DNA of 64,000 nucleotides from Streptosporangium carneum (GTDB lineage: Bacteria; Actinomycetota; Actinomycetes; Streptosporangiales; Streptosporangiaceae). The notes below the pieces were generated by a model. It was not told the origin of the DNA and did no database searches. It worked only from the letters and a program-made list of their open reading frames with translations. The position numbers and the translations under genes are program-made. Positions 1 to 64,000 of the stretch are shown piece after piece; within the stretch, counting starts at the first letter, position 1, and each line of letters begins with the position of its first letter. Location of the stretch: the NCBI RefSeq assembly GCF_027922005.1, contig NZ_BSEV01000036.1, forward strand, positions 1 to 64,000, given 5' to 3'.

Positions 1-1
1 C

Positions 2-109
2 CTGCAGAACGGCCACCTGCCCGTCCCCACCGGCCCCGGCATCGGCGTCGACCCCGTCCCCGACATCCTGCGCGAGGTCACCGTCTCCACCGAATGGATC
101 GCCCTGTGA
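2..109 (+). CDS. C-terminal end of an enolase-superfamily enzyme (MenC / N-acylamino-acid racemase-like), cut by window start
   Basis: Only the last 35 codons are present, ending at a TGA. The tail contains PVPTGPGIGVD followed by a segment ending in TEWIAL. This resembles the C-terminal capping segment of o-succinylbenzoate synthase / N-acylamino-acid racemase proteins, where a GPGIGV motif is followed by a short strand. The active-site barrel lies outside the window, so the substrate cannot be judged. The neighbouring plus-strand serine hydrolase starts about 270 bases later, so no tight operon is implied. Confidence 0.6.
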   Translation: MQNGHLPVPTGPGIGVDPVPDILREVTVSTEWIAL

Positions 110-378
110 CCCGCTGAGCGGCGAGTGCCGGGACCCGGCAGCAAGGCCCGGCACGGGACCGTGCGGTGAGATCGGAGACGAGAGGACCCGGCCCACGCGC
201 GACGCCGGCCGGGCCTTCGCCGTTCGGTCACCCCGACGGCGTCGGCGACAAGCCCGTGCGCGCTACCGCGAACGCGGCCACGCCATCACCGGACTGTCGT
301 TGCAGCACCAGTCACCCTCCTTCCTTCGGAAGAGGGCACAAGCCGTTCCAGAAGAAGCCGACAGAAGGCCGAACAATC

Positions 379-1500
379 ATGGAAAGCACAGGAAGGCGTT
401 CTCCGGCGGTGACGGGCCCCGCTCGCGCGTCGACCGGGTACGGACAGGCGACCTTGCAGCGGGATCTGGACGCGATCCGCGACGCCGGCGCCGTGGGGGT
501 GCAGGCACGAGTGGTGTCGCCCCGCGGTGAGCTCTCCGCCGCCAGCGGCACCGCGACACTGGGCCGCGACGTGCCTGTCCCGCTCGACGGGCACTTCCGG
601 ATCGGCAGCAACACCAAGACCTTCACCGCGGCGGTGATCCTGCAACTCGAGGCGGAAGGCCACCTGTCCCTGAGCGACAGGGTCGAACGGTGGCTGCCCG
701 GTCTGGTGAGGGGCAACGGCAACGACGGAGCCGCGATCACCGTCAGGAACCTGCTCCAGCACACCAGCGGCCTGCACGACCACCCGCACGACGTCGAACA
801 GGAGATGCGGACCGAGGCGGGGTTCCACCGGCACCGGTTCGCGCGCACGCCCCCCGAACAGGTGGTGGCCCTCAGCGTCGCCCATCCCCCCGTCTTCGCG
901 CCCAACTCCGGCTGGGGGTACGCCAACGTCAACTACATCCTGGCCGGAATGGTCATCGAGAAGGCGACCGGGCACTCCTGGCGCGAAGAGGTCAGGCGCC
1001 GGATCATCGCGCCGCTGGAGCTTCGGCACACGACCCTGCCCGGCGACTCCCCGTCCCTGCCGGAACCCCACGTCGAGGGCTACACCCAGGACGCCCAGAG
1101 CTCCCGGCTGTTTCGCAGCACCGAGGTCAGCCTCGGCTGGGGCGGCCCCGCCGCGGAGATCGTCTCCACCACCGACGACCTCGGCCGTTTCTGGCGGGCG
1201 CTGCTGGGCGGACGACTGCTGCCCCGCACGCAGCTGCGCAAGATGACGACCACGGTCCCCACGGGCGTGCCCGGCTGGGAGTTCGGCCTGGGAATGGCTC
1301 AGCGGCGGCTGAGCTTCGGGATCCCGGTATGGTCCCACGCCGGCGGCACCCCGGGATTCGTCACCGACAACGCCGTCACCCCCGACGGCCTCACCAGCGT
1401 GATCGTGTCGCGCTCCACCGACGGCGGCTCACCCGCGCAGCACGAGGCCGCCGACCGCCTGATCGAGAACGCGGTCCGCGCCGCCTCGCCGACCGGCTGA
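379..1500 (+). CDS. Serine hydrolase, beta-lactamase class C / D-alanyl-D-alanine carboxypeptidase family
   Basis: Predicted 373-residue serine hydrolase of the PF00144 (peptidase S12) type. Visible motifs are SxxK (S77-N-T-K80, nucleophile and base), YxN (Y181-A-N183) and HxG (H320-A-G322, the KTG equivalent). The frame is open back to 166, but I prefer the ATG at 379: an AGAAGG lies about 11 bases upstream, and the extra N-terminus is Arg/Pro-rich and unlike the family. No signal peptide is evident, so a cytoplasmic esterase or peptidase is as likely as a cell-wall enzyme. It stands alone and is convergent with the efe operon, with a hairpin between them. The substrate cannot be read from sequence. 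Confidence 0.85.
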   Translation: MESTGRRSPAVTGPARASTGYGQATLQRDLDAIRDAGAVGVQARVVSPRGELSAASGTATLGRDVPVPLDGHFRIGSNTKTFTAAVILQLEAEGHLSLSDRVERWLPGLVRGNGNDGAAITVRNLLQHTSGLHDHPHDVEQEMRTEAGFHRHRFARTPPEQVVALSVAHPPVFAPNSGWGYANVNYILAGMVIEKATGHSWREEVRRRIIAPLELRHTTLPGDSPSLPEPHVEGYTQDAQSSRLFRSTEVSLGWGGPAAEIVSTTDDLGRFWRALLGGRLLPRTQLRKMTTTVPTGVPGWEFGLGMAQRRLSFGIPVWSHAGGTPGFVTDNAVTPDGLTSVIVSRSTDGGSPAQHEAADRLIENAVRAASPTG

Positions 1501-1515
1501 CCCGCCGGCCCGTAC

Positions 1516-1553
1516 CGCTCACGCCCTCGGATCGTCGTCCGTGGGCGTGAGCG
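1516..1553. terminator. Hairpin between convergent genes, probable bidirectional terminator
   Basis: An 11-bp perfect inverted repeat (CGCTCACGCCC at 1516-1526 and GGGCGTGAGCG at 1543-1553) with a 16-base loop lies between the stop of the serine hydrolase (1500) and the stop of efeB (1636). Its place between two convergent stops fits a shared terminator. There is only a short T run (CTTTCC) on the plus side, so intrinsic strength is uncertain. Confidence 0.6.
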
Positions 1554-1635
1554 CCGCTTTCCGCCGCGGGCCGGAGCGTCCCGGCGATCCTGGTGGGACC
1601 ACCGGGCGCGACCGGGCGGAGGCGACCGGGAGGAC

Positions 1636-2895
1636 TCAGGAGAACAGGGCCCTGCCCCAGTAGTCGCCGGCGTCCTTGACTCCGCCGGGACAGGCGAACA
1701 GACCGCTCGAGACGTGCTTGATGTACTCGTTGAGCGAGTCCTTCCTGGCCAGGGAGAGCTGGACCGGGACGAACTGGCGGCGCGGGTCCCGCTGGTAGGC
1801 CATGAAGAACAGGCCCGCGTCCAGGCGGCCGAGACCGTCGGACCCGTCGACGTAGTTGTAGCCCCGGCGCAGCAGGTGGGCGCCCCCGTTGCTGCTGGGG
1901 TGGGCGAGCCGCACGTGGGCGTCGGCCTTGACGACCGGTTCGCCCGCCGCGTCCTTGGCGACGAAGTCGATCGGGTCGAACTCGGCCTTCTTCCCCAGCG
2001 GAGCTCCCTCCCCCTTGTTCCTGCCGAAGATCTGCTCCTGCTCGAGCAGGGACGTCCGGTCCCAGGTCTCGATCATCATCCGGATCTTCCTGGTGACCAG
2101 GTAGCTGCCGCCCGCCATCCAGTCCTGACCGTCGCCGGGGGCCACCCACAGCTGCTCCCTGAGCAGCTTCGCGTCCTCCAGCTTGAGGTTGTTCGTCCCG
2201 TCCTTGAACCCCATCAGGTTGCGGGGCGTCGCCTGCGCGCGCGAGGTCGAGGAGGTACGGCCGAAGCCGAGCTGGGACCAGCGCACCGAGACCCGCCCGA
2301 AGCCGATGCGGGCCAGGTTGCGGATGGCGTGCACGGCGACCTGCGGGTCGTGCGCGCACGCCTGGACGCAGATGTCTCCGCCGGAGATCTCCGGCAGCAG
2401 GGCGTCCCCGGGAAACTTCGGCAGGGGGGCCAGGGCGGCCGGTCTCCTGGCCGCCAGGCCGAACCTGTCGTCGAACAGGGACTCCCCGAAGCCGACCGTC
2501 AGGGTCAGCCCGGAGGCGGGCAGCCCGAGGGCCTCGCCGGTGTCGTCCGGCGGGGCCTCTGGGATCCCTCCGACGGCGCCGAAGGCGCCCGCCTCCCCGC
2601 CCTGGGTCATCCGGGCGGCCGCGGCCGTCCACTCCTGCAGCAGCTCGGCGAGCTCCGCCTTCTTTTCGGTGGTGACGTCGAAGGAGACGAAGTGGAGCCG
2701 GTCCTGGGCCGGGGTGACGATGCCCGCCTGGTGCTCTCCGTAGAAGGGCACGGCGTCCGAGGTCGCGGCGACGCTGGCGGAGGTCGCCACGGCCCCTCCG
2801 GACCCCGCGCGCACCGCGACGACGCCCGCGCCCGCCGCCGCCACTCCTGCCGCGCCCAGCCCGAACATCTTTCTGCGGCTGATCCGCTCACTCAT
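1636..2895 (-). CDS. efeB: EfeB, Tat-exported Dyp-type haem peroxidase / deferrochelatase
   Basis: A 419-residue DyP-type peroxidase and third gene of the efeUOB ferrous-iron uptake operon; the family oxidises Fe(II) or releases iron from haem outside the membrane. The N-terminus carries a twin-arginine signal (SRRKMFG followed by an Ala/Gly-rich hydrophobic stretch). Family landmarks are GFGESLFDD, GGDICVQACAHD, the GxxDG motif (GFKDGTNN with catalytic D232), the proximal haem ligand in RLAHPSS (H332) and FFMAYQRDPR. The start at 2895 has GGAGGAGAAGG just upstream; an in-frame start 30 bases earlier lacks this. It lies 54 bases after efeO in the same direction. Confidence 0.95.
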   Translation of the reverse strand: MSERISRRKMFGLGAAGVAAAGAGVVAVRAGSGGAVATSASVAATSDAVPFYGEHQAGIVTPAQDRLHFVSFDVTTEKKAELAELLQEWTAAAARMTQGGEAGAFGAVGGIPEAPPDDTGEALGLPASGLTLTVGFGESLFDDRFGLAARRPAALAPLPKFPGDALLPEISGGDICVQACAHDPQVAVHAIRNLARIGFGRVSVRWSQLGFGRTSSTSRAQATPRNLMGFKDGTNNLKLEDAKLLREQLWVAPGDGQDWMAGGSYLVTRKIRMMIETWDRTSLLEQEQIFGRNKGEGAPLGKKAEFDPIDFVAKDAAGEPVVKADAHVRLAHPSSNGGAHLLRRGYNYVDGSDGLGRLDAGLFFMAYQRDPRRQFVPVQLSLARKDSLNEYIKHVSSGLFACPGGVKDAGDYWGRALFS

Positions 2896-2949
2896 GCCTT
2901 CTCCTCCGTACGGCTCGCGTGCCACCCACTCAGGACCGACCCGGTGGCC

Positions 2950-4092
2950 CTACTTGACGACAACCGCCGCGATCTTGCTGATCGGTTCGGACAGGGCGTT
3001 GATCGAGTCCGACAGCTTCTTCAGCTCGTCCTTGGACAGCTCAGTGTGGAGCTTCCAGCCGTCGCCCGCACGATGCGCGCCCAACTCGGCCTCCGTGGCG
3101 GCGAACTTCTCGTCCAGCGTCTTGACCAGGTCGGGAGCGCGCTCCTCGAGAACGGGCCTGAGCGCCTGGACGGCGGCCCTCGACCCCTGCAGGTTGGCGT
3201 CGAAGTCCCACAGGTCGGTGTGGGAGTAACGGTCCTCCTCACCGGTGATCTTCCCGGAGGCGACCTCGTCGAGCAGTTCCTTGGCGCCGTTGGCCAGCTG
3301 GACCGGGGAGAGCTCGGCGGCGTTGGCCTTCTCGACGATCGTCTTGATGTCGGTCATCAGCTTGTCGGCGACCGGGCCCGACTTGCTGATGTCCTTGGTG
3401 ATCCAGAGATCCTTCTCGATCTTGTGGAAGCCGGTCCACTCCTCGCCCTCGGCCACGTCGTTCTCACGGGCGTCGATGGCGGGGTCCAGGTCGCCGAAGA
3501 TCTCCGCGACCGGCTCGATCCGCTCCCAGTAGGTCCGCGACACGGGGAAGAGCGCCTTGGCCTTGTCACTGTCGCCCGCCTTGACGGCGTCGACGAACTC
3601 CTGCGTCTTGACCAGCAGGGTGTCGCTCTGGGTCTTGACGTAACGCTTGTAGCCCGCCGTCGCCTCGGCCAGCTTCGCGTCGGCGCTGAGCGGCTTGTGC
3701 TCGCCCGTCACCTTGAGCGGCCCCCGGATGCCCTTGCCGATCATGCCCGGCTTGCAGGCGGTCTCGTAGACGCCCGCGGGCAGTTCCACGATCACTTCGC
3801 GGGTCAGGCCGGGGACGATGTTCTCCACCTCGCCCATCACCCGGTCGCCTGAGGCGTAGACGTAGAACTCCGTCACCTTGCTGCCGCCGTTGGTGATGGT
3901 GAAGGTCGAGGTGCCGGCGGCGACCTCGGTGGTCGCGACCTTGCACTCGGTGTCGCTGGCGGCGACGGCGATCGGCCCGCCCGCGGTGCTCTTGGCGGCC
4001 TGGGGGCTCGCGGCGGGAGCGCCGCCGCCGGAGCAGGCGGTCAGCCCCGCGAGTGCGAGGAATCCTACGGCGATGGCGATGGAAGTACGCAT
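2950..4092 (-). CDS. efeO: EfeO, lipoprotein iron-binding component (cupredoxin plus M75/imelysin domain)
   Basis: A 380-residue lipoprotein of the ferrous-iron transporter. The signal peptide ends in the lipobox LTAC, so the mature protein is anchored at Cys20. A cupredoxin-like domain follows (about residues 40-130; ITNGGSKVTEFYVY and GMIGKGIRGPL are recognisable), then the all-helical M75/imelysin-like domain. The HxxE iron-binding motif of the family is present as GFHKIEKDLW. Length matches two-domain EfeO proteins. It sits between efeU (12 bases upstream) and efeB and passes iron to the EfeU permease. Confidence 0.94.
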   Translation of the reverse strand: MRTSIAIAVGFLALAGLTACSGGGAPAASPQAAKSTAGGPIAVAASDTECKVATTEVAAGTSTFTITNGGSKVTEFYVYASGDRVMGEVENIVPGLTREVIVELPAGVYETACKPGMIGKGIRGPLKVTGEHKPLSADAKLAEATAGYKRYVKTQSDTLLVKTQEFVDAVKAGDSDKAKALFPVSRTYWERIEPVAEIFGDLDPAIDARENDVAEGEEWTGFHKIEKDLWITKDISKSGPVADKLMTDIKTIVEKANAAELSPVQLANGAKELLDEVASGKITGEEDRYSHTDLWDFDANLQGSRAAVQALRPVLEERAPDLVKTLDEKFAATEAELGAHRAGDGWKLHTELSKDELKKLSDSINALSEPISKIAAVVVK

Positions 4093-4104
4093 GATGACCC
4101 TGTT

Positions 4105-4956
4105 TCAAGCCGCTGGACGCGGATCGGTGACGGACACGGGGGGTGAGGCGGCGGGGCGCTTGCGCTGGGGCCGCAGGAAGAGGAAGAGGGTGGGGACCGC
4201 GTAGGCGACCCAGGCGGCGGTCTCCAGCACGCTCGGCTGCGGGGTGATGTTGAACATCCCGGCCAGCAGCGCGCCGTACCAGGAGTCGGCGGGCAGGACC
4301 GAGCTGATGTCGAAGGCGTGGTTGGACAGGCCGGGCAGGACGCCGGCCTCCTGCAGGTCGTGCACGCCGTACTTGAGGATGCCCGCGGCGACCAGGATCA
4401 GCAGCAGGCCCGTCCAGGTGAAGAACTTGGTGAGGTTGACGCGCAGCGCGCTGCGGTACAGGCCCCAGCCGATCACGATCGCGGTGAGGACTCCCAGGCT
4501 GATGCCGACCAGCGGGCTGGCGCTCGTCGTCGCGCCCTGGACCGAGGCGAAGAACAGCAGGGCGGTCTCAAGCCCCTCGCGCGCCACCGCGAGGAACGCC
4601 ATGACCGTCACGGCCACCGCGCCCATCTGCATCGCGTCGGTCAGCTTGGAGCGCAGCTCACCGGAGAGGGAACGGGCGGCCTTGCGCATCCAGAAGATCA
4701 TCCAGGTGACGAACACGGTGGCCAGCAGCGAGACGACGGCCTCGAACAGCTCCTGCTGCCGGTACTCGAGGTGTGCCGCGGTGAAGGTCAGCAGCGCGCC
4801 GAACCCGATCGACAGGGCCACGGCGGCGCCGACGCCCGTCCAGACCTGGGGTAGTCGGTCCTTCCTGTCGCTCTTGACGAGGAAGGCGACGAGAACGGAG
4901 ACGACGAGGGTCGCTTCGAGGCCCTCTCGTAGTCCGATGAGGTAGCTGGCGAACAC
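4105..4956 (-). CDS. efeU: EfeU, high-affinity ferrous-iron permease (OFeT/FTR1 family)
   Basis: A 283-residue polytopic membrane protein with about seven hydrophobic segments. Both REXXE iron-translocation motifs of the FTR1/EfeU family are intact: R10-EGL-E14 in the first helix (GLREGLEATL) and R126-EGL-E130 in the fourth (AREGLETALLF). It is the first gene of efeUOB, just behind an iron-box-like palindrome. The C-terminal tail is short and rich in Pro and Arg. Together with EfeO and EfeB it should form a complete ferrous uptake system. Confidence 0.95.
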   Translation of the reverse strand: MFASYLIGLREGLEATLVVSVLVAFLVKSDRKDRLPQVWTGVGAAVALSIGFGALLTFTAAHLEYRQQELFEAVVSLLATVFVTWMIFWMRKAARSLSGELRSKLTDAMQMGAVAVTVMAFLAVAREGLETALLFFASVQGATTSASPLVGISLGVLTAIVIGWGLYRSALRVNLTKFFTWTGLLLILVAAGILKYGVHDLQEAGVLPGLSNHAFDISSVLPADSWYGALLAGMFNITPQPSVLETAAWVAYAVPTLFLFLRPQRKRPAASPPVSVTDPRPAA

Positions 4957-4992
4957 CGTGACTCCTGGGAAGACTACAAAGGCTTACCTAAT

Positions 4993-5011
4993 TTAGGGCA
5001 GGGCAACCTTA
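4993..5011 (-). promoter_or_regulatory. IdeR/DtxR-type iron box upstream of efeUOB
   Basis: The plus strand reads TTAGGGCAGGGCAACCTTA, 37 bases before the efeU start. Read on the minus strand, 13 of 19 positions match the classical actinobacterial iron box TTAGGTTAGGCTAACCTAA, with the TTAGG/CCTTA outer arms conserved. A further AGGCTTACCTAA lies directly beside it on the efeU side. This fits repression of efeUOB by IdeR/DtxR when iron is sufficient. The assignment rests on motif likeness and position. Confidence 0.65.
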
Positions 5012-5107
5012 CTCTCTACACGAGGATGCGTTATTTGGGCCCCCAGGTCGAGACATTGGCTCGCGATATGGCACTGATCTCCGGAAAACAGGCTTTGGGC
5101 GAGCTCC

Positions 5108-6601
5108 TTAAGAAGAGGTCAAAATCTGTCCCGAGACGGCGGGACCGGGCGCGGGAGCCGGGGCGGCCTGCGAGCGGCCCGCCGCCAGATCCCGGCTGTG
5201 GTGCTCCCAGGCGGCGGCCAGACGGTCGACCGCGGCCTCCAGGACGTGCGGGGACTCCGCGACCGACAGGCGGATGCCCGCGTGGTGACGCCCGTCGACG
5301 CAGTGCGCCGCGCCGGGGGCGACGATCACGCCGTAGCGGGCGGCGAGGTGGGCGTAGCTCTCGCTGTCGGTCACCGGCAGTGTGACCCACAGCGACAGGC
5401 CCGCGGCCTGCGGGTGCGCGCGCCAGGCGGGCAGATGCCGCCCCAGGAGGGTGACGAGTAGGTCACGGCGGGCGCGCAGGGCCGCCCGCAGGGCGTCGAG
5501 CCACGGGTCGTCGACGGCCTCCAGCAGGCGCGTGGCGATGACCTGGGCCGGGACGCCCGGCGCCAGGTCGCTGGCCGAGCGCAGCCGCAGCAGGTGGCCG
5601 CGCGGCGCGCCCTGCGTGCGGATCCAGCCGACGCGCAGGCCGGCCCACAGCAGCTTGGACAGCGAACCCACCGCGATGACGGCGTCCTCCCCCGCGGCCA
5701 GCGGCTCCGCCGGATCGGCGTCCGGCTCGAGGTGAAGGCCCCCCTGGGCGAGGTTCTCCACGATGAGGGCGCCGGTACGGCGGGCCGTGTTGAGCAGGGA
5801 CTCACGGCGGGAGCGGCTCAGCACGGCTCCGACGGGACTGCCGCCGCCGGAGTCCACGTAGATCACCGGTGCGGACAGGTGGGCGGCGGCGCGGTGCGCG
5901 GCCTGGGCGTCGATGCCGAACGAGTCGACGGGGACGCCCACGAGGCGGGCGCCGCGCCCGGCGAGGGCGCCGGGCAGCCCCGCGTAGGTCGGGCAGCCCG
6001 TGACGACCGTGCGGCCCCGCGGGACGACCGCCGCGGCGACCAGGGTCAGGGCGTGCTGGGCGCCCGAGGTCACGATCAGCTGGTCGGGGTCGGTCGGCAG
6101 GCGGAGACGGCGGGTGAGGTGGTCGGCCAGGGCGGTCCGCAGGGCGAGGGAGCCCGCGGGTTCCAGGCCGTGGCCCTCGACGCCGGCCAGGACGTCCAGG
6201 CCAGATACCGGCGGGAGGTGGTCGACGCCCGAGGGCACGGCCTGTGACAGGTCGATCGACTCGCCTCCCCCCGCCATCTGGCGGCGCAGCAGCGCGGACG
6301 CCGGGTTCTCCCTCGGCGTGTCGGTCCAGGCGGGCCTGGACCTGACGAACGTGCCGGAGCCGCGCAGGCGCTCCACGATCCCGGCCGCCTCCAGCTCGTC
6401 GAGACAGCGGACCACGGTGCCGCGGCTGACGGAGAGCGCGTCGGCCAGCGGCCGTTCCGCGGGAAGCCTGTCGCCCGCCGCCACCAGGCGGCTCTCGACG
6501 GCCTCGGCGACGGCCTCGGCGATCCTGCGGTAGCGCGGCCCGGGGCGGTCACGCCAGCCGTCGAGCGCGATCCTCACCCACCAGCCCAGATCATGGTCCA
6601 C
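5108..6601 (-). CDS. MocR/PdxR-type GntR regulator with aminotransferase-like domain
   Basis: A 497-residue two-domain regulator. The N-terminal winged helix-turn-helix (about residues 10-80; RYRRIAEAVAEAVESR, then LPAERPLADALSVSRGTVVRCLDELEAAG) is of GntR type. A fold-type I aminotransferase-like domain follows, with the PLP-binding lysine in SLSKLLWAGLRVGW (K316). MocR proteins use PLP as an effector or cofactor and often control the divergent gene, here the SCO6745-like gene 82 bases away. The GTG at 6601 is chosen because homology starts with DHDLGWWVRIALDG. Its Shine-Dalgarno sequence is weak (GGGGA), so the start is uncertain by some codons. Confidence 0.85.
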   Translation of the reverse strand: MDHDLGWWVRIALDGWRDRPGPRYRRIAEAVAEAVESRLVAAGDRLPAERPLADALSVSRGTVVRCLDELEAAGIVERLRGSGTFVRSRPAWTDTPRENPASALLRRQMAGGGESIDLSQAVPSGVDHLPPVSGLDVLAGVEGHGLEPAGSLALRTALADHLTRRLRLPTDPDQLIVTSGAQHALTLVAAAVVPRGRTVVTGCPTYAGLPGALAGRGARLVGVPVDSFGIDAQAAHRAAAHLSAPVIYVDSGGGSPVGAVLSRSRRESLLNTARRTGALIVENLAQGGLHLEPDADPAEPLAAGEDAVIAVGSLSKLLWAGLRVGWIRTQGAPRGHLLRLRSASDLAPGVPAQVIATRLLEAVDDPWLDALRAALRARRDLLVTLLGRHLPAWRAHPQAAGLSLWVTLPVTDSESYAHLAARYGVIVAPGAAHCVDGRHHAGIRLSVAESPHVLEAAVDRLAAAWEHHSRDLAAGRSQAAPAPAPGPAVSGQILTSS

Positions 6602-6683
6602 TCCCCGAAATTGGCACTGTTCTTCCCGGGAGGCAACCGCGACCCTGGGCCGTGCCCGGAGGAAGAACCCGGAGAAAGGAGAG

Positions 6684-7550
6684 GTGTCCGTGGATCCGAG
6701 TCCCACACTGGCCAGGCGTTTCTGGGAGGCCCTCGAGCCTGTGCACTCGGTGGTCTACTTCACACCCGAGCCCGCGGAGGCGGCCAGGGCGCTGGGACTG
6801 CCCGCGTGGTGGACGGGCTACTTCGCGGGCAGGGCCGCGCCTCTCGGCGCGCTCGACGCGCCGGCGGTGACGGCGATGTTCTACGGCTTCGCCCCCGGCA
6901 TGGTCTCCAGGGCCCTGCCGGACGCCTGGTCGTACGCCTCGCCCGCCGACGTGCTCGGCACCCGCCTGGAGGCCGTCCAGGCCGCCCTGAAGCGGACGCT
7001 GCCGCCCGCGGGGCCCGGCGGCCTCGAGCGGCTCGCCGTGCTCCTGGAACGGGCGGTGGGCGCGTGCCGTTACGAGGGCAGGCCGCTGGCGGCGGGCTGG
7101 TCGCGCGTCCGCCCTCCCTCCGACGCCGCCGGGCGCGTGTGGCTGGCAGCGACGGTCCTGCGCGAGCACCGGGGCGACGGGCACGTCATCGCCGCCGTCC
7201 ACGCCGGGTTGCGGGGGCTGGACGCCGTCCTCACCCACGTGGCCACCGGAGCGGTCACCCGGGAGCTCCTCCAGGGCAGCCGGGGCTGGACCGACGACGA
7301 GTGGGAGGACAGCCGCCGCAGGCTGGCCGCCCGCGGGCTGCTGGACCGCACCTCACGGCTGACCAGGACCGGCGGGGAGCTGCGCCGCATGGTCGAGGAC
7401 GCGACCGACCGGCTGGCCGCCGACCCGGTCGTGGCCCTCGGGGAGTCGGGAATCGAGGAGGTGATCGGCCTGGCGGCCCCGCTGAGCCGTCACCTGGTCG
7501 ACACGGGGGTCGTCCCCGTCCCCAACCCGATCGGCGCTCCCCGCCCGTGA
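6684..7550 (+). CDS. SCO6745 / SalK-like family protein
   Basis: A 288-residue protein matching the actinobacterial SCO6745 (SalK-like) family: the start PTLARRFWEALEPVHSVVYF, the block GRAAPLGALDAPAVTAMFYGF and MVSRALPDAW are typical. The second half has a winged-helix-like stretch (GWTDDEWEDSRRRLAARGLL). The biochemical role of the family is unknown to me. Start GTG at 6684 has GGAGAAAGGAGAG directly upstream. It is divergent from the MocR regulator and 41 bases ahead of an enoyl-CoA hydratase in the same direction, so the two may be co-transcribed and MocR-controlled. Confidence 0.72.
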   Translation: MSVDPSPTLARRFWEALEPVHSVVYFTPEPAEAARALGLPAWWTGYFAGRAAPLGALDAPAVTAMFYGFAPGMVSRALPDAWSYASPADVLGTRLEAVQAALKRTLPPAGPGGLERLAVLLERAVGACRYEGRPLAAGWSRVRPPSDAAGRVWLAATVLREHRGDGHVIAAVHAGLRGLDAVLTHVATGAVTRELLQGSRGWTDDEWEDSRRRLAARGLLDRTSRLTRTGGELRRMVEDATDRLAADPVVALGESGIEEVIGLAAPLSRHLVDTGVVPVPNPIGAPRP

Positions 7551-7591
7551 CCTCCGCGACGTCCCGTCCCACCCACGATCGGAGAACCCGA

Positions 7592-8416
7592 ATGACCGTC
7601 AAACTCGCCGTCGACGGCGCGGTGGCCACCGTCACCGTCGACCGCCCGGAGAAGCTGAACGCGCTCGACTACGCCACCATCGACCGGCTCTCGGCCGCGC
7701 TCGACCGGATCGAGGGCGACGACGCGGTCAGGGCCGTCATCCTGACCGGCGCGGGAGAACGCGCGTTCAGCGCGGGCGCGGACATCGGGGATCTGGCCAG
7801 AAGCATCGCGGGAGGCACGGACCGGGCCCTGCGTGAGATCGTGCGCCGGGGACAGGGACTCACCCGTCGCGTCGAGGAGTTCCCGAAGCCCGTCGTCGCC
7901 GCGGTGAACGGGCTCGCCTACGGCGGCGGGTGCGAGATCGTCGAGGCCGCGCACCTGGCCGTCGCGAGCGAGCACGCCGCCTTCGCCAAGCCGGAGATCA
8001 CGCTGGGCTTCCCCCCGCCCTTCGGGGGGTCGCAGCGTCTGCCCCGCCACATCGGCCGCAAGCGCGGCCTGGAGATGATCCTGACCGGAGATCCGATCGA
8101 CGCCGCCAGGGCGGCGGAGCTCGGCATCGTCAACGCCGTCGTGCCGCACGGCGACCTGCTCGCCGCCGCCAGGCGGCTGGCGGGCCGCGTCATCCGCCAC
8201 GCGCCGACCGCGGTCGGCGCGTGCCTGGCCGCGGTGACCAGGGGGCTCAACGTCCCCATCGACGAGGGCCTCGCCGTCGAGGCGTCGTGGTTCGCCGTCA
8301 CCGTGCCCACCGAAGGGGTCGCTCAAGGCCTGAGCCGCTTCCTCGACAGGGAGCGGCCCTCGGGTCAGGAGACCCGGCCCAGGCGGGGCACGGCCTCCAG
8401 CAGGGAGCGGGTGTAG
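7592..8416 (+). CDS. Enoyl-CoA hydratase/isomerase (crotonase) family protein
   Basis: A 274-residue crotonase-fold enzyme. The oxyanion-hole segments are AFSAGADIGDL and NGLAYGGGCEIV. Both glutamates of the hydratase mechanism appear retained (E in GGGCEIVEAA and E in KPEITLGFPP), which favours a true 2-enoyl-CoA hydratase over a thioesterase or dehalogenase relative. Start ATG 7592 has GGAGAA 7 bases upstream. The last 52 bases overlap the convergent ATPase gene at 8365. The tail after FLDRERP is Arg/Ser-rich and may be a read-through extension, since the usual C-terminus would lie near there. Confidence 0.88.
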   Translation: MTVKLAVDGAVATVTVDRPEKLNALDYATIDRLSAALDRIEGDDAVRAVILTGAGERAFSAGADIGDLARSIAGGTDRALREIVRRGQGLTRRVEEFPKPVVAAVNGLAYGGGCEIVEAAHLAVASEHAAFAKPEITLGFPPPFGGSQRLPRHIGRKRGLEMILTGDPIDAARAAELGIVNAVVPHGDLLAAARRLAGRVIRHAPTAVGACLAAVTRGLNVPIDEGLAVEASWFAVTVPTEGVAQGLSRFLDRERPSGQETRPRRGTASSRERV

Positions 8417-9060
8417 TCGTGCCGGGGGGCGTCGACGACCTCCTCCGTCGGGCCCGTCTCGACCAGCCTGCCCTGGTGCATCACCGCGACGACGTCGGAG
8501 ACGTAGCGGACCACGGCGAGGTTGTGCGAGATGAACAGCATCGACAGGCCCAGTTCCTCGCGCAGCGAGCGGACCAGGTTGAGCACCGAGCCCTGCACCG
8601 AGACGTCCAGGGCGGAGGTGATCTCGTCGGCGACCAGCAGTTCGGGCCGCGCGCCCAGCGCCCTGGCGATCGCCACCCGCTGCCGCATGCCCCCCGACAG
8701 CTCGCGCGGATAGCGCTGGGCCACGGCGCCCGGCAGGGAGACCAGCGACAGCAGCCGCTCGACCTCGGCCGCGCGGTCCGCGCGGGGCAGGCGGAGCCCC
8801 TCCGCGACCGACGCGCCCACGGTCATCCTGGGGTTGAGGGAGGCGTAGGGGTTCTGGAAGACCATCTGGATGCGCCGGGTGTCGGCGCCCGAGATCTCCC
8901 CGGTGTAGCGCACCAGCCCGGTCACCGCCTTGGCCAGGGTCGACTTGCCGGAGCCCGACTCCCCGACCAGGCCGACGATCGCCCCCTGGGGGATCTCCAG
9001 CGTGACGTCGTCGACGGCGGTGAACGCGCCGAACCGCACCGTCAGGTTCTTGATGATCAC
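8365..9060 (-). CDS. Oligopeptide/dipeptide ABC transporter ATP-binding protein (DppF/OppF type, short)
   Basis: A 231-residue ATPase, last gene of the 22.3-8.4 kb operon. Walker A is GESGSGKS, the signature is LSGGMRQR, and the Walker B region reads LLVADEITSALD, with Ile where most family members have Pro. It is short for OppF/DppF because it lacks the C-terminal Cys-rich oligopeptide-binding extension; the sister ATPase in the fusion gene has one. The GTG start at 9060 overlaps the upstream TGA (GTGA), implying translational coupling. It should pair with the ATPase half of the fusion to drive peptide uptake. Confidence 0.9.
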   Translation of the reverse strand: MIIKNLTVRFGAFTAVDDVTLEIPQGAIVGLVGESGSGKSTLAKAVTGLVRYTGEISGADTRRIQMVFQNPYASLNPRMTVGASVAEGLRLPRADRAAEVERLLSLVSLPGAVAQRYPRELSGGMRQRVAIARALGARPELLVADEITSALDVSVQGSVLNLVRSLREELGLSMLFISHNLAVVRYVSDVVAVMHQGRLVETGPTEEVVDAPRHDYTRSLLEAVPRLGRVS

Positions 9061-10877
9061 TGGGCCTCCCAGCAGGCGACGCTGTGCGCCTTGCCGTACG
9101 GGATCAGAGGGGGAAGCTCGGCGCAGCGGTCGCTCGCCAGCGCGCAGCGGGGCGCGAAGGCGCAGCCCGCGCCGACCTCGGCGGGAGCGGGCTGGCGTCC
9201 GGGGATGCTGGCCAGCGGCAGGGACCTGTCGGTGTCCATGTCGGGCAGCGAGGCGACCAGCGCGCGGGTGTAGGGGTGGGCGGCGCCCGTGACCAGCTGG
9301 TCGACGGGCAGTTCCTCGACCACCCTGCCGGCGTACATGACGACGACCCGGTCGCACAGTTCGCCGACCACGGCGATGTCGTGGGAGATGAACAGGGTCG
9401 CGGCGCCGGTCTCGGCCGTCACCTGGCGCAGCAGGCGGAGGATCTGCCGCTGCACCGTCACGTCGAGCGCGGTGGTCGGCTCGTCGGCGATGATGAGCCG
9501 CGGCGTGCCCATCAGGCCCATCGCGATCACCACGCGCTGACGCATGCCGCCGGACAGCTCGTGCGGATGCTGGCGCGCCCGCCGTTCCGGCTCGGGGATG
9601 TGCACGTGGTCGAGGCGGTCGACGGCCCTCTCCCAGGCCTTCTCCCGGCTCGCCCCCTGGTGCACCGTCGCTACCTCGGCGAGCTGGCCGCCGACCCGCA
9701 GCGCCGGGTTGAGCGAGGCCATGGGGTCCTGGAAGACCATCGCCAGCGAGGTGCCGAGCAGCTTGCGGCGCTCCTGTTCCGGCAGCTCGGCGAGGTCGAC
9801 GCCGCACAGCCGCAGGCGTCCGGTCGTGACCTTGCCGGGGTAGGGCACCAGGCCGCCGATCGCCGAGGAGGTCAGGCTCTTGCCGCTGCCCGACTCCCCC
9901 ACCAGGCCGACGATCTCCCCGGGCGCGACGGTCAGCGACAGGCCGCGGACCGGGGTCACGCCTCCGGGGAAGGTGACGGTGAGGTCCCGTACCTCCAGGA
10001 CCGCCTCGGGGTCGGGCTCCTCGATCTCCTGCCGCGCGGCGGGCACGGGGGCCGCCTTCGCCGGTGTGGTGGTGCGCGCGGCGGCGCGCGCCAGGGCGTC
10101 TCCCAGCAGGTTGAACCCGATGCCGGCGAGCGCGACCGCCACGGCGGGACCGAGGGCGACGGCCGGGGTGTCGTAGATGCGGCTGAAACCCTCGAACAGC
10201 AGGCGTCCCCAGTCGAACGACGGCGGCTGCACGCCCAGGCCGAGGAAGGACATTCCGGCGAGCGCGAGCAGCGCGCTGCCCAGTGCCTGGGTGAGGTTGA
10301 GGATCAGCGGCTCGGCGATGTTGGGCAGGACGTGACGCGTCATGACCCGCATGCGGGGGACGCCGAGCATCCGGGCGGCCGAGACGTAGTCGGCCCCGGC
10401 GACGGAGGCGGCGAGCGTCTGGGTGAGCCGCGCGAAGCCCGGCGCGATGGCGACGCCGATGCCCAGCACCGCCCCCTTCGCGCCGAGTCCGGCGACCACC
10501 GCGGTGAACATGGCCAGCAGCAGCCCGGGGAAGGCGACCAGCGCGTTGACCGTGCCGGTGACCACTCGCGCGCCGCGGCGGGGCAGCACCGAGGGGAGCG
10601 CGCCGAGCACGGTCCCTATGACCGCGCCGATGAGCGTGGTCAGCAGGGCCAGGAGCAGGGAGAGCCGCCCGGCGACCATCACCCTGGCCAGGATGTCGCG
10701 GCCCAGATTGTCGGTGCCGAGCGGGTGTGCGTCCGAGACGCCCTGGAGGATGGCGGAGGGGTTGATGCGCTCGGCCTCCGCTCCCCAGATCGGCGGCCCG
10801 ATGATCGCCAGGATCACCATGATCGTGACCAGTGTGGTCCCGGCGAGCCCGGCGGGGCTCCGCAACAGGTGCCGCAT
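9057..10877 (-). CDS. Fused ABC permease (DppC/OppC) and ATP-binding protein (DppD/OppD)
   Basis: A single 606-residue chain joins two normally separate Opp/Dpp subunits. Residues 1 to about 285 form a DppC-type permease with about six membrane segments and the motif HPLGTDNLGRDILARV. A charged Ala/Pro/Thr linker follows (about 285-300), then an OppD-type ATPase with Walker A GESGSGKS (K333), signature LSGGMRQR, Walker [12 protein letters not shown] and the C-terminal Cys-containing extension GCAFAPRC. The start ATG shares one base with the upstream permease stop (TGATG). Such fusions are known in some actinobacteria; here the frame is continuous with no sign of a frameshift. Confidence 0.92.
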   Translation of the reverse strand: MRHLLRSPAGLAGTTLVTIMVILAIIGPPIWGAEAERINPSAILQGVSDAHPLGTDNLGRDILARVMVAGRLSLLLALLTTLIGAVIGTVLGALPSVLPRRGARVVTGTVNALVAFPGLLLAMFTAVVAGLGAKGAVLGIGVAIAPGFARLTQTLAASVAGADYVSAARMLGVPRMRVMTRHVLPNIAEPLILNLTQALGSALLALAGMSFLGLGVQPPSFDWGRLLFEGFSRIYDTPAVALGPAVAVALAGIGFNLLGDALARAAARTTTPAKAAPVPAARQEIEEPDPEAVLEVRDLTVTFPGGVTPVRGLSLTVAPGEIVGLVGESGSGKSLTSSAIGGLVPYPGKVTTGRLRLCGVDLAELPEQERRKLLGTSLAMVFQDPMASLNPALRVGGQLAEVATVHQGASREKAWERAVDRLDHVHIPEPERRARQHPHELSGGMRQRVVIAMGLMGTPRLIIADEPTTALDVTVQRQILRLLRQVTAETGAATLFISHDIAVVGELCDRVVVMYAGRVVEELPVDQLVTGAAHPYTRALVASLPDMDTDRSLPLASIPGRQPAPAEVGAGCAFAPRCALASDRCAELPPLIPYGKAHSVACWEAQ

Positions 10878-11881
10878 CAGGTCTCCTTCACTGCGGAGGT
10901 CGGGTCGAGCACGCCGAGCAGGACGTCGACGAGCAGGTTCACCACCAGCACGATCGCGCCGTAGACGAGGATCACGCCCTGGGCGACGGGGTAGTCCTTC
11001 TGCGTGATCGACTCCACGATCCGCAGGCCGAGGCCCGGCCAGGCGAAGACGTACTCGACGAGCACGCTCCCGGCGATCAGGCCGGTGAGCAGCAGGCCCC
11101 CGATGGTGAGGGTGGCGGTGAGCGTGTTGGGCAGGACGTGCCGGATGTAGAGGCGGGGGGCGGGCAGCCGTTTGGCACGTGCCAGCCGTACGTAGTCGCT
11201 GCCCAGCTCGCGCAGCGTCTCCACCCGGGAGATGCGGGCGATCATCGCGGCGGGGGCGATGGCCAGGGAGAGGATGGGCAGCACGTAGGACTCGGGGCCG
11301 CCCTTGCCCGCGGGCGGGAACCAGCCGAGCCCGATGGCGAAGGCCGCGACCAGGACGATGGCGTAGAGGAACTCGGGCACCGCGATGGCCGTGCCGGTCG
11401 CCGAGGTGAAGGTCGCCTCGGTGCCGCGGTTGCGGCCGTTCTCGGTGCGGACCCCCGCCCACATGCCGAGCGGCACCGCGATGAGCAGGGCCACCACGGT
11501 CGCGAGCAGGGCCAGGGTGAGGGTGTTGGGCAGCCGGGTGGCGATGACGTCGCCGACCGGCTCCCCGCTGAGGAAGGAGGTGCCGAAGTCCCCGGACAGC
11601 ACGTTGCGGACGTAGGTCGCCAGCTGGGTGAGGATCGGCTGGTCGAGCCCGAGCGCCGCGCGCCTGGCCTCGACCAGCTCGATCGGCGCGGCCTGGCCGA
11701 GCGAGGCGCGCACCGGGTCACCCGGGATGAGGTGGATCATCGCGAACGACGCGACGAGCAGCACCGCCAGCGAGATCACGAACCGGATGAGGTGCCGGAG
11801 CAGGAACGCGCTCCGCGCGCGGGCCAGGGACACGCCGCCCGCGAGCAGGCGGCGGCCCTGGAGGCGAGGGATTCCGGCCAC
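10877..11881 (-). CDS. ABC transporter permease (DppB/OppB type)
   Basis: A 334-residue membrane permease. After a basic cytoplasmic N-terminus comes the usual first helix and IPGDPVRASLGQ loop, then five more helices and the EAA-type cytoplasmic motif (REL-GSDYVRLARAKRL). It ends in the typical DVLLGVLDPTSAVKE tail. The GTG start directly follows the TGA of the binding-protein gene. With the fused DppC-DppD and the DppF ATPase it completes one oligopeptide-type importer. Confidence 0.93.
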   Translation of the reverse strand: MAGIPRLQGRRLLAGGVSLARARSAFLLRHLIRFVISLAVLLVASFAMIHLIPGDPVRASLGQAAPIELVEARRAALGLDQPILTQLATYVRNVLSGDFGTSFLSGEPVGDVIATRLPNTLTLALLATVVALLIAVPLGMWAGVRTENGRNRGTEATFTSATGTAIAVPEFLYAIVLVAAFAIGLGWFPPAGKGGPESYVLPILSLAIAPAAMIARISRVETLRELGSDYVRLARAKRLPAPRLYIRHVLPNTLTATLTIGGLLLTGLIAGSVLVEYVFAWPGLGLRIVESITQKDYPVAQGVILVYGAIVLVVNLLVDVLLGVLDPTSAVKET

Positions 11882-13468
11882 TCAGCCCGCCCCCGTCATC
11901 CGGATGGTGGTCGGCTGGAACAGGCCCGCCAGCAGCTCGAACTTGGCGCCCTTCTGCGCGATGAGCACGGTGTCCTCCACGACCGGCACCAGGTCGGAGT
12001 TCTCGAACAGGGCGGACTCCGCCTCGAGCCAGAGCTTGCAGCCCTCCTCGCCCGGCTTGAGCGCGGCATCGCCGACCAGCGTGTTGTACCGGCTGTTGTT
12101 CAGGTGGGCGAAGTTGCCGCCCTTGGGCGCGGCCGGCCCGGACAGGAAGCCGACGAGCTGGCTGGGCAGGGTGACGCCGATCGGCAGCCAGGTGACGTCC
12201 CAGTCCTGGGTGACGTTGAGCGACTCCGGCAGCTTGGTGTCGATGACGCCGTTCAGGACGGTCTCGGCGCCCACCTTCTTCCAGGCGGCGGCGAGGTACT
12301 CGGCGGCGGCCTGCGGACCGGCGCCCCTGGTGGTGATGTACAGCAGGCGCAGGGACAGCTTCTTGCCGTCCTTGACGCGGATGCCGTCGGGACCGGCCTT
12401 CCAGCCCGCGGCGTCGAGCCCGGCCGCGGCTGCGGCCGGGTCGAAGGCGGGAACGCGGCCGGTGACGCTGTCGCCCTGGCAGGGCCTGGGGTCTCCGACC
12501 AGCCCGGTGACCGGGCGTCCCGTCCCGCTGGAGGAGATGTTCCCCAGCTCGGGGAGGTTGATCGCCTGGGTGAGGGCCTTGCGCACCGCCGGGTCCTTGC
12601 CGGGACGGTCGTCACCCTGGTGGTAGAAGAACTGCCCCTTGGCCTCCGGCATGAGGACCTTGCTCACTCCCGGCGTCGCCTCGAGCCGTTTGCGGTCGGC
12701 ACCGCGGACGATCGCGCCGTTGAGGCCGCCGGAGATGATCAGGTTGGCGGCGGTCTGCTCGTTCGGCACGACCTTCAGCACGACCTTGGCGGGCATGCCC
12801 GGCTCTTCGGTCGTGGCGCCGTTCGGCCCCCAGGCGTAGTCCTTGCGGATCTCGAAGGTGTAGTGGTCGCTGGGCACCGCCTCGACGAGCTTGTAGGGGC
12901 CGCTTCCCGAGGTGGCGTGGGCGATCAGCGAGCGGTCCTTGACCGCCTTGCCGCAGACGATGAACATCAGCGGGCTGCTCTCCAGGATGAAGCTGAACGG
13001 CTTGGGAGTGGAGAGGGTCACCGTCCCGGCCGCCTCGTCCGCCTTGGCCGTCATCCCGGCGGGGACGAGCACGCCGTAGATCGGCGACTTGGTGGCCGGG
13101 TCGGCGATGTGGTTGACGTTCTCCGCGACGTCGGCCGCGGTGAGCTTGGAACCGTCGGAGCAGGTGACGTCCTTGCGGAGGGTGAAGGTCACCGAGTCCG
13201 GTTTGACGTCCCACTTCTCGGCCAGCCCGGGGACGATCTTCCCGTCGGGGGTCTGGTTCACGAGCGTGTCGTAGGCCAGCGACAGCACGGTGTTGGTGAC
13301 CCCGAGGATGCCCATGGCCGGGTCGAGCAGCCCCGGGTCGGCGGGGAGCGCGAAGGAGAAGGTGCCGCCTTCGACGGGCTTCCCGGACGGGCTGCTCTCC
13401 GCGCCGCCACAGGCGGCCGCGAGCAGGCTCAGGGAGGCGAGAACGGCCGCGGGCCCTACGTTTTTCAT
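11882..13468 (-). CDS. Peptide-type ABC transporter substrate-binding lipoprotein, copy 2
   Basis: A 528-residue family 5 (SBP_bac_5) lipoprotein. The signal peptide ends LLAAAC (C20). GLAEKWDVKPDSVTFTLRKDVTCSDG and the C-terminal GVTLPSQLVGFLSG are typical of the fold. ATG 13468 is preferred over an in-frame GTG 27 bases upstream because CTGGAGTTCCG precedes it and the paralogue has the same arrangement. It has the same length as the upstream gene and about 86% identity with no gaps (my hand count, about 76 substitutions), so it is a recent tandem duplicate. Changes cluster in the pocket-facing middle and the last 80 residues. Confidence 0.93.
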   Translation of the reverse strand: MKNVGPAAVLASLSLLAAACGGAESSPSGKPVEGGTFSFALPADPGLLDPAMGILGVTNTVLSLAYDTLVNQTPDGKIVPGLAEKWDVKPDSVTFTLRKDVTCSDGSKLTAADVAENVNHIADPATKSPIYGVLVPAGMTAKADEAAGTVTLSTPKPFSFILESSPLMFIVCGKAVKDRSLIAHATSGSGPYKLVEAVPSDHYTFEIRKDYAWGPNGATTEEPGMPAKVVLKVVPNEQTAANLIISGGLNGAIVRGADRKRLEATPGVSKVLMPEAKGQFFYHQGDDRPGKDPAVRKALTQAINLPELGNISSSGTGRPVTGLVGDPRPCQGDSVTGRVPAFDPAAAAAGLDAAGWKAGPDGIRVKDGKKLSLRLLYITTRGAGPQAAAEYLAAAWKKVGAETVLNGVIDTKLPESLNVTQDWDVTWLPIGVTLPSQLVGFLSGPAAPKGGNFAHLNNSRYNTLVGDAALKPGEEGCKLWLEAESALFENSDLVPVVEDTVLIAQKGAKFELLAGLFQPTTIRMTGAG

Positions 13469-13495
13469 CGGAACTCCAGAAAATTTCTTTGCCAC

Positions 13496-15082
13496 TTAGC
13501 CCGCCTCGGTCATCCGGATGGAGGTCGGCACGAACGTCGCCGCCGGGAAGTCGAACTTGACGCCCTTCTGGGCGACGAGCACGGTGGTCTCCACGACCGG
13601 CACCAGGTCGGAGTTTTCGAACAGGGCGGACTCCGCCTCGAGCCAGAGCTTGCAGCCCTCCTCGCCGGTCTTGGCCGCCGCCTCGGTGATCAGCTCCTCG
13701 TAACGGGTGTTCTTCAGGTGGGCGAAGTTGCCGCCCTTGGGCGCCGCGGGGCCGCTCAGGAAGCCGACGAGCTGGTTGGGCAGGGTGACGCCGATCGGCA
13801 GCCAGGTGACGTCCCAGTCCTGGGTGGCGTAGAGCGACTCCGAGAGCTTGGTGTCGATGACGCCGTTCAGCGTGACCTCGACGCCCGCCTTCTTCCAGGC
13901 GGCGGCGAGGTACTCGGCCGCGGCCTGCGGACCAGCGCCCCTGGTGGTGATGTACAGCAGGCGCAGGGACAGCTTCTTGCCGTCCTTGACGCGGATGCCG
14001 TCGGCACCGGCCTTCCAGCCCGCGGCGTCGAGCCCGGCCGCCGCGCCTGCGGCGTCGAAGGCCGGAACGCGGCCGGTGACGCTGTCACCCCGGCAGGGCG
14101 TGGGGTCCTGCACCAGCCCCTTGGCCGGGCGGCCGGTGCCGCTGGAGGAGATGTTCCCCAGCTCGGGGAGGTTGATCGCCTGGGTGAGGGCCTTGCGCAC
14201 CGCCGGGTCCTTGCCGGGACGGTCGTCACCCTGGTGGTAGAAGAACTGGCCGTTGCCCACCGGCATGAGGAACTTCCCCATTCCCGGCGTCGCCTCGAGG
14301 CGCTTGCGGTCGGCACCGTAGATGACCGCGCTGTTGAGATCACCGGAGATGATCAGGTTGGCGGCGGTCTGCTCGTTGGGCACGACCTTCAGCACGACCT
14401 TGGCGGGCATGCCCGGCTCCTTGGTCGTGGCGCCGTTCGGTCCCCAGGCGTAGTCCTTGCGGATCTGGAAGGTGTAGTGGTCGCTGGGCACCGCCTCGGC
14501 GAGCTGGTACGGCCCGGACCCCGAGGTTCCGCGGGCGAGCAGCGAGCGGTCCTTGAGCCCCTTGCCGCAGACGACGAACATCTGCGACGTGGTCTCCAGG
14601 ATGAAGCTGAACGGCTTGGGAGTGGAGAGGGTCACCGTCCCGGCCGCCTCGTCCGCCTCTGCCTTCATCCCGGCGGGGACGAGCACGCCGTAGATCGGCG
14701 ACTTGGTGGCCGGGTCGGCGATGTGGTTGACGTTCTCCGCGACGTCGGCCGCGGTGAGCTTGGAACCGTCGGAGCAGGTGACGTCCTTGCGGAGGGTGAA
14801 GGTCACCGCCTCCGGCTTGACGTCCCACTTCTCGGCCAGCCCGGGGACGACCTTCCCGTCGGAGCCGATGGTCACCAGCGTGTCGTAGGCCAGCGACAGC
14901 GTGGTGTTGGTGACCCCGAGAATGGCCAGGGCCGGGTCGAGCGCCCCGGGGTCGGCGGCGAGCGCGAAGGAGAAGGTGCCGCCTTCGACGGGCTTCCCGG
15001 ATGGACTGCTCTCCGCGCCGCCACAGGCGGCCGCGAGCAGGCTCAGGGAGGCCAGAGCCGCCGCCGGTCCTACGTTTTTCAT
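13496..15082 (-). CDS. Peptide-type ABC transporter substrate-binding lipoprotein, copy 1
   Basis: A 528-residue SBP_bac_5 lipoprotein (lipobox LLAAAC, C20), paralogue of the next gene downstream. I place the start at 15082, where CTGGAGTTCCG precedes ATG exactly as in the copy. A longer in-frame start at 15130 (16 extra residues, MKKRVWGIAPHLPGVP) has a better Shine-Dalgarno sequence, AAGGAGCTGC. Either could be used, and the longer form still has a plausible but long n-region. The stop is TAA, 27 bases before the next gene's ATG. Substrate class is inferred as peptide from the family and the adjoining peptidases. Confidence 0.92.
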   Translation of the reverse strand: MKNVGPAAALASLSLLAAACGGAESSPSGKPVEGGTFSFALAADPGALDPALAILGVTNTTLSLAYDTLVTIGSDGKVVPGLAEKWDVKPEAVTFTLRKDVTCSDGSKLTAADVAENVNHIADPATKSPIYGVLVPAGMKAEADEAAGTVTLSTPKPFSFILETTSQMFVVCGKGLKDRSLLARGTSGSGPYQLAEAVPSDHYTFQIRKDYAWGPNGATTKEPGMPAKVVLKVVPNEQTAANLIISGDLNSAVIYGADRKRLEATPGMGKFLMPVGNGQFFYHQGDDRPGKDPAVRKALTQAINLPELGNISSSGTGRPAKGLVQDPTPCRGDSVTGRVPAFDAAGAAAGLDAAGWKAGADGIRVKDGKKLSLRLLYITTRGAGPQAAAEYLAAAWKKAGVEVTLNGVIDTKLSESLYATQDWDVTWLPIGVTLPNQLVGFLSGPAAPKGGNFAHLKNTRYEELITEAAAKTGEEGCKLWLEAESALFENSDLVPVVETTVLVAQKGVKFDFPAATFVPTSIRMTEAG

Positions 15083-15178
15083 CGGAACTCCAGGAAGGTG
15101 GGGGGCGATGCCCCACACTCGCTTTTTCATGCAGCTCCTTCTTCGTGCCCGATCACAAAAAGCGGGCCGTCCATCGTG

Positions 15179-16801
15179 CTATCTGCCGAAGATCCGCATC
15201 TGGAGCATGACGGTGAGCCGGGCCTCGGGGTCGCCCAGGTCCAGGCCGCTGATCTCGGTGAGCCGCTTCAGCCGGTAACGGAAGGTGTTGGCGTGCACGT
15301 GGACCCTGGCCGCGGCCGCGTTGACGTCGCCGAAGGCGTCGAGATAGGCCCGCAGGGTGGGGACCAGTTCGCTGCCGTGTTCGGCGTCGTAGGACAGCAG
15401 TCGCTCGTAGGGGCCGGTCGGCGCCTGTTCCTCGGCCTCGGCCAGGTCCGAGAGCTGCAACAGCAGCGCCTCGAAGTGCACGCCGGTGTAGCCCGCGACG
15501 GCGCCGGAGGACTCGCGGGCGCGCAGCACGCGCAGCGCCCTGTCCGCGTCCGCCCTGGACCTGGCCACCTCCGACAGGTTGCCCGCCAGGCGTCCGACAC
15601 CGATGTTGGCGGCGTGCCTGGGGCCGACGCGGGCCAGGAAGCTCTCGGCGACCCGCACGGCCCGCGCCTCCTCCTCACCGCCGCTTCCCGCGTGCAACGG
15701 CAGCACGGCGTAGGCCACCGAGCCGACCAGCGCGGCCGCCGCCTTGGGATGGATGGCCCCGACGTGCAGGGCCAGCGCGTCGCAGAAGCGCTGTCTGTCG
15801 CTCTCCCTGCGCGCGGCGTCGCCGTCGGACCCGCCGCTGAGCTGGGCGGCGAGCACGCACAGGCGCTCGCTGGCGACGCCGAGCCGTCCCGCCGCCTCGG
15901 CGGCGTCCTTGCCGCCGGCCAGCACGGTGGACAGCAGGTCGGCGCGGAGCCTGCGCCGGGTGTCCGCCCCCGCGCGCTGCCGCAGCAGCTGCAGGGCGAC
16001 GATCTTGGCCGCGTCGGCGAGGGCGCGCTGCCGCTGGTCGCTCAGCGGCTCGCGCACCGCGGCCCAGATGGAGCCGAGGATCTCGTCGCCCGACCGCACG
16101 GCCACCGCGGCCCGGTGGATGCTGTCGCCGTCCATCTCGAGGTAGATCGGCTCGTGACTCTGGTAGAGCTGCCGGAAGAACCCTCGCGCCTCCAGCATCC
16201 GCTGGAAGCGCATGGGCACCTGACGGCCGAGCACCGTCTCGACCCTGCCGGGGTCGGCCTCGTCCTGCCGTCCCGAGTAGGCCAGCACCCGTGAGGAGCG
16301 GTCCTCGATCGTCACGGGGGCGTCCAGCAGCGCGCACACGGCGTTGGCCAGGGAGAACAGGTCGTCGGGCGGGGTCTCCCCCGGCTCGGCGAGGTCGCCC
16401 TCGGCCAGCAGGGAGCGCAGCAGCGCGGCCACCTGCGCCCACGAGGCGGCCCTGGTCAGGCCCAGCACCGCGACCCCGGTCTCCAGCACCTTGGCGCGGA
16501 CGAGCTCGTCGACGGGGACGGGCTGCTTGACGACGACACCCGCGGCCGGGCCGACCGCGTCGAGCAGGGCGCAGATCTGCTCGGCGCGGTCGACCCCGAC
16601 GGCGAGCAGGATGCCCCCCTCGGGGAGCAGGAGCTCGTCGAGGGGGTCATAGATGTGCACCCCGGTGACCTCGGCGTCGAGTTCCCCGGGGGAGGCGGCC
16701 ACGTCCAGCACGGTGCTTCCCAGGTCGTCCAGGATCCGCTGCATGCTGGCACGTGGCCGATTGCTCATCTGCTCACGATAATGGACATACAAGGACATCA
16801 T
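15179..16801 (-). CDS. PucR-family transcriptional regulator
   Basis: A 540-residue regulator. The N-terminal 130 residues resemble the PucR sensory domain (HIYDPLDELLLPEGGILLAVGV). A GGDEF/GAF-like middle follows (VTIEDRSSRVLAYSGRQDEADPG), then the C-terminal PucR helix-turn-helix at about residues 475-535 (LRAYLDAFGDVNAAAARVHV, then HANTFRYRLKRL). PucR proteins typically control catabolism of amino acids, purines or peptides from within the operon. ATG 16801 overlaps the upstream TGA (ATGA), favouring this start; another ATG at 16768 is possible. It likely regulates the transporter-hydrolase operon it sits in. Confidence 0.85.
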   Translation of the reverse strand: MMSLYVHYREQMSNRPRASMQRILDDLGSTVLDVAASPGELDAEVTGVHIYDPLDELLLPEGGILLAVGVDRAEQICALLDAVGPAAGVVVKQPVPVDELVRAKVLETGVAVLGLTRAASWAQVAALLRSLLAEGDLAEPGETPPDDLFSLANAVCALLDAPVTIEDRSSRVLAYSGRQDEADPGRVETVLGRQVPMRFQRMLEARGFFRQLYQSHEPIYLEMDGDSIHRAAVAVRSGDEILGSIWAAVREPLSDQRQRALADAAKIVALQLLRQRAGADTRRRLRADLLSTVLAGGKDAAEAAGRLGVASERLCVLAAQLSGGSDGDAARRESDRQRFCDALALHVGAIHPKAAAALVGSVAYAVLPLHAGSGGEEEARAVRVAESFLARVGPRHAANIGVGRLAGNLSEVARSRADADRALRVLRARESSGAVAGYTGVHFEALLLQLSDLAEAEEQAPTGPYERLLSYDAEHGSELVPTLRAYLDAFGDVNAAAARVHVHANTFRYRLKRLTEISGLDLGDPEARLTVMLQMRIFGR

Positions 16802-17676
16802 TTATGGATGTGCTCTATTGCCACCTGAGCGGCACGGCCGATCGCCGCGTCCGCCCGGGGCAGCCGCAGAGCGAACGAGGGGGTTCGCAGGAAGACCGCC
16901 GCCGCGTAACGCCGTCCGTCCGGGTACTCCAGGACGCCCGCCTCGTTGCGGACGCCCCAGAGCGTGCCGGTCTTCGCGGAGATCTTCACCTCGTCGCCGA
17001 ACGCGGAGGACAGGCGGTGCGGCCAGATCTGGTTGCCCAGGATCTTCCGCGCCTCCGCGCAGGCCTCCGGAGAGCCCGCCTCGTCCCGCCAGATCTGGCT
17101 GAGCAGGGTGGTGATCTCGCGGGGCGTGCTCGAGGTCGTCCGCTCGGGGTCGCGGATCGCCAGGTCCCTGATCTGCTCCTGGCCGACCTTGGCGAGCCCC
17201 TCCTCGTCGTCCAGCCCGGCCAGCCCCAGCTCGGTCACGACGCTTCCGAGCAGTTCGGCGCAGCCGCCGATCAGGCGGGTGCGCTCCAGGCCGAGCTCGC
17301 GCAGCGTGGCGTGCACGTTGTCGAGCCCGACCCGGCGCAGCAGCACGTCGGTGGCCGCGTTGTCGCTCATGGTCATCATGAAGTGGGCCAGGTCGCGCAG
17401 GGTGAGCGAGACGTCGTCCGCGCACCCCGAGGTGCCGATGCCGCCGTCCTTGTCCGCCGCGCTCACGGTCAGCCGCTCGGTGCGCTCCAGCGTCCCCGCC
17501 GCCGCCTGCCTGGTGTACTCCAGCAGGATCGGCAGCTTGAACACCGAGGCGAGCACCACCGGGTCGTCGGCGCCGTAGCAGACCTCGGCGTCGCCGTCGA
17601 CCTCGCGGACGTGGACGAAGCCCTCCACGTCCGCCTCTTCGAACACTTCGCGCAGCGCGCTGGACACGTCAGCCAC
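16798..17676 (-). CDS. Class A beta-lactamase-like serine hydrolase, apparently without the deacylating Glu
   Basis: A 292-residue protein of the PF13354 (beta-lactamase 2) fold. Motifs present are S44-V-F-K47, S104-D-N106 and K235-T-G237. The omega loop that carries Glu166 (ExxLN) in true class A enzymes is not recognisable; the corresponding stretch runs IRDLAIRDPERTTSSTP. There is no signal peptide. Both points argue against a periplasm-type resistance beta-lactamase and for a cytoplasmic amidase, esterase or acyl-enzyme-forming peptidase acting on the imported substrate. The gene overlaps the upstream serine hydrolase by 8 bases. Confidence 0.85.
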   Translation of the reverse strand: MADVSSALREVFEEADVEGFVHVREVDGDAEVCYGADDPVVLASVFKLPILLEYTRQAAAGTLERTERLTVSAADKDGGIGTSGCADDVSLTLRDLAHFMMTMSDNAATDVLLRRVGLDNVHATLRELGLERTRLIGGCAELLGSVVTELGLAGLDDEEGLAKVGQEQIRDLAIRDPERTTSSTPREITTLLSQIWRDEAGSPEACAEARKILGNQIWPHRLSSAFGDEVKISAKTGTLWGVRNEAGVLEYPDGRRYAAAVFLRTPSFALRLPRADAAIGRAAQVAIEHIHK

Positions 17677-19012
17677 GGCGCAGCGTCCTCGCTCCGTTGT
17701 GCATGTGGGTGGCGCGCCCGTCCCCGACCACGAAGGTGATCGTGTCGTGCATGCCGTCCTTCGGCTCCGCCGCGATGAAGGAGTGGTCGGCGTAGTGCAC
17801 GAAGCGGGTGGTGGTCCGCGTCTGACCGCCCTTCTCCATGAACTCGCCGGGGATCAGGGTGGCGTCCAGGCCGCCGTGGGCCTCGGTCACCTCCCAGGCG
17901 TACATCGGCCCCTCGTACCTGCCGACGTAGGGCTCGGGGTTGACCACCAGCGGCGTCTGGGGCGGAACGGGAAGATCCGGTACGGCCAGGCCGGTGGCCT
18001 CGCGGATCAGCGGCAGCAGCAGGTCGGAGATCAGGCCCACGAGGGCGCCGCCGTTGGCGCTTATCGCGATCGCGAAGTCCGCCCCCGGCACGACCCGCCA
18101 GAACGTGCTCTGCCCGATCGTGCCGCCGTCGTGCCCGTAGACCTCGCCGCCCCAGTCGAACAGCTCGAAGCCCAGGCCCCAGCGGTCGGCGAGCAGACCG
18201 GGGACCACGGGCACGTCGATCTGCCTGGTCCGCATGGCCGCGACCGACTCCTCCGACAGCAGCCGGGTGCCGTCCTCGGCCACGCCGCCCGCGATGAACA
18301 TGCGGCCGAAGCGGACCAGCTCGCGCAGGGCCAGGCACATGGTCGAGCCCGCGGGGGCGTTGGAGCGCGGCATCGCCCACTCGAGGCTGACCTCGTTGTC
18401 CGGGCCGAGATGCCCGGCGGCGGCCCGGAACACGATGGCCTCCTCGGGCAGCAGCGCCCAGTGCGTGGCGCCGAGCGGGCCGAGCAGGTGCTCGCGCATG
18501 GCCTGCTCCCAGGTGGTGCCGCGCAGCCGGGCGACCAGCGCGCCGAGCACGCAGTACCCGGAGTTGCAGTAGGAGAACAGGGCGCCGGGCTCGTGGACGT
18601 GGCCCGCGCCGTGCAGGAAGTCGATGTACTTGTCCAGGCAGTCGTCGCCGCGCCCGGTGTCCTCGAACAGGTCGCCGTCGAAGCCGCCGCTGTGGCTGAG
18701 CAGCTGCCTGACGGTGACGACGCTCTCCGAGCCGTCGGCGACGGCGAACTCGGGCAGGTAGTCGCGGACCGGCTTGTCCAGGTCGACCAGCCCCTCGTCC
18801 ACGAGCTGCATCACCAGCGCGGCGGTCCAGACCTTGGTGGTCGAGCCGACCTGGAAGACGCTGTCGGGGGTGGTCTCGACGCCGGTGTTGCGGTTCAGCA
18901 CGCCGCTGACGGCCTCGTGCAGCTCACCGTTCGCCCAGATCGCCAGCGAGGCGCCGGGCACGTTGTGCTGCCGCGCGGCCTCGTCGAGCCGCTTCTGCAG
19001 ATCCTCAAGCAT
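17669..19012 (-). CDS. Serine hydrolase (class C beta-lactamase / D-aminopeptidase-like), first of two paralogues by position
   Basis: A 447-residue S12-family hydrolase with S57-T-T-K60, Y148-C-N150 and HDGGTIGQ (HxG). The catalytic domain covers about residues 1-340; a C-terminal beta-rich domain of about 100 residues follows (PEPYVGRYEGPMYAWEV), like the lipocalin-type domains of D-aminopeptidase and EstB relatives. There is no signal peptide. It is clearly paralogous to the next gene upstream (same SYCNSG, LFxDTGRGDDC and GGTIGQ/GNTIGQ blocks). It overlaps the class-A-like gene by 8 bases. Confidence 0.9.
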   Translation of the reverse strand: MLEDLQKRLDEAARQHNVPGASLAIWANGELHEAVSGVLNRNTGVETTPDSVFQVGSTTKVWTAALVMQLVDEGLVDLDKPVRDYLPEFAVADGSESVVTVRQLLSHSGGFDGDLFEDTGRGDDCLDKYIDFLHGAGHVHEPGALFSYCNSGYCVLGALVARLRGTTWEQAMREHLLGPLGATHWALLPEEAIVFRAAAGHLGPDNEVSLEWAMPRSNAPAGSTMCLALRELVRFGRMFIAGGVAEDGTRLLSEESVAAMRTRQIDVPVVPGLLADRWGLGFELFDWGGEVYGHDGGTIGQSTFWRVVPGADFAIAISANGGALVGLISDLLLPLIREATGLAVPDLPVPPQTPLVVNPEPYVGRYEGPMYAWEVTEAHGGLDATLIPGEFMEKGGQTRTTTRFVHYADHSFIAAEPKDGMHDTITFVVGDGRATHMHNGARTLRRG

Positions 19013-19022
19013 TCTCGCTCCT

Positions 19023-20348
19023 TCAGGCGGTCTTGGGGGTGGCGCGGACGCCGAGGTGGACGTACGGCGAGCCGTCGGGCAGCTCGTAGAAGACGGCCGA
19101 CAGCCACTGGGGCTCTCCGTCGGGGCGGCCGACGAAGGTGGTGTCGTTCACCGGGATGAGATCGAACTCCAGGGGCGGCTGCGTCCCCGCGAGGGCGCCG
19201 GTGGCCTCGGCGTACATGGACAGCTGCCCGTCGCGGACGGTCAGCGTCATCCGGGAGCCGGCCCGCTCGTACACACCGGCGTAGCGCTCGACGTCGACCT
19301 CGACCGGCTCGGCGGGCGGCCCCAGCACCGGCGGCACCTCCACGCCGACCAGGTCGGCGAACAGCTCGGTCGCCAGGGCGTCGTGGAAGGCCGCGGTGTG
19401 GCCGCCGTTGGTCAGCGAGCACACCACCGTCCCGGTGCCGGGGAGCACCCAGAGCATGGCGGCCTGGCCGATGGTGTTGCCGCCGTGGGAGATCACCTGG
19501 TGGCCCTGCCACTCGTCGAGGATCCAGCCGATCCCCCACTGCTTGCCGATGGTGTACGGGTTGGGGATGTCGACCTGCGGCTCCCACATCGCCCGCGGGT
19601 CGGCCAGCAGGTCCGTGCCCAGGTGGGCGCGGCCGAAGGCGACGACGTCGGCGGGGCGGGCGGAGATCAGGCCGGCCGGGCCGCAGGAGCGCATGAGGCT
19701 CGAGACGGGGGCGGGCCTGCCGTCGAGGTGGCCCAGGGCGGCGCGGAAGCGCAGCACGTCCTCCGGCAGGGTCCAGGTGTGGGTCAGCCCGAGCGGCTCG
19801 ATGACCTGCTCGCGCAGCGCGGCGTCCCAGACCTTGCCGGTGAGGCGCTCGATGACGCGTCCGGCGATGATGAAGCCGGAGTTGCAGTACGACTGCGTGA
19901 CGCCGATGGGGTGGTTCTGCGCGAGGTCCGCGCAGGCCTCGACGTACTTCTCGATGCAGTCGTCGCCGCGGCCCGTGTCGAGGAAGAGGTCGCCGTCGAT
20001 GCCGGAGGTGTGCGAGAGCAGGTGCCTGATGGTGACGGTCTTGGTCACCTCCGCGTCGGCGACCTTGAACTCGGGCAGGACCTCCGAGACCGGGGTGTCC
20101 AGCGTCAGCGCGCCCTGCTCGATCAGGAGCATGAGCTGGGTCGCGGTCCAGACCTTGGTGATCGAGCCGATCTGGAAGAGGGAGTCGGTGGTCACCTCCA
20201 CCCCGGTGTCCACGTTGAGCACTCCCGCGGCGAACTCGTGGAGCTCTCCCTCGTGGAAGAAGGCCAGGTTCGCGCCGGGAACCTCGTATTCGGCGATCAG
20301 CTCTGCGAGCCGGTCGTGCCAGCGTCCGGAATCCACTGCTCCAGCCAC
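19023..20348 (-). CDS. Serine hydrolase (class C beta-lactamase / D-aminopeptidase-like), second paralogue
   Basis: A 441-residue S12-family hydrolase with S62-I-T-K65, SYCNSG (YxN) and HGGNTIGQ, plus a C-terminal beta-rich domain (VERYAGVYERAGSRMTL). The frame stays open further upstream, but that part is antisense-like Arg-rich sequence. I choose GTG 20348, which has AAAGGA about 8 bases before it; GTG 20336 is an alternative. The start lies inside the end of the S9 peptidase gene (52-base overlap). It is paralogous to the downstream gene, from which it is separated by 10 bases. No signal peptide is visible. Confidence 0.88.
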   Translation of the reverse strand: MAGAVDSGRWHDRLAELIAEYEVPGANLAFFHEGELHEFAAGVLNVDTGVEVTTDSLFQIGSITKVWTATQLMLLIEQGALTLDTPVSEVLPEFKVADAEVTKTVTIRHLLSHTSGIDGDLFLDTGRGDDCIEKYVEACADLAQNHPIGVTQSYCNSGFIIAGRVIERLTGKVWDAALREQVIEPLGLTHTWTLPEDVLRFRAALGHLDGRPAPVSSLMRSCGPAGLISARPADVVAFGRAHLGTDLLADPRAMWEPQVDIPNPYTIGKQWGIGWILDEWQGHQVISHGGNTIGQAAMLWVLPGTGTVVCSLTNGGHTAAFHDALATELFADLVGVEVPPVLGPPAEPVEVDVERYAGVYERAGSRMTLTVRDGQLSMYAEATGALAGTQPPLEFDLIPVNDTTFVGRPDGEPQWLSAVFYELPDGSPYVHLGVRATPKTA

Positions 20349-22264
20349 GCGACGATCCTTTCGTTGTAGTCCAGCCGATGAGACGGACGGCCGTTGAGAA
20401 TGAACAGGTGGGAGCCGCCGGGGTAGCGGACGAGCCTGACCGGCACCCCTTGTTCGCGCAGCGCGGCGAACCACTGCTCCGCCTGGCCGACGGGACACCG
20501 GTCGTCGGCGTCCCCGTGGAGCAGGAGGGTCGGCGTGGTCACCCGCGCGACGCCGCCCATGGGCGACTGGGCGGCGACGTCGCCACCGCATTCATATGTC
20601 TTGAGGTAATATCCGGCGTCGGAGGTGCCGGACATGCTGTGCAGGTCGCTGACGCAACCGCCGGGAATGGCCGCCTTGAAGCGGTCCGTCCTGGTCGGTA
20701 GCCAGCAGGATATGTAACCGCCGTAGCTGTAACCGGTCAGCCCGAGCCGCTCCGGGTCGGCGACGCCCTCGGCGACCAGTTCGTCGATCGGGCTCAGGAA
20801 GTCGTCGGTGTCGGCGATTCCCCAGGCGCCGAGGGCGGCGGTGTAGAACGCCTCGCCGTACCCGTCGCTGCCCCGGGGGTTGAGGGTGAGCACGGTCCAG
20901 CCCTTGGCGGCCAGCACCTGGTGGTAGAGGTGCACGCCGTCGAAGACCGGCGCCCAGGTGTTGTGCGGGCCGCCGTGCACGTCGAGCAGGAGCGGCCCAG
21001 GTTCGGTGAGCGTCTCGTCGCGCAGCACGAACCCCTCGACCCGCGTCCCGTCCGGGGCGGTGAAGACACGACTGCGCGGGACGAGAAGCTCCACGTCGTC
21101 GAGCGCGTAGGCCGTCAGCTTCGTCACGGCCGGGGCCCCGGCGGCCGCGTCGGCCGTGGCTCCCCCGGGGGCGTCCGGCAGGGCGCCGGACCGAGCGGCC
21201 GGGAGGTCCAGGAGGTAGACCTCGCCCGCGCTGTACGGCGTGGCCGCGACGTAGGCGATCCTGCCCGCCACCGCGCTGGCGCCGGAGACCACCTGGTCCC
21301 CGCCGACGACCTTCTCCCCCGAGGCACGGTAGAGGTGCGTGAAACCGCCGTCTCGGGCGCAGAAGACCAGTTCGCTCCCCGCGAGCTGGGGGGTCGCCCC
21401 CGGATAGCCCGGCGCGCCCACCATGACGTTGCGGTCGAGTCCTGCCGCGATCTCCGTGAGCCCGTCCTCGCCGAGGACGAACAGGCGAGTGTGACCGCTG
21501 GGCCCCGAGGTGAACCCGGTGACCAGCAGCCGGTCGCCGAGCCACCACGCTCCCGTGCAGACCACGCTCTCGTCGGTGAGCCGCTCCGGCTTGCCTGCGG
21601 GGACGTCGGAGGAGCCCGCGGGACGACCGGGGACGTCGACCGAGTAGACGGCTCCGCCGACGACCAGGTCACGGTCGGGGTGCATGGCGGCGACGAAGGT
21701 CAGGGTCCGCCCGTCGAGGGTCCACGAGGGCTCGCCCGCGTGGAAGTCTCCCGAGGTGACCTGCGCGCTCTCGCCCGTCTTCGCGTCCACCACGAACAGG
21801 TGCTTCGTCAGGCCGCGCAGCAGGCCCACGCCGTCGGCCTTGTACTCCAGGCTGTCGGCCACGACCGGGGCGTGCGGGTCGAGGTCGCCGCACGGCGCGC
21901 CGTAGGCGATCCTCGTCCCGTCCGGAGACCAGACCGCGGCCCCCGCGCCCAGCGGCGCGGTGGTGAGAGGACGCGGCTCACCGCCGTCCATCGGCAGCAG
22001 GTGGATCTGCGGCTTTCCGTCCACGGGGCGGACGAAGGCGAGCACGCGCCCGTCGGGCGACCAGCGCGGAGAGGAGTCGGACGGTCCGTCCGTCAGGCGC
22101 CGCGGCTCGGCGCCCGGAGCGGCGAGCCAGATCTCCGATCGGTTGCCGTCGGATTCCTGGTCGGCTGTGGTGACCACATAGGCGACGGCGCTCCCGTCGG
22201 GGCGCAGCCGGGGGTCTCCCGGCACCGCGATGCGGTAGAGGTCAGTGGGGGAGAGGCGAGGCAT
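20297..22264 (-). CDS. S9 family prolyl oligopeptidase / acylaminoacyl-peptidase-like
   Basis: A 655-residue serine peptidase. The N-terminal ~380 residues form a beta-propeller of PD40/WD40-like repeats (SPRWSPDGRVLAFVRP, AVWSPDGTRIAYG). A C-terminal alpha/beta hydrolase domain follows, with S513 in GYSYGGY, D587 in HGDADDRCP and H619 in GGSHLF as the likely triad. There is no signal peptide, so it should act on peptides after import. It is the first gene of the operon that continues through three more serine hydrolases and an Opp importer. Confidence 0.92.
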   Translation of the reverse strand: MPRLSPTDLYRIAVPGDPRLRPDGSAVAYVVTTADQESDGNRSEIWLAAPGAEPRRLTDGPSDSSPRWSPDGRVLAFVRPVDGKPQIHLLPMDGGEPRPLTTAPLGAGAAVWSPDGTRIAYGAPCGDLDPHAPVVADSLEYKADGVGLLRGLTKHLFVVDAKTGESAQVTSGDFHAGEPSWTLDGRTLTFVAAMHPDRDLVVGGAVYSVDVPGRPAGSSDVPAGKPERLTDESVVCTGAWWLGDRLLVTGFTSGPSGHTRLFVLGEDGLTEIAAGLDRNVMVGAPGYPGATPQLAGSELVFCARDGGFTHLYRASGEKVVGGDQVVSGASAVAGRIAYVAATPYSAGEVYLLDLPAARSGALPDAPGGATADAAAGAPAVTKLTAYALDDVELLVPRSRVFTAPDGTRVEGFVLRDETLTEPGPLLLDVHGGPHNTWAPVFDGVHLYHQVLAAKGWTVLTLNPRGSDGYGEAFYTAALGAWGIADTDDFLSPIDELVAEGVADPERLGLTGYSYGGYISCWLPTRTDRFKAAIPGGCVSDLHSMSGTSDAGYYLKTYECGGDVAAQSPMGGVARVTTPTLLLHGDADDRCPVGQAEQWFAALREQGVPVRLVRYPGGSHLFILNGRPSHRLDYNERIVAWLEQWIPDAGTTGSQS

Positions 22265-22451
22265 GTCCGAACGCTAGGCGTCCGTTCGCGCCGCTTCTTC
22301 GGCCGCTGCGACGAACCCGGGCCGTATGCGTTGTGCCGTTGTCCAATCGGTCGCCGCGGTCCGCGCCGGAGTCGGCGAACCGCGGCGACGCACGGGACCG
22401 GAGGTCGCCCCGAGAGGGTGTCCGCGGGCGGAAACCCCCTCCGTGAGAGGT

Positions 22452-22973
22452 TCAGAGCGTGGTGGAGCTCATGGTGTCCTCGAGGACCTTGTCCAGGAAG
22501 CCCTCCAGGTTGACGACGGCGCGAACGATCCGCTCCTCCTCGGTGAGCGTCTCGAACCGCAGCGCGCCGAGGTCCGCCCGCTTCCTGCCCCGCACGTAGA
22601 GGGAGCAGGCCAGGTCGGCGCACATGTAGGTGCCGACCGTGTTGCCCTGGCGGCCCGCAGCTCCGACCCTGGGCGCGGTGAACAGGGCGACTCCCGTGCC
22701 CGGGTGGGCCGTGACGCAGACGGAGCAGATCGTGCTCTTGGCGAGGCTCCTGCGCACCTCCTGCGCCAGGCGCAGCGTCACACCGACGATCACACCGTGC
22801 CGCTCGGCGACCAGGTAACCGCGATCCGGCGCTCCGGGGTCGCGCCAGCCGAGGAAGTCCAGGTCATCCCAGGGAAGATCGGGCAGATTCCTGGGGAGAT
22901 TGAGCCTGCGGGCCTCCCCCTTCGAGCAGTTGACGAAGGATCCGCGTATCTCCTTCTCACCGACCGGGTTCAT
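22452..22973 (-). CDS. FBP-type treble-clef zinc-finger protein (EF-G-binding-like)
   Basis: A 173-residue protein with the FBP C-terminal treble-clef arrangement: CSVC and, about 40 residues later, CADLAC, giving four zinc-ligand cysteines. The family includes FusB/FBP proteins that bind elongation factor G, some of which protect against fusidic acid; actinobacterial members are mostly uncharacterised. The opening LDFLGWRDPGAPDRGYLV is typical. Start ATG 22973 has GGTGAG upstream; a GTG one codon earlier is possible. It is a single gene with a palindrome about 80 bases upstream. Confidence 0.75.
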   Translation of the reverse strand: MNPVGEKEIRGSFVNCSKGEARRLNLPRNLPDLPWDDLDFLGWRDPGAPDRGYLVAERHGVIVGVTLRLAQEVRRSLAKSTICSVCVTAHPGTGVALFTAPRVGAAGRQGNTVGTYMCADLACSLYVRGRKRADLGALRFETLTEEERIVRAVVNLEGFLDKVLEDTMSSTTL

Positions 22974-23048
22974 CACTCACCTACCGTCGCGACGGGCCTG
23001 TCACGGGACGGGACCTGCGTGGACATCGTCCTCTCCCCCGAAACGTTG

Positions 23049-23063
23049 CCTAATATGATTAGG
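23049..23063. promoter_or_regulatory. Perfect short palindrome upstream of the FBP-type gene
   Basis: CCTAAT-ATG-ATTAGG is a perfect 6-bp inverted repeat in an otherwise unannotated 240-base gap between the FBP-type gene (start 22973) and the arsC-GNAT stop (23216). It lies about 76 bases before the FBP-type start, in a locally AT-richer patch, as expected for an operator. I cannot assign the regulator. It does not match an iron box well. Confidence 0.35.
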
Positions 23064-23215
23064 TTTTACGGTAGAGATCCTAGGAGTCATGCCGCAAGTC
23101 GTTTTAACGCCGTCGGCCCGGCGCCCGCCCGCCGGAGATCCGCCGAGGTCAGGACCGAGGCGAATCTCCACTTACCCACCTGAGCGCACGCTCACCTCAG
23201 GAGCAGGGAGAGCGT

Positions 23216-24136
23216 CTACGTCACCGTTGGACTGCGCCGTTCGACCAGGACGACGTCGCGCCATGCGCCGAGATGGCGTCCGACGCGTTCTCGGGTGCCG
23301 ATCACGCGGAATCCGACGTGGGCGTGCAGGGCGAGACTGGCGGTGTTCTCGGGGAAGATCCCAGATTGGATGGTCCAGATGCCGGCGGCCTCGGTGGAGG
23401 CGATGAGCGCCTGCAGCAGAGTCGAGCCGACGCCGCGGCCGCGGGCGTCGGGGTGAACGTAGACCGAGTGCTCGACCACACCGGCGTAGGCGCAGCGGTC
23501 GCAGACCGCGCAGGCGGCGACCCAGCCGAGCACGCGGCCGATGTCGTCGACGGCGACGTGCCGGTGGTCGGGGAGCTTCGTCGCGTCGAAGTGTCGCCAG
23601 GTTGGGGCGGTGGTTTCGAAGGTGGCCTGTCCTTCGTCGATGCCGAGCCGGTAGATGGCCAGCACCTGGTCGGCGTGCTCTTCGGTCATGGCCTGGACGC
23701 GGGTGCTCAGGTCGGTCCCGTTGGCCGCCTTGGGGGTCAGGAGTTCGGTGATCAGGGCGTGGACGCGGGCCTTGATCTGGTCGCGGATCGGCCGTACGGC
23801 GTCGATGCCTTGTCCCGCCGGGTCGTCCACCTGCCAGTCCTCATACCGTTTGCCGGGGAAGATCGGGCAGGTGTCCCCGCAGCCCATCGTGATGACCACG
23901 TCACTGGCCTGGACCGCCTCGGTGGTGAGCACCTTGGGGATCTCGGCGGAGATGTCGACGCCGACCTCGTTCATCGCCGCCACCACCGCGGGGTTGATCG
24001 CGGCAGCGGGGGCCGAACCGGCCGAGCGGACGTGGATGCGCCCTTGGGTCAGGTGGGTGAGGAACGCGGCGGCCATCTGGGATCGGCCGGCGTTGTGGAC
24101 GCAGACGAACAGCACGAACGGGACGGTGGTGCTCAC
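23216..24136 (-). CDS. arsC: Arsenate reductase (ArsC, LMW-PTP type) fused to a GNAT acetyltransferase
   Basis: A 306-residue fusion. Residues 1 to about 138 form a low-molecular-weight-phosphatase-type arsenate reductase: the CX5R loop C12-VHNAG-R18, the later redox cysteines C86 and C90 (GCGDTC) and the DDPAGQ loop, as in thioredoxin-coupled ArsC. After a short linker, residues ~150-306 form a GNAT N-acetyltransferase (HPDARGRGVGSTLL acetyl-CoA motif, FPENTASLALHAHVGF) resembling ArsN/Pat enzymes. GTG 24136 overlaps the aquaporin stop (GTGA). The fusion could couple arsenate reduction with detoxification of an arsenical or an arsinothricin-like compound; this is inference. Confidence 0.88.
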   Translation of the reverse strand: MSTTVPFVLFVCVHNAGRSQMAAAFLTHLTQGRIHVRSAGSAPAAAINPAVVAAMNEVGVDISAEIPKVLTTEAVQASDVVITMGCGDTCPIFPGKRYEDWQVDDPAGQGIDAVRPIRDQIKARVHALITELLTPKAANGTDLSTRVQAMTEEHADQVLAIYRLGIDEGQATFETTAPTWRHFDATKLPDHRHVAVDDIGRVLGWVAACAVCDRCAYAGVVEHSVYVHPDARGRGVGSTLLQALIASTEAAGIWTIQSGIFPENTASLALHAHVGFRVIGTRERVGRHLGAWRDVVLVERRSPTVT

Positions 24137-24894
24137 GGGCGGGAACTTCCTTGCTCGGCGAAGGAGGCAGCGGGGACGGCGGCGTCGACGACTTCGCGAG
24201 CCGGTGAAGGAAGGAGCGGGTCGAACAGGAGAACGACCAAGCCCAGGCCGGCGGCGGCGCCGAGGAGCTGAGCGGTTATGAACGCAGGCACCGAGGTCGG
24301 GGCGATGCCGGCGAAGGTGTCGGTGAACGCGCGTCCGATGGTGACGGCGGGGTTGGCAAACGAGGTGGAGGAGGTGAACCAGTAGGCCGCGCCGATCCAG
24401 CATGCGACCGCGGCCGGAGCCAGGCGCGCGTGCCCGGTGCGGGCGAGCCCGAAGATCAGCAGGATCAGTGTGCCGGTCGCCACGACCTCGCTGATCCACA
24501 GGTGCGGCGCGAAGCGTTCGTGGGTAGACCAGGCCACCAGTGGGCGGGCGAACATGGCGTCGGCCAGCACCGCACCTGTGATCGCTCCGGCGATCTGCGC
24601 GGGAACGTAGGCGGCCAGCTGTCGCAGGCTCAGCCCATCGCCATCCCGGCGGCCCGTCCACCAGGCGGCCAGCGACACCACCGGGTTGAAGTGCGCGCCG
24701 GAGACCGGGCCGAGCAGCACGATCAGCACGCCCAGGCCGAAGACCGTGGACAGGGAGTTGGCCAGCAGTTGCACGCCGACATCGCGCGACAACTCGGTGG
24801 CCTGGATACCCGAACCGACCACCACGGCCACCAGCGCAGCCGTGCCCACCGCCTCAGCCACCACTCGGCGGGCCGGCGGAACGGCAGTGCTCAC
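24133..24894 (-). CDS. Aquaporin/MIP-family channel in ars operon (AqpS-like arsenite channel)
   Basis: A 253-residue membrane channel with six helices and two half-helices bearing HFNPVVS and FANPAVT, i.e. both NPA-box motifs, the first as NPV. Its place between arsR and arsC, with GTGA overlaps on both sides, mirrors the AqpS arrangement in which the channel lets arsenite produced by ArsC leave the cell down its gradient. No ArsB or Acr3 pump is seen in this cluster, which fits a channel-based route. The product carries 20 or so extra C-terminal residues (PLLPSPAREVVDAAV). Confidence 0.88.
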   Translation of the reverse strand: MSTAVPPARRVVAEAVGTAALVAVVVGSGIQATELSRDVGVQLLANSLSTVFGLGVLIVLLGPVSGAHFNPVVSLAAWWTGRRDGDGLSLRQLAAYVPAQIAGAITGAVLADAMFARPLVAWSTHERFAPHLWISEVVATGTLILLIFGLARTGHARLAPAAVACWIGAAYWFTSSTSFANPAVTIGRAFTDTFAGIAPTSVPAFITAQLLGAAAGLGLVVLLFDPLLPSPAREVVDAAVPAASFAEQGSSRP

Positions 24895-25262
24895 CTGCCG
24901 GCCCCGATGGCGATCGGGGTCTGGAGCAGGGCCGACAACCGGGCCAGCGCGTCGGGCAGCACCCAGTAGTACACCCACGTCCCCCGCCGTTCCGAACCCA
25001 CCAAACCGGCCTCGCGCAGCACCTTCAGATGGTGAGAGATCGTCGGCTGGGAGACGTCGAACGGGCCGATCAGGTCGCACACGCACGCCTCACCGCCCTC
25101 GTGGGAGGCGATCAGCGACAGCAGCCGCAGCCGGACCGGGTCCGACAGCGCCTTGAACATCCGCGCCAGCTCGACGGCGTCGGTCTCGCCCAGCGGTTCG
25201 TGCACCATCGGCGCACAGCACCCTGCCGTCTGGCCGAGCACCGGAAGCGATTGTTTCGACAT
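24891..25262 (-). CDS. arsR: ArsR-family metalloid-responsive repressor
   Basis: A 123-residue winged-helix repressor. The DNA-binding core reads FDVSQPTISHHLKVLREAGLV. Candidate As(III)/Sb(III) ligands are C60 and C62 (EACVCDL, the position used by classical ArsR) and the N-terminal pair C15-C16. The ATG at 25262 has no clear Shine-Dalgarno sequence and sits right after ACATAGATAT, so the transcript may be leaderless. It is the first gene of the minus-strand ars operon and divergent from arsI, with a palindrome between them. Confidence 0.9.
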   Translation of the reverse strand: MSKQSLPVLGQTAGCCAPMVHEPLGETDAVELARMFKALSDPVRLRLLSLIASHEGGEACVCDLIGPFDVSQPTISHHLKVLREAGLVGSERRGTWVYYWVLPDALARLSALLQTPIAIGAGR

Positions 25263-25306
25263 ATATCTATGTTGACAGGCATCTAATCAGCATGGCAACC
25301 TCCCAA

Positions 25307-25330
25307 CTGTATAGACGAACGTCGATACAG
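25307..25330. promoter_or_regulatory. Probable ArsR operator in the arsR-arsI divergent intergenic region
   Basis: A 24-bp near-perfect palindrome with arms CTGTAT-n-GACG and CGTC-n-ATACAG around a central AA. It lies 25 bases before the arsI start and 45 bases before arsR, so one repressor could control both directions. Binding by the adjacent ArsR is inferred. Confidence 0.55.
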
Positions 25331-25354
25331 TTCTGCCAACGAGGGGAGACCGTC

Positions 25355-25870
25355 ATGTCCCGCGTCCAGCTCGCCCTGCGCGTCGCCGACCTGGAAGGCT
25401 CGATCGCCTTCTACTCCAAGCTCTTCGGAGCCGAGCCGGCCAAGCGCCGCGAGGGATACGCCAACTTCGCCATCGCCGAGCCCCCGCTCAAGCTCGTCCT
25501 CATCGAGGGAGAGACCGGGCAGGACACCCGCCTGGACCACCTCGGCGTCGAAGTCACCTCCACCGAGGAGGTCACCGCCGCCGTCAGCCGTCTGAAGGAG
25601 GCCGGCCTGGCCACGTTCGAGGAGAACGACACCTCTTGCTGCTACGCCCTGCAGGACAAGGTCTGGGTGCATGGGCCCGGTGCTGAACCCTGGGAGGTGT
25701 ATGTGGTCAAGGCCGACGCCGACACCCTCGGCAAGAGCAAGGCCCCAGGCGTCGAAGGCGACGCCTGCTGCGGCACCGCCGCCTGCTGCACCCCCGAAGA
25801 GAAGGCCGTCGACCCCGGCCGGACCGTCGCCGAGGCCAAGGCCGCCGCTGGTTGCAGCTGCGGGCGCTGA
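25355..25870 (+). CDS. arsI: ArsI/CadI-family VOC dioxygenase, organoarsenical C-As lyase
   Basis: A 171-residue vicinal-oxygen-chelate protein. It keeps the ArsI features: a vicinal cysteine pair for trivalent arsenicals (C95-C96 in DTSCCYALQ) and the iron ligands expected by alignment (Q5, H62 in LDHLGVEV, E114 in EPWEVYVV). ArsI cleaves the C-As bond of trivalent methyl- or aromatic arsenicals; CadI homologues are cadmium-induced. The last 45 residues form an extra Cys-rich tail (ACCGTAACC and CSCGR). ATG 25355 has GAGGGGAGA upstream. Divergent from arsR. Confidence 0.88.
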   Translation: MSRVQLALRVADLEGSIAFYSKLFGAEPAKRREGYANFAIAEPPLKLVLIEGETGQDTRLDHLGVEVTSTEEVTAAVSRLKEAGLATFEENDTSCCYALQDKVWVHGPGAEPWEVYVVKADADTLGKSKAPGVEGDACCGTAACCTPEEKAVDPGRTVAEAKAAAGCSCGR

Positions 25871-25875
25871 GCGCG

Positions 25876-25977
25876 GTGGTGAGCGCGGGCTGCGACAGTC
25901 TGACCCACTGCACCTGTCCCGACTGCCCCTTGCCCTTCGCCGACCTGGCCGGTGACCGCGCCCCTGAGGAGAACTGA
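25876..25977 (+). CDS. Tiny Cys-rich ORF after arsI (33 aa), possible metal(loid)-binding peptide
   Basis: GTG GTG start 5 bases after the arsI stop, then an open frame of 33 residues containing CDSLTHCTCPDCPLPF: four cysteines and one histidine in 12 residues, ending DRAPEEN. No strong Shine-Dalgarno sequence is present, so expression would depend on coupling to arsI. The end of this ORF supplies the GAGGAGAA Shine-Dalgarno sequence of the next one. The Cys spacing suggests soft-metal binding. I do not recognise a family. Confidence 0.5.
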   Translation: MVSAGCDSLTHCTCPDCPLPFADLAGDRAPEEN

Positions 25978-25982
25978 CCGCT

Positions 25983-26105
25983 GTGAGCGCCTCTGGGCTG
26001 CTGATCGCCGCCGCCGCGGGCATGTGGTGGCTGCACCGCCGCCGCGCCTCGCGCGCCGCCGAGGCAGGAAGCTGTGGCTGCGGCGGGAACGGTTGCGGAC
26101 GCTGA
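25983..26105 (+). CDS. Tiny membrane-anchored Cys-rich ORF (40 aa) in ars cluster
   Basis: GTG at 25983 follows GAGGAGAA by about 9 bases. The 40-residue product starts with a hydrophobic helix ([14 protein letters not shown]), then a basic stretch (HRRRASRAA) predicting a cytoplasmic C-terminus, and ends in [11 protein letters not shown] with three cysteines. The CGCG-x-x-GCG pattern resembles soft-metal-binding tails. It sits 5 bases after the previous small ORF and before ynfA, so it looks like part of the arsI operon. Family unknown to me. Confidence 0.55.
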
Positions 26106-26181
26106 ACGTCCGCCCCGCCGCACCAGCCCCGGCGGCGGCCCGGCGAAGGGCCGGCTGCCGGGATGCGTTGTACTACCTGCC

Positions 26182-26514
26182 ATGACGGTCGTTCGCTCCC
26201 TGCTGCTGTTCGCCTTGGCCGCGCTCGCCGAGATCGGCGGGGCATGGCTGATCTGGCAAGGCGTGCGCGAGCAGCGCGGCCTGGTCTGGATCGGCGCCGG
26301 TGTCATCGCGCTGGGCCTGTACGGGTTCGTCGCCACGCTGCAGCCGGATGCGAACTTCGGCCGCATCCTGGCTGCCTATGGCGGGGTGTTCGTCGCCGGA
26401 TCCTTGGCGTGGGGCATGGTCGTCGACGGGTTCCGGCCCGATCGCTGGGACGTGATCGGCGCGCTGGTCTGCCTGGCCGGCGTCCTGGTGATCATGTACG
26501 CGCCGCGCGGCTGA
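26182..26514 (+). CDS. YnfA/UPF0060-family small membrane protein
   Basis: A 110-residue protein with four predicted membrane helices. [46 protein letters not shown] and [20 protein letters not shown] are diagnostic of the YnfA family, which is related to small multidrug resistance transporters. It is often found beside metal or arsenic resistance genes in actinobacteria; its own substrate is not established for this lineage. Start ATG 26182 lacks a strong Shine-Dalgarno sequence. It is the last gene of the arsI-side operon. Confidence 0.88.
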
Positions 26515-26609
26515 GCCGGGGCTTGCGTTCTCAGAAACTTGCGTTCTCAGAAATGAGAGGGAATCCACAGGCATGAGCAGGCACGCCAGGGCCCTCGAAC
26601 AGGCCGAAC

Positions 26610-26786
26610 ATTCTTCGTCGTCGCCGAGGCGAAGATGCGCCGACATCCGGCGGCGGTCAGGGCGTCCAGCTGGCGTTCGAGCTTTTGGCCGCCGGTGGAG
26701 ACGCGGGCGTAGCCGATGCGGATCTCGCTGGGCTGGGCGGGAAAGGCGTCCAGCAGGTCGGCGGGGGTGTCATGCCCGCCCGCCAT
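26610..26786 (-). pseudogene. Truncated serine resolvase/invertase N-terminus
   Basis: The minus strand encodes [20 protein letters not shown] and continues to RRIFA, the first ~50 residues of a Tn3-type or phage-type serine recombinase, including the nucleophile serine in YARVST. After RRIFA the family similarity stops and the frame runs into unrelated sequence; the rest of the catalytic core and the helix-turn-helix are missing. It is the stub of a lost mobile element next to the ars cluster and may mark one edge of its acquisition. Confidence 0.75.
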
Positions 26787-26871
26787 ATTCTCAACAAACG
26801 GTCCTCGGGAATCGTTGAAAGAGGGAGGTTGTGAAGGGTTTCCGGGGTCCGTGGACGCATCTCTGGAAGTT

Positions 26872-26896
26872 CGTCAAAAAACGAAGGTTTTTGACG
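26872..26896. repeat. AT-rich inverted repeat near the resolvase stub
   Basis: CGTCAAAAA (26872-26880) and TTTTTGACG (26888-26896) form a perfect 9-bp inverted repeat with a 7-base loop; an alternative smaller stem is TTCGT/ACGAA. It is much richer in A+T than its surroundings. It could be a terminator for the hemerythrin side or a transposon-end remnant. The stretch 26787-27008 has no gene I can support. Confidence 0.4.
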
Positions 26897-27008
26897 GGAT
26901 TGACTCGGCTCTAGCCAGACGGCAATCAGCGGTCACCGCTACGAAACGTCACCTCGATCACGCACAGCTGCTTCTGGGCTCATCGCACGAACCCGAGTGA
27001 AGGACCGC

Positions 27009-27659
27009 TCAGCCGAACACCTGGGCCGCGCGGCACTCGTAGGCGCGCCGCCAGGAAAGCCGGTACAGCACCCGCAGGATCACCGGTGTCGCGGCGACCA
27101 GGCGTTCGCGCTGGTCCGGCCCTGCGGCGTCGACGGTCCAGGCCGCGACCATCGGCAGATCCCGGCCGTAACCGCTGGTCGCCCTCCTGCTCGCCCCCTC
27201 CCACCAGTCGGCGGCGACGTGCTCGCGGATCAGGGGGACCATCCCGTGCTCCTCGAGGTCCAGGTGGTCGCCGACGAGCCGGTGCATCAGGCGCAGGTCG
27301 TCGACCTGCTCCCCCGTACTGCGTCCCACGGCCGAAAGACGCCCGACGACGGCGTCCATCTCCCGGTGCTCGGCGTGCAGCCGGTCCATGACGTCTCCCG
27401 CCCCGGGGGCCAGCGTGCGCAGCAGCGGCCAGATCTCCTCGTCCTCGATGACGTGGTGGTGGTGCAGGGCACGCAACAGCAGCGCGAGATGCTCGTCGAT
27501 CAGAGCACGGCGCGGCGCGTCCGCGGGGTCGCAGGCGGCGAGGGCGTCGGCCAGACGGCCGAAGTCCCGGCGCAGCCCCGCGTGGAAGGCGAGAAAGGCG
27601 ACCAGGTCGGGCACGGGGTCTCCGGGACGACGCCGGAGGACCGCCTTCGGTGCTGTCAT
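27009..27659 (-). CDS. Hemerythrin HHE-domain protein
   Basis: A 216-residue all-helical protein with the iron ligands of the HHE hemerythrin fold: FHAGLRRDF, HHHHVIEDEEIWPLL, HAEHREMD and HLDLEEHGMVPLI. These bind a di-iron centre and sense or store O2, NO or iron. The C-terminal half (about 60 residues, WTVDAAGPDQRERL, then LYRLSWRRAYE) is an actinobacterial extension. It is 104 bases downstream of the ferritin-like gene in the same direction, so both iron proteins may be co-transcribed. Confidence 0.88.
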   Translation of the reverse strand: MTAPKAVLRRRPGDPVPDLVAFLAFHAGLRRDFGRLADALAACDPADAPRRALIDEHLALLLRALHHHHVIEDEEIWPLLRTLAPGAGDVMDRLHAEHREMDAVVGRLSAVGRSTGEQVDDLRLMHRLVGDHLDLEEHGMVPLIREHVAADWWEGASRRATSGYGRDLPMVAAWTVDAAGPDQRERLVAATPVILRVLYRLSWRRAYECRAAQVFG

Positions 27660-27763
27660 GGCCTCACGATGAGCCAGGCCTCTTGGCCGCCACTCAACGT
27701 GCTCTTGTGCCCCGCTTCACCGGCTTGTGAGCCGCTCGGCCCGTGAGCCGCCCACCCGCCGAC

Positions 27764-28309
27764 TCAGCGCCTCTGCGCCTCGGGAAGCCTCTCCAGCAGT
27801 CCCTTGAGATCGTCCGCGTGCTCCTCCTCCTGGGCGAGAAGGTCCTCGAAAATCCGCCTGGTGGTCACGTCCCGGTCGCCCAGCCACTGGACGATCTCGG
27901 TGTAGGAGGCGATGGCGATCCGCTCAGCGACCAGGTCCTCTTTGATCATCTCCACCAGGTCAAGGCTGGAGTCGTACTCCGCGTGCGATCGAGCCGTCAG
28001 CGTGTCGGGGTTGAAGTCGGGCTCGCCGCCGAGCTGCACGATGCGCCGGGCGAGCCGGTCGGCGTGCTCCTGCTCCTCGGCCGCGTGCTCGAGGAACTCG
28101 GCGGCCACGGGCTCGGCGTAGATCCCGGTGGCGGTGTAGTAGTGGCGCTTGTAGCGGAGCACGCAGACGAGCTCGGTCGCCAGCGCCTCGTTGCACACCT
28201 GGACCACCCGCTGAAGGTCGGCGCCGTACGCGGAGGTGATCGGCCCCTTGTCGATCTCCTGCCGCGCCCGGGCCCGGATCTCCTTGATGTCGGTCAGAAA
28301 TTCAGCCAT
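27764..28309 (-). CDS. Ferritin-like / bacterioferritin-type di-iron protein
   Basis: A 181-residue four-helix protein. The di-iron ligand set is complete by pattern: E in NEALATELVCVLRYKRHYY, ExxH in EEQEHADRLA, E in KEDLVAERIA and ExxH in QEEEHADDL. Length and motif order match bacterioferritin-like or DPS-like ferritins. No haem-binding Met is obvious. The ATG at 28309 is preceded by GGGGGAGGGG. It is divergent from the YihY gene and followed by the hemerythrin gene. Role: iron storage or oxidant protection. Confidence 0.87.
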   Translation of the reverse strand: MAEFLTDIKEIRARARQEIDKGPITSAYGADLQRVVQVCNEALATELVCVLRYKRHYYTATGIYAEPVAAEFLEHAAEEQEHADRLARRIVQLGGEPDFNPDTLTARSHAEYDSSLDLVEMIKEDLVAERIAIASYTEIVQWLGDRDVTTRRIFEDLLAQEEEHADDLKGLLERLPEAQRR

Positions 28310-28489
28310 GCCCCTCCCCCTACCCCGATCGGCCGCCTCAAGCCTCTCTGTCCGCCGCGGGGAGCCGGCGACCGGCTGACGCCCGGGACCGGCCCTGAGC
28401 TGGCAGTACGGCCAGCGAATGATCCACAAAACATACTGTTGTCCGATTTTTTGATGATGCGTGCACTTTTGGGGTAGCCCATCTCCGCT

Positions 28490-29641
28490 ATGGGAACCGC
28501 GACGAGTGTGCCGCAGACGCGAAGCATGAACGGCGAGGAGCTCTCGGCCGACCACGCCTGGGTCGCCCTGCGCAGGTACGGCCGCTGGCGTCTCGTCCGT
28601 GACTCCTTCGCGAGATTCAGGTACGGCGACGGCATGACCAACGCGCGAGCGCTGGCCCTGCAGATCTGCCTGTCCATCATCCCCGGCGCGATCGCGCTGG
28701 TCGGGCTGAGCTCGGTGCTCAACCAGGAGAGGCTCGGCCAGGTGCTGGAGCTGACGCTGAGCAGGATCGCCCCGGGGGACGGGGTCGAGGCGGTCAGGGA
28801 CGTGCTCGCCGACAGCCACAGACAGGCGGGCCACTCCGGCGGCGCGCTGGCCCTGTGGCTCGGCCTGGTCACCGCGCTGGTCTCGCTGACCAGCGCGATG
28901 GCCCAGATCGAGCGCGGGGCCAACCGCATCTACGGTGTGGAGCGCGACCGTCCGTTCCTCCGCAAGTACGGCAGGGCCCTGCTGATGGCGCTGACCGCGG
29001 GAGCCTTCATGACCGTCGGCTTCGTCGTGATGGTCGGCGGCGGGGCGATCGGGCGGGCGCTCGTCCAGGTCTACGGCTGGGAGGACGACGCGCTGGCGGC
29101 CTTCACGCTGGTGCGATGGCCGGTCGGTTTCCTGCTGGCGCTGCTGTCGGCCTCGGTGCTGTTTCGCGCCGCGCCCCGGCGCAGGCAGCCGGGGCACACC
29201 TGGCTGGCCTTCGGCGCGCTGGTCTCGCTCGTGCTGTGGACACTCCTCACCCTGTCGCTCGCCCTGTACACCGAGCGCAGCGGCACCTTCGGCGCCACCT
29301 ACGGACCGCTCACCGCGGTCATGGCGCTGCTGCTGTGGTCGTTCCTCAGCTCCATGGCGCTCTTTCTCGGGCTCGCCTTCGCCGCGCAGCTCGAGGCGTG
29401 CCGCGCAGGGAACGCCGAACCGGTCGGGCCCGATCCCGGACCGACGGCACAGGAGGAACGGGAACCCCTGGTCGGGGCCGCCGGGGCGGCGATCATCGAG
29501 GCGGCGCGGCGGCTCACGGGCATGCTCCGGCGCCGCCTACAGGACGATCCCGGCGAGCCTGCCGAGGCCGCCGGGAGACGAAGCGCGGCCGTCCGCGAGG
29601 AGAGCCGCAGCCTCGAACAGACCGCTCCTCCCACGGTCTGA
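28490..29641 (+). CDS. YihY/BrkB-family inner-membrane protein
   Basis: A 383-residue protein with about six membrane helices. Typical landmarks are ALALQICLSIIPGAIALVG, the central TALVSLTSAMAQIERGANRI-type segment with YGVERDRPF, and TYGPLTAVMALLLWSFLSS. Despite the old name ribonuclease BN, it is a membrane protein of uncertain function. The C-terminal ~70 residues are charged and cytoplasmic. The start is unsure: ATG 28490 and ATG 28526 both lack strong Shine-Dalgarno sequences. It is divergent from the ferritin-like gene. Confidence 0.85.
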   Translation: MGTATSVPQTRSMNGEELSADHAWVALRRYGRWRLVRDSFARFRYGDGMTNARALALQICLSIIPGAIALVGLSSVLNQERLGQVLELTLSRIAPGDGVEAVRDVLADSHRQAGHSGGALALWLGLVTALVSLTSAMAQIERGANRIYGVERDRPFLRKYGRALLMALTAGAFMTVGFVVMVGGGAIGRALVQVYGWEDDALAAFTLVRWPVGFLLALLSASVLFRAAPRRRQPGHTWLAFGALVSLVLWTLLTLSLALYTERSGTFGATYGPLTAVMALLLWSFLSSMALFLGLAFAAQLEACRAGNAEPVGPDPGPTAQEEREPLVGAAGAAIIEAARRLTGMLRRRLQDDPGEPAEAAGRRSAAVREESRSLEQTAPPTV

Positions 29642-29751
29642 GGCGTGTTCCCCGGGAATAGATCTTGAGGGCGCGATGCGGGGCTGCTCTCGATGCGAGA
29701 TCCGCGGGGGTTATGGGTTCCCCGCCCGTGAGACGCGGGAATGATCCACGG

Positions 29752-29862
29752 TTCCCGACGTGCGGCGCAGCGAACGACGCCGGGTACGGGCCGTACCGGC
29801 GAGGGGTCGACCCTGAGTACGAGTGGTACCAGGACCGTGACGGTGACGGCGTGGTCTGCGAG
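29752..29862 (+). pseudogene. Orphan Excalibur (calcium-binding) domain fragment
   Basis: An open frame encodes FPTCGAANDAGYGPYRRG, then DxDxDGxxCE as DRDGDGVVCE, the complete ~37-residue Excalibur domain. No signal peptide or partner domain precedes it, and the frame does not stop after the domain but runs into a terminator hairpin. This looks like the surviving C-terminus of a secreted protein gene. The rest of 29642-29969 has no other gene. Confidence 0.6.
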
Positions 29863-29882
29863 CGCTGGCTTCTCCGCGTGGC

Positions 29883-29910
29883 GCCCCGCTGTCCTTCGGG
29901 ACGGCGGGGC
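29883..29910 (+). terminator. Strong intrinsic terminator with UUCG loop
   Basis: A 12-bp stem (GCCCCGCTGTCC and GGACGGCGGGGC, one G-T wobble) closes a TTCG tetraloop and is followed by GTTTGTGATCTTT. It lies just past the Excalibur fragment and 60 bases before the next secreted-protein gene. Confidence 0.8.
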
Positions 29911-29969
29911 GTTTGTGATCTTTCTGGCAGGATGATCTCTCCACGTCCCCCTCGTGAAGGACATCTCCC

Positions 29970-30776
29970 ATGAGGCGATTGCTCGCCCTAGCGGCCGCCA
30001 CTCTGGTCGCATCCGCCCTCACCGCCGTCCCCGCAGCCGCGCAGACCGCTGCTCCCGACCCGGTGCAGGCGGTTAAACGACAGCTACGGGCCGACCGCGG
30101 TGTGCAGATCAACGAGATCTCCCGCACCGTCTTCGACAGCAAGAGTTCGATTCGGTTCCGCTACAACAGCCGACTGCAGCTTGGCCCCGCCAGCCCCGTC
30201 GCCGTTGACACCTCCATGCAGATACTGCTCGCCCCAGAGGTCAAAAAGGTGATGGAAGATGAGTTTCCTGAGCTGGGAGGTGTGCTGGAAGGGCCGATCG
30301 CCGTGACCGTCGTCGGTGGGCACGTCTACATGTCCGGTGTCTACGCGCTGCCCAAGGGCAAAACCTGGGTGAGTGCGGAAGTGCCGAAATCAGCCGCGCC
30401 CGTGACCGAGTACGTTAGGCACGTCGCCAGCCAGCAGGAGACGGTCAACGTGTTCGATCCGGCGGCTTTGAAGACCCTGTTGAAGGGGGCGACGGCCAAG
30501 CCGGTCTCCGGTGGCTTCTTCTACCAGGGGAAGCTCGCCCAGCCGAAGGGGACCTGGCGGTTGTGGACTGACGCCAAGGGCCTTCCCACCCGTCTGATGA
30601 CCAGCAGCGCCAGAGAAACGATGGCCGAGAGGGTCGATACCCGTTACACGGACTGGGGGATGCCGCTCGTGGTCGTGCCGCCGTCGGCTGACGAGGTCAT
30701 CGACTACAAGGACCTCAAGGACCCCTGGGGCTTCTCCCCGTCTGATCCGCAGGAGCTCATCAACACGGTGAAGTAA
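29970..30776 (+). CDS. Secreted protein of unknown function, LppX/LprG-like
   Basis: A 268-residue product with a clear Sec signal peptide (MRRLLALAAATLVASALTAV, cleavage near AAA-QTAA) and no lipobox. The mature part is beta-rich; the layout of alternating short strands with VVGGHVYMSGVYALPKG and KPVSGGFFYQGKL is reminiscent of LppX/LprAFG-type lipid-binding folds, but the likeness is weak. AAGGAC precedes ATG 29970. The gene stands alone between two terminators. Codon choice is somewhat less GC-extreme than the operons around it. Confidence 0.75.
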   Translation: MRRLLALAAATLVASALTAVPAAAQTAAPDPVQAVKRQLRADRGVQINEISRTVFDSKSSIRFRYNSRLQLGPASPVAVDTSMQILLAPEVKKVMEDEFPELGGVLEGPIAVTVVGGHVYMSGVYALPKGKTWVSAEVPKSAAPVTEYVRHVASQQETVNVFDPAALKTLLKGATAKPVSGGFFYQGKLAQPKGTWRLWTDAKGLPTRLMTSSARETMAERVDTRYTDWGMPLVVVPPSADEVIDYKDLKDPWGFSPSDPQELINTVK

Positions 30777-31008
30777 CCGGTGGTCGGCGCCCCGTCGTCC
30801 TCTTGAATGCGCCCGGAGGGCGGCGGGGCGCTTTCGTCATGTCAGAGGGGCAGTATCCGATGACAACCCAGTCGGCCCGGTCGTTCTTGTCGTTGCCCAC
30901 ACAGTCCGAGCTGGCGCCCGGCCACCCACCGAAGAGCGCGATGGAATCAGGCGCCCAGCGTTGAGACCCCGCCATGATTCCCGCCGCCAGCACGTGGAGC
31001 CTTTTCAT
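30760..31008 (-). CDS. Possible small secreted protein, doubtful or frameshifted
   Basis: ATG 31008 has an excellent Shine-Dalgarno sequence (AAGGAGAGTC), and the first codons MKRLHVLAAGIMAG look like the start of a signal peptide. The frame then continues SQRWAPDSIALFGGWPGASSD, which does not complete a signal peptide, while a neighbouring frame would read GVSTLGA, the expected cleavage region. The 3' end runs through the terminator of the convergent gene. A small secreted protein damaged by a frameshift is the simplest reading. Confidence 0.3.
   Translation of the reverse strand: MKRLHVLAAGIMAGSQRWAPDSIALFGGWPGASSDCVGNDKNDRADWVVIGYCPSDMTKAPRRPPGAFKRTTGRRPPVTSPC
30787..30831 (+). terminator. 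Hairpin terminator after the secreted-protein gene
   Basis: GCGCCCCGTCG (30787-30797) pairs with CGGCGGGGCGC (30821-30831), 11 bp with one mismatch, followed by TTTCGTCAT. It begins 10 bases after the stop at 30776. Confidence 0.65.
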
Positions 31009-31082
31009 GACTCTCCTTGGGTTGACGTTCCGTTTCAGCTGGTGTCTGGCAAGGAGGCGTTGTCAGGCGTCGGCGGTGGGAG

Positions 31083-31283
31083 ATGAGAAAAACAACTCTG
31101 AACAACACCGCAGCCGGAGGCGCGGGCGAGGCGGAGGTCACGGAGGAGCAGCGGGCCGGGTTCGCGGAGGCTCGCGCGGCATGCCTGAACGCACTGGAGG
31201 CGCTCACCGCCCACGCGTGGTGGAGTGAGCGGCAGGACCGGCACGGCGCGTGGATGGCGCTGCAGAAGGCCGCTACGGAGTGA
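31083..31283 (+). CDS. Small hypothetical helical protein (66 aa)
   Basis: The open frame encodes a hydrophilic helix-rich product: VTEEQRAGFAEARAACLN, ALEALTAHAWWSERQDRHGA, WMALQKAATE. Residue composition and codon bias (GC at third positions) look like a true gene. ATG 31083 has GGGAG too close to be a good Shine-Dalgarno sequence, so the start may be slightly downstream. Its 3' end overlaps the convergent small secreted gene by 11 bases. Family not recognised. Confidence 0.45.
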   Translation: MRKTTLNNTAAGGAGEAEVTEEQRAGFAEARAACLNALEALTAHAWWSERQDRHGAWMALQKAATE

Positions 31284-31572
31284 GTGATATCCGCTGCCAT
31301 AGGGCGGGGGTCGTGTCCGGATCCCACTCGGGCAAGGCGTAGTGGGGCAGGAGGCACCTGTAGCGGATGTAGAGCGAGGACAAGACGACCTCGTCGTAGT
31401 CGTAGTACTGGTATGGGCGCCACATGATTGGCGGAAGCGCTGCGTTGGTGGCCGCACCGGCTGCGCTGGTGGCCTGGCGGCCCGTGGAGGCGGTGGCGGG
31501 TGCGGTGCCGGTCAGGACGCCGGCGGTCAGCGTCGTCGCGAGTGCCACGACGGCCAGTTTGCGGATCTTCAT
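31273..31572 (-). CDS. Small secreted protein (99 aa), unknown
   Basis: A Sec signal peptide (MKIRKLAVVALATTLTAGVL, cleavage near ATA-STG) is followed by about 70 residues with a Tyr/Asp-rich middle (RPYQYYDYDEVVL) and RYRCLLPHYALPEWDPD. GAGGAGTCACC directly precedes ATG 31572, so translation is well supported. Function unknown; one cysteine only. It belongs to a run of small secreted proteins between 29.9 and 33.3 kb. Confidence 0.65.
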   Translation of the reverse strand: MKIRKLAVVALATTLTAGVLTGTAPATASTGRQATSAAGAATNAALPPIMWRPYQYYDYDEVVLSSLYIRYRCLLPHYALPEWDPDTTPALWQRISLTP

Positions 31573-31876
31573 GGTGACTCCTCACGGCTGGCTAGGAGAA
31601 CACCTCAAGGTGAGCACTGATCGGCGAGGGCGGGGAGCTCCCGGTTTCCCATATTTCGGCGGCATGGCTCGTGCTTCCCGATCCTGTATCGCCGGACCTG
31701 AACGGCGGAACGTCCCACCCGCTCACGACCCACCGGCGCCGGGGACGGGTCGCCTGGTCTTGCGAGCCATTGCACATTCATGACGCGGCGATGACAAATC
31801 AATGACAGAGGCGAGTCAGGGCGATGGGCGGTCAGCGACCTGGCGCCGCCCCATCCGCCCGGAGGTTAGTCGATCA

Positions 31877-32557
31877 ATGCGCTCTCTCACCATGCCCGCC
31901 GCCGTGGTCTCCACGGTGGTGGCTCTCAGCATGGCCCTCGCGCCCGCCGCCAGTGCCGCCCCGTCGCCTTCCGACGTCGCCGCCCCTTCACCCCGCACCG
32001 GACAGGCCCCGCCGACCGGTAAGCACTGCGCGATCCACCTGACCGCCGGCAAGTCCTCCGTCGCGGTCCCCGGCGAGAACATGATCTGCTATCGCACCTT
32101 CACCGAGGCCATCGCCGACGCCAGCGGCGGGAGAATCACCGATGCTCCCCGCGACCCCGCCACCGCCGTGGCCGACCCCGAATTCGACCGCCGCGTCAAC
32201 GCTCTCAGCCAGATCAACGGCCGAACGGCCGCACTGGACGAGGATGTCATCATCGGTATCGAGTACGAGCACGGCAACTTCGGCGGCTCCAGCCTGGCCG
32301 TAGCGGGTCATCGTTGCCCGGACAACCACGGCTCCGTCGAGACCACCTTGGCCGTTCTGCCTTCTCTGGACAACGCGATCTCCTCCTACAGCGTCTACTC
32401 GGGCTGCCAGGTCATCCACTTCGCGGACACCTACTTCAAGGGCGCTTTCACCGGCTGGCTCGGCCACCAGAGCGGAAACGGGCACACCTACAGCAGCTAC
32501 TTCCCCTGGATCGGTTCCACGATGAACGACAAGACCAGCTCCATCGCGTGGCGCTGA
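31877..32557 (+). CDS. Secreted beta/gamma-crystallin-like protein
   Basis: A 226-residue product from ATG 31877, which has GGAGG about 11 bases upstream; the frame is open back to 31802. The signal peptide is MRSLTMPAAVVSTVVALSMA with cleavage near ASA-APS. The C-terminal ~95 residues (YEHGNFGGSSLAVAG, then LDNAISSYSVYSGCQVIHFA, DTYFKGAFTGW) resemble the beta/gamma-crystallin or streptomycete peptidase-inhibitor-like fold common in secreted actinobacterial proteins. The paired cysteines suggest disulfides. It could bind Ca2+ or inhibit a protease; neither is shown. Confidence 0.7.
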   Translation: MRSLTMPAAVVSTVVALSMALAPAASAAPSPSDVAAPSPRTGQAPPTGKHCAIHLTAGKSSVAVPGENMICYRTFTEAIADASGGRITDAPRDPATAVADPEFDRRVNALSQINGRTAALDEDVIIGIEYEHGNFGGSSLAVAGHRCPDNHGSVETTLAVLPSLDNAISSYSVYSGCQVIHFADTYFKGAFTGWLGHQSGNGHTYSSYFPWIGSTMNDKTSSIAWR

Positions 32558-32958
32558 GAGGTTGACGTCGTCGGGCCAGGTCGGCGCGTGCTCCCGCGAG
32601 TGTCCTTCTTGAGCTGAAGAGGGTTCACGCGGCGCCCGGGGATGACGGACGTAACGGCCTGGACAGCAGCGCGCTCCGCTCGCTCTCCATACAGGAGGAC
32701 GAGCGGGGCACTTCGTGCGTCTGATGTCAGCGGGCCCGCCAGGCGCGGCGGGCGGCGTCGGCGAGGCGGGTCTGTGCGGCGTCCAGCGTGTCGAGCTCGG
32801 AATCCATGCCGCCATGGCGGCGCGGCCGGATGGGCGTGTGTGGGTGAACGGGGCGTGCGGGCGGGGCGCGGGGTAACAACACCCTTCCCGTAACGCTCGG
32901 CGATTTCATGACTACTCACAGCTAGGGTCGAAGGAGTCGCCCCTGAAAGGACCATCCG
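32558..32958. other. 400-base gap with no supported gene
   Basis: Between two secreted-protein genes. On the minus strand at 32727-32807 a 26-residue run (MDSELDTLDAAQTRLADAAR, then RAWRAR and stop) has coding-like composition and may be the remnant or end of a lost gene. Nothing else stands out. Confidence 0.3.
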
Positions 32959-33267
32959 ATGAGACACCTCCCCACTCTCCTGGCCGCAGCCGCGGCCGGG
33001 ACGCTCGCACTCGCCTGCGCCGGCCCCGCCTCCGCGGCGTCAGGAGCCGTGCGCCTGTACTCGCAAGACGGCCAGGTCGAGACGGTCACCGACCCGCAGC
33101 GGGGCGTCTGCCATCGGGGTTTCGGCGCCAACAGCGCCGTGGTGAACCAGACCGAGGGCACGATCCTGATCTTCCCTGACCCGAACTGCCGGACCAGGAC
33201 CTTCAACCCGGTGGACCCCGGCGAGGCCAAGCACGGCAACATCGGCAGCTTCCTTGCGCTGGACTGA
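32959..33267 (+). CDS. Small secreted protein (102 aa), beta-rich, unknown
   Basis: The signal peptide (MRHLPTLLAAAAAGTLALAC, cleavage near ASA-ASG) is followed by ~75 residues with two cysteines (GVCHRGF and PNCRTRTF) probably forming a disulfide. The pattern AVRLYSQDGQVETVTDP, then NQTEGTILIFPDPNC, NPVDPGE and GSFLALD is that of small secreted beta-sandwich proteins of actinomycetes. GAAAGGACC precedes ATG 32959. A hairpin follows the stop. Function unknown. Confidence 0.7.
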   Translation: MRHLPTLLAAAAAGTLALACAGPASAASGAVRLYSQDGQVETVTDPQRGVCHRGFGANSAVVNQTEGTILIFPDPNCRTRTFNPVDPGEAKHGNIGSFLALD

Positions 33268-33287
33268 AACGCAGGCGGACAGCAGGA

Positions 33288-33317
33288 CGCCCCGCCTCCA
33301 GCGCGGAGGACGGGGCG
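33288..33317 (+). terminator. GC-rich hairpin after the small secreted gene
   Basis: CGCCCCGCCTCC (33288-33299) and GGAGGACGGGGCG (33305-33317) pair over 12 positions with one bulge. It starts 20 bases after the stop at 33267. No T run follows, so termination is probable rather than certain. Confidence 0.5.
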
Positions 33318-33529
33318 GCAGGGGCGAGGGCATCACGATCGCGGACGCACCGGCATAATCGGCGTTATCAGGGTGTCCGCTTCAAGTAGTTGGTCAGTGT
33401 GGCGTGCTTCACGCCCAGCTCGCCGGCTCTACTTCGCTGACTTCGGACTCGCTCTGAGCTCCCGCTTCGACCTTTCGGCGGACGAGTCCGACTTCCTCTC
33501 GGACCACCTCGCGTACGACCACTGCTACT

Positions 33530-33770
33530 CGGCCCGCGCCGCTGGGTCGTCGAGACCAACCCCACCAGCGCCCCTGACCATCGGTCCGATTTCGTGCGGG
33601 CCGAGCTTCACCACGACGGGCCGGTCGTCCTTGCGGCGGCGGTGGAAGGCTGGTGCGGGCCCAGACAGGACGGCCTCAACCGCCTGCCGACTCCCCTGGC
33701 GGAGTCCTTCGCCGCCGACTTCACCCCCTGGCCGAGACCTACGCCCGGCACCTGGGGGGTCCCAGTAGCA
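33530..33770 (+). pseudogene. Decayed gene fragment, family unknown
   Basis: One frame reads RWVVETNPTSAPDHRSDFVR and continues AELHHDGPVVLAAAVEGWCG, with PTPLAESFAADF after that. It has coding-like composition but no start, then appears to shift frame (the next frame continues LAETYARHLGGPSSN) and loses coherence by about 33,800. On the opposite strand at 33368-33450 a short tail, GELGVKHATLTNYLKRTP, looks like the end of a helix-turn-helix. Together 33.3-33.9 kb looks like a graveyard of broken genes. Confidence 0.45.
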
Positions 33771-33896
33771 ATCGCGGAAGATCCGACGGATATGGGCCTG
33801 ACCTGTATGGATGGGCTTTGGGCCCGCTGTCCCGTGATCGTGTTTTTCACGGAGTCCCGCAGGTCAGCAGCAACACCGTCGGAGTCTGCTTCATTG

Positions 33897-34652
33897 CTAC
33901 CGGGACCCCGCGTCGCGATGACGCGATGACGGGAACGGGGTCGCGCACCGGGTGGCGAGGCCGTCCAGGAGGCAGCCGAGGCCGAACGCGAAGCGCCGCT
34001 CGCTCTCGCGTTCGACGTCGATCTCGCCCGTGGCGGCCATCCGGCCGGCCAGCGTCGGGTGGCGTTCGGCGATCTGGCGCAGGTACTCGGCCGCCCGCTC
34101 GTCCCAGCCTGACCCGGTTCCGCTCATGCGGGCCAGCGTGTCGCGCCAGGCAACCTCCGCGATGACCGCGCCGACCACGTGGTCGTTGACGGCGGCCATG
34201 GCGGCGTCGAGGTCGGAGCCGACGAACCCGGCGCGCTCCAGCAGGCGCAGCCCGGTCTCGGCCAGGGCGAGTGCGTTCGGGCCGAGGTTGGGCCTGACGG
34301 TCAGCTCGGACAGGGCCCACCGGTGACGCAGCAGCATGGCGCGGTTGCTGCGGGCCAGCGCCGCCAGGCCGTCCCGCCAGTCGGACGTGCCGGGGTCGGC
34401 ACGCACCTCGGCCAGCACGCGGTCGAGGGCCAGCTCCAGCAGGTCGTCCTTGGTGTGGACGTACCAGTACAGCGACCCGGCGGTCACCCCCAACTCGGTG
34501 GCGACGCGACGCATCGACAGGCCACGGTGACCCTCGGCGTCGAGGACGGCGGCCGCCACGTCGACGATCCGCTCGCGGGTGAGCTGGCGGTCGCGCGGCG
34601 GCCGCTCGGGACGCAGCCACACGGACCCGCCGGAGGACTCTGACGACGGCAC
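33897..34652 (-). CDS. TetR-family transcriptional regulator
   Basis: A 251-residue regulator. The N-terminal helix-turn-helix (residues ~25-70; RERIVDVAAAVLDAEG, RRVATELGVTAGSLYWYVHT, KDDLLELALDRVL) is of TetR type. The long C-terminal domain (WRDGLAALARSNRAMLLRHR, then NDHVVGAV) is like the TetR_C_1 class that binds tetracycline-like or other aromatic ligands. It has no partner gene: upstream is a 284-base empty stretch and downstream the decayed region. It may have lost its target. Confidence 0.88.
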   Translation of the reverse strand: MPSSESSGGSVWLRPERPPRDRQLTRERIVDVAAAVLDAEGHRGLSMRRVATELGVTAGSLYWYVHTKDDLLELALDRVLAEVRADPGTSDWRDGLAALARSNRAMLLRHRWALSELTVRPNLGPNALALAETGLRLLERAGFVGSDLDAAMAAVNDHVVGAVIAEVAWRDTLARMSGTGSGWDERAAEYLRQIAERHPTLAGRMAATGEIDVERESERRFAFGLGCLLDGLATRCATPFPSSRHRDAGSR

Positions 34653-34936
34653 GCGATCACCCTACCCGCCTTGACGGTGTCCGCACCTACGCCCACCCCG
34701 GCACGCCCCCCAAGAACGGCCGCCATTCGCTGTATGAAAGGACCGCAACCACCTGCGCCCGCCAGGCCGGAGGCCTGAACCCGCCAGGGCTCAGCTGAGA
34801 CGGCCGGCCGGACCACCCGCCCCCCTCCACGCGGACCCACCCCCACCCTCGACAGCGGCAGCCCGAACAGCCCCACTCACCCGACAAAGAGCAGCCCCAC
34901 AACCCCCGCAGCGTGAACAGCCTCGCGCGGAGCGGC

Positions 34937-35608
34937 CTACCGCTGCGCGTCCCCCTCCACCCGCTCCTGCCTGTCCGCCGGCCCGGGGAGGGTGGGCTCC
35001 AGGTAATGGGCGTGGATGACCGACTCGATCCGCTCGGAGTCGCCGGAGGCGAGGCCCGCGATGACGAGGCGGTGGCGGTTGGCGGCCTCGGCCATCCCCA
35101 GCTGCTGGCGGTCGAGAGAGGATCGCATGAGCGCGTACATGTGGCCGTTCATGGTCTCCCAGAGCTCGGCCAGACGCCGCCGCCCCGAGGCCAGGACGAT
35201 CTCGCGGTGGAAGCGGGTGTCGATGTCCACCAGCTCCTGCATGTCACCGGCCTCCGCGGCGCCCGTCATCTCCTGGACGATCAGTTCGAGGCGTTCGAAG
35301 AACCCCTTGGGGAGGTTGGTGACGGCGTCGCGGGCGGCGGCGGTCTCCAGGACGCACCGGGCGTAGCAGATGTCCTGGATGTCCTCGTTGGACATGCGGG
35401 TGACCATGCTGTAACGCCGGGGGTTGATGTCGACCAGGCCCTCGTTGGACAGGTCGCGGAGCGCCTGGCGCACGGTCGCCCGGCTCACTCCGTAGTCCTC
35501 GGCGATGCCGGCCTCGACGAGGCGGGTGCCTGCGGGCAGCTCGTCGTTGAGGATCTTGCGTCGCAGCGCCAGCCGTACCGTGTCGGGTAGGGATAGGTGT
35601 TCGAGCAC
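34937..35608 (-). CDS. GntR-family (FadR/FCD) regulator, last gene of the Opp-TldD operon
   Basis: A 223-residue FadR-type regulator: winged HTH at ~10-70 (LRRKILNDELPAGTRLVEAG, then DYGVSRATVRQALRDL) and an FCD ligand domain, with helices containing DIDTRFHREIVLASG and NRHRLVIAGL that carry the Asp/His metal-ligand pattern of the family. GTG 35608 is preceded by AGGGGAA. It ends the 47-35 kb operon and is the best candidate to bind the palindrome present in front of both neighbouring operons; that link is inferred. Confidence 0.88.
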   Translation of the reverse strand: MLEHLSLPDTVRLALRRKILNDELPAGTRLVEAGIAEDYGVSRATVRQALRDLSNEGLVDINPRRYSMVTRMSNEDIQDICYARCVLETAAARDAVTNLPKGFFERLELIVQEMTGAAEAGDMQELVDIDTRFHREIVLASGRRRLAELWETMNGHMYALMRSSLDRQQLGMAEAANRHRLVIAGLASGDSERIESVIHAHYLEPTLPGPADRQERVEGDAQR

Positions 35609-35672
35609 TTCCCCTGGTGTCCTCTCTCCGTAGCTCGCGTTGACGCCTGTCTGCTTCAGTATGGGCCGCTGT

Positions 35673-36524
35673 TCAGTATGGGACGCCGTGCAGCGCGTCC
35701 TCCGTCAGCCCCGGCTCGCAGTCCGGGTCGACCGTGACGGTCAGCCGGTCCGCCGGGCCGCTGACGATGGGGGTCACTCCGGGGCCGTGTCCCGGCAGCG
35801 GGCTGTCGCCGTGCACGACGACGCCGAGCGTGCGCCAGCCGCGCCGGTAGCCCATGTTGTGCCGTACGTCGATGTCGTCCAGGCAGACGAGGTCGCCGAG
35901 GCGGAGCCCGGCCAGGCCCGGGGTGGACGGCGTGACCTGGACGTCCAGGTCCCACATCTGCGCGGGGCGGCCCAGGCCGTTGCCCGCCAGCCTGCTGGGC
36001 ACCACGCCGCGGACGGTCGCGGCCAGGCCCTCGGCGTCGATCCGCAGGGGCAGGCGCTCCAGCAGGCGGGGGTCGAGGTTGAGCAGCTCGACGCCGGGGA
36101 CGCCCAGACGCGCGCCCTGGCCGTGGGCGCGGACGCTCATCCCGTCGCCGGGGCGCAGCGCGGCCAGGTGCTCCTGCGACAGGCTGACGATCACCCGGCC
36201 CGCCTCGCCCCGCTTGCCCACGACCCGGCCCCGCGCGCCCCGCGCGGCTCCGGTGCGGACCACGACCTCGTTGCCCACGCAGGCGTAGGCGGTCAGCGCG
36301 AGGCGGGCCGACGGGTCCGGGTGGACCAGACAGGCCCCCGGCGCGGCGTGGTCGGCGTCGAAGCCGAACGCCGAGTCGCCCAGCCGCACCCCCAGCACGA
36401 CGCCCCCGTCTCCCGCCGGGACGTAGGGGCGTCCCTCGGCGTCGATCCGGTACGGGTTCATGCCGTCGATCTCGGGGTGCTCGACCACCCCGAGAAGGTT
36501 CACGGCCAGCACGGTCGCGGTCAT
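35673..36524 (-). CDS. DUF4438 protein, paralogue A
   Basis: A 283-residue DUF4438-family protein, recognisable by YRIDAEGRPYVPAGDGGVVL, RLGDSAFGFDADHAAPGACL, YACVGNEV, the HGQGARLGVPGVELLNLDPRLL-like region and the C-terminal GWRTLGVVVHGDSPLPGHGPGVT block. No enzymatic role is established for this family to my knowledge. ATG 36524 overlaps the stop of the other DUF4438 gene (ATGA). A pair of TTCAGTATGGG direct repeats (35655 and 35672) lies at its 3' end. Paralogous to the next gene upstream; the two could form a heteromer. Confidence 0.82.
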   Translation of the reverse strand: MTATVLAVNLLGVVEHPEIDGMNPYRIDAEGRPYVPAGDGGVVLGVRLGDSAFGFDADHAAPGACLVHPDPSARLALTAYACVGNEVVVRTGAARGARGRVVGKRGEAGRVIVSLSQEHLAALRPGDGMSVRAHGQGARLGVPGVELLNLDPRLLERLPLRIDAEGLAATVRGVVPSRLAGNGLGRPAQMWDLDVQVTPSTPGLAGLRLGDLVCLDDIDVRHNMGYRRGWRTLGVVVHGDSPLPGHGPGVTPIVSGPADRLTVTVDPDCEPGLTEDALHGVPY

Positions 36525-37363
36525 CGGATCCCTCCCAGGTTGGCGTCGGAGTCGTGGACGATGTGGAAGGCGTCGGCGGGGCCGCTGATCAACGAGGAGG
36601 GGCCCGGACCGTGACCGTAGAGCATGCAGTGACCGGTGGAGATCACGCCGATAGTGACATACCCGGCCCGGTGCCCGCGACCGAACCGGTGGTCGGTGTC
36701 CTCCAGCGCCACGAAGTCGCCGATCCGCAGCCCTTCCAGGCCGAGCGACAGGTCCGGCGACTGGCCCGCGTAGGCGCCCATGAGGTCGGTGTTGGCGAAC
36801 TCGGAGGCCATGCCGACGCCCGCTCCCACGGCCTCCGCGGGCGCCGTCGCGGCCACGTGCACCTCGAGTCTTCCGTCCGCGCGCGTGCCGCCCGGCATCC
36901 GCTCGATCAGGCCGGGGTCGCAGTTCTTCACCACGAGGTCGGGGTGGTCGGCGAGCCGCAGCCCCTGGCCGCGGGCGACGACCGTGACGGGGTCGCCGAC
37001 GGTGACCTCGGCGAGCGTCTCCTCGGGGAAGTCGGCGAGCACGTAGGCGTGCTGGCCGATCACGAAGCCCTCCGCTCCCGAGGCGGTGCGCACCGTGTTG
37101 CCGACGCAGGCGAGGAACTGCAGCGCCATGTTGGCGCCCGCCTCCCTGTGCCTGATGGACAGCCCCGGCTCCAGGTGGTCGGCGGCGTATCCGGTGGCGG
37201 GGTCGCCGCAGTGCACGCCGAGCGTGACCCCGCCCATGCCGGGCAGCAGGAAGGGGTGGCCGTCGGCGTCGACGTGGTAGCCGTTCCTGTTCGCGAGCGG
37301 CGGCCAGACCTCGCCGGTGAGGATCTGGGTGACCAGGCGGTCGGCGTTGGTCCTGACCCTCAT
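36521..37363 (-). CDS. DUF4438 protein, paralogue B
   Basis: A 280-residue DUF4438-family protein: NRNGYHVDADGHPFLLPGMG, CGDPATGYAADHLEPGLSIR, FLACVGNTV, ARGQGLRLADHPDLVVKNCD and GHGPGPSSLISGPAD. The same order of blocks as paralogue A shows an old duplication; the conserved GHGPG and ADH-EPG motifs are in both. The frame extends far upstream but only as antisense-like sequence. ATG 37363 overlaps the PmbA stop (ATGA). Tight coupling with TldD/PmbA suggests a role in processing or binding the same substrate. Confidence 0.82.
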   Translation of the reverse strand: MRVRTNADRLVTQILTGEVWPPLANRNGYHVDADGHPFLLPGMGGVTLGVHCGDPATGYAADHLEPGLSIRHREAGANMALQFLACVGNTVRTASGAEGFVIGQHAYVLADFPEETLAEVTVGDPVTVVARGQGLRLADHPDLVVKNCDPGLIERMPGGTRADGRLEVHVAATAPAEAVGAGVGMASEFANTDLMGAYAGQSPDLSLGLEGLRIGDFVALEDTDHRFGRGHRAGYVTIGVISTGHCMLYGHGPGPSSLISGPADAFHIVHDSDANLGGIR

Positions 37364-38715
37364 GGCCTCGGCCCGAACCTGAAGCCGCGCACCCGCAGGG
37401 CGGGGGCGGTCGCGGCGCCGTTCCACACGTTCATCAACGCCTGGGTCGCCACCCGGTCGCCGACCGCGTCCACCCTGGACAGCAGCCCGAAGACGCTCTC
37501 GGTGAACCGCTTGCCCGCCACCGGGCGGGTGATCCTGCCGTTCTCGATGAGGAAGCAGCCGTCCCTGCTCACCCCGGTGATCGTGCTCTCCTGCGGGTCG
37601 ACGACGCGGGTGTACCAGAAGCGCTGCACGTACACCCCGCGTTCGACTCCGGCGACGAGCTCGTCCTGCGGCGTCGTGCCCGGGGCCAGGACGAGGTTGG
37701 CGGGGATCGCGGCCGGGGACTCCTCGCGGGCGATGTGGGCGTGCCCGGTCGAGGGCGTGCCGAGTCTCGCGGCCGTCGCCAGGTCGGTGACCGCCTCGCC
37801 GACCCTTCCCTCGGTCAGGAAGTCGACCCGCCGTTTCGGCACCCCTTCGATGTCGAACGGGAACGGCAGCCCGACGTCGGCGAGCGCGTCGTCGGCGACC
37901 GTGATCGACGGCGCGGCCATCCGCGCGCCGGGGGTGCGGGCGACCGCCCCGACCCCGGCGGCCGCGGCCGCCCCGGTGAACCCGAACGCGCCGAAGAAGT
38001 GGAGCAGCTCCCCCGCCGCCAGCGGGCCGAGGACCACGTCCTGGACGCCGTCGGGCAGCTCGACCGGCTCCCGGCTGCGCGCGGCCTCCGCCACGGTGCG
38101 CTCGACGGCCTCCCGGACGCCGAGGGCCGGCGCGGACCTGCCGAGGTCGCACCAGTAGGACGACCCGCCGCCCGCCTTGACGGTGAGGGCGCCCGAGGCC
38201 TCGGTCGCGGCGGCGTAGGCCCGCACGCCCGCGGTGGTCGCCACCGCCAGCTCGGTGACGGCACGCCCGAACATGCCGTAGGCCCGCCCGCCCGCGGCCG
38301 CCGCCTCGCGCATGGCGTGCGCGGCGTCCCGCGAGCGGGCCGCGGCGTCCCACGCCTCCACGTCGGCGTGCCACAGATCGAGCTCCGGGTAGGGGCTCGC
38401 GGCGGCCACGCGATGGGAGGCGGGACGCCCGCCTCCGGCTCCGCCCTCCGCCAGGGCCAGCGCGGTGCGCACCGCCGCGCCGGGGTCCTCGATCCTGGAG
38501 GTGGCCGCCCTCGCCGTGCGGCCGCCCACGACGACCCTGACCATGAGCTGGCGTTCCACGATGTCCTGTGCCTGGTGGATCCGCTCCCCGGCGAACCGGG
38601 TGTACTCCCCCGAGCGCACGGTCAGGAACGCCTCCGCCTCCTCGGCTCCCTTCGCGTGGGCCAGGGCCCTCTCGAGCGCCTCGACGGCGGCGTCTCCGCC
38701 GACGTACGGTTCCAT
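37360..38715 (-). CDS. pmbA: PmbA/TldE-type subunit of a TldD/PmbA metalloprotease
   Basis: A 451-residue TldD/PmbA-family protein of the non-zinc (PmbA/TldE) type: no HExxxH is present, as expected. Typical parts are YTRFAGERIHQAQDIVERQL near the N-terminus, and TISGVSRDGCF-like (here TITGVSRDGCFLIENGRITR) and GLLSRVDAVGDRV near the C-terminus. TldD/PmbA heterodimers degrade or trim small unfolded or modified peptides, including microcin precursors. ATG 38715 has GGGAG upstream. It lies 52 bases after tldD. Confidence 0.87.
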   Translation of the reverse strand: MEPYVGGDAAVEALERALAHAKGAEEAEAFLTVRSGEYTRFAGERIHQAQDIVERQLMVRVVVGGRTARAATSRIEDPGAAVRTALALAEGGAGGGRPASHRVAAASPYPELDLWHADVEAWDAAARSRDAAHAMREAAAAGGRAYGMFGRAVTELAVATTAGVRAYAAATEASGALTVKAGGGSSYWCDLGRSAPALGVREAVERTVAEAARSREPVELPDGVQDVVLGPLAAGELLHFFGAFGFTGAAAAAGVGAVARTPGARMAAPSITVADDALADVGLPFPFDIEGVPKRRVDFLTEGRVGEAVTDLATAARLGTPSTGHAHIAREESPAAIPANLVLAPGTTPQDELVAGVERGVYVQRFWYTRVVDPQESTITGVSRDGCFLIENGRITRPVAGKRFTESVFGLLSRVDAVGDRVATQALMNVWNGAATAPALRVRGFRFGPRP

Positions 38716-38767
38716 CACGCCACTCCCGTCCCGGCCCGCGCCGTCGTCGTCGTCGCGTACGGCCTCA

Positions 38768-40237
38768 TCACGCCACCCCGATCCGCACGTCGCGCACGAG
38801 CGTCGGGGAGGCGCCGTGCCCGAGGAAGCCCCACTGCTTGGGTTCGCCCTTGCCGCAGGGCATGCCGAACGCCCTGAACTCCACGGGGCCCGCGACGGCC
38901 TCGACGGAGCCCCAGAATCGCGGCGTCACTCCGCCGTAGGAGAAGTTCTTCAGCAGCCGCCCGCGTCTGCCCCGCCGTACCTCGTAGGCGACCTCGGTGC
39001 CGAACTGGAAGTTCCAGCGCCGCTCGTCGATGGACCAGCTGCGGTTGTCGTCGACGTAGTAGCCGTCGCCGAGGCGGTCGAGCAGCTCCTCCAGGCTGCC
39101 GGAGCCGGGTTCTAGGAAGACGTTGGTCGCGAAGCAGACCGGCGGGTAGGCCCAGCCGTCGGCTCTGGCCGCGCCGACCGGGGTGAGGCCGAGCCTGGCC
39201 GCGCTGTCCCTGCTGGACAGGAAGTCGACCACGACGCCTTCGCGGATCAGCTCTCTGCGCCCGGCCGGGGTGCCCTCGTCGTCCCAGGCGAAGGAGCCCC
39301 GGGTGCCGGGAACGGTCGGGTCGGCGGTGACGTTCACCGCGGGCGAGCCGTAGCGGAGCGTGCCGAGCGCGTCCGGGGTGATGAAGGAGGCCCCGGCGAA
39401 GTTGGACTCGTCGCCGAGGATGCGGTCGAGTTCGAGGGCGTGACCGCACGACTCGTGGATCTGCAGCGCCATCTGGGCGGGACCGATCACCAGGTCCCCG
39501 GTGCCGGAGGGCGCGGGCGGCGCGGTGAGCAGGGCGACCGCCTCCTCGCCGACCCGCGCGGCCTCCTCGACGAGCCGCAGCGACTCCACGTACTCCCAGC
39601 CCGCCCCCGCGGTGTTGCCGTGGAAGGAGTTGGGGTAGGAACGGCGCTGCACGTCGTGCTCGTCGGCCGCGAAGACCATCACCGTCGCGCCCGACTCGAC
39701 CAGGTGCTGGTGCTGCCTGGACCCCTCGCTGTCGGCGAAGTGCCGGTGCTGCCGCTTGGCGTTCAGCCCCACCTCGGCCGAGACGACCTTCTCCGGCGCG
39801 CCCGCGGCGGCCAGCGCCCGGTCGAGCAGGTCGTGCCTGCCGGTGTGGGAGAAGGGGTCGATCGCGGCCTCGGTGGCGTGGCGTCCCGAGGCGGGCGGGC
39901 GCGGCGGAAGGGTGATCCGCTCGTCGCTCGCCCAGGCCGCGGCGCGGGCGCCTGCGACGGCCCGCGCCGCGACGGCGCGGATGTCGGCCTCGTCGCCGAG
40001 CGGGGCGGCGGCGAATCCCCAGACTCCGTCGAGGAGCACCCGGACGCCGACGCCCAGGTTCAGCTCGGCGCGCTCGTCGCGCTCTCCGCCGCGTCTGCCG
40101 TACAGGCGGGTCTCCTCGCACTCGACCAGCCGCACGTCGGCGTAGCCGACGCCGGGCCCCGAGGCCGCGCCGAGCGCCGTCTCGCACAGTGCCCGCGCCG
40201 TCTCGTCGTCGTGGGCCGAGCCCCATTCGTGCGTCAC
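38768..40237 (-). CDS. tldD: TldD-type zinc metalloprotease subunit
   Basis: A 489-residue TldD-family protein with the zinc site H261-ESCG-H266 (QIHESCGHALELDRILG). It has the family C-terminal region (FSYGGVTPRFWGSVEAV, then FGMPCGKGEPKQW). The active site is expected to face a closed cavity formed with the PmbA subunit, limiting substrates to flexible peptides. GTG 40237 overlaps the oxidoreductase stop (GTGA). Co-operonic with an Opp importer, it should act on imported peptide-like compounds rather than on a maturing antibiotic, since no precursor-peptide gene is visible. Confidence 0.9.
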   Translation of the reverse strand: MTHEWGSAHDDETARALCETALGAASGPGVGYADVRLVECEETRLYGRRGGERDERAELNLGVGVRVLLDGVWGFAAAPLGDEADIRAVAARAVAGARAAAWASDERITLPPRPPASGRHATEAAIDPFSHTGRHDLLDRALAAAGAPEKVVSAEVGLNAKRQHRHFADSEGSRQHQHLVESGATVMVFAADEHDVQRRSYPNSFHGNTAGAGWEYVESLRLVEEAARVGEEAVALLTAPPAPSGTGDLVIGPAQMALQIHESCGHALELDRILGDESNFAGASFITPDALGTLRYGSPAVNVTADPTVPGTRGSFAWDDEGTPAGRRELIREGVVVDFLSSRDSAARLGLTPVGAARADGWAYPPVCFATNVFLEPGSGSLEELLDRLGDGYYVDDNRSWSIDERRWNFQFGTEVAYEVRRGRRGRLLKNFSYGGVTPRFWGSVEAVAGPVEFRAFGMPCGKGEPKQWGFLGHGASPTLVRDVRIGVA

Positions 40238-41373
40238 CGGGCCTCCTCGGGTGAGGCCTCGAGGGGGAAGGAGACCCAGCGGCGTTCGCGGAAGGACCTC
40301 TCGAAGGTGTTGACGGTCTCCTGGACCAGCGCGCCCTGCGCGAAGTCGCCCTGGTTGGCCGGGCCGCCGGACAGCAGTTCGTCGGCGAAGTCCTTGCAGA
40401 GGTTGGAGTAGAACAGGAAGGGCCAGTCCTCGGTGGAGCCGCCGCCCTCGGGGAAGAAGCGTTGCGGGATCTCCCGCTCGACGAACTCCACGGAGTCCTT
40501 GGTCGCCGTCCTGATCGTCTGGCAGACGCCGAACTCCTCGACGAGCCTGACGATGATCGCGCCCTCGGAGCCGTAGACGCGCGCCTCGATGCCGGGGTAG
40601 TTGCCGACCGTGACGAACGACGACTGGATCGAGGCGAGCGCGCCGCTTTCGAACTCGGCGATCCACATGTCGCCGTCGTCGATGTTCATCCGGGTCATCA
40701 GGCCGGTGTCGCGCACGACGCGTTCGGGGACGAAGTTGCGCATCGTCCCGACCACGGAGGTCATGGGCGAGCCGACCCACCAGTGCATGATGTCGATGAT
40801 CGGCGCGCCGTACCCCTCGATGGACGACACCTGGATGACGTCGGGGTCGGCGTTCGGGTCCTCCTGGCGCAGCGGGTTCGACGGGTCGAGCCACTGGCTG
40901 TTCTGCTCGTAGCCGTTGAAGATGTACGGCTCGCCCACGAAACCGGCGTCGATGAGCTCCTTGGCGTACTGCACGGCGGGCGCGTATCTGAAGGTGAAGC
41001 CCAGTTTGGTCTTCAGCCCCTTCGACCTGGCCAGCTCCGCGGCCCGCCGGGTCTGCCGGTAGTCCTTGTGCACCGGCTTCTCGCAGAGCACGTGCTTGCC
41101 CGCCTCCAGGGCGGCCCAGGTGATCTCGAAGTGCGTCCGGTTGCCGGTGGTCACGTCGATCACGTCGATCGCCGGGTCGTCGAGCAGCTCGCGGTAGTCG
41201 GTGACGCGGCGGCCGACGCCGAAGCGTTCGCCCACCTCCGCGACCAGCTCGGCGTCGACGTCGGCGAGGGCGACCACTTCGACGCGGGGGTCGCGCTGCC
41301 AGCCGGGGATGTGGGCGGCCTGCGCCCAGCGGCCCGCGCCCACCACGGCGACCCGCAGCTTGTCCTGTCCCAT
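40234..41373 (-). CDS. Gfo/Idh/MocA-family NAD(P)-dependent oxidoreductase
   Basis: A 379-residue dehydrogenase. The Rossmann motif is GAGRWA (12-17), and the family EKP signature is E98-K99-P100 (LCEKPVHKDY), with the lysine in catalysis. DIMHWWVGSP supplies the His region of the C-terminal domain. Members act on sugars, inositols and some amino-containing or aromatic substrates. It lies between the permease DppB gene (50 bases) and tldD (4-base overlap), so it is an integral part of the operon and hints that the imported compound carries a sugar-like or hydroxyl moiety. Confidence 0.9.
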   Translation of the reverse strand: MGQDKLRVAVVGAGRWAQAAHIPGWQRDPRVEVVALADVDAELVAEVGERFGVGRRVTDYRELLDDPAIDVIDVTTGNRTHFEITWAALEAGKHVLCEKPVHKDYRQTRRAAELARSKGLKTKLGFTFRYAPAVQYAKELIDAGFVGEPYIFNGYEQNSQWLDPSNPLRQEDPNADPDVIQVSSIEGYGAPIIDIMHWWVGSPMTSVVGTMRNFVPERVVRDTGLMTRMNIDDGDMWIAEFESGALASIQSSFVTVGNYPGIEARVYGSEGAIIVRLVEEFGVCQTIRTATKDSVEFVEREIPQRFFPEGGGSTEDWPFLFYSNLCKDFADELLSGGPANQGDFAQGALVQETVNTFERSFRERRWVSFPLEASPEEAR

Positions 41374-41423
41374 ACGAAAAGATCCCTTCGGGGGTTGGCG
41401 CCGATCCGGAGTCGTGGCCCGGG

Positions 41424-42356
41424 TCAGCGGCGGTTGCGCACGCGCGGGTCAACGACCGCGTACGTGAGGTCGACCAGGAAGTTCATGACGACGACGAAGA
41501 AGGCGGCGAAGAGCACCGCGCCCGTGACGATCGGGATGTCGAGCTGGTCGATGGCGTCGTAGGTCAGCTTGCCGACGCCCGGCAGGCCGAAGACCGACTC
41601 GATGATCAGGACTCCGCCCAGGAAGTAGCCGAAGTCCATCCCGATCATGGTGATCAGCGGGGTGAGCCCGTTGCGCAGCGCGTGCCTGGTCAGGATCGTG
41701 CGCTCACGCAGGCCCTTGGCGCGGGCCATCTGGATGTACGGCGAGCGCAGCACCTCCAGCATCTGGGTGCGCGTCATCCGGGCGTACCACGCCGCGCCCG
41801 CCAGGCCGAGGGTGAAGGTCGGCAGCGCCAGGTACCACCAGAGCGGGTCGCCGAGCCCGTTCAGCGGGAAGACCGAGGAGCGGTAGGCCAGGTAGTAGAG
41901 CAGCAGCAGACCGATCCAGAACGGCGGCGCGGACAGGCCGATGAGCGCACCCAGCGTGGCGAGCCGGTCGGCGGCGCTCTTCGGCCGGTAGGCGGCCACG
42001 ATCCCCGCGGGGACCCCCAGGACGAGCTGCCAGAGCACACCGCCGAGCGCGATGAGCGCGGTGGTCGGCAGCGCCTGGAGGATCTGTCCGGCGACCGGCG
42101 CGCCGTGCAGCGCGTAGGACGTGCCGAGGTCGCCTCGCAGGAGGCGTCCGAGGAAGGCGGTGTACTGGGACCAGAGCGGGGCGTCGAGGCCGAGCTGGTG
42201 GCGGATCGAGGCCACGGTCGCGGCGTCGGCGTTGGGGCCCGCGATCAGCCTGGCCGGGTCGCCGGGCACGGCGTAGGCCATGAAGAAGGCGAGCGTGACC
42301 ACGCCGAGCAGGACCAGCGCCGTCTGCCCGATCCGCCGCAGAACCCATCCCGTCAC
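41424..42356 (-). CDS. ABC transporter permease, DppB/OppB type
   Basis: A 310-residue permease with six membrane segments. Recognisable parts: first helix and AVPGDPARLIAGPNAD loop, GDLGTSYALHGAPV, the EAA-like motif RSPYIQMARAKGLRERTI, and the terminal VDLTYAVVDPRVRNR. It pairs with the DppC-type permease starting 5 bases away upstream. Part of the complete importer (binding protein, two permeases, two ATPases) of the 47-35 kb operon. Confidence 0.93.
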   Translation of the reverse strand: MTGWVLRRIGQTALVLLGVVTLAFFMAYAVPGDPARLIAGPNADAATVASIRHQLGLDAPLWSQYTAFLGRLLRGDLGTSYALHGAPVAGQILQALPTTALIALGGVLWQLVLGVPAGIVAAYRPKSAADRLATLGALIGLSAPPFWIGLLLLYYLAYRSSVFPLNGLGDPLWWYLALPTFTLGLAGAAWYARMTRTQMLEVLRSPYIQMARAKGLRERTILTRHALRNGLTPLITMIGMDFGYFLGGVLIIESVFGLPGVGKLTYDAIDQLDIPIVTGAVLFAAFFVVVMNFLVDLTYAVVDPRVRNRR

Positions 42357-42360
42357 GTCG

Positions 42361-43293
42361 TCACCTCCGTTCCGGTGCGGTGGGGTCGAGGAGGTCGCGC
42401 AGCCAGTCGCCCGCCAGGTTGAAGGCGAGCACGGTGACGATCAGGCAGACGCCCGGGGCGAAGAGCAGCCATGGGGCGACCTCGTAGTACTTGCGGCCGT
42501 CGTCGATCATCTGGCCCCAGGAGGCCTCGGGCACCGGCACGCCGACGCCGATGAACGACAGCGAGCTCTCGATGAGGATCGAGCTGGCCACGCCCAGCGT
42601 CGCGTACACGATGATCGCCGGGACGAGGTGCGGGAGGATGTGCCGGACCATGATCCGCACATTGCCCACGCCGAGGGTGCGGGTCGCGGTGACGAACTCC
42701 CGTTCGCGCAGCGAGAGCACCATGCCGCGGATGATGCGCGCCAGGTAGGTCCAGTAGATGAGCGCGATGACGAGCACCACGTTGCGCTGGCTCGGCCCGG
42801 TGACGGAGATCAGCGCGACGCAGAAGAGCAGGATCGGGAAGGACATGATGACGTCGGTGATCCTGCTGATCACGGTGTCGGCCAGGCCGCCGAAGTAACC
42901 GGCGGTCACGCCGACCACGACTCCGACGATCGTGGCCAGGCCGTTGGCGACGATCCCGATCGTGAGGGACACGCGCGCGCCGTACAACAGCCTGGACAGC
43001 ACGTCCCGGCCGTTGGGGTCGGTGCCGAGCGGGAAGTCCCCGCCGGGTGACACGGGCGCGCCCCGGTCGGTCAGGCCCTCGGCGTAGGTGCGCAGCGGAT
43101 CGTGCGGGGCCAGCAGCGGCGCGAGGAGCGCCGCGAGCACCAGCAGCACGAGCACGATGATCGAGATGAGCGCGGGGAGGTCCCTCAGGAGGCTCCGCCC
43201 CGCCCTGCGCAGGCCGTCACGCACGCTCGGCGCCTCGGGATCCGCGGGCCGCCGCGACTCCGGCGGCTCCAGGGGCTCCGGCGGCGCCGTCAC
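42361..43293 (-). CDS. ABC transporter permease, DppC/OppC type
   Basis: A 310-residue permease. After a ~40-residue Pro-rich cytoplasmic N-terminus come six helices, the HDPLRTYAEGL region and the DppC hallmark FPLGTDPNGRDVLSRLLYG. The EAA-like loop is REREFVTATRTLGVGN. It ends with DWLRDLLDPTAPER. GTG 43293 overlaps the ATPase stop by 4 bases. Partner of the DppB permease. Confidence 0.93.
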   Translation of the reverse strand: MTAPPEPLEPPESRRPADPEAPSVRDGLRRAGRSLLRDLPALISIIVLVLLVLAALLAPLLAPHDPLRTYAEGLTDRGAPVSPGGDFPLGTDPNGRDVLSRLLYGARVSLTIGIVANGLATIVGVVVGVTAGYFGGLADTVISRITDVIMSFPILLFCVALISVTGPSQRNVVLVIALIYWTYLARIIRGMVLSLREREFVTATRTLGVGNVRIMVRHILPHLVPAIIVYATLGVASSILIESSLSFIGVGVPVPEASWGQMIDDGRKYYEVAPWLLFAPGVCLIVTVLAFNLAGDWLRDLLDPTAPERR

Positions 43294-44258
43294 GGGGCCG
43301 CCTCCTCTCGGGCGGGCTCGGACGCGAGATGGCAGGCGGCGAGCTGGCCGCCCTGTTTGACCGCCAGCTCCGGCCTGGTGGTCCGGCAGACGTCCTGGGC
43401 GAGCGGGCAGCGCGGATGGAAGGCGCAGCCCGTCGGCGGGTGGGCGGGGCTCGGCGGCTCCCCGGCGAGCCTGACCCGCCGGGCCGCGCGGCTCGCACCC
43501 GGCACCGGCACGGCCGCCAGCAACGCCTGTGTGTAGGGATGCCGGGGGGCGCCGAACACCTGGTCCCGGGTGCCGATCTCCACCAGCCTGCCGAGATACA
43601 TGATCGCCACCCGGTCGGCCGCGAACCGCATCGTGGACAGGTCGTGGGAGATGAACAGGTAGGCCAGGCCGCTGTCCTCCTGGATGTCCTTGAGGAGGTT
43701 GAGGATCTGGGCCCGCACCGAGACGTCGAGCGCGGAGACCGCCTCGTCGCAGGCGATCACGGCCGGGTCGACGCCGAGCGCGCGGGCGATGGACACCCGC
43801 TGGCGCTGTCCTCCGGACAGCTCGTGCGGATAGCGGACGGCGAAGGCGGCCGGCAGTCCCACCCGCTCCAGCAGTTCCCGTACCCGGCCGGGGCGCTCCG
43901 CGGCCGGGACGCCCTTGACGAGCAGCGCCTCCTCGACGGTCGCGCCGATCTTCATGCGCGGGTCGAGGGAGTCGTAGGGATCCTGGTAGACCATCTGCAT
44001 CTGACGCCGGAACGCCTTCAGCGAGGCCCCCCTGAGGCCCGCGATGTCGCGGCCTCCGATGCGGACGCGCCCGCCCGCCGGGTCGGTGATGCGCAGCAGC
44101 GCACGGGCGACCGTGCTCTTGCCCGACCCCGACTCACCGGCCAGGCCCAGGGTCTCGCCGGGCGCGATCGTGAACGAGACACCGTCCACGGCCCGCACGG
44201 TCACACCCCTGCGGCGGGAGAAGTGCACGCGCAGGTTCTCCACCTCCACGATGTTCAC
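43290..44258 (-). CDS. ABC transporter ATP-binding protein, DppF/OppF type
   Basis: A 322-residue ATPase with Walker [10 protein letters not shown]-loop [12 protein letters not shown], signature LSGGQRQR, Walker [11 protein letters not shown] (Ala-Val where DEPTSALD is usual) and the C-terminal oligopeptide extension [14 protein letters not shown] with its Cys cluster. The start overlaps the upstream ATPase stop by 4 bases. Together with DppD it energises the importer. Confidence 0.93.
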
Positions 44259-45262
44259 CTCCCGTTCTCCTCTCTCGTGGCGATCTCTCTCGTGTCTCTC
44301 GTGGCGATCTCTCTCGTGGCGACGTGGCAGGCGACGCCGCCCGTCAGCGGCGGGTCCGCCTCATGGCAGACGTCCTCGGCCAGCGGGCAGCGCGAGGCGA
44401 ACGAGCAGCCCGGCGGGCGCGTCCCCGCCTGGGGAGGGCTGCCGGGGATGGACGGCAGCCTGCGTGGCAGCGGCCCCGTCATGCTCGGGATGGAGCCGAG
44501 CAGCGCGCGGGTGTAGGGATGCCGGGGAGCGCCGACGATCTCCTCGATCGTGCCGCTCTCGACCACCCGCCCCGCGTACATGACGAGGACGCGGTCGCAG
44601 AAGGTGGAGACGACACCGAGGTCGTGACTGATCAGGATGACCGCGGTGCCGAGCTCCGAGGTCATGCGGTCCATCAGGTCGAGCACCTGCGCCTGCACGG
44701 TGACGTCGAGCGCCGTGGTCGGCTCGTCCGCGATGAGCAGCTTGGGCGAGCACGAGGCGGCGATGGCGATGGCGACCCGCTGCCGCATGCCGCCGGAGAA
44801 CGTCATCGGGTAGTCGCGCAGCCGGGCGGGGGCGTCCGGGATGCCCACCTCGGACAGCAGCTCCACGGCCCGTGCGACCGCGGTCCTGCGATCCGTCCCG
44901 AGGTGCTCGCGGAGCGTCTCGGTGACCTGCCGCCCGATCCGCACCAGCGGGTTGAGGCTGGACAGCGGATCCTGGAACACCATGGCCGCCTGCGCGCCTC
45001 GCCAGCGGCGCAGCTCGTCCTTGGAGAAGCCGAGCACGTCGCGCCCCTCGAAGCGGACGGCGCCCGCCTCGACGGTGGCGGCCGGTCCGAGCAGCCGCAT
45101 GAGGGCCTGGGCGGTGACGGACTTGCCTGAGCCCGACTCGCCGACGATGCCCAGGCGCTCACCCGCGGCGACGGAGAAGGAGACCCCGCGAACAGCCGTG
45201 TGGTCGCCGTTCGGCGTCGCGAAGCGGACGACGAGGTCGTCCACGTCGAGCAGCGCGTCCAT
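44255..45262 (-). CDS. ABC transporter ATP-binding protein, DppD/OppD type, with repetitive C-terminal tail
   Basis: A 335-residue ATPase: Walker [10 protein letters not shown]-loop [12 protein letters not shown], signature FSGGMRQR, Walker [12 protein letters not shown] and the Cys-rich extension [14 protein letters not shown]. After the usual end, the last ~20 residues are a low-complexity repeat ([19 protein letters not shown]) encoded by tandem 15-bp units. This is not part of the fold and its length may vary between strains. ATG 45262 lies 62 bases after the binding-protein gene. Confidence 0.92.
44271..44322. repeat. Short tandem repeat inside the DppD C-terminus
   Basis: Units of TCTCTCGTGGCGATC (15 bp) occur at 44271, 44295 and 44310 (the last incomplete), with a 9-bp partial unit TCTCTCGTG at 44286. 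All lengths are multiples of three, so the frame is preserved; each full unit encodes ATREI on the minus strand. Slippage would change tail length without breaking the gene or the overlapping start of the next ATPase. Confidence 0.85.
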
Positions 45263-45324
45263 GATCAGCCTTTCGTGGGGGTCGCGGGGGTCGCGGGGGT
45301 CTGGACGGTCAACGGAGGCGGAGC

Positions 45325-46983
45325 TCAGTCGGTCGGCCTGCCGTCGGTCTTCCAGTAGTTGGTCATGTCCCAGGCCCAGACGGGTTGCGGGAAGTAGCCC
45401 CCCACGTTCTTGCCGAAGACCTCGGTCTTGGAGCCGTAGTAGAGCGGCACGAGCGAGCCGCCGGCCAGGAGCCTGGTGGTGGCCTGCGCGTAGAGCTTCT
45501 GGGCCTCGTCGGGAGAGTCGGTGGCCAGCGCCTTGGCGACCAGTGCGTCGGTCTCCTCGTCGCAGGAGAAGGCGTAGTTCTGGCCACCCTGGACGGCGGC
45601 GGCGCAGGCGGTGAGCGCCTGGAAGAAGTTGCTGCCCTCGGGGTAGTCCGCCACCCAGAAGGAGAGCGCCATCGGGGCCTTGCCGGGGGTGCCCGCCAGC
45701 TCGAAGAACGTGCTCTGCTGGAGCGGGCGCGGATCCGCCTTGACGCCGATCTTGGCCAGGTCCTGCTGAAGCTGCGGCAGCAGGTTGGTCCAGGGCGGGG
45801 TGTTCCAGGAGTACAGCGTGGTGGAGAAGCCGTCGGGATAGCCCGCCTCGGCGAGCAGCTGCCTGGCCTTGGCGATGTCCTGGTCGTGAACCAGCTTCTC
45901 CTCGGTGTGACCGACCACGCCCGGCGGCAGGAACTCGTTGGCGACCTGGCCCTGACCGTTGACCAGCTTGAGCAGGAACGCCCGGTCGATGGCGTAGGAG
46001 ACGGCCTCACGCACCTTCGGGTTGTCGAACGGCTTCATCTTGACGTTCAACGTCAGGAAGTACGTGCTCGGCTTGGCGATCGTGATGGTCTGGTCCTTCA
46101 GCGTCGCGTTGGCCGTCACCGACAGGTACTGCGCGGGCGGGATCGGGTCGCCCATCAGGTCGATCTCCCCCTTCTCCAGCTGCAGGAGCTGCACGTCGGG
46201 GTTGACGCCGAGCCGCTCGACGACCTTGTCGACGTAGGGGCGGGGCCTGTCCCAGTACGTGGGGTTCTTCTCCAGCACGATCTGACGGCCCGGGGAGAAC
46301 TCCTTGAAGGTGAACGGGCCGGAGCCGAGCGGCTGGGCGGCCGCCTTGTCGCCCGAGCCCTCGGGGATCACCGACGCGTGCGGCATGGCCAGGATGTACT
46401 TGAAGGCGGAGTTGGGCTGGGTGAGCTCGATCCGCAGTTCGCCGTCGGAGACCGCCTGGATGCCCTTGGGCGTGCCCTCCGGCTTCTTGCCGTACTCCTC
46501 CGCTCCCACGACGCCGGTCCAGAAGCCGCGCACCGGCGACTTGGTGGCGGGGTCGAGGATGCGGGAGAAGGAGTAGGCGAAGTCCCGCGCCCTGACGGGC
46601 GAGCCGTCGGAGAAGGTCATGCCGGGCCTGATCTTGACGGTGTAGGTCCTGCCGTCGGGTGAGACGGCGGGGGGCTCGGCGGCGCCCTGCGGGACGAGCT
46701 CGCTGGTGGAGCCCTTGTAGTCGTACAGGCGGTCGTAGAGCATCCGCATGTTGTTCCAGCACGTCGCGTCGTAGCAGACGGCCGGGTCGAACGTCTTGGG
46801 GTCGGACTTGTAGGCGACGGTCATCGTGCCGCCGAGACGGGGTGAGCCCGTGGCGGGGCTCGTGCCGGACGTGCCGGAGGTTCCGGCGTTCTTCTGGACC
46901 GCGCCGCAGGCGGGCGCCGTCGCGAGCAGGGCCACGGTCGTCGCCGTGGCGAACATGACGCGGGACCGGCGTGGTTTCGCCAT
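45325..46983 (-). CDS. Peptide-type ABC transporter substrate-binding lipoprotein (SBP_bac_5)
   Basis: A 552-residue lipoprotein, first gene of the 47-35 kb operon. The signal peptide (RRSRVMFATATTVALLATAP then AC) ends in a lipobox-like APAC, and a Gly/Ser/Thr-rich linker follows. The SBP_bac_5 fold is shown by MTVAYKSDPKTFDPAVCYDA and YTVKIRPGMTFSDGSPVRAR, plus DPATKSPVRGFW. ATG 46983 is chosen for the GAGGAGGGAATCA just before it; the frame is open 147 bases further. The preceding region holds the palindromic operator. Confidence 0.93.
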   Translation of the reverse strand: MAKPRRSRVMFATATTVALLATAPACGAVQKNAGTSGTSGTSPATGSPRLGGTMTVAYKSDPKTFDPAVCYDATCWNNMRMLYDRLYDYKGSTSELVPQGAAEPPAVSPDGRTYTVKIRPGMTFSDGSPVRARDFAYSFSRILDPATKSPVRGFWTGVVGAEEYGKKPEGTPKGIQAVSDGELRIELTQPNSAFKYILAMPHASVIPEGSGDKAAAQPLGSGPFTFKEFSPGRQIVLEKNPTYWDRPRPYVDKVVERLGVNPDVQLLQLEKGEIDLMGDPIPPAQYLSVTANATLKDQTITIAKPSTYFLTLNVKMKPFDNPKVREAVSYAIDRAFLLKLVNGQGQVANEFLPPGVVGHTEEKLVHDQDIAKARQLLAEAGYPDGFSTTLYSWNTPPWTNLLPQLQQDLAKIGVKADPRPLQQSTFFELAGTPGKAPMALSFWVADYPEGSNFFQALTACAAAVQGGQNYAFSCDEETDALVAKALATDSPDEAQKLYAQATTRLLAGGSLVPLYYGSKTEVFGKNVGGYFPQPVWAWDMTNYWKTDGRPTD

Positions 46984-47078
46984 TGATTCCCTCCTCGGGG
47001 AAGAGCAGTGCGCGGAGTCCTCGATCCCCCGAGGACCTGGTGGAGGGCTGGGCCCGCCGTCCTGCTCGCTGCCTCCGC

Positions 47079-47095
47079 TTGTCGATCGTCGACAA
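47079..47095. promoter_or_regulatory. Perfect 17-bp palindromic operator in front of the Opp-TldD operon
   Basis: TTGTCGATCGTCGACAA, a 7-3-7 perfect inverted repeat, followed by an extra TCGACAATA half-site. It lies about 96 bases upstream of the binding-protein start. The same 17 bases plus flanking sequence recur at 51501-51517 before the second operon. TTGT...ACAA outer bases fit FadR-type GntR operators, and a GntR gene closes the operon. Identity of the binding protein is inferred. Confidence 0.75.
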
Positions 47096-47502
47096 TCGAC
47101 AATATGGAGGGAGATTCTGGCGGGCGTCAATAGCGGATTCGCCCCGTTATGAATCTGCGTTCAACACGCGTCCGAGCACGGCGACTCACGCCCTCACGGC
47201 ACTCGCGACCAGGGCACGCGTCAATACGGTAGGCGACTGCAGCCCCTCTGACCAGGGGCGATGAACGATCGCGGGCGAAAGGCGCGTTCCCCGCCGTACC
47301 GTTCGGCACGTGGCGGCGCGGGGGCCGGCGCGCCGACATCCCGCCCGGGCGCGACGGGCACACACCACGCCCGCACTCCCGCCGCGCCGGTACGGCGAGC
47401 GGTGACACGGACCGGACCGCCCCTGGACCGCCCCCGGACCGGCGCCGGTGAACGGCGCACGGCCCGGTGAAGGGAACGGCCCGGTGAAAGGGTGACTTCG
47501 GC
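47096..47502. other. 407-base intergenic stretch between the two operons
   Basis: No convincing gene on either strand. It contains the GCCCCT/AGGGGC hairpin at 47242-47259 (6-bp stem, 6-base loop) and a CGGCCCGGTGAA direct repeat (47459-47486). The part nearest the operator is AT-richer and probably holds the promoter of the Opp-TldD operon; the rest may be the 3' untranslated region of the aminotransferase operon. Confidence 0.4.
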
Positions 47503-48732
47503 TCAGGAGGAGAGATGGGCCGCCAGGCGGCGCAGGCCCTCCTCGATCGCCTCGGGGGCCGCGGCGAGCGAGAGCCGTACGGCCCCCTCCCCGCCCGGCC
47601 CGAAGGCCGCGCCGGGGGCCACGGCCACGCCGCGGGTGCGCAGCAGGTCCATGGCCAGCTCCGCCGAGGGACGGCCTCCCACGTCGAGCCAGAGGTAGAA
47701 CGCCCCCTCCGGCCTGAGCGCGGGCAGTCCCACCTCCTGCGCCACCGCGAGCGCGAGGTCCCGGCGGGCGCGGTAGGCCGCGCGCATCTCCTCGACCGGT
47801 TCCTGGGGACCGCGCAGCGCGGCGAGCGCGGCGTGCTGCGCGGGTGTGGAGACGCAGGAGACGGCCGTCTCCTGCACCCGGGCGATCCGTTCGGCTAGGG
47901 GCCTCCCCGCCACCACGTACCCGACGCGCCAGCCGGTCATCGCGTACGTCTTGGAGAAGGAGAACACGCTGACCACCGGCGCGTCAGGCGCGAGTGCGGC
48001 CATGGATCGGGAGGGCTCGTCCAGCCAGAGCTGGTCGTAGCACTCGTCGGCGATCACCCAGATCCCGTGCCGCGCGGCCCACTCCGCGACCGCCGCGAGC
48101 GTCGTGCCCGGCCAGACCGTCCCCAGCGGGTTCGCCGGTGAGTTGACCAGCACGGCGCGGGTGCGCGCCGTCACCGACCGGTCCAGCCGTTCCAGGTCGG
48201 GGAGGTATCCGTCGGAGGGGAGCAGCCGGTATCCCACCGGACGGGCCCCGGCCAGGTGGGCGAGATTGGTGAAGTTCGGCCATCCGGGGTCGGGGACCAG
48301 GATCTCGTCGCCCTCGTCGAGCAACGCCCGGTAGACGGCGTACAGGCCCTCGACGGCCCCGCAGGAGACGAAGACCTCCTCCGGCGCGGCGGCGACGCCG
48401 TTCACCGTGCCCACCTTGGCGGCCAGGGCCTCACGTAGCTCCGGGATCCCCGCGGTCGGGGCGTAGCGGGTGGCCCCGCCCCTGGTCGCGGTGTACGCCG
48501 CCTCGACGATGTGAGGCGGCGTGGCGAAGTCGGGTTCGCCCAGCTCGAGGCGGATCGCCCCCGGCACCCGCCAGGCCGCGTTGGCCACCGCCCTGATCCC
48601 GGAGCCGGTGATCCGGCCGACCGCCCCCGAGAGGCCGGGCGGGGCGCCGGCCTGCGGAACGGCCCGCCTCGGCTCCTTCGCGCTCCCCGGCGGCCCGGCG
48701 GCCACCGTCCCCGGCGGCCCCTGGGCCGTCAC
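47503..48732 (-). CDS. PLP-dependent class I/II aminotransferase
   Basis: A 409-residue fold-type I aminotransferase. LELGEPDFATPPHIVEAAY and SPANPLGTV are the substrate and PLP-binding landmarks, the Schiff-base lysine is K261 in SFSKTYAMTGWRVGY, and the C-terminal arginine is in GAVRLSLAA. The N-terminal ~35 residues are a Pro/Gly-rich extension; GTG 48732 is kept because it overlaps the SDR stop (GTGA). Last of the four genes behind the second operator. Amino donor and acceptor are unknown; branched or aromatic 2-oxo acids are possible. Confidence 0.9.
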   Translation of the reverse strand: MTAQGPPGTVAAGPPGSAKEPRRAVPQAGAPPGLSGAVGRITGSGIRAVANAAWRVPGAIRLELGEPDFATPPHIVEAAYTATRGGATRYAPTAGIPELREALAAKVGTVNGVAAAPEEVFVSCGAVEGLYAVYRALLDEGDEILVPDPGWPNFTNLAHLAGARPVGYRLLPSDGYLPDLERLDRSVTARTRAVLVNSPANPLGTVWPGTTLAAVAEWAARHGIWVIADECYDQLWLDEPSRSMAALAPDAPVVSVFSFSKTYAMTGWRVGYVVAGRPLAERIARVQETAVSCVSTPAQHAALAALRGPQEPVEEMRAAYRARRDLALAVAQEVGLPALRPEGAFYLWLDVGGRPSAELAMDLLRTRGVAVAPGAAFGPGGEGAVRLSLAAAPEAIEEGLRRLAAHLSS

Positions 48733-49520
48733 GGAAGGCCCCTGAGCAGGCCGCCGTCGCACGCGATGGTGGACCCGGTGACGTACGAGGCCGCGGCGGA
48801 GGCGAGAAAGGCGACGACGGCGCCGAACTCCTCCGGCGTGCCGTAGCGGCGCGCGGGGATGGCGGCCCGGCTGCGTGAGCGGACCTCTTCGGGATCGACG
48901 CCCTCGCGTTCTGCCGCCGCCTCGTCGAGGGAGGCGACCCTGGGGGTGGCGATCCGTCCGGGCATGACACCGTTGACCGTCACCCCGTCCGCCGCCACCT
49001 CGCGGGCGACGGTCTTCAGCCAGGCGTTCAGCGCGGAACGCCCCGCGTTGGAGTACACCAGGTTGGGGATGGGCTCGCGGACGCCCGAGGAGAGCACGGC
49101 GAGAACGCGCCCGTACCCCCGTTCGCGCATGCCGGGCAGCAGCCGGGTGGCCAGGTCGATGGGGGTGACGGCCAGCAGCTGGAACGCGGCGCGCCAGCCG
49201 TCCGGGGTCGTGGCGTCGGGCGGCGCCGAGGGCGGGCCGCCCGCGTTGAGCACCAGCACGTCGACCCCGCCGAGCCGCTCACGGGCGACGCGTTCGACCT
49301 CGGCCGCCGCGTCCGGGTCGCCGGCGTCGGCCGCGACGACGGCGGGCCTTGCGCCGTACCGGCTCTCGATCTCCCGGGCGGTCGCCTCAAGGCGACCCTC
49401 GTCACGCGCCCAGAGCAGCAGCTCGGCGCCCTCGGCGGCCAGGGCGTGCGCGCTCGCGCGGCCGAGGCCGGAGGTGGCGCCGCCGACGAGCGCGCGCCTG
49501 CCGGTCAGTCCGAGGTCCAT
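48729..49520 (-). CDS. Short-chain dehydrogenase/reductase with atypical active site
   Basis: A 263-residue Rossmann-fold protein: GGATSGLG cofactor motif, LNAGGP, and C-terminal GSTIACDGGLLRGLP. At the catalytic YxxxK position the sequence is SNAGR within IPNLVYSNAGRSALNAW, i.e. Ser and Arg take the places of Tyr and Lys; a Tyr precedes by one residue. This SNxxR subtype is found in a subset of SDRs and need not be a standard carbonyl reductase. ATG 49520 shares one base with the aldolase stop (TGATG). Third gene of the operon. Confidence 0.88.
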   Translation of the reverse strand: MDLGLTGRRALVGGATSGLGRASAHALAAEGAELLLWARDEGRLEATAREIESRYGARPAVVAADAGDPDAAAEVERVARERLGGVDVLVLNAGGPPSAPPDATTPDGWRAAFQLLAVTPIDLATRLLPGMRERGYGRVLAVLSSGVREPIPNLVYSNAGRSALNAWLKTVAREVAADGVTVNGVMPGRIATPRVASLDEAAAEREGVDPEEVRSRSRAAIPARRYGTPEEFGAVVAFLASAAASYVTGSTIACDGGLLRGLP

Positions 49521-50434
49521 CACCTCACCTCCAGCGGCTCTGGCCCGGGGACGATCCCCACGCGGGCCAGCACGTCGTCCAGCTCGGCGCTCGTGACCTC
49601 GTCGACCGTCGGGGCGAGCCCCCTGGTGCGCGCCGTCTCCAGGACGCCGCGCCTGCGGAGCACCTCCTTGCGGATGGCGAGGCCGACGCCGACCTGCCCC
49701 TCGAAGGCGATGTAGGGCAGGTAGCGGTCGAAGATCCGGGCCGCACGGACCCGGTCGCCCTCTTCCAGCGCCCCGCGGACGGCCTTGAGGATCTCGGGGA
49801 AGGCGAAGCCGGTCATGGTGCCCGCGGCCCCCCGGTTGAGCTCGTCGTAGGCGGCGACCCCGCCCAGCCCGCCGAACACGGTGAGACCCGGCGCGGCGGC
49901 GAGCAGCTTTGTGATCTTGGGTGGAGTCGGCGGGTCCTCCAGCTTGACGACGTCGGAGCCGGCGGCGGTCATGGCGGCCAGCAGCGCGGACACGGGGATC
50001 CTGACCCCGGTGGCGTTCGGCTCGTCCTGGACGATGATCGGCAGCTCGGTGTCCTGCCGGACGCGCTCGAAGAACCTCGCCAGGCCGTCCACGTCCGGCA
50101 GGAGCGGAGGCGCGGCGACCATGGCCGCCGCCGCGCCGTACGACGCGGCCTGCCGGACGCGCTCGCGCACCAGCGACGGCGAGGCGGCGGAGCAACCCGC
50201 CGCGAACGGCAGCCGCCCCTGCGCCGCCTTGGCGACCGTGGTCAGGACGGCCTCCCGCTCGGCGTCGGAAAGGCTGGTGACCTCGCCCATCACCCCGAGG
50301 ACGGTCACGCCGTCCGCTCCCCACGCGGCCGCCCGCTCGACCGTGCGGGCGATGCTCGCCTCGTCGACGCGGTCATCCTGGGTGAACGGCGTGGGCACGA
50401 TGTACCACGTGCCGTGGAAACGTTCCTGTGTCAC
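49520..50434 (-). CDS. DapA-superfamily (dihydrodipicolinate synthase-like) aldolase/lyase
   Basis: A 304-residue (beta/alpha)8 protein. The Schiff-base lysine is K164 in VVKLEDPPTPP, and the pyruvate-binding GxMGE motif is VLGVMGEVTSL. The Tyr of the usual YNxP motif is absent: the strand reads PIIVQDEPN. This argues against true dihydrodipicolinate synthase and for a lyase or dehydratase of the sugar-acid or hydroxy-amino-acid branch. GTG 50434 has GAGAAGGG upstream. It lies 22 bases after the dehydrogenase gene. Confidence 0.88.
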   Translation of the reverse strand: MTQERFHGTWYIVPTPFTQDDRVDEASIARTVERAAAWGADGVTVLGVMGEVTSLSDAEREAVLTTVAKAAQGRLPFAAGCSAASPSLVRERVRQAASYGAAAAMVAAPPLLPDVDGLARFFERVRQDTELPIIVQDEPNATGVRIPVSALLAAMTAAGSDVVKLEDPPTPPKITKLLAAAPGLTVFGGLGGVAAYDELNRGAAGTMTGFAFPEILKAVRGALEEGDRVRAARIFDRYLPYIAFEGQVGVGLAIRKEVLRRRGVLETARTRGLAPTVDEVTSAELDDVLARVGIVPGPEPLEVR

Positions 50435-50456
50435 CTGTCAGCAGCCCTTCTCACGG

Positions 50457-51488
50457 TCAGTAGCCTCTCTCGCGGTCGAACAGGTTGCGCAGCGGGCGGC
50501 CGTCCAGCCAGCGCCGCAGGTTGTCGGTGAAAAGCTCGGTGATCGTCCCGTTCTCGCTGTCGACGGTCGAGGCCGAGTGCGGGGAGACGATGACGTTGTC
50601 CATTCCCCACAGCGGGGAGCCGGTCGGCAACGGCTCGGTCGAGAAGACGTCCAGGCAGGCCCCGCCGAGGTGGCGGGCAGCCAGCGCGTCGACCAGCGCG
50701 CCCTCGTCGACCACCTGGCCGCGCGCGATGTTGACCAGGACGGCTCCCGGGGCGAGCGCGGCGAGTTGCCCCGCGCCGATCAGCCCCTCGGTCTCGTCGG
50801 TGAGCGGACAGGCCAGAACCAGCGCGTCGGCTCCGGCCAGGGCGGCGTCGATCGCGGTGAACGGGTGCAGCTCGGTCAGGCCGGGGACGTCGTACGCTCT
50901 GCCTGGCCTGCCCACGCCGACGACCTCGACTCCGAGGGCCGAGAAGACCCGGACGACCTGTCGTCCGATGCCGCCGAGGCCGACCACGACCACCCGCCGT
51001 CCCGCGAGCCCCCGGGTGGTGTAGCGCTCCCAGTGACGGGCGGCCTGCCAGCGTCGCAGTTCGGGGAGGCCCTTGACGAAGTGCAGCACGCCGGTGAGCG
51101 CGAACTCCGCCAGGGGGACGGCGTGGACGCCGGCGGCGGTGGTGAGGACGAGGTCGCTGTCGGACAGGCGGGTCCTGCGGACGAACTGGCCGATCCCCGC
51201 GCTGGTGGCCTGCACCCAGCGCAGGTCCGGGCAGTTGACCGGCATGCCCGCCGGATCCCACCAGTCGAAGTCGAAGCTGACCTGCGCCCTGGCGAGCAGG
51301 TCGCGCCAGCGCTTGAGCTCGGGTTCCGGCAGCTCGGGCCGCACACCGGTGTGATCGGCGGGATAGCGCGGGCGCGGCAGCAGGTCCGGCTCGTAGAGCA
51401 CCTCCAGACGCCGGTCGGCGGCCTCGATGGCCTCCACATGCTCGGGTTCCAACGGCGATGCCACCAGCACGCGGAGCTTGTCCGACAC
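50457..51488 (-). CDS. D-2-hydroxyacid dehydrogenase (NAD-dependent)
   Basis: A 343-residue dehydrogenase. The Rossmann motif is VGLGGIGRQ, and the catalytic set is Arg in NIARGQVVDE, Glu in STEPLP and His in SPHSAS. The substrate-side N-terminal domain carries an insert (DFDWWDPAGMPVNCPDLRWV), as in the hydroxypyruvate-reductase-like subgroup. GTG 51488 is chosen with GGAGG four bases upstream; GTG 51491 is too close. First gene behind the second operator. It would interconvert a 2-oxo acid and its D-hydroxy acid. Confidence 0.9.
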   Translation of the reverse strand: MSDKLRVLVASPLEPEHVEAIEAADRRLEVLYEPDLLPRPRYPADHTGVRPELPEPELKRWRDLLARAQVSFDFDWWDPAGMPVNCPDLRWVQATSAGIGQFVRRTRLSDSDLVLTTAAGVHAVPLAEFALTGVLHFVKGLPELRRWQAARHWERYTTRGLAGRRVVVVGLGGIGRQVVRVFSALGVEVVGVGRPGRAYDVPGLTELHPFTAIDAALAGADALVLACPLTDETEGLIGAGQLAALAPGAVLVNIARGQVVDEGALVDALAARHLGGACLDVFSTEPLPTGSPLWGMDNVIVSPHSASTVDSENGTITELFTDNLRRWLDGRPLRNLFDRERGY

Positions 51489-51500
51489 CACGCCTCCAAA

Positions 51501-51517
51501 TTGTCGATCGTCGACAA
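51501..51517. promoter_or_regulatory. Second copy of the 17-bp palindromic operator
   Basis: TTGTCGATCGTCGACAA again, 12 bases upstream of the dehydrogenase start and directly next to its Shine-Dalgarno sequence, so repressor binding would block initiation. Similarity to the 47079 site extends beyond the palindrome (26 of 28 bases from the first T), including the extra TCGAC half-site. Confidence 0.78.
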
Positions 51518-51685
51518 TCGACGATAGGGCGAGCCAGTGGCCCCCGCAAGACCTGCCGCCGACAAACAGACGATGGGGCGCCGGATTCACCGGACACGCC
51601 GCTCGGAGGCACGGCGACGGCCGTCGGCCGGGGCGTCACGGGGTGACGCGGAATTCGCTTTACCGGCGCGTTCCGGGCGACCACC

Positions 51686-52474
51686 ATGATCTCTATGATC
51701 ACAAAGCTGGTGGAGCACTACACCAAGGAGACCTCCGAGGACACCCGGCTGACCAGGTCGGCGCACGGAAGGCTGGAGTACCTGCGCACCCGGGAACTGC
51801 TGCGGCGGACGCTGATGCCGCCCCCGGCGCGAATCCTCGACGTGGGCGGCGCGACGGGAGCGCACGCGCGCTGGCTGGCCGCGGACGGATACGCCGTGCA
51901 CCTGGTGGATCCGGTGCCCGTCCACGTCGAGGCGGCGGCGGCCCTGCCGGGCGTCAGCGCGGAGGTGGGCGACGCCCGCGGACTGGGCGTCCCGGACCGG
52001 AGCGTGGACGCCGTCCTGCTGCTCGGCCCCCTCTACCACCTGACCGAACCGGAGGACCGCGCGAAGGCGCTCGCCGAAGCACGGCGGGTGCTGCGTCCGG
52101 GAGGCGTCGTGGCGGCCGCCGCCATCAGCCGCTACCTGTCGCTCCTGGAGACCGGCGCCACCGGGCGGCTCACCGCGGAGATGGCCTCCGCGGTGAAGCG
52201 CCTCATCGCCACCGGTGACTACGACGGGCACGTGGGCTTCGTGCCCGCCCACTTCCACACCGCCGAGGAACTGCGGGCCGAGGCGCTGAACGCGGGACTG
52301 AGGGACGTGGAGGTCTACGGGATCGAAGGACCGGCGTGGACCGCCCTGGACGCCGCGGGCCCCCAGGAGGCCGACCGGCTGATGGACGCGGCGCTGCGGT
52401 GCGCCCGCGCCGTCGAACAGGACCCCTTGATCGTCAACACCAGCGCCCACCTCCTGGCCGTCGCGCGGGCCTGA
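51686..52474 (+). CDS. Class I SAM-dependent methyltransferase
   Basis: A 262-residue methyltransferase: motif I LDVGGATGAHA, acidic VDPVPVHVEAA, motif II-like SVDAVLLLGPLYHL and motif III LRPGGVVAAAA. The C-terminal segment (GHVGFVPAHFHTAEELRAEA) is typical of actinobacterial small-molecule methyltransferases. Two ATGs (51686, 51695) are possible, neither with a strong Shine-Dalgarno sequence. It stands alone, divergent from the dehydrogenase operon. Confidence 0.88.
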   Translation: MISMITKLVEHYTKETSEDTRLTRSAHGRLEYLRTRELLRRTLMPPPARILDVGGATGAHARWLAADGYAVHLVDPVPVHVEAAAALPGVSAEVGDARGLGVPDRSVDAVLLLGPLYHLTEPEDRAKALAEARRVLRPGGVVAAAAISRYLSLLETGATGRLTAEMASAVKRLIATGDYDGHVGFVPAHFHTAEELRAEALNAGLRDVEVYGIEGPAWTALDAAGPQEADRLMDAALRCARAVEQDPLIVNTSAHLLAVARA

Positions 52475-52649
52475 AGCGTGTTTCCCGGGTCGGGGGCCGG
52501 ACTGTTGGGCGGTGTTGGCTCGCGCTGTGGGGGTCCGGCTCCCTCCGCGCGAACAAAGCGAACCCAACGAACCAAGCGCCCTCTCCACGCGACCAAGCGA
52601 ACAAATCGCCGCGTTCCGCGCATGTTCCGGCAGACGGCATGCTGGGGGC

Positions 52650-53123
52650 ATGAGCTATCGCGTGTGTCTGGTGTGTCTGGGAAACATCTGCCGCTCCCCC
52701 ATGGCCGAGGTCGTGCTGAGAAGCACCCTCGCCGACCACGGGCTCGGCGACCTCGTCTCGGTCGACAGCGCGGGCACGGGCGGCTGGCACCAGGGCCACC
52801 CGATGGACGACCGGGCGGCGGCGACGCTGGCCGAGCACGGTTACGACGGTTCCCTGCACCGGGCCAGGCAGTTCCTGGCGCCCTGGTTCGGCGAGATCGA
52901 CCTGGTGCTGGCGATGGACAACGACAACCTGCGGGCCCTGCGCCGTCTAGCCCCACCGGGGGCAGACGTACGGCTGTTGCGCTCCTTCGACCCGGCGGCG
53001 CCGGAGGGCGCCGAGGTGCCCGACCCCTACTACGACGGCCGTGAGAGCTTCACCGAGGTGCTGGAGATGGTGAAGGCCGCCTCCGAGGGCCTCGCCAAGC
53101 ACCTGGCGGCCGTCCTGCGCTGA
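52650..53123 (+). CDS. Low-molecular-weight protein tyrosine phosphatase
   Basis: A 157-residue phosphatase with the P-loop C9-LGNIC-R15-S and the general-acid Asp in VPDPYYDG near the C-terminus. Length and motifs match PtpA-type enzymes; the DPYY tyrosines could be targets of phosphorylation, as known for family members. ATG 52650 has TGGGGGC upstream. Substrates are unknown; no kinase gene is adjacent. Confidence 0.93.
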   Translation: MSYRVCLVCLGNICRSPMAEVVLRSTLADHGLGDLVSVDSAGTGGWHQGHPMDDRAAATLAEHGYDGSLHRARQFLAPWFGEIDLVLAMDNDNLRALRRLAPPGADVRLLRSFDPAAPEGAEVPDPYYDGRESFTEVLEMVKAASEGLAKHLAAVLR

Positions 53124-53340
53124 AAGAGCCCCGTCCCCGAACGAGACGCCCCTGGCCGGAGGCCGTGCCGGCGACGTCGGGCGTACGGGAGCCGACGTGC
53201 GTGGCGGGCTGTTCGCCGGTGAGCCGGAAACCGCCGCCGAGCGCGATGTCGAGATCGGGTCCTCCGCTCCGACCTCTCCGTGAGGCGCCCGAGGGGGGCG
53301 CCCCACGAGCGCCGGGCCACCGGCGCGGAGAGGATTCGTC

Positions 53341-53727
53341 ATGGGACGGCCAGTGGTGCACTTCGAGATCATCGGCAACGATCCGGCGGCGCTCCGCAGT
53401 TACTACGGAGACCTGTTCGACTGGGAGTTCCGCACGGGTGACGCGGTCACCGAAGCGGTCTCCCCGCCCGGGGCGTACGGATTCGTGGACGGAAGCACGA
53501 CGGGCGACGGGACCGGGATCAACGGCGGCGTCGGCGGCGGCGAGGGCTACGAGCGCCGTGTCCTGTTCTACGTGGACGTCCCCGATGTCGAGAGCGCGCT
53601 CCGCAGGGCGGAGAGCCTCGGCGGGACACGCAGGCTGGGCCCCGAACGGGCCCCCGGAGGGGACCTCGTGATCGGGCACTTCACCGACCCGGAGGGCAAT
53701 CTGATCGGCGTCGCCGGCCCCGCGTGA
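53341..53727 (+). CDS. VOC (glyoxalase/dioxygenase) family protein
   Basis: A 128-residue two-module VOC protein: VVHFEIIGNDPAALRSYYGD is the first betaalphabetabetabeta module and VLFYVDVPDVESALRRAESL starts the second, ending FTDPEGNLIGVAG. Candidate metal ligands are H7 and E near the C-terminus (PEGN). GAGAGGA precedes ATG 53341. The 217 bases before it (53124-53340) show no gene. Role cannot be assigned within the family. Confidence 0.88.
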   Translation: MGRPVVHFEIIGNDPAALRSYYGDLFDWEFRTGDAVTEAVSPPGAYGFVDGSTTGDGTGINGGVGGGEGYERRVLFYVDVPDVESALRRAESLGGTRRLGPERAPGGDLVIGHFTDPEGNLIGVAGPA

Positions 53728-53815
53728 CCGGCCGTGCGGCGCCGCGCGGCTGGCGGCGCCGCACAGAGCAGAACGCCCAGAGCAGTGTGTCCACCGCCAA
53801 CCGGAAGAAGCCGCG

Positions 53816-54211
53816 ATGAGATATCTGATCCTGATCTACAGCAATCCGGAGAACTGGGAGCACCCGATGTTCTCGCGGAGGCCGGAGTTCCTGTCGCTGC
53901 CCGAGAAGGAACGCGACGAGCTGACCAGGCAGGCCGAGGCTCTGCGCGGGGAGATCGTCGAGTCCGGGGAGCTGGTGGCCGGCATGGCGCTGGCCGACCC
54001 GGCGAACACCAGGACCGTGCGGGTGCGCGGCGGCGTCCCGGTGACCACGGACGGGCCCTACCTCGAGGCCAAGGAGCACCTGGCGGGGTGTTTCCTGGTC
54101 GACTGCGACAGCCGGGAACGGGCGGCTGAGATCGCGACGCGATTCCCCGACGCCCGGTTCACCGCCGTGGAGGTGCGCCCGGTCGCGGCCGTGTCCGGCC
54201 AAGAGGTGTGA
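53816..54211 (+). CDS. YciI-like (YCII-related) small protein
   Basis: A 131-residue protein starting MRYLILIYSNPENWE, with VTTDGPYLEAKEHLAGCFLV and CDSRERAAEIATRFPDARFT: the ferredoxin-like YCII fold of the DGPF type (DGPY here), often encoded beside ECF sigma factors. None is seen nearby. GGAAGAAG precedes ATG 53816. It lies 89 bases after the VOC gene and may share its transcript. Enzymatic role unknown. Confidence 0.87.
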   Translation: MRYLILIYSNPENWEHPMFSRRPEFLSLPEKERDELTRQAEALRGEIVESGELVAGMALADPANTRTVRVRGGVPVTTDGPYLEAKEHLAGCFLVDCDSRERAAEIATRFPDARFTAVEVRPVAAVSGQEV

Positions 54212-54353
54212 ACACCCGGGTGACGGCGAAGGACCGCGACGGCGATCCGCGCCACTGCCTTCACCGTCACCCGCCGGTTCCGTTCCCGGGTCCGCCCGGC
54301 ACCTCGGGGAGTCGGCGCGGACCTTCCCCGGCTCAACGGAAGGCCCCTTGTCA

Positions 54354-54692
54354 AGAACCAGAACCCTGAGGCGGGCGGCGGCCGCGGCCCGCTTTCAGGC
54401 CGCCTGCCGCCACTGGGGTGTGGTGCGGTCGATGGACCGGGCGGGTTGTGCGCTGGACAATGCTGCGGCTGAGTCGTTCAATTTCACCCTCAAGGTCGGG
54501 TTCGCCTACCGGCATCGTTTCGCCACCTGCACCGAGGCCCGGTTGAGGATCGCGACCTGGATCACCGGTTTCTACAACACCCGCCGTCGGCACAGCGCCG
54601 CCGACGAGTCACCACCGATCGTCTACGGACAGCAGATCACGGCCGCCCGAGCGGCCACCACAGCGAGGCGTCGGCAGCTCATGGCTGCATAG
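54354..54692 (+). pseudogene. IS3-family transposase C-terminal fragment
   Basis: The frame encodes GVVRSMDRAGCALDNAAAES, then FNFTLKVGF and ITGFYNTRRRHSAAD: the last third of the rve integrase domain of an IS3-type transposase, including the final catalytic Glu (AAESF). The upstream catalytic Asp residues and the helix-turn-helix ORF are missing, and the sequence before ~54354 is unrelated. A dead insertion-sequence relic. No matching inverted repeats are evident in the flanks. Confidence 0.8.
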
Positions 54693-54783
54693 AAGGTCTC
54701 CACGGTTTCAGGGGGTTGCCGGCCGACGAAGGTGCCCCGAATCAGGCGAACCGTTCGGGGCCCTCATCCGGAGAGCCTGATGA

Positions 54784-55575
54784 TCAAGACAAGATCTCTG
54801 CTCGCAGAACCTCGTCACGCAGGGCGCGATGGATCTCGGCGGTGTCGGCGTTGTAGCTTGTCTGCCGTCGAAGCTCCTTGCGTACGGCGTCGACCACCAC
54901 TTCGGACAGCAGGACCTGCGCCAACGACTTCGCAGACGTCGCGGCACAGGCCTTCCACAGGTCGTCCATCAGGCGTCGCTTGACCGCCTCCTTCGTCAGG
55001 TAGAAAAGACTGTCGACCTTGGCCGCCAGACCGGCGTCCCCGAGAAGGTCGACCTCGAAGGCGAGGTCGATGACCACGGGAAGGCCGGCGGTCATGTGGT
55101 AGGCCTGCCACACCTGCCCGTTGGTCAGGATCATCCACTCGACGCCCTCGTTGACGGCGTACATCTGCACCTGGCGCAGGTGCTTGGTGTTGAGCTTCTG
55201 GCTGCACCGCTTCACCTCGATGAAGGCGACCAGCTGCTTGTCGATGCGGATGCCGTAGTCGGCGAACTCACCCTTGACCTGGTACTCCGTGGTGAGGTCC
55301 TCGTACTTGTCGTATCCCAGGCCCTCACACAGGAAATCCGTGATCAGAAGCCGCGTGTCTCCTTCGTTCGCGTCGCGGGCCACGAGATCGGCCAGCGGCC
55401 TGGAAAAGCGACGCACAGCCGCTCGAACCCGGTCCCGCGCATCCGTCTCCCACTTCGGAGCCACTCGCGCGGCCGGAGGTTTCTTACCACCTGAGCTGTC
55501 GGTCCTTTTCGTGGCGCTGGAAGGGTCAAGGGCCTGCCCTTCACCGACGATCACCTGTGCCGACTGCTCGCTCAT
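54784..55575 (-). CDS. Restriction-type PD-(D/E)XK nuclease domain protein
   Basis: A 263-residue protein with a type I restriction HsdR N-terminal-like nuclease core: LLITDFLCEGLGYDKYEDLT, the D in EFADYGIRIDKQLVAF and the ExK pair in FIEVKRCSQKL, then QVQMYAVNEGVEWMILTNGQ, VWQAYHM. No helicase, methylase or specificity gene adjoins it, so it is an orphan nuclease-fold protein; in this family many are of unknown role. ATG 55575 has GGTGGAAG upstream. Flanked by a transposase relic and an AT-richer gap, suggesting acquisition. Confidence 0.82.
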   Translation of the reverse strand: MSEQSAQVIVGEGQALDPSSATKRTDSSGGKKPPAARVAPKWETDARDRVRAAVRRFSRPLADLVARDANEGDTRLLITDFLCEGLGYDKYEDLTTEYQVKGEFADYGIRIDKQLVAFIEVKRCSQKLNTKHLRQVQMYAVNEGVEWMILTNGQVWQAYHMTAGLPVVIDLAFEVDLLGDAGLAAKVDSLFYLTKEAVKRRLMDDLWKACAATSAKSLAQVLLSEVVVDAVRKELRRQTSYNADTAEIHRALRDEVLRAEILS

Positions 55576-55605
55576 GGCTTCCACCTGCGGGTCTAGTAGG
55601 GACAA

Positions 55606-56039
55606 GGCAGGTTATGCACTTCACGGAGATCAACTCATCATGCAATTTTCAATCGATACACAAACGACTCCTAGGGATGCCTAGAAAACACTCCAAACAC
55701 ACAGACTTCCCGAAACTACCAAAATGGTCACAGCAATCCAGATGGGCATTGAACGTAAACAAAAACACTAACTCGTCTACGACCTCGACACCCAGCACCT
55801 GGTTCTCCAGACCAGGCAGCGCCGTAAGAGCGTCACCGGAGTCGTCGCCGCACTCAGCGGATATCAACCTGCCCACAGCTCGATCAGGGGATCCACGCGC
55901 CGTGATCCGGCCTGCGCATCGTCCCCGGGTAGTCGGCGCCTGCAGCAGGGTCAGGTGCTAACGAATAGATCAAGCCGGCCCAGGAACCCGTGACCCCGAT
56001 GGAACATGGCATTCCAAAGTGGATCAAGAAGGAGTTGGC
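55606..56039. other. AT-richer gap, probable decayed sequence
   Basis: About 430 bases; 55,610-55,800 is close to half A+T, unlike the rest of the window. On the plus strand a frame from 55726 has coding-like content (MVTAIQMGIERKQKH, then after a TAA LVYDLDTQHLVLQTRQRRKS), which looks like a gene broken by an internal stop. No intact gene is supported. Confidence 0.4.
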
Positions 56040-56522
56040 ATGGGCTGGTTCAGCAGGCGCAAGGCCACACCGGCGACGCCGCAGCAGTCGCGGCCGCAGC
56101 GTATGTCAGATCGAGAACTGACGGCTCACTCGGACAAGCTCGAAAAGAGCATCCACGTCAGAGAAGCCGCCGAACGTGCCGGCCAGGTGGACGGCCGTCG
56201 CCTCACCGACTGGATTCCCGTCCTCGACCAGCTTCGAGCTCAGAAGCGAGAAGACGAGATCCTCGTCCTCCTTGAGCGGTTGTTTCCGGCCAACGAGGCA
56301 CACGCAAGGATCATGAGGGATTCTCCCCTCGCCTCGGACAACGACGTCACCCCCCTGGTTACCTTCTATGAGCGGGCCGCCATCATCCATCGGCGTAGGA
56401 GGGACTACACCGCCGAGATAGCGGTCATCGAGCGCTATCTGTCCCACTGTCTGCCCGGCAAGGCGTACCCGAAGATGGTCGAGCGCCTCGACAAGGCCCG
56501 AAAACTGCAGGCCGGAGCCTGA
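56040..56522 (+). CDS. Hypothetical helical protein (160 aa)
   Basis: ATG 56040 follows AAGGAGTTGGC, a strong Shine-Dalgarno sequence. The product starts MGWFSRRKATPATPQQSRPQ, then is helix-rich and charged (LTDWIPVLDQLRAQKREDEI, LVLLERLFPANEAHARIM, FYERAAIIHRRRRDYTAEIA). The repeated helix pairs resemble a short tetratricopeptide-like repeat, so a protein-interaction role is possible. No family recognised, no membrane segment or signal peptide. Confidence 0.65.
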   Translation: MGWFSRRKATPATPQQSRPQRMSDRELTAHSDKLEKSIHVREAAERAGQVDGRRLTDWIPVLDQLRAQKREDEILVLLERLFPANEAHARIMRDSPLASDNDVTPLVTFYERAAIIHRRRRDYTAEIAVIERYLSHCLPGKAYPKMVERLDKARKLQAGA

Positions 56523-56764
56523 CACTCCCGGGTCCACCGGCTTTCGGTCCGGCGAATCCCGCCGGCAGCAGCCTCCGCGCCTCGCCTCACATGGATTCAC
56601 AGCGGCGAACGCCAGGAGGACGCCTTCTCCTCTCCGGGACGCATGTCACCGGCTCACCGCTTTCCAGTGCCAAGGACGGGGGTGGCATCCGGTCTCGCCA
56701 TGGACGTCTCGCCCTTCCTGACCGGGCGACAGTGTGCGTCGGCGAGCCTTGGGCGGGGCGTCCG

Positions 56765-57115
56765 CTACCGGTCGTGCTGGGACGAACGGCCGAGGGCGAC
56801 GGTGAGAAGCACCACGGAGGCCTCGACCGCCTCAAGATCGTGCCGGGCCTCCGGCACGATCAGCAGGTCCCCGGCCGAGCCGTCCCACGAGTCGTCGCCC
56901 GCGCTCAGCCGGACCCGTCCGCGCAGGACGTGCACGGTGGCCTCACCGGGACTCTCATGCTCGCCGAGCCGTTGTCCGGCATCGAGCGCGATCAGCGTCT
57001 GGCGGAGCGCGTGTTCGTGCCCGCCGTACACGGTGTGCGCGCTACGTCCGCTCGACGCGGTGCGTGCGAGTTCGAGTTGCTGGGAGGCCAGCGCTTCCAG
57101 TGACACCTTGTTCAT
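56765..57115 (-). CDS. Cupin-domain protein
   Basis: A 116-residue single-domain cupin: GEHESPGEATVHVLRGRVRL is the first cupin motif (with His and Glu ligands) and GSAGDLLIVPEARHDLEAV carries the second-motif His. This form is common in actinobacteria as a stand-alone cupin near stress genes, with no fixed function. The ATG at 57115 is followed by NKVSLEALASQQLELAR. Isolated, convergent with the preceding gene. Confidence 0.85.
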   Translation of the reverse strand: MNKVSLEALASQQLELARTASSGRSAHTVYGGHEHALRQTLIALDAGQRLGEHESPGEATVHVLRGRVRLSAGDDSWDGSAGDLLIVPEARHDLEAVEASVVLLTVALGRSSQHDR

Positions 57116-57560
57116 CGTGCTCCCTTCGGACGGCGGAATGGGACGACGGAGGTCCGGTCACCGTGGTGGGCCGGGGTCCGTCCGGTCGGCAGGATAGCCT
57201 CCGACGTGGTCCGGGCCGCGATCGGCGAGGCCCCACGCAAACGGTATTCCCCGGTCGCGGACCGGTTCAGCCGCTCCTTGAGACGGGTCCCGTGCGGGGG
57301 CGGGCCGCCTCCGGGGGCGAGGGCGCGCTCGACCCGCTCCGCGCCGAAGCGACGCTCGACGCCCCATGACCGTCCGCCTCGCCCTGCGGCACACGCCGGC
57401 GTTCGCTTCCTGACGGGTTCCCGGGGCGTCGCGGCGCGGTCTTCGGGCGCGGGGCGGCGTGGTCGAGGGCACGGGAGTCAGGGGCCCGGGTAGGAAACGT
57501 CCCGGTAACGGAGCCAACCAAGCTCTTGACCGGTTCGTGAGGGACTCTTAGGGCTCCCTC
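57116..57560. other. 445-base intergenic gap
   Basis: Between the cupin gene (start 57115, minus strand) and the operator of the next operon (plus strand). The open frames here are Arg/Pro-rich with no family likeness or Shine-Dalgarno sequence. It should hold both promoters; I see no clear hairpin or repeat. Confidence 0.4.
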
Positions 57561-57585
57561 CATATTCTATAGAATCCAGAATATG
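57561..57585. promoter_or_regulatory. Palindromic operator before the sugar-acid operon
   Basis: CATATTCT (57561-57568) and AGAATATG (57578-57585) are perfect 8-bp arms around a 9-base spacer. Nested within is the perfect 12-bp palindrome ATTCTATAGAAT. The site ends immediately before the GGAGGA Shine-Dalgarno sequence of the first gene (ATG 57596), so bound repressor would block translation and transcription. The GntR regulator at 63109 in the same operon is the likely ligand; inferred. Confidence 0.7.
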
Positions 57586-57595
57586 GAGGAACCGG

Positions 57596-58726
57596 ATGAG
57601 CACATCGGCACGGGCAGCGGTCGTCGTGGACGCCGCGGGTGCGGTGGAGATCCGGTCCTACGACGTTCCGGACCCGGGGCCGGGCGAGTTCGTCCTGAAG
57701 CTGGAGCTGTGCGGCGTCTGCGGCACCGACGCGCACATCTACCAGGGCCGTCTGGCCAGCATCGCCTTCCCCGCGCTGCTGGGACATGAGATCGTCGGCA
57801 CCCTGGCCGCCCTCGGCGAGGGTGTGACCGCCGACCACGCGGGGCGTCCCGTGTCCGTCGGGGACCGCGTCGGCGTCTTCCCCGCGTTGAGCTGCGGACG
57901 CTGCTACCAGTGCCAGGTGCGCCACCGTCCGGGCAACTGCCCGCGGCGGAGTCCCTCCTACGGGTTCAAGTCCCCGGTGACGGACCCGCCGCACCTCACC
58001 GGAGGCTTCGCCGAGTACCTGCACGCCTCGAAGCCGGGCACGGTGTTCTACCGCACCGACCTGCCCGCAGAGACGGCCGTCCTGCAGGAGCCCATGTCGG
58101 TGGCGCTGCACGGCGTCGAACGCGGCTCGGTCGGCGTCGGCTCGACCGTGCTCGTGCAGGGGGTCGGCGCGATCGGGCTGATGGCCGTGGTCGCGGCCCG
58201 CGCCGCGGGGGCGCACCGGGTGGTCGCGGTGGGAGCCCCCGACGCGCGCCTCGAACTCGCGGCGGCGCTCGGCGCGGACGCCACGGTGAGCATCCAGGAG
58301 CTGACCGACGTGGCCGAACGGCGCCGCGCGATCTTCGACGCCCTCGGCGCGCCGGGAGCCGACTGCGTGGTCGGCGCCAGCGGCTCGCCGCACGCCTTCA
58401 TGGAGGCCGTCGGCCTGGTCGCGGACGGCGGCGTGCTCGCCGAGCTGGGCAACTTCACCGACCGGGGGACGGTGCCCTTCAACCCCTTCAGCGATCTGCT
58501 GAAGCGTGACATCACCATCGCCGGCGTCTACGGCGCCGGCCCCGACATGCTGCGCCGCTACCACCAGGCGCTGCTCATCCTGGAGCGCGGCGGCTGGCCG
58601 TACGACCGTGTGGTCAGCCACCGGGTGCCGCTCGAGCGGGTGGGCGAGGCCCTCACCGCTCTCGGCTCCGGCTCGCCCCTCGACGGCCGGGACATCGTCA
58701 AACTCGCGATCGACCCGGCCGCCTGA
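57596..58726 (+). CDS. Zinc-dependent alcohol dehydrogenase (MDR family)
   Basis: A 376-residue medium-chain dehydrogenase. Catalytic zinc ligands: C42 (CGVCGTD) and the GHE histidine-glutamate (LLGHEIVGT). The structural zinc lobe is intact with four cysteines (SCGRCYQCQVRHRPGNC). The Rossmann motif is VQGVGAIGLMAV. First gene of the operon, with GGAGGA before ATG 57596. It should oxidise a sugar alcohol, aldose or similar polyol imported by the following ABC genes. Confidence 0.92.
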   Translation: MSTSARAAVVVDAAGAVEIRSYDVPDPGPGEFVLKLELCGVCGTDAHIYQGRLASIAFPALLGHEIVGTLAALGEGVTADHAGRPVSVGDRVGVFPALSCGRCYQCQVRHRPGNCPRRSPSYGFKSPVTDPPHLTGGFAEYLHASKPGTVFYRTDLPAETAVLQEPMSVALHGVERGSVGVGSTVLVQGVGAIGLMAVVAARAAGAHRVVAVGAPDARLELAAALGADATVSIQELTDVAERRRAIFDALGAPGADCVVGASGSPHAFMEAVGLVADGGVLAELGNFTDRGTVPFNPFSDLLKRDITIAGVYGAGPDMLRRYHQALLILERGGWPYDRVVSHRVPLERVGEALTALGSGSPLDGRDIVKLAIDPAA

Positions 58727-58789
58727 GCCGAACCCCGTTTTCCTCCCCCTGATCCACCCCTTGATCCACCCCTGAGAGGAGAATCCGCC

Positions 58790-60148
58790 ATGCGCAGATT
58801 CCTCCGGCTTGGCGCGGTCGTCACCGCGTTCGGCCTGACGCTGGCGGGCTGCGGCTCATCCACCACCGAGGCTCCCGCCGACGGCGGCGGCCTCGGCACG
58901 GCCGAGAGCCCCGTGTCGATCAGAGTCATCGCCAACGACGCCTTCGCCAAGCAGTGGCAGGACCAGCTGGTCCCCGAGTTCGCCAAGAAGCACCCGAACA
59001 TCAAGGTCACCGTGGACGGCGTGCCGTACAACGACCAGCTCGCCAAGTCGATGCTGGAGCTGACCAGCCCGACGGCGACCTACGACGTGATCCTCGGCGA
59101 CGACCCGTGGTTCCCGCAGCTGGCCAAGACCGGCGGGCTGGTCGACCTCAAGACCGACCTGGCGAAGTTCACCGACGCCGGCTACGCCTGGGACGACTTC
59201 AACCCCTCCCCTCTGGCGGCGGGCCAGTGGGACGGCCACCAGTACGGCGTGCCGGTCCGCTCCAACCTGCTGCTGATGTTCTACAACCGGGAGCTGTACA
59301 AGAAGGCCAAGGTCGCCGAGCCGACGTCGGAGACGACCTGGGAGCAGTACTTCGCCGACGCGCCCAAGCTCGTTCAGGACACCGACGGCGACGGCAAGCC
59401 CGACGCCTGGGCGGTGGGCACCTACTTCACCAAGGACCCGCTGACGCCGACGATCTGGCAGACCGTGCTCAACTCCAACGGCGGGAGGCTGCTCGACGAC
59501 GACCTCAAGGTGAGCTTCGACGACGACGCCGGGGTCAAGGCGCTGCAGACCCAGATCGACCTGCTGAAGTACGCCCCGCCCGGGGCGAGCACCTACCAGT
59601 TCAACGAGCCGCTCGAGGCGTTCCGCCAGGGCAAGGTCGCCACGATGTTCATGTGGGGCAGCGTCTACAAGGGCACGGCGATCGACAAGGCGACCACCAC
59701 CCTGTCCGAGGACCAGGTCGGCATCACCACCCTGCCCGCGGGAAGCGCCGGACCCGGCGCGCACCGCGGCATCTGGTCGGCGGGCGTCGCCAAGAAGTCG
59801 GCCCACCAGGCCGCCGCGTGGACCTTCCTGCAGTGGGTGACCTCCAAGGAGGGCGAGCAGTGGGTCGGCGCCAACCTGGGAACGTTCCCCGCGCGTGACT
59901 CCACGCTGCAGGGCACCCCGCCCGCCCCGTGGCTGAAGCCGGTCTACGAGGCGATCACCAAGGGCTACGAGGCGATCTCCAAGGGCCAGATGTGGCGGCC
60001 CAGGCTCCCCGAGTCGGACGCGGTCCAGCAGATCCTCGCCCTGCAGACCAGCCGCGCCATGTCCGGGCAGGCCCCGGCCAAGGACGCCGTCCACCAGGCG
60101 GCCGTGGACATCTCCGCCCTGCTGAAGTCCAAGGGCTACGCCCAGTGA
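58790..60148 (+). CDS. Sugar-type ABC transporter substrate-binding lipoprotein (SBP_bac_1)
   Basis: A 452-residue lipoprotein; signal peptide ends LTLAGC. The family 1 fold is shown by the VRVIANDAFAKQWQDQLVPE-like start, YDVILGDDPWFPQLAKTGGL, PVRSNLLLMFYNRELY and GKVATMFMWGSVYKG. GAGAGGAG precedes ATG 58790. It delivers a carbohydrate or sugar acid to the two permeases that follow. No ATPase gene is present in the operon, as is usual in actinobacteria that share one MsiK-type ATPase. Confidence 0.92.
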   Translation: MRRFLRLGAVVTAFGLTLAGCGSSTTEAPADGGGLGTAESPVSIRVIANDAFAKQWQDQLVPEFAKKHPNIKVTVDGVPYNDQLAKSMLELTSPTATYDVILGDDPWFPQLAKTGGLVDLKTDLAKFTDAGYAWDDFNPSPLAAGQWDGHQYGVPVRSNLLLMFYNRELYKKAKVAEPTSETTWEQYFADAPKLVQDTDGDGKPDAWAVGTYFTKDPLTPTIWQTVLNSNGGRLLDDDLKVSFDDDAGVKALQTQIDLLKYAPPGASTYQFNEPLEAFRQGKVATMFMWGSVYKGTAIDKATTTLSEDQVGITTLPAGSAGPGAHRGIWSAGVAKKSAHQAAAWTFLQWVTSKEGEQWVGANLGTFPARDSTLQGTPPAPWLKPVYEAITKGYEAISKGQMWRPRLPESDAVQQILALQTSRAMSGQAPAKDAVHQAAVDISALLKSKGYAQ

Positions 60149-61107
60149 GTGCCCTTCGCACCCGATCACCCCGGGCGGGGGCGGCCTCCGCCCCCGCCCG
60201 GGGGCCGGGCGGTTCCACCGGGCCCCGCCGGATCAGGCTGGGCGAGCCGGGAACGGCGTGGATCTTCATGGCCCCGGCGCTGGTGCTGCTGGCGGGCATG
60301 CTGCTGTACCCGATCATCTACACGGTCTGGGTGAGCCTGTCCGACTTCGACCTGTCGACGTTCCAGCCGAGCGGCTGGGTCGGGTGGAAGAACTACGAGG
60401 CCGTGCTGGCCGACCCCGGCTTCCTGCAGTCGCTCAAGGTGACCGGCGTCTACCTGGTCGTCGCCCTGCCGCTGCAGATGGTCCTCGGTTTCGGCCTGGC
60501 CTTCCTGCTCAACGTGGAGTGGCGCGGGCGCGGACTGCTCCGGGCGCTGTTCCTCATCCCGATGGTGGTCGCGCCGGTGGTCGCCGGAGGCGTCTGGCGG
60601 ATGCTGCTCGACCCGCTGTGGGGCGTGGTCAACTACGCCCTCGGGCTGGTCGGCGTGGGTCCCGTCGAGTGGATCGGCGACCCGACGCTCGCCATGGTCA
60701 GCCTCATCCTCATCGACACCTGGCGCTGGACGCCGTTCGTGGTCCTCATCGCCTCGGCCGGCATCATGGCGCTGCCCTCCGACGTCTACGAGGCGGCCCG
60801 CTCCGACGGCGCGAACCGCTGGCAGACCCTGCGGCACGTCACGGTCCCGCTGCTGGTGCCGGTGGTCGCGGCGGCCTTCGTCGTCCGCTGGCTCGGCGCG
60901 GTCAAGATGTTCGACATCGCGCTGGCCGCGACCAAGGGCGGCCCCGGGCAGGCGACGGACGTGGTCAACCTCTACATCTACGAGAAGGGCTTCCGCGGCC
61001 TCGAGTTCGGTTCGGCGTCCTCGATGGCGACCGTCGTCCTGCTGATCACCATGATCATCACCTACTTCCTGTTCCGCATCAGCCGTCGTCTGGAGAACCG
61101 ATGGTGA
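60145..61107 (+). CDS. Sugar ABC transporter permease, MalF/UgpA type
   Basis: A 320-residue permease. A ~40-residue Pro/Gly-rich cytoplasmic N-terminus precedes six helices; GTAWIFMAPALVLLAGMLLY begins the first. The EAA motif is DVYEAARSDGANRWQTLRHV. GTG 60145 overlaps the binding-protein stop (GTGA). It ends FRISRRLENRW and overlaps the next permease by 7 bases. Confidence 0.92.
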   Translation: MSALRTRSPRAGAASAPARGPGGSTGPRRIRLGEPGTAWIFMAPALVLLAGMLLYPIIYTVWVSLSDFDLSTFQPSGWVGWKNYEAVLADPGFLQSLKVTGVYLVVALPLQMVLGFGLAFLLNVEWRGRGLLRALFLIPMVVAPVVAGGVWRMLLDPLWGVVNYALGLVGVGPVEWIGDPTLAMVSLILIDTWRWTPFVVLIASAGIMALPSDVYEAARSDGANRWQTLRHVTVPLLVPVVAAAFVVRWLGAVKMFDIALAATKGGPGQATDVVNLYIYEKGFRGLEFGSASSMATVVLLITMIITYFLFRISRRLENRW

Positions 61108-61934
61108 GCACCGGCCGCCTGGGCCGCGCCGCGGCGATCTGCGGCGCGATCCTGGCCACCCTCGTCTTCCTCTTTCCCGTGATCTACATGGTCGGCATCT
61201 CCTTCAAGGTGCCGCGCGACATCTTCACCGTGCCGCCGCGCTGGTTCAGCGAGCTGACCTTCGACAACTACACCAGTTACTTCAACCAGGCGCGGATCCT
61301 GCCCCGCATGCTGAACACGGTGATCGTGGCGGGCGGTGCGGCGATCATCTCGATGGTCGCGGGCTCGATGGCCGGGTACGCGCTGTCCAGGATGCGGATG
61401 CGCGGCGCCGGAGTCGTCGCGGGGCTCATCCTGGCCTCCAGGGCGGTGCCGCCGATCGCGCTGGTCGTGCCGATGTTCCTGGTGGCCCGCAGGCTCGGGC
61501 TGACCGACCAGTACATCACCGTGATCCTCGCCTACGTGACGTTCCTGGTGCCGTACGTGGTGTGGCTGATGCGGGCCTTCTTCCGCAGCCTGCCTCCCGA
61601 GCTGGAGGAGGCCGCGATGATCGACGGCTGCAACCGGTTCGGCGCCTTCTTCCGGATCATCGTGCCCTGCAGCCTCCCCGGGCTCGTCTCCACGCTGATC
61701 TACTGCATCATCCTCGCCTGGGAGGAGCTGCTGTTCGCGCTGATCCTCACCAACGACAAGGCCGTCACGATCCCGGTGGCGATCGCGGGCATCGCGGCCG
61801 ACACCGAGCACGGGGGCCTGTGGGGCCCGCTGTCGGCCGTCGGCGTGCTGACCGTGCTGCCCGTGGTCGTCTTCGCGCTCGCCGTACAGAAATACCTCGT
61901 CAAGGGCCTCGCGGACGGAGCGACAAAGGGATGA
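61101..61934 (+). CDS. Sugar ABC transporter permease, MalG/UgpE type
   Basis: A 277-residue permease with six helices. The EAA motif is PELEEAAMIDGCNRFGAFFR, and the first periplasmic loop FKVPRDIFTVPPRWF is typical. ATG 61101 lies inside the end of the MalF-type gene; a GTG one codon on (61104) is an alternative. The tail KYLVKGLADGATKG is the family C-terminus. Confidence 0.92.
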   Translation: MVSTGRLGRAAAICGAILATLVFLFPVIYMVGISFKVPRDIFTVPPRWFSELTFDNYTSYFNQARILPRMLNTVIVAGGAAIISMVAGSMAGYALSRMRMRGAGVVAGLILASRAVPPIALVVPMFLVARRLGLTDQYITVILAYVTFLVPYVVWLMRAFFRSLPPELEEAAMIDGCNRFGAFFRIIVPCSLPGLVSTLIYCIILAWEELLFALILTNDKAVTIPVAIAGIAADTEHGGLWGPLSAVGVLTVLPVVVFALAVQKYLVKGLADGATKG

Positions 61935-63091
61935 GAATCCGAGATGTCCGGGCACGCCTCATCGAGCTGCCCTACCCGCGCCCGTTCGTCCCCTCGTGGG
62001 CTCCCGAGGGCGCCCACCGCAGCATGTCCGCGGTGATCGTCGAGGTCGAGACCGACGAGGGCGTGGTCGGCGTGGCGGGCGGCGACATGGGCCACTCGAC
62101 CGGCCCGCTGCTGCTGGAGACCATCAGGGGATGGATCCGGCCGAGGCTCGTCGGGATGGACCTGTTCGCCACCGGGCACATCGCCAACCACCTGCGTTAC
62201 GTGGCCGAGTACGTCTTCCCCCGCCCCTGGGTGGTCGGCGTGGCCGTGTGGGACGCCGTCGGCAAGGCCTGCGGACGCCCGCTCTACCAGCTGTGGGGCG
62301 GGCACTCGCGCGAGGTCCGCGCCTACGCCAGCTTCGGCGAGGTGCGCTCGCCCGGGCAGCGGGCCGAGGACGCGCTGCGCGTGGTCTCCGAGGGCTTCAC
62401 CGGCCTGAAGCTGCGCGTGCACGCCGACACGATCGCCGAGGACGTCGCCCAGGTGGCGGCGGTCCGCGAGGCCGTCGGCCCCGGCGTCGCCATCATGGTG
62501 GACGCCAACCAGGCGGCGGCGCGCTGGCGCTACCGTCCCGACGGCACCCGCATGCTGTGGGACTTCGACCGGGCCCTGACGACCGCCAGGGAGCTGGCCG
62601 ACCTGGGCGTCGCGTGGCTGGAGGAGCCGCTCCCCCGTCACGACTACCGCGCGCTGCGCGAGCTCACCGCGCTCTCGCCGGTCCCGATCGCCGGGGGCGA
62701 GCACAACCGGGGCATCGGCCAGCTGGTGCGGATGCTGGAGGACGACTGCTTCACCATCTACCAGCCCGATGCCAACGAGAGCGAGGACATCGCGGCGCTG
62801 CGCGACTTCGGCGCGATGGCCGCGGCCAGGCACCGCCGGGTCATCCCGCACGCCTGGGCCACCGGGCTCGGTGTGGCGGGCAACCTGCAGCTGTGCGCCG
62901 CGCTTTCCAACTGCGACTGGCTGGAATACCCCTACGATCCCCCAGTGATCGTTCCCGAGGTTTTCCACGTCATGCTCACCGAGCCGCTTCTCCCCGACTC
63001 CACCGGGCTTGTAGCCGTTCCCGACCTCCCCGGTCTGGGTGTAGAGCTGGACCGCGCGGCGATCGAGCCGCTGACCGTCCAACAGGTCTGA
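61931..63091 (+). CDS. Mandelate racemase/muconate-lactonizing-type enzyme (sugar-acid dehydratase candidate)
   Basis: A 386-residue enolase-superfamily enzyme of the MR subgroup. Metal ligands are D191 (MVDANQ), E231 or E232 (LEEPLP) and E257 (GGEHN); bases are K160 in GLKLR and H307 in IPHAW. The K-x-R/H-D pairing is that of acid-sugar dehydratases or racemases rather than dipeptide epimerases. ATG 61931 overlaps the permease stop (ATGA). With the alcohol and aldehyde dehydrogenases it suggests a non-phosphorylative route for a sugar acid. Confidence 0.9.
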   Translation: MRIRDVRARLIELPYPRPFVPSWAPEGAHRSMSAVIVEVETDEGVVGVAGGDMGHSTGPLLLETIRGWIRPRLVGMDLFATGHIANHLRYVAEYVFPRPWVVGVAVWDAVGKACGRPLYQLWGGHSREVRAYASFGEVRSPGQRAEDALRVVSEGFTGLKLRVHADTIAEDVAQVAAVREAVGPGVAIMVDANQAAARWRYRPDGTRMLWDFDRALTTARELADLGVAWLEEPLPRHDYRALRELTALSPVPIAGGEHNRGIGQLVRMLEDDCFTIYQPDANESEDIAALRDFGAMAAARHRRVIPHAWATGLGVAGNLQLCAALSNCDWLEYPYDPPVIVPEVFHVMLTEPLLPDSTGLVAVPDLPGLGVELDRAAIEPLTVQQV

Positions 63092-63108
63092 AGGGGTGTT
63101 GCGAAGTG

Positions 63109-63789
63109 ATGACAGAGACGTTCCCCGCGCCGGAGCGGCCCCAGCCCTTCCGAACCAAGGCGGAGCTGGCGGCCGAGCACATCAAGCAAATGATCATGTC
63201 GGGTCAGACGCCCCCGGGGACGAAGATCGTCACGCGGGTGGTCGCCCAGGCCGTCGGCATCAGCGACACCCCGGTGCGCGAGGCCATCAAGCAGCTGGTC
63301 TCCGAGGAGTGGCTCGTCGAGCGCCCGCACATCGGCGCGGTCGTCGCCGACTTCACGGTGCAGAACGTGCGGGAGCTGTACGGCATCCGCGCCGCGCTGA
63401 CCTCCCTGGCCCTGCAGCTCCACCAGGCCCCGCTCAGCGGGCCGAGGCTGGCGGCGGTGGACGAGGTGCTGGCCGGTTCGGCCGTCGCCATCGCGGCGGG
63501 CGACGTGGCCGCCTTCGCCGCGCTCAACCGCCGGTTCCACTCGCTCTTATGCGACACCGAGCAGTCCCGTCTCGTGCACCGGATGCTCGTCGGCCTGTGG
63601 TCGAAGACGGAGACGGCGCAGCGCGGCTTCCGCCTCGTGCCCTGGCGGCTGCCGCAGTCCCACGCCGAGCACGTGGCGATAAGGGACGCACTCGCCGAGG
63701 GGGACATCGCCCGCGCGAGCGAACTGCAGCACGCCCACGAGATGGCCGCGATGAACGCGTTGATCCAGGCAATGGACGGTGAACCATGA
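63109..63789 (+). CDS. GntR-family (FCD-type) regulator of the sugar-acid operon
   Basis: A 226-residue GntR regulator: winged HTH at ~15-75 (LAAEHIKQMIMSGQTPPGTK, VVAQAVGISDTPVREAIKQL), then an FCD-like helical domain (LNRRFHSLLCDTEQSRLVHR). ATG 63109 or the GTG just before it is the start; AAGGGG lies upstream. It is embedded between the dehydratase and the aldehyde dehydrogenase, so operon autoregulation through the 57561 palindrome is the simplest model. Confidence 0.88.
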   Translation: MTETFPAPERPQPFRTKAELAAEHIKQMIMSGQTPPGTKIVTRVVAQAVGISDTPVREAIKQLVSEEWLVERPHIGAVVADFTVQNVRELYGIRAALTSLALQLHQAPLSGPRLAAVDEVLAGSAVAIAAGDVAAFAALNRRFHSLLCDTEQSRLVHRMLVGLWSKTETAQRGFRLVPWRLPQSHAEHVAIRDALAEGDIARASELQHAHEMAAMNALIQAMDGEP

Positions 63790-64000
63790 GGACAGGACGG
63801 GCCCTCGTCGGAGGGCGCTGGCGGGAGACGGCCGAGCGTTTCGCGGTGACCGACCCCGCGACCGGCGAGACGGTCGCGGAGGTCGCCGAGTGCGGCGGGG
63901 AGGTGGCCGTCGAGGCCGTCGACGCGGCGTCCGCCGCGCTGCCGGGCTGGCGGTCCATGCCCGCGCACGAACGCGCGACGATCATGCGCGAGGCCGCCGG
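63786..64000 (+). CDS. Aldehyde dehydrogenase, N-terminal part, cut by window end
   Basis: The first 71 codons: RALVGGRWRETAERFAVTDP, ATGETVAEVAECGGEVAVEA, LPGWRSMPAHERATIMREAA, which is the N-terminal start of an NAD(P)-dependent aldehyde dehydrogenase (succinate- or 2-oxoglutarate-semialdehyde dehydrogenase group likely). ATG 63786 overlaps the regulator stop (ATGA), so it belongs to the operon. The catalytic Cys and Glu lie beyond the window, so specificity is open. Confidence 0.85.
   Translation, partial: MRTGRALVGGRWRETAERFAVTDPATGETVAEVAECGGEVAVEAVDAASAALPGWRSMPAHERATIMREAA

Follow-up and report, generated by a model that had tools for sequence, protein, structure and literature searches.

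What do fifteen adjoining genes of Streptosporangium carneum do that encode, next to one another, an Opp-type importer, a TldD/PmbA pair, two DUF4438 proteins, a GntR regulator and a set of dehydrogenases and lyases? The genes lie on the minus strand of a 64,000-nucleotide stretch of DNA (the window), in two operons of eleven and four genes, and together they resemble a conserved bacterial uptake and breakdown system for a compound that is perhaps peptide-like. The annotation confirmed the gene identities and coordinates first read from the letters alone (Table 1), with the second operon (aminotransferase, SDR, DapA-type lyase and D-2-hydroxyacid dehydrogenase, D2HDH) spanning 47503-51488. The first operon is less tightly packed than the original prediction had it: of the 1-4 base overlaps that it described, 4-base overlaps are present at 5 of the 10 junctions (among them the tldD-like start codon, which overlaps the gfo stop), but at the remaining five the genes stand 4-64 bases apart.

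Table 1. Genes and control sequences of the two operons, in window coordinates.
Feature	Position	Strand	Evidence
GntR/FCD regulator, probable repressor of both operons	34937..35608	-	Pfam FCD 5e-21, GntR 2e-14
DUF4438b, N and C domains	35673..36524	-	Pfam PF14505 5e-34, PF20999 2e-22
DUF4438a, N and C domains	36521..37363	-	Pfam PF14505 3e-40, PF20999 1e-30; TM1086 relative 2e-53
PmbA/TldE-like partner without HExxxH	37360..38718	-	Pfam PF19289 8e-41
TldD-like metallopeptidase/amidase, HESCGH and CGK motifs	38768..40237	-	Pfam PF19289 5e-36; 5nj5 TldD 4e-22
Gfo/Idh/MocA dehydrogenase	40234..41373	-	Pfam 8e-27
Opp-type permease (BPD_transp_1_N)	41424..42356	-	Pfam BPD_transp_1 5e-39
Opp-type permease (OppC_N)	42361..43293	-	Pfam 9e-31
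Opp-type ATPase (oligo_HPY)	43290..44258	-	Pfam 2e-30
Opp-type ATPase (oligo_HPY)	44255..45262	-	Pfam 5e-28
SBP_bac_5 solute-binding protein	45325..46983	-	Pfam 1e-91; nearest solved chain 8upi 8e-105
Operator 1, upstream of binding-protein gene	47079..47102	.	genome-wide palindrome search
Promoter-like TTGACG-18-CATATT	47101..47130	-	consensus match only; its -10 shares two bases with operator 1
Class I/II aminotransferase	47503..48762	-	Pfam 5e-67; start uncertain, GTG at 48705 possible
SDR, YSNxGR replacing YxxxK	48729..49523	-	Pfam 4e-44
DapA-superfamily lyase/aldolase, VKLED lysine retained	49520..50434	-	Pfam 7e-21; nearest solved 3dz1 2e-44
D-2-hydroxyacid dehydrogenase (D2HDH)	50457..51488	-	Pfam 9e-50
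Operator 2, upstream of D2HDH gene	51501..51524	.	genome-wide palindrome search

The two operons are preceded by the same palindrome, as had been claimed, with one change near one end of the second copy. When the whole 9.8 Mb assembly was searched for the 24-bp palindrome (up to 3 mismatches), only these two sites were found, and a control pattern (the palindrome read backwards) gave no match; in the window, the 20-bp core (up to 3 mismatches) was found twice, with 0.02 expected. The promoter-like sequence upstream of the binding-protein gene, a consensus match only, had an expectation of 0.0 in shuffles. Copies of the core, TTGTCGACAA, exact or with one change, also precede cluster genes in Actinomycetota, in one Bacillota MAG and in Chloroflexota. 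In our reference set of 29 loci (L021-L049; 28 actinobacterial and one Bacillota, loci within a phylum not being independent), the density of the core (up to 1 mismatch) was 0.754 per kb in the stretches before cluster genes and 0.020 per kb in the remaining sequence, and none of six control palindromes was found upstream of cluster genes. In 18 of the 32 Chloroflexota loci, DUF4438 is preceded at a distance of 52-188 bp by the exact operator 10-mer; with one mismatch allowed, 26 sites there were upstream and 31 elsewhere, which counts against the main reading proposed below. Altogether, the locus combines a regulator with a conserved palindromic operator at its target genes, and it resembles GntR/FCD-controlled catabolic operons in its self-encoded regulator and in an operator that overlaps a promoter-like sequence, differing from them in its overlapping 24-bp double palindrome. 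The GntR/FCD protein is the probable repressor of both operons; L105, a locus that lacks most of the cluster, still keeps it together with an operator. It is encoded in 24/29 reference loci. Against the main reading, five Microbacteriaceae-type loci (L034, L037, L038, L040 and L048) have the operator, yet the stretch retrieved for each shows no close GntR.

The genes travel together, as originally expected: all 15 keep their order in four genera of Micromonosporaceae (Asanoa, Hamadaea, Dactylosporangium and Paractinoplanes). The uniqueness of the operators, this colinearity and the recurrence of the operator strongly support the proposal that the two linked operons form one regulon; their co-regulation and shared function are well supported at the level of sequence. 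In the reference set, the most constant parts are the tandem DUF4438 pair (29/29 loci), the Gfo/Idh/MocA dehydrogenase (28/29; 71-90% identical in the 27 loci of L021-L048 where it was found), D2HDH (an orthologue in the DUF4438 neighbourhood in 27/29) and each importer permease (26/29). TldD/PmbA is optional, with TldD in 22/29 loci. Among 150 genomes of the family, DUF4438 was found in 6 (S. carneum included); D2HDH (at least 53% identity) was present in 6/6 of these and in 4/144 others, and Gfo (E ≤ 1e-90) in 4 genomes, all DUF4438-positive. Also against the main reading, the partners are weaker in Chloroflexota: of the 32 loci there (many of them cut), 25 have a D2HDH-like gene, with roughly 34-39% identity, 18 have some part of an importer, 11 have GntR, and none has Gfo or TldD. 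Distances of cluster genes correlate in the actinobacterial loci (Mantel r 0.69-0.88; 0/999 permutations as high), to which we give little weight because plain species descent would also yield a correlation.

The interest of the cluster lies in the orphan DUF4438 pair. Both domains (PF14505 and PF20999) exceed the cut-off in each copy, and two DUF4438 genes were present in 66 of 70 loci; single DUF4438 genes (L085, L088, L089 and L090) lack the cluster neighbourhood, except for one distant ATPase in L085. A model of DUF4438a built from a 46-row alignment reached a pLDDT of 94.4 (32.8 by single-sequence folding) and shares its fold with TM1086 of Thermotoga maritima, a DUF4438 protein (PDB 3dcl and 3n99; Foldseek E 2e-29, TM-score 0.91). 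All 7 Foldseek matches at E ≤ 0.001 were TM1086 chains, with no other relative, so that no function can be read from the fold. In contrast to TM1086, two diverged copies stand here in tandem: Glu65 and His105 of DUF4438a are not kept in DUF4438b, and 100 of 132 paired copies agree with the best split of a tree of the copies, in which the second copies from Chloroflexota (32) all group with first copies. No match to DUF4438a was found on plasmids. The open-access literature searched returned no paper for 'DUF4438' or 'PF14505', consistent with the original statement that no described pathway has this combination. We propose that the pair would carry out the defining step of the pathway. Tentatively, and with more doubt than confidence, the two proteins might even be a new two-subunit enzyme of orphan fold, with the conserved Asp62-His63, Cys86, Asn89 and His251 as active site, catalysing the committed step of a multi-phylum pathway that dismantles a widespread natural product. 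A family known by its solved structure alone thereby gains a strong genomic context (a regulon, partners and an operator), found again across Actinomycetota and Chloroflexota and in a Bacillota MAG, and its function becomes a testable question, through derepression of one repressor and tracking of uptake.

What might the regulon act on? The locus encodes a full Opp/Dpp importer, with an SBP_bac_5 binding protein, two permeases and two oligo_HPY ATPases; what sets it apart from known ones is that two forms swap between loci, the binding protein being 46-89% identical in some and 27-29% in others. The best named relatives of this protein are peptide binders, followed by heme, nickel and agrocinopine binders. 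The nearest solved chain, 8upi, may come from Mesorhizobium and contain bound aminoserine; a literature search for '8UPI' returned no paper. The importer type suggests the direction of transport, and family knowledge makes import followed by breakdown, as first proposed, the likeliest reading. No listed NCBIfam match exceeded the cut-off for the regulator, DUF4438, TldD/PmbA, Gfo or the four second-operon enzymes, and hence we claim no substrate from them. The DapA-type and SDR genes are rarer (6-7/29 loci) and accessory; the VKLED motif is kept in 6 of 7 DapA-type relatives (the seventh is a fragment) and YSNxGR in the seven SDR relatives listed.

Direction, chemistry and substrate are what we infer from these families, and we consider it fairly probable that the locus is a GntR-repressed, two-operon regulon for the import and catabolism of an amide-containing hydroxy/amino-acid compound, with the DUF4438 pair at the defining step and TldD/PmbA serving in some hosts. 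The repressor would sit on the two nearly identical palindromes and hold both operons off until it binds the compound or one of its early products, whereupon both open. The importer would take up a small amide-containing compound with 2-hydroxy- or 2-amino-acid parts, on which DUF4438a and DUF4438b, acting together, would perform the defining step; the Gfo enzyme would oxidise a hydroxyl, D2HDH and the aminotransferase would interconvert 2-hydroxy, 2-keto and 2-amino acids, and in some hosts the DapA-type lyase and the SDR would pass the 2-keto acid to central metabolism. TldD/PmbA would hydrolyse an amide (a peptide bond or an N-acyl cap) on substrate variants met by some hosts.

A substrate derived from a sugar would suit the sugar-acid enzymes (Gfo, DapA and D2HDH) almost equally well. 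The regulon would then degrade a glycoside, aminosugar or aldonic acid, with the importer carrying an oligosaccharide-like molecule, Gfo oxidising the sugar, the DapA-type enzyme cleaving a 2-keto-3-deoxy acid and TldD/PmbA only deacylating an amino group. The best NCBIfam matches of Gfo are levoglucosan and inositol dehydrogenases (all far below cut-off), second or third gfo genes occur in some loci (L014, L024 and L035), the nearest solved DapA relative is followed by L-2-keto-3-deoxyarabonate dehydratase, and a xylose-isomerase-like barrel is a recurrent neighbour in four Chloroflexota loci. Nevertheless, of the 19 clusters of recurrent neighbours that have no counterpart in the window, the 11 scanned include no glycoside hydrolase or sugar kinase; peptide binders are the best named relatives of the binding protein (the other binders named above following); an aminotransferase is present in 17/29 loci, and seven Chloroflexota loci hold a gene of the acetamidase/formamidase family. 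We consider a sugar substrate rather unlikely.

The TldD/PmbA pair had been proposed as the central cleavage step. The metal-binding motifs of TldD are intact: HExxxH is present in 22/22 reference TldD proteins (one partial) and in 0/23 PmbA-like proteins (one a fragment), the pair of the window fitting both patterns, and all 22 TldD proteins carry CGK, placed by motif and not by alignment. As described for E. coli TldD, Cys454, Gly455 and Lys456 have roles there, the cysteine as third metal ligand (PMC5810440); the pair resembles TldD/TldE (PmbA) of MEROPS family M103. It departs from it in that a second pair lies elsewhere in the genome, the pair here is optional and under the cluster operator (in Trebonia it stands apart with its own site, L033:13126), and its substrate need not be a peptide; judging by its title, a review that PMC10885120 cites counts N-deacetylases among the TldD family. 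TldD is absent from 7/29 loci, one of which (L022) is cut inside PmbA (PmbA itself is in 23/29); the other six keep the DUF4438 pair and D2HDH in 6/6 and the importer in 5/6 (L032 shows none). TldD was also absent from five Chloroflexota genomes tested (MAGs of unstated completeness). The pair being optional, a central cleavage role is not supported; it may instead remove an amide-linked group in some hosts, which suggests an optional role beyond peptide-antibiotic maturation. Among the matches listed for TldD with an importer and catabolism, no title concerned such a cluster, and no paper combined TldD with lincomycin, mycothiol and ergothioneine.

Maturation itself would be the job of TldD/PmbA if the cluster made a modified peptide: TldD/E is described as maturing microcin B17 and other peptides (PMC10885120, PMC5810440), and lincosamide clusters contain genes of the superfamily (PMC4351081). 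A RiPP cluster pairs a precursor peptide with a modifying enzyme, but neither such an enzyme nor an exporter is among the 15 genes, TldD/PmbA is optional, and in Asanoa ~100 bases (L093:7679-7781) separate the aminotransferase match from that of the binding protein, so that a conserved precursor would hardly fit there; we regard biosynthesis as very improbable.

Equally improbable is a chance adjacency of two nutrient operons with unrelated roles under one broad repressor, for which speak the DapA-SDR-aminotransferase set, found at 56% identity or above in only 6/29 loci and missing from the stretch fetched for Streptosporangium saharense, and L105, where D2HDH-DapA-SDR-GntR stand alone with an operator and most of the cluster is absent, and against which speak the colinearity in four genera, the divergent operons of Microlunatus with operator-like sites between them, the mere two operators in the assembly and the nearness of the second-operon D2HDH to DUF4438. 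Against the main reading count L105 and three loci (L106-L108) that hold D2HDH (56-74%) without other cluster genes beyond distant ATPases, and the genes beside it in two DUF4438-free genomes (L106 and L107) revealed no shared pathway. As for the reference loci in which D2HDH was absent, L027 is an 11.8 kb contig and the genome of L047 has D2HDH elsewhere.

The 15 genes claimed for the two operons in the original prediction were all found, on the minus strand and with the limits claimed for them, and Pfam assigned their families; the window belongs to contig C36 of an assembly of 9.84 Mb, at 71% G+C. It had also claimed that most junctions overlap, but in the first operon 4-base overlaps occur at 5 of 10 junctions only. 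For TldD the ORF list gives an ORF in a wrong frame, at 38715-40226.

Features of the window discussed in the text
Feature	Coordinates	Strand	Description
First operon	34937-46983	-	GntR/FCD; two DUF4438 proteins, both domains present in each; PmbA-like; TldD-like; Gfo/Idh/MocA; two permeases; two ATPases with oligo_HPY tail; SBP_bac_5
TldD gene	38768-40237	-	GTG start overlaps Gfo stop
Second operon	47503-51488	-	class I/II aminotransferase; SDR; DapA family; D-isomer 2-hydroxyacid dehydrogenase (D2HDH)
Operator, first operon	47079-47102		TTGTCGATTGTCGACGATCGACAA
Operator, second operon	51501-51524		copy with one change near an end
SBP_bac_5 region	8365-20591		two SBP_bac_5 proteins, oligo_HPY ATPase, PucR-type regulator, two beta-lactamase-family proteins
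MocR-type protein	5108-6706		GntR helix-turn-helix fused to aminotransferase domain

We then asked how far this gene set extends, using a scan of 84,980 species (one genome each) that gave 70 loci, classed by record title: 28 actinobacterial (L021-L048), one from a Bacillota MAG (L049), 32 from Chloroflexota (L050-L081; Chloroflexi, Chloroflexota or Anaerolineae) and nine others (L082-L090; two Marinimicrobia, one Omnitrophica, three actinobacterial with a diverged pair and three gut Firmicutes). DUF4438 genes were paired in 66 of the 70, the singles being L085, L088, L089 and L090. Across the 29 loci L021-L049, at E<=1e-10 with identity unrestricted, upstream pieces joined for seven loci and several contigs cut, we counted Gfo (28), D2HDH (27), each permease (26), the ATPases (26 and 22), GntR (24), PmbA (23), TldD (22), the binding protein (19), the aminotransferase (17), SDR (7) and DapA (6); these counts include distant matches (11 of the 17 aminotransferases at 24-32% identity, one SDR at 28% and one GntR at 29%) which may be paralogues. 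With a cut-off of E<=1e-8, D2HDH-like genes are present in 25 of the 32 Chloroflexota loci, aminotransferases in 24, some part of the importer in 18, the two permeases together in 13 and GntR in 11; Gfo, TldD and PmbA were found in none of them. D2HDH and any importer part each appear in four of the nine remaining loci. The gene association is real, and its conservation wider than could be told from the window.

Additional genes accompany some clusters: glyoxalase, Ldh_2, SDR, luciferase-like monooxygenase and FAD oxidoreductase genes in Chloroflexota, an acetamidase/formamidase-family gene in seven Chloroflexota loci, an AstE/AspA-family gene in L049 alone, and, in L083, L084 and L086, DUF1028, a family of unknown function, after the diverged DUF4438 pair. 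Six Chloroflexota MAGs (L056, L059, L061, L063, L070 and L076) carry 4-5 tandem members of a ~580-aa family upstream of D2HDH, with a bacterial SH3 domain in the one member scanned.

Four genera of Micromonosporaceae (Asanoa, Hamadaea, Dactylosporangium and Paractinoplanes) share the gene order D2HDH-DapA-SDR-AT-OppA-OppD-OppF-permeases-Gfo-TldD-PmbA-DUF4438a-DUF4438b-GntR (AT, aminotransferase; OppA, binding protein; OppD/OppF, ATPases). In Microlunatus flavus, the D2HDH-DapA-SDR-AT genes and an operon that carries the second form of the importer point away from each other, with operator-like sites in between. The corresponding pieces are spread over three contigs in Spongiactinospora. In Streptosporangium saharense D2HDH adjoins the importer; DapA, SDR and AT were not found in the fetched stretch, and the genome's best DapA match is 6e-11. 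Judged from sequence, both operons are one system.

As stated in the original prediction, the same palindrome precedes both operons. No third site for the 24-bp pattern occurs in the whole assembly within three mismatches, and a control pattern had none; window shuffles gave 0.02 expected matches to the 20-bp core. The copy before the binding-protein gene shares two bases with the -10 of a promoter-like TTGACG-18-CATATT, a placement that would fit repression; no promoter before the second operon passed the promoter scan. In L021-L049, TTGTCGACAA with at most one change occurs at 0.754/kb upstream of cluster genes vs 0.020/kb elsewhere (25 sites vs 10; 19 of 29 loci), counted outside genes named by BLAST, so that upstream limits are rough, while six control palindromes from shuffled half-sites gave 0 upstream of cluster genes. 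Among the 32 Chloroflexota loci, 18 have the exact 10-mer upstream of cluster genes, always 52-188 bases ahead of where the first DUF4438 match begins, and there are 0 copies elsewhere; with one mismatch the contrast weakens (26 upstream vs 31 elsewhere). Sites precede D2HDH, OppA (also in the Bacillota MAG) and Gfo, a second SDR in L014, L024 and L097, and a second aminotransferase in Agreia (L038 and L048, Microbacteriaceae). The strongest evidence for TldD/PmbA as part of the regulon, in hosts that have the pair, is the site preceding TldD in Trebonia. L034, L037, L038, L040 and L048 have an operator ahead of the binding-protein gene and no close GntR within the fetched stretch; their regulator may be located elsewhere or replaced (L034, L037 and L040 are presumably also Microbacteriaceae).

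Among 150 sampled family genomes, DUF4438 is found in six, the window's own included, and D2HDH at >=53% identity in ten, these six plus G026, G099, G114 and G129; an eleventh match, in G084, has 41% identity. Gfo at E<=1e-90 is confined to four, all DUF4438-positive, and the two positives that lack it (G001 and G048) have a diverged DUF4438 pair. Because only the window's own genome passed the DUF4438 cut-off in a phylum-wide draw of 396, with one further weak match, the system is rare. Against our reading, G099 (L105:9891-13344) has D2HDH-DapA-SDR-GntR and the exact operator core, with neither importer nor aminotransferase beside them and no Gfo, TldD/PmbA or DUF4438, and the G129, G114 and G026 loci (L106-L108) have D2HDH without cluster partners, save distant ATPases in L108. 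L105 is a naturally reduced form of the regulon.

TldD was sought in 14 genomes behind loci without nearby TldD, several of them MAGs in which absence is not proof: five Chloroflexota and G565, G570 and G577 had none at E<=0.001, and the best match in the remaining six was <=40% identical. The importer exists in two forms. Actinomycetota and the Bacillota MAG thus share a constant set made up of the DUF4438 pair, Gfo, D2HDH and an importer; in Chloroflexota the set is the DUF4438 pair, usually with D2HDH-like and aminotransferase genes and often an importer. Where present, TldD keeps its HExxxH and CGK motifs (22/22 relatives) and PmbA-like proteins lack HExxxH (23/23), the same pattern as in E. 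coli TldD/TldE. In an excerpt of PMC5810440, the E. coli TldD metal ligands are His262, His267 and Cys454, and TldE is without all three. TldD/E trims the microcin B17 precursor stepwise from its N-terminus, according to an excerpt of PMC10885120; since the title of a review cited there lists N-deacetylases in the family, TldD/PmbA could here be an N-deacylase of a small molecule.

The DUF4438a model (pLDDT 94.4, 46-row alignment) has the chains of TM1086, a Thermotoga maritima DUF4438 protein, as its sole PDB relatives at E<=0.001, the next best at E 0.29. Invariant columns over the 46 rows include D62, H63, C86 and N89, and those kept in >=90% include E65, H105, D193, D224 and H251; these residues may form an active site. 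E65 and H105 are missing in DUF4438b.

Gene linkage, the common operator and the metal-binding motifs are established by sequence, and we consider a regulon with a shared function very probable. Opp-type systems are importers, GntR/FCD proteins are usually ligand-released repressors, and D-2-hydroxyacid dehydrogenases, aminotransferases and DapA-type lyases converge on 2-keto acids; a catabolic direction is likely. The substrate would be a hydroxy/amino-acid compound containing an amide, its amide- or peptide-like nature being an even call, and the DUF4438 pair would catalyse the step shared by every host, though its role as committed enzyme is put forward tentatively. The orphan DUF4438 pair excepted, the cluster is made of known kinds of parts joined in a catabolic regulon, of which no published description was found in the literature searched. 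A second TldD/PmbA pair lies outside the cluster in the same genome (G000:C6:227681-229931), and the SBP_bac_5 region of the window may be a second peptide-type cluster.
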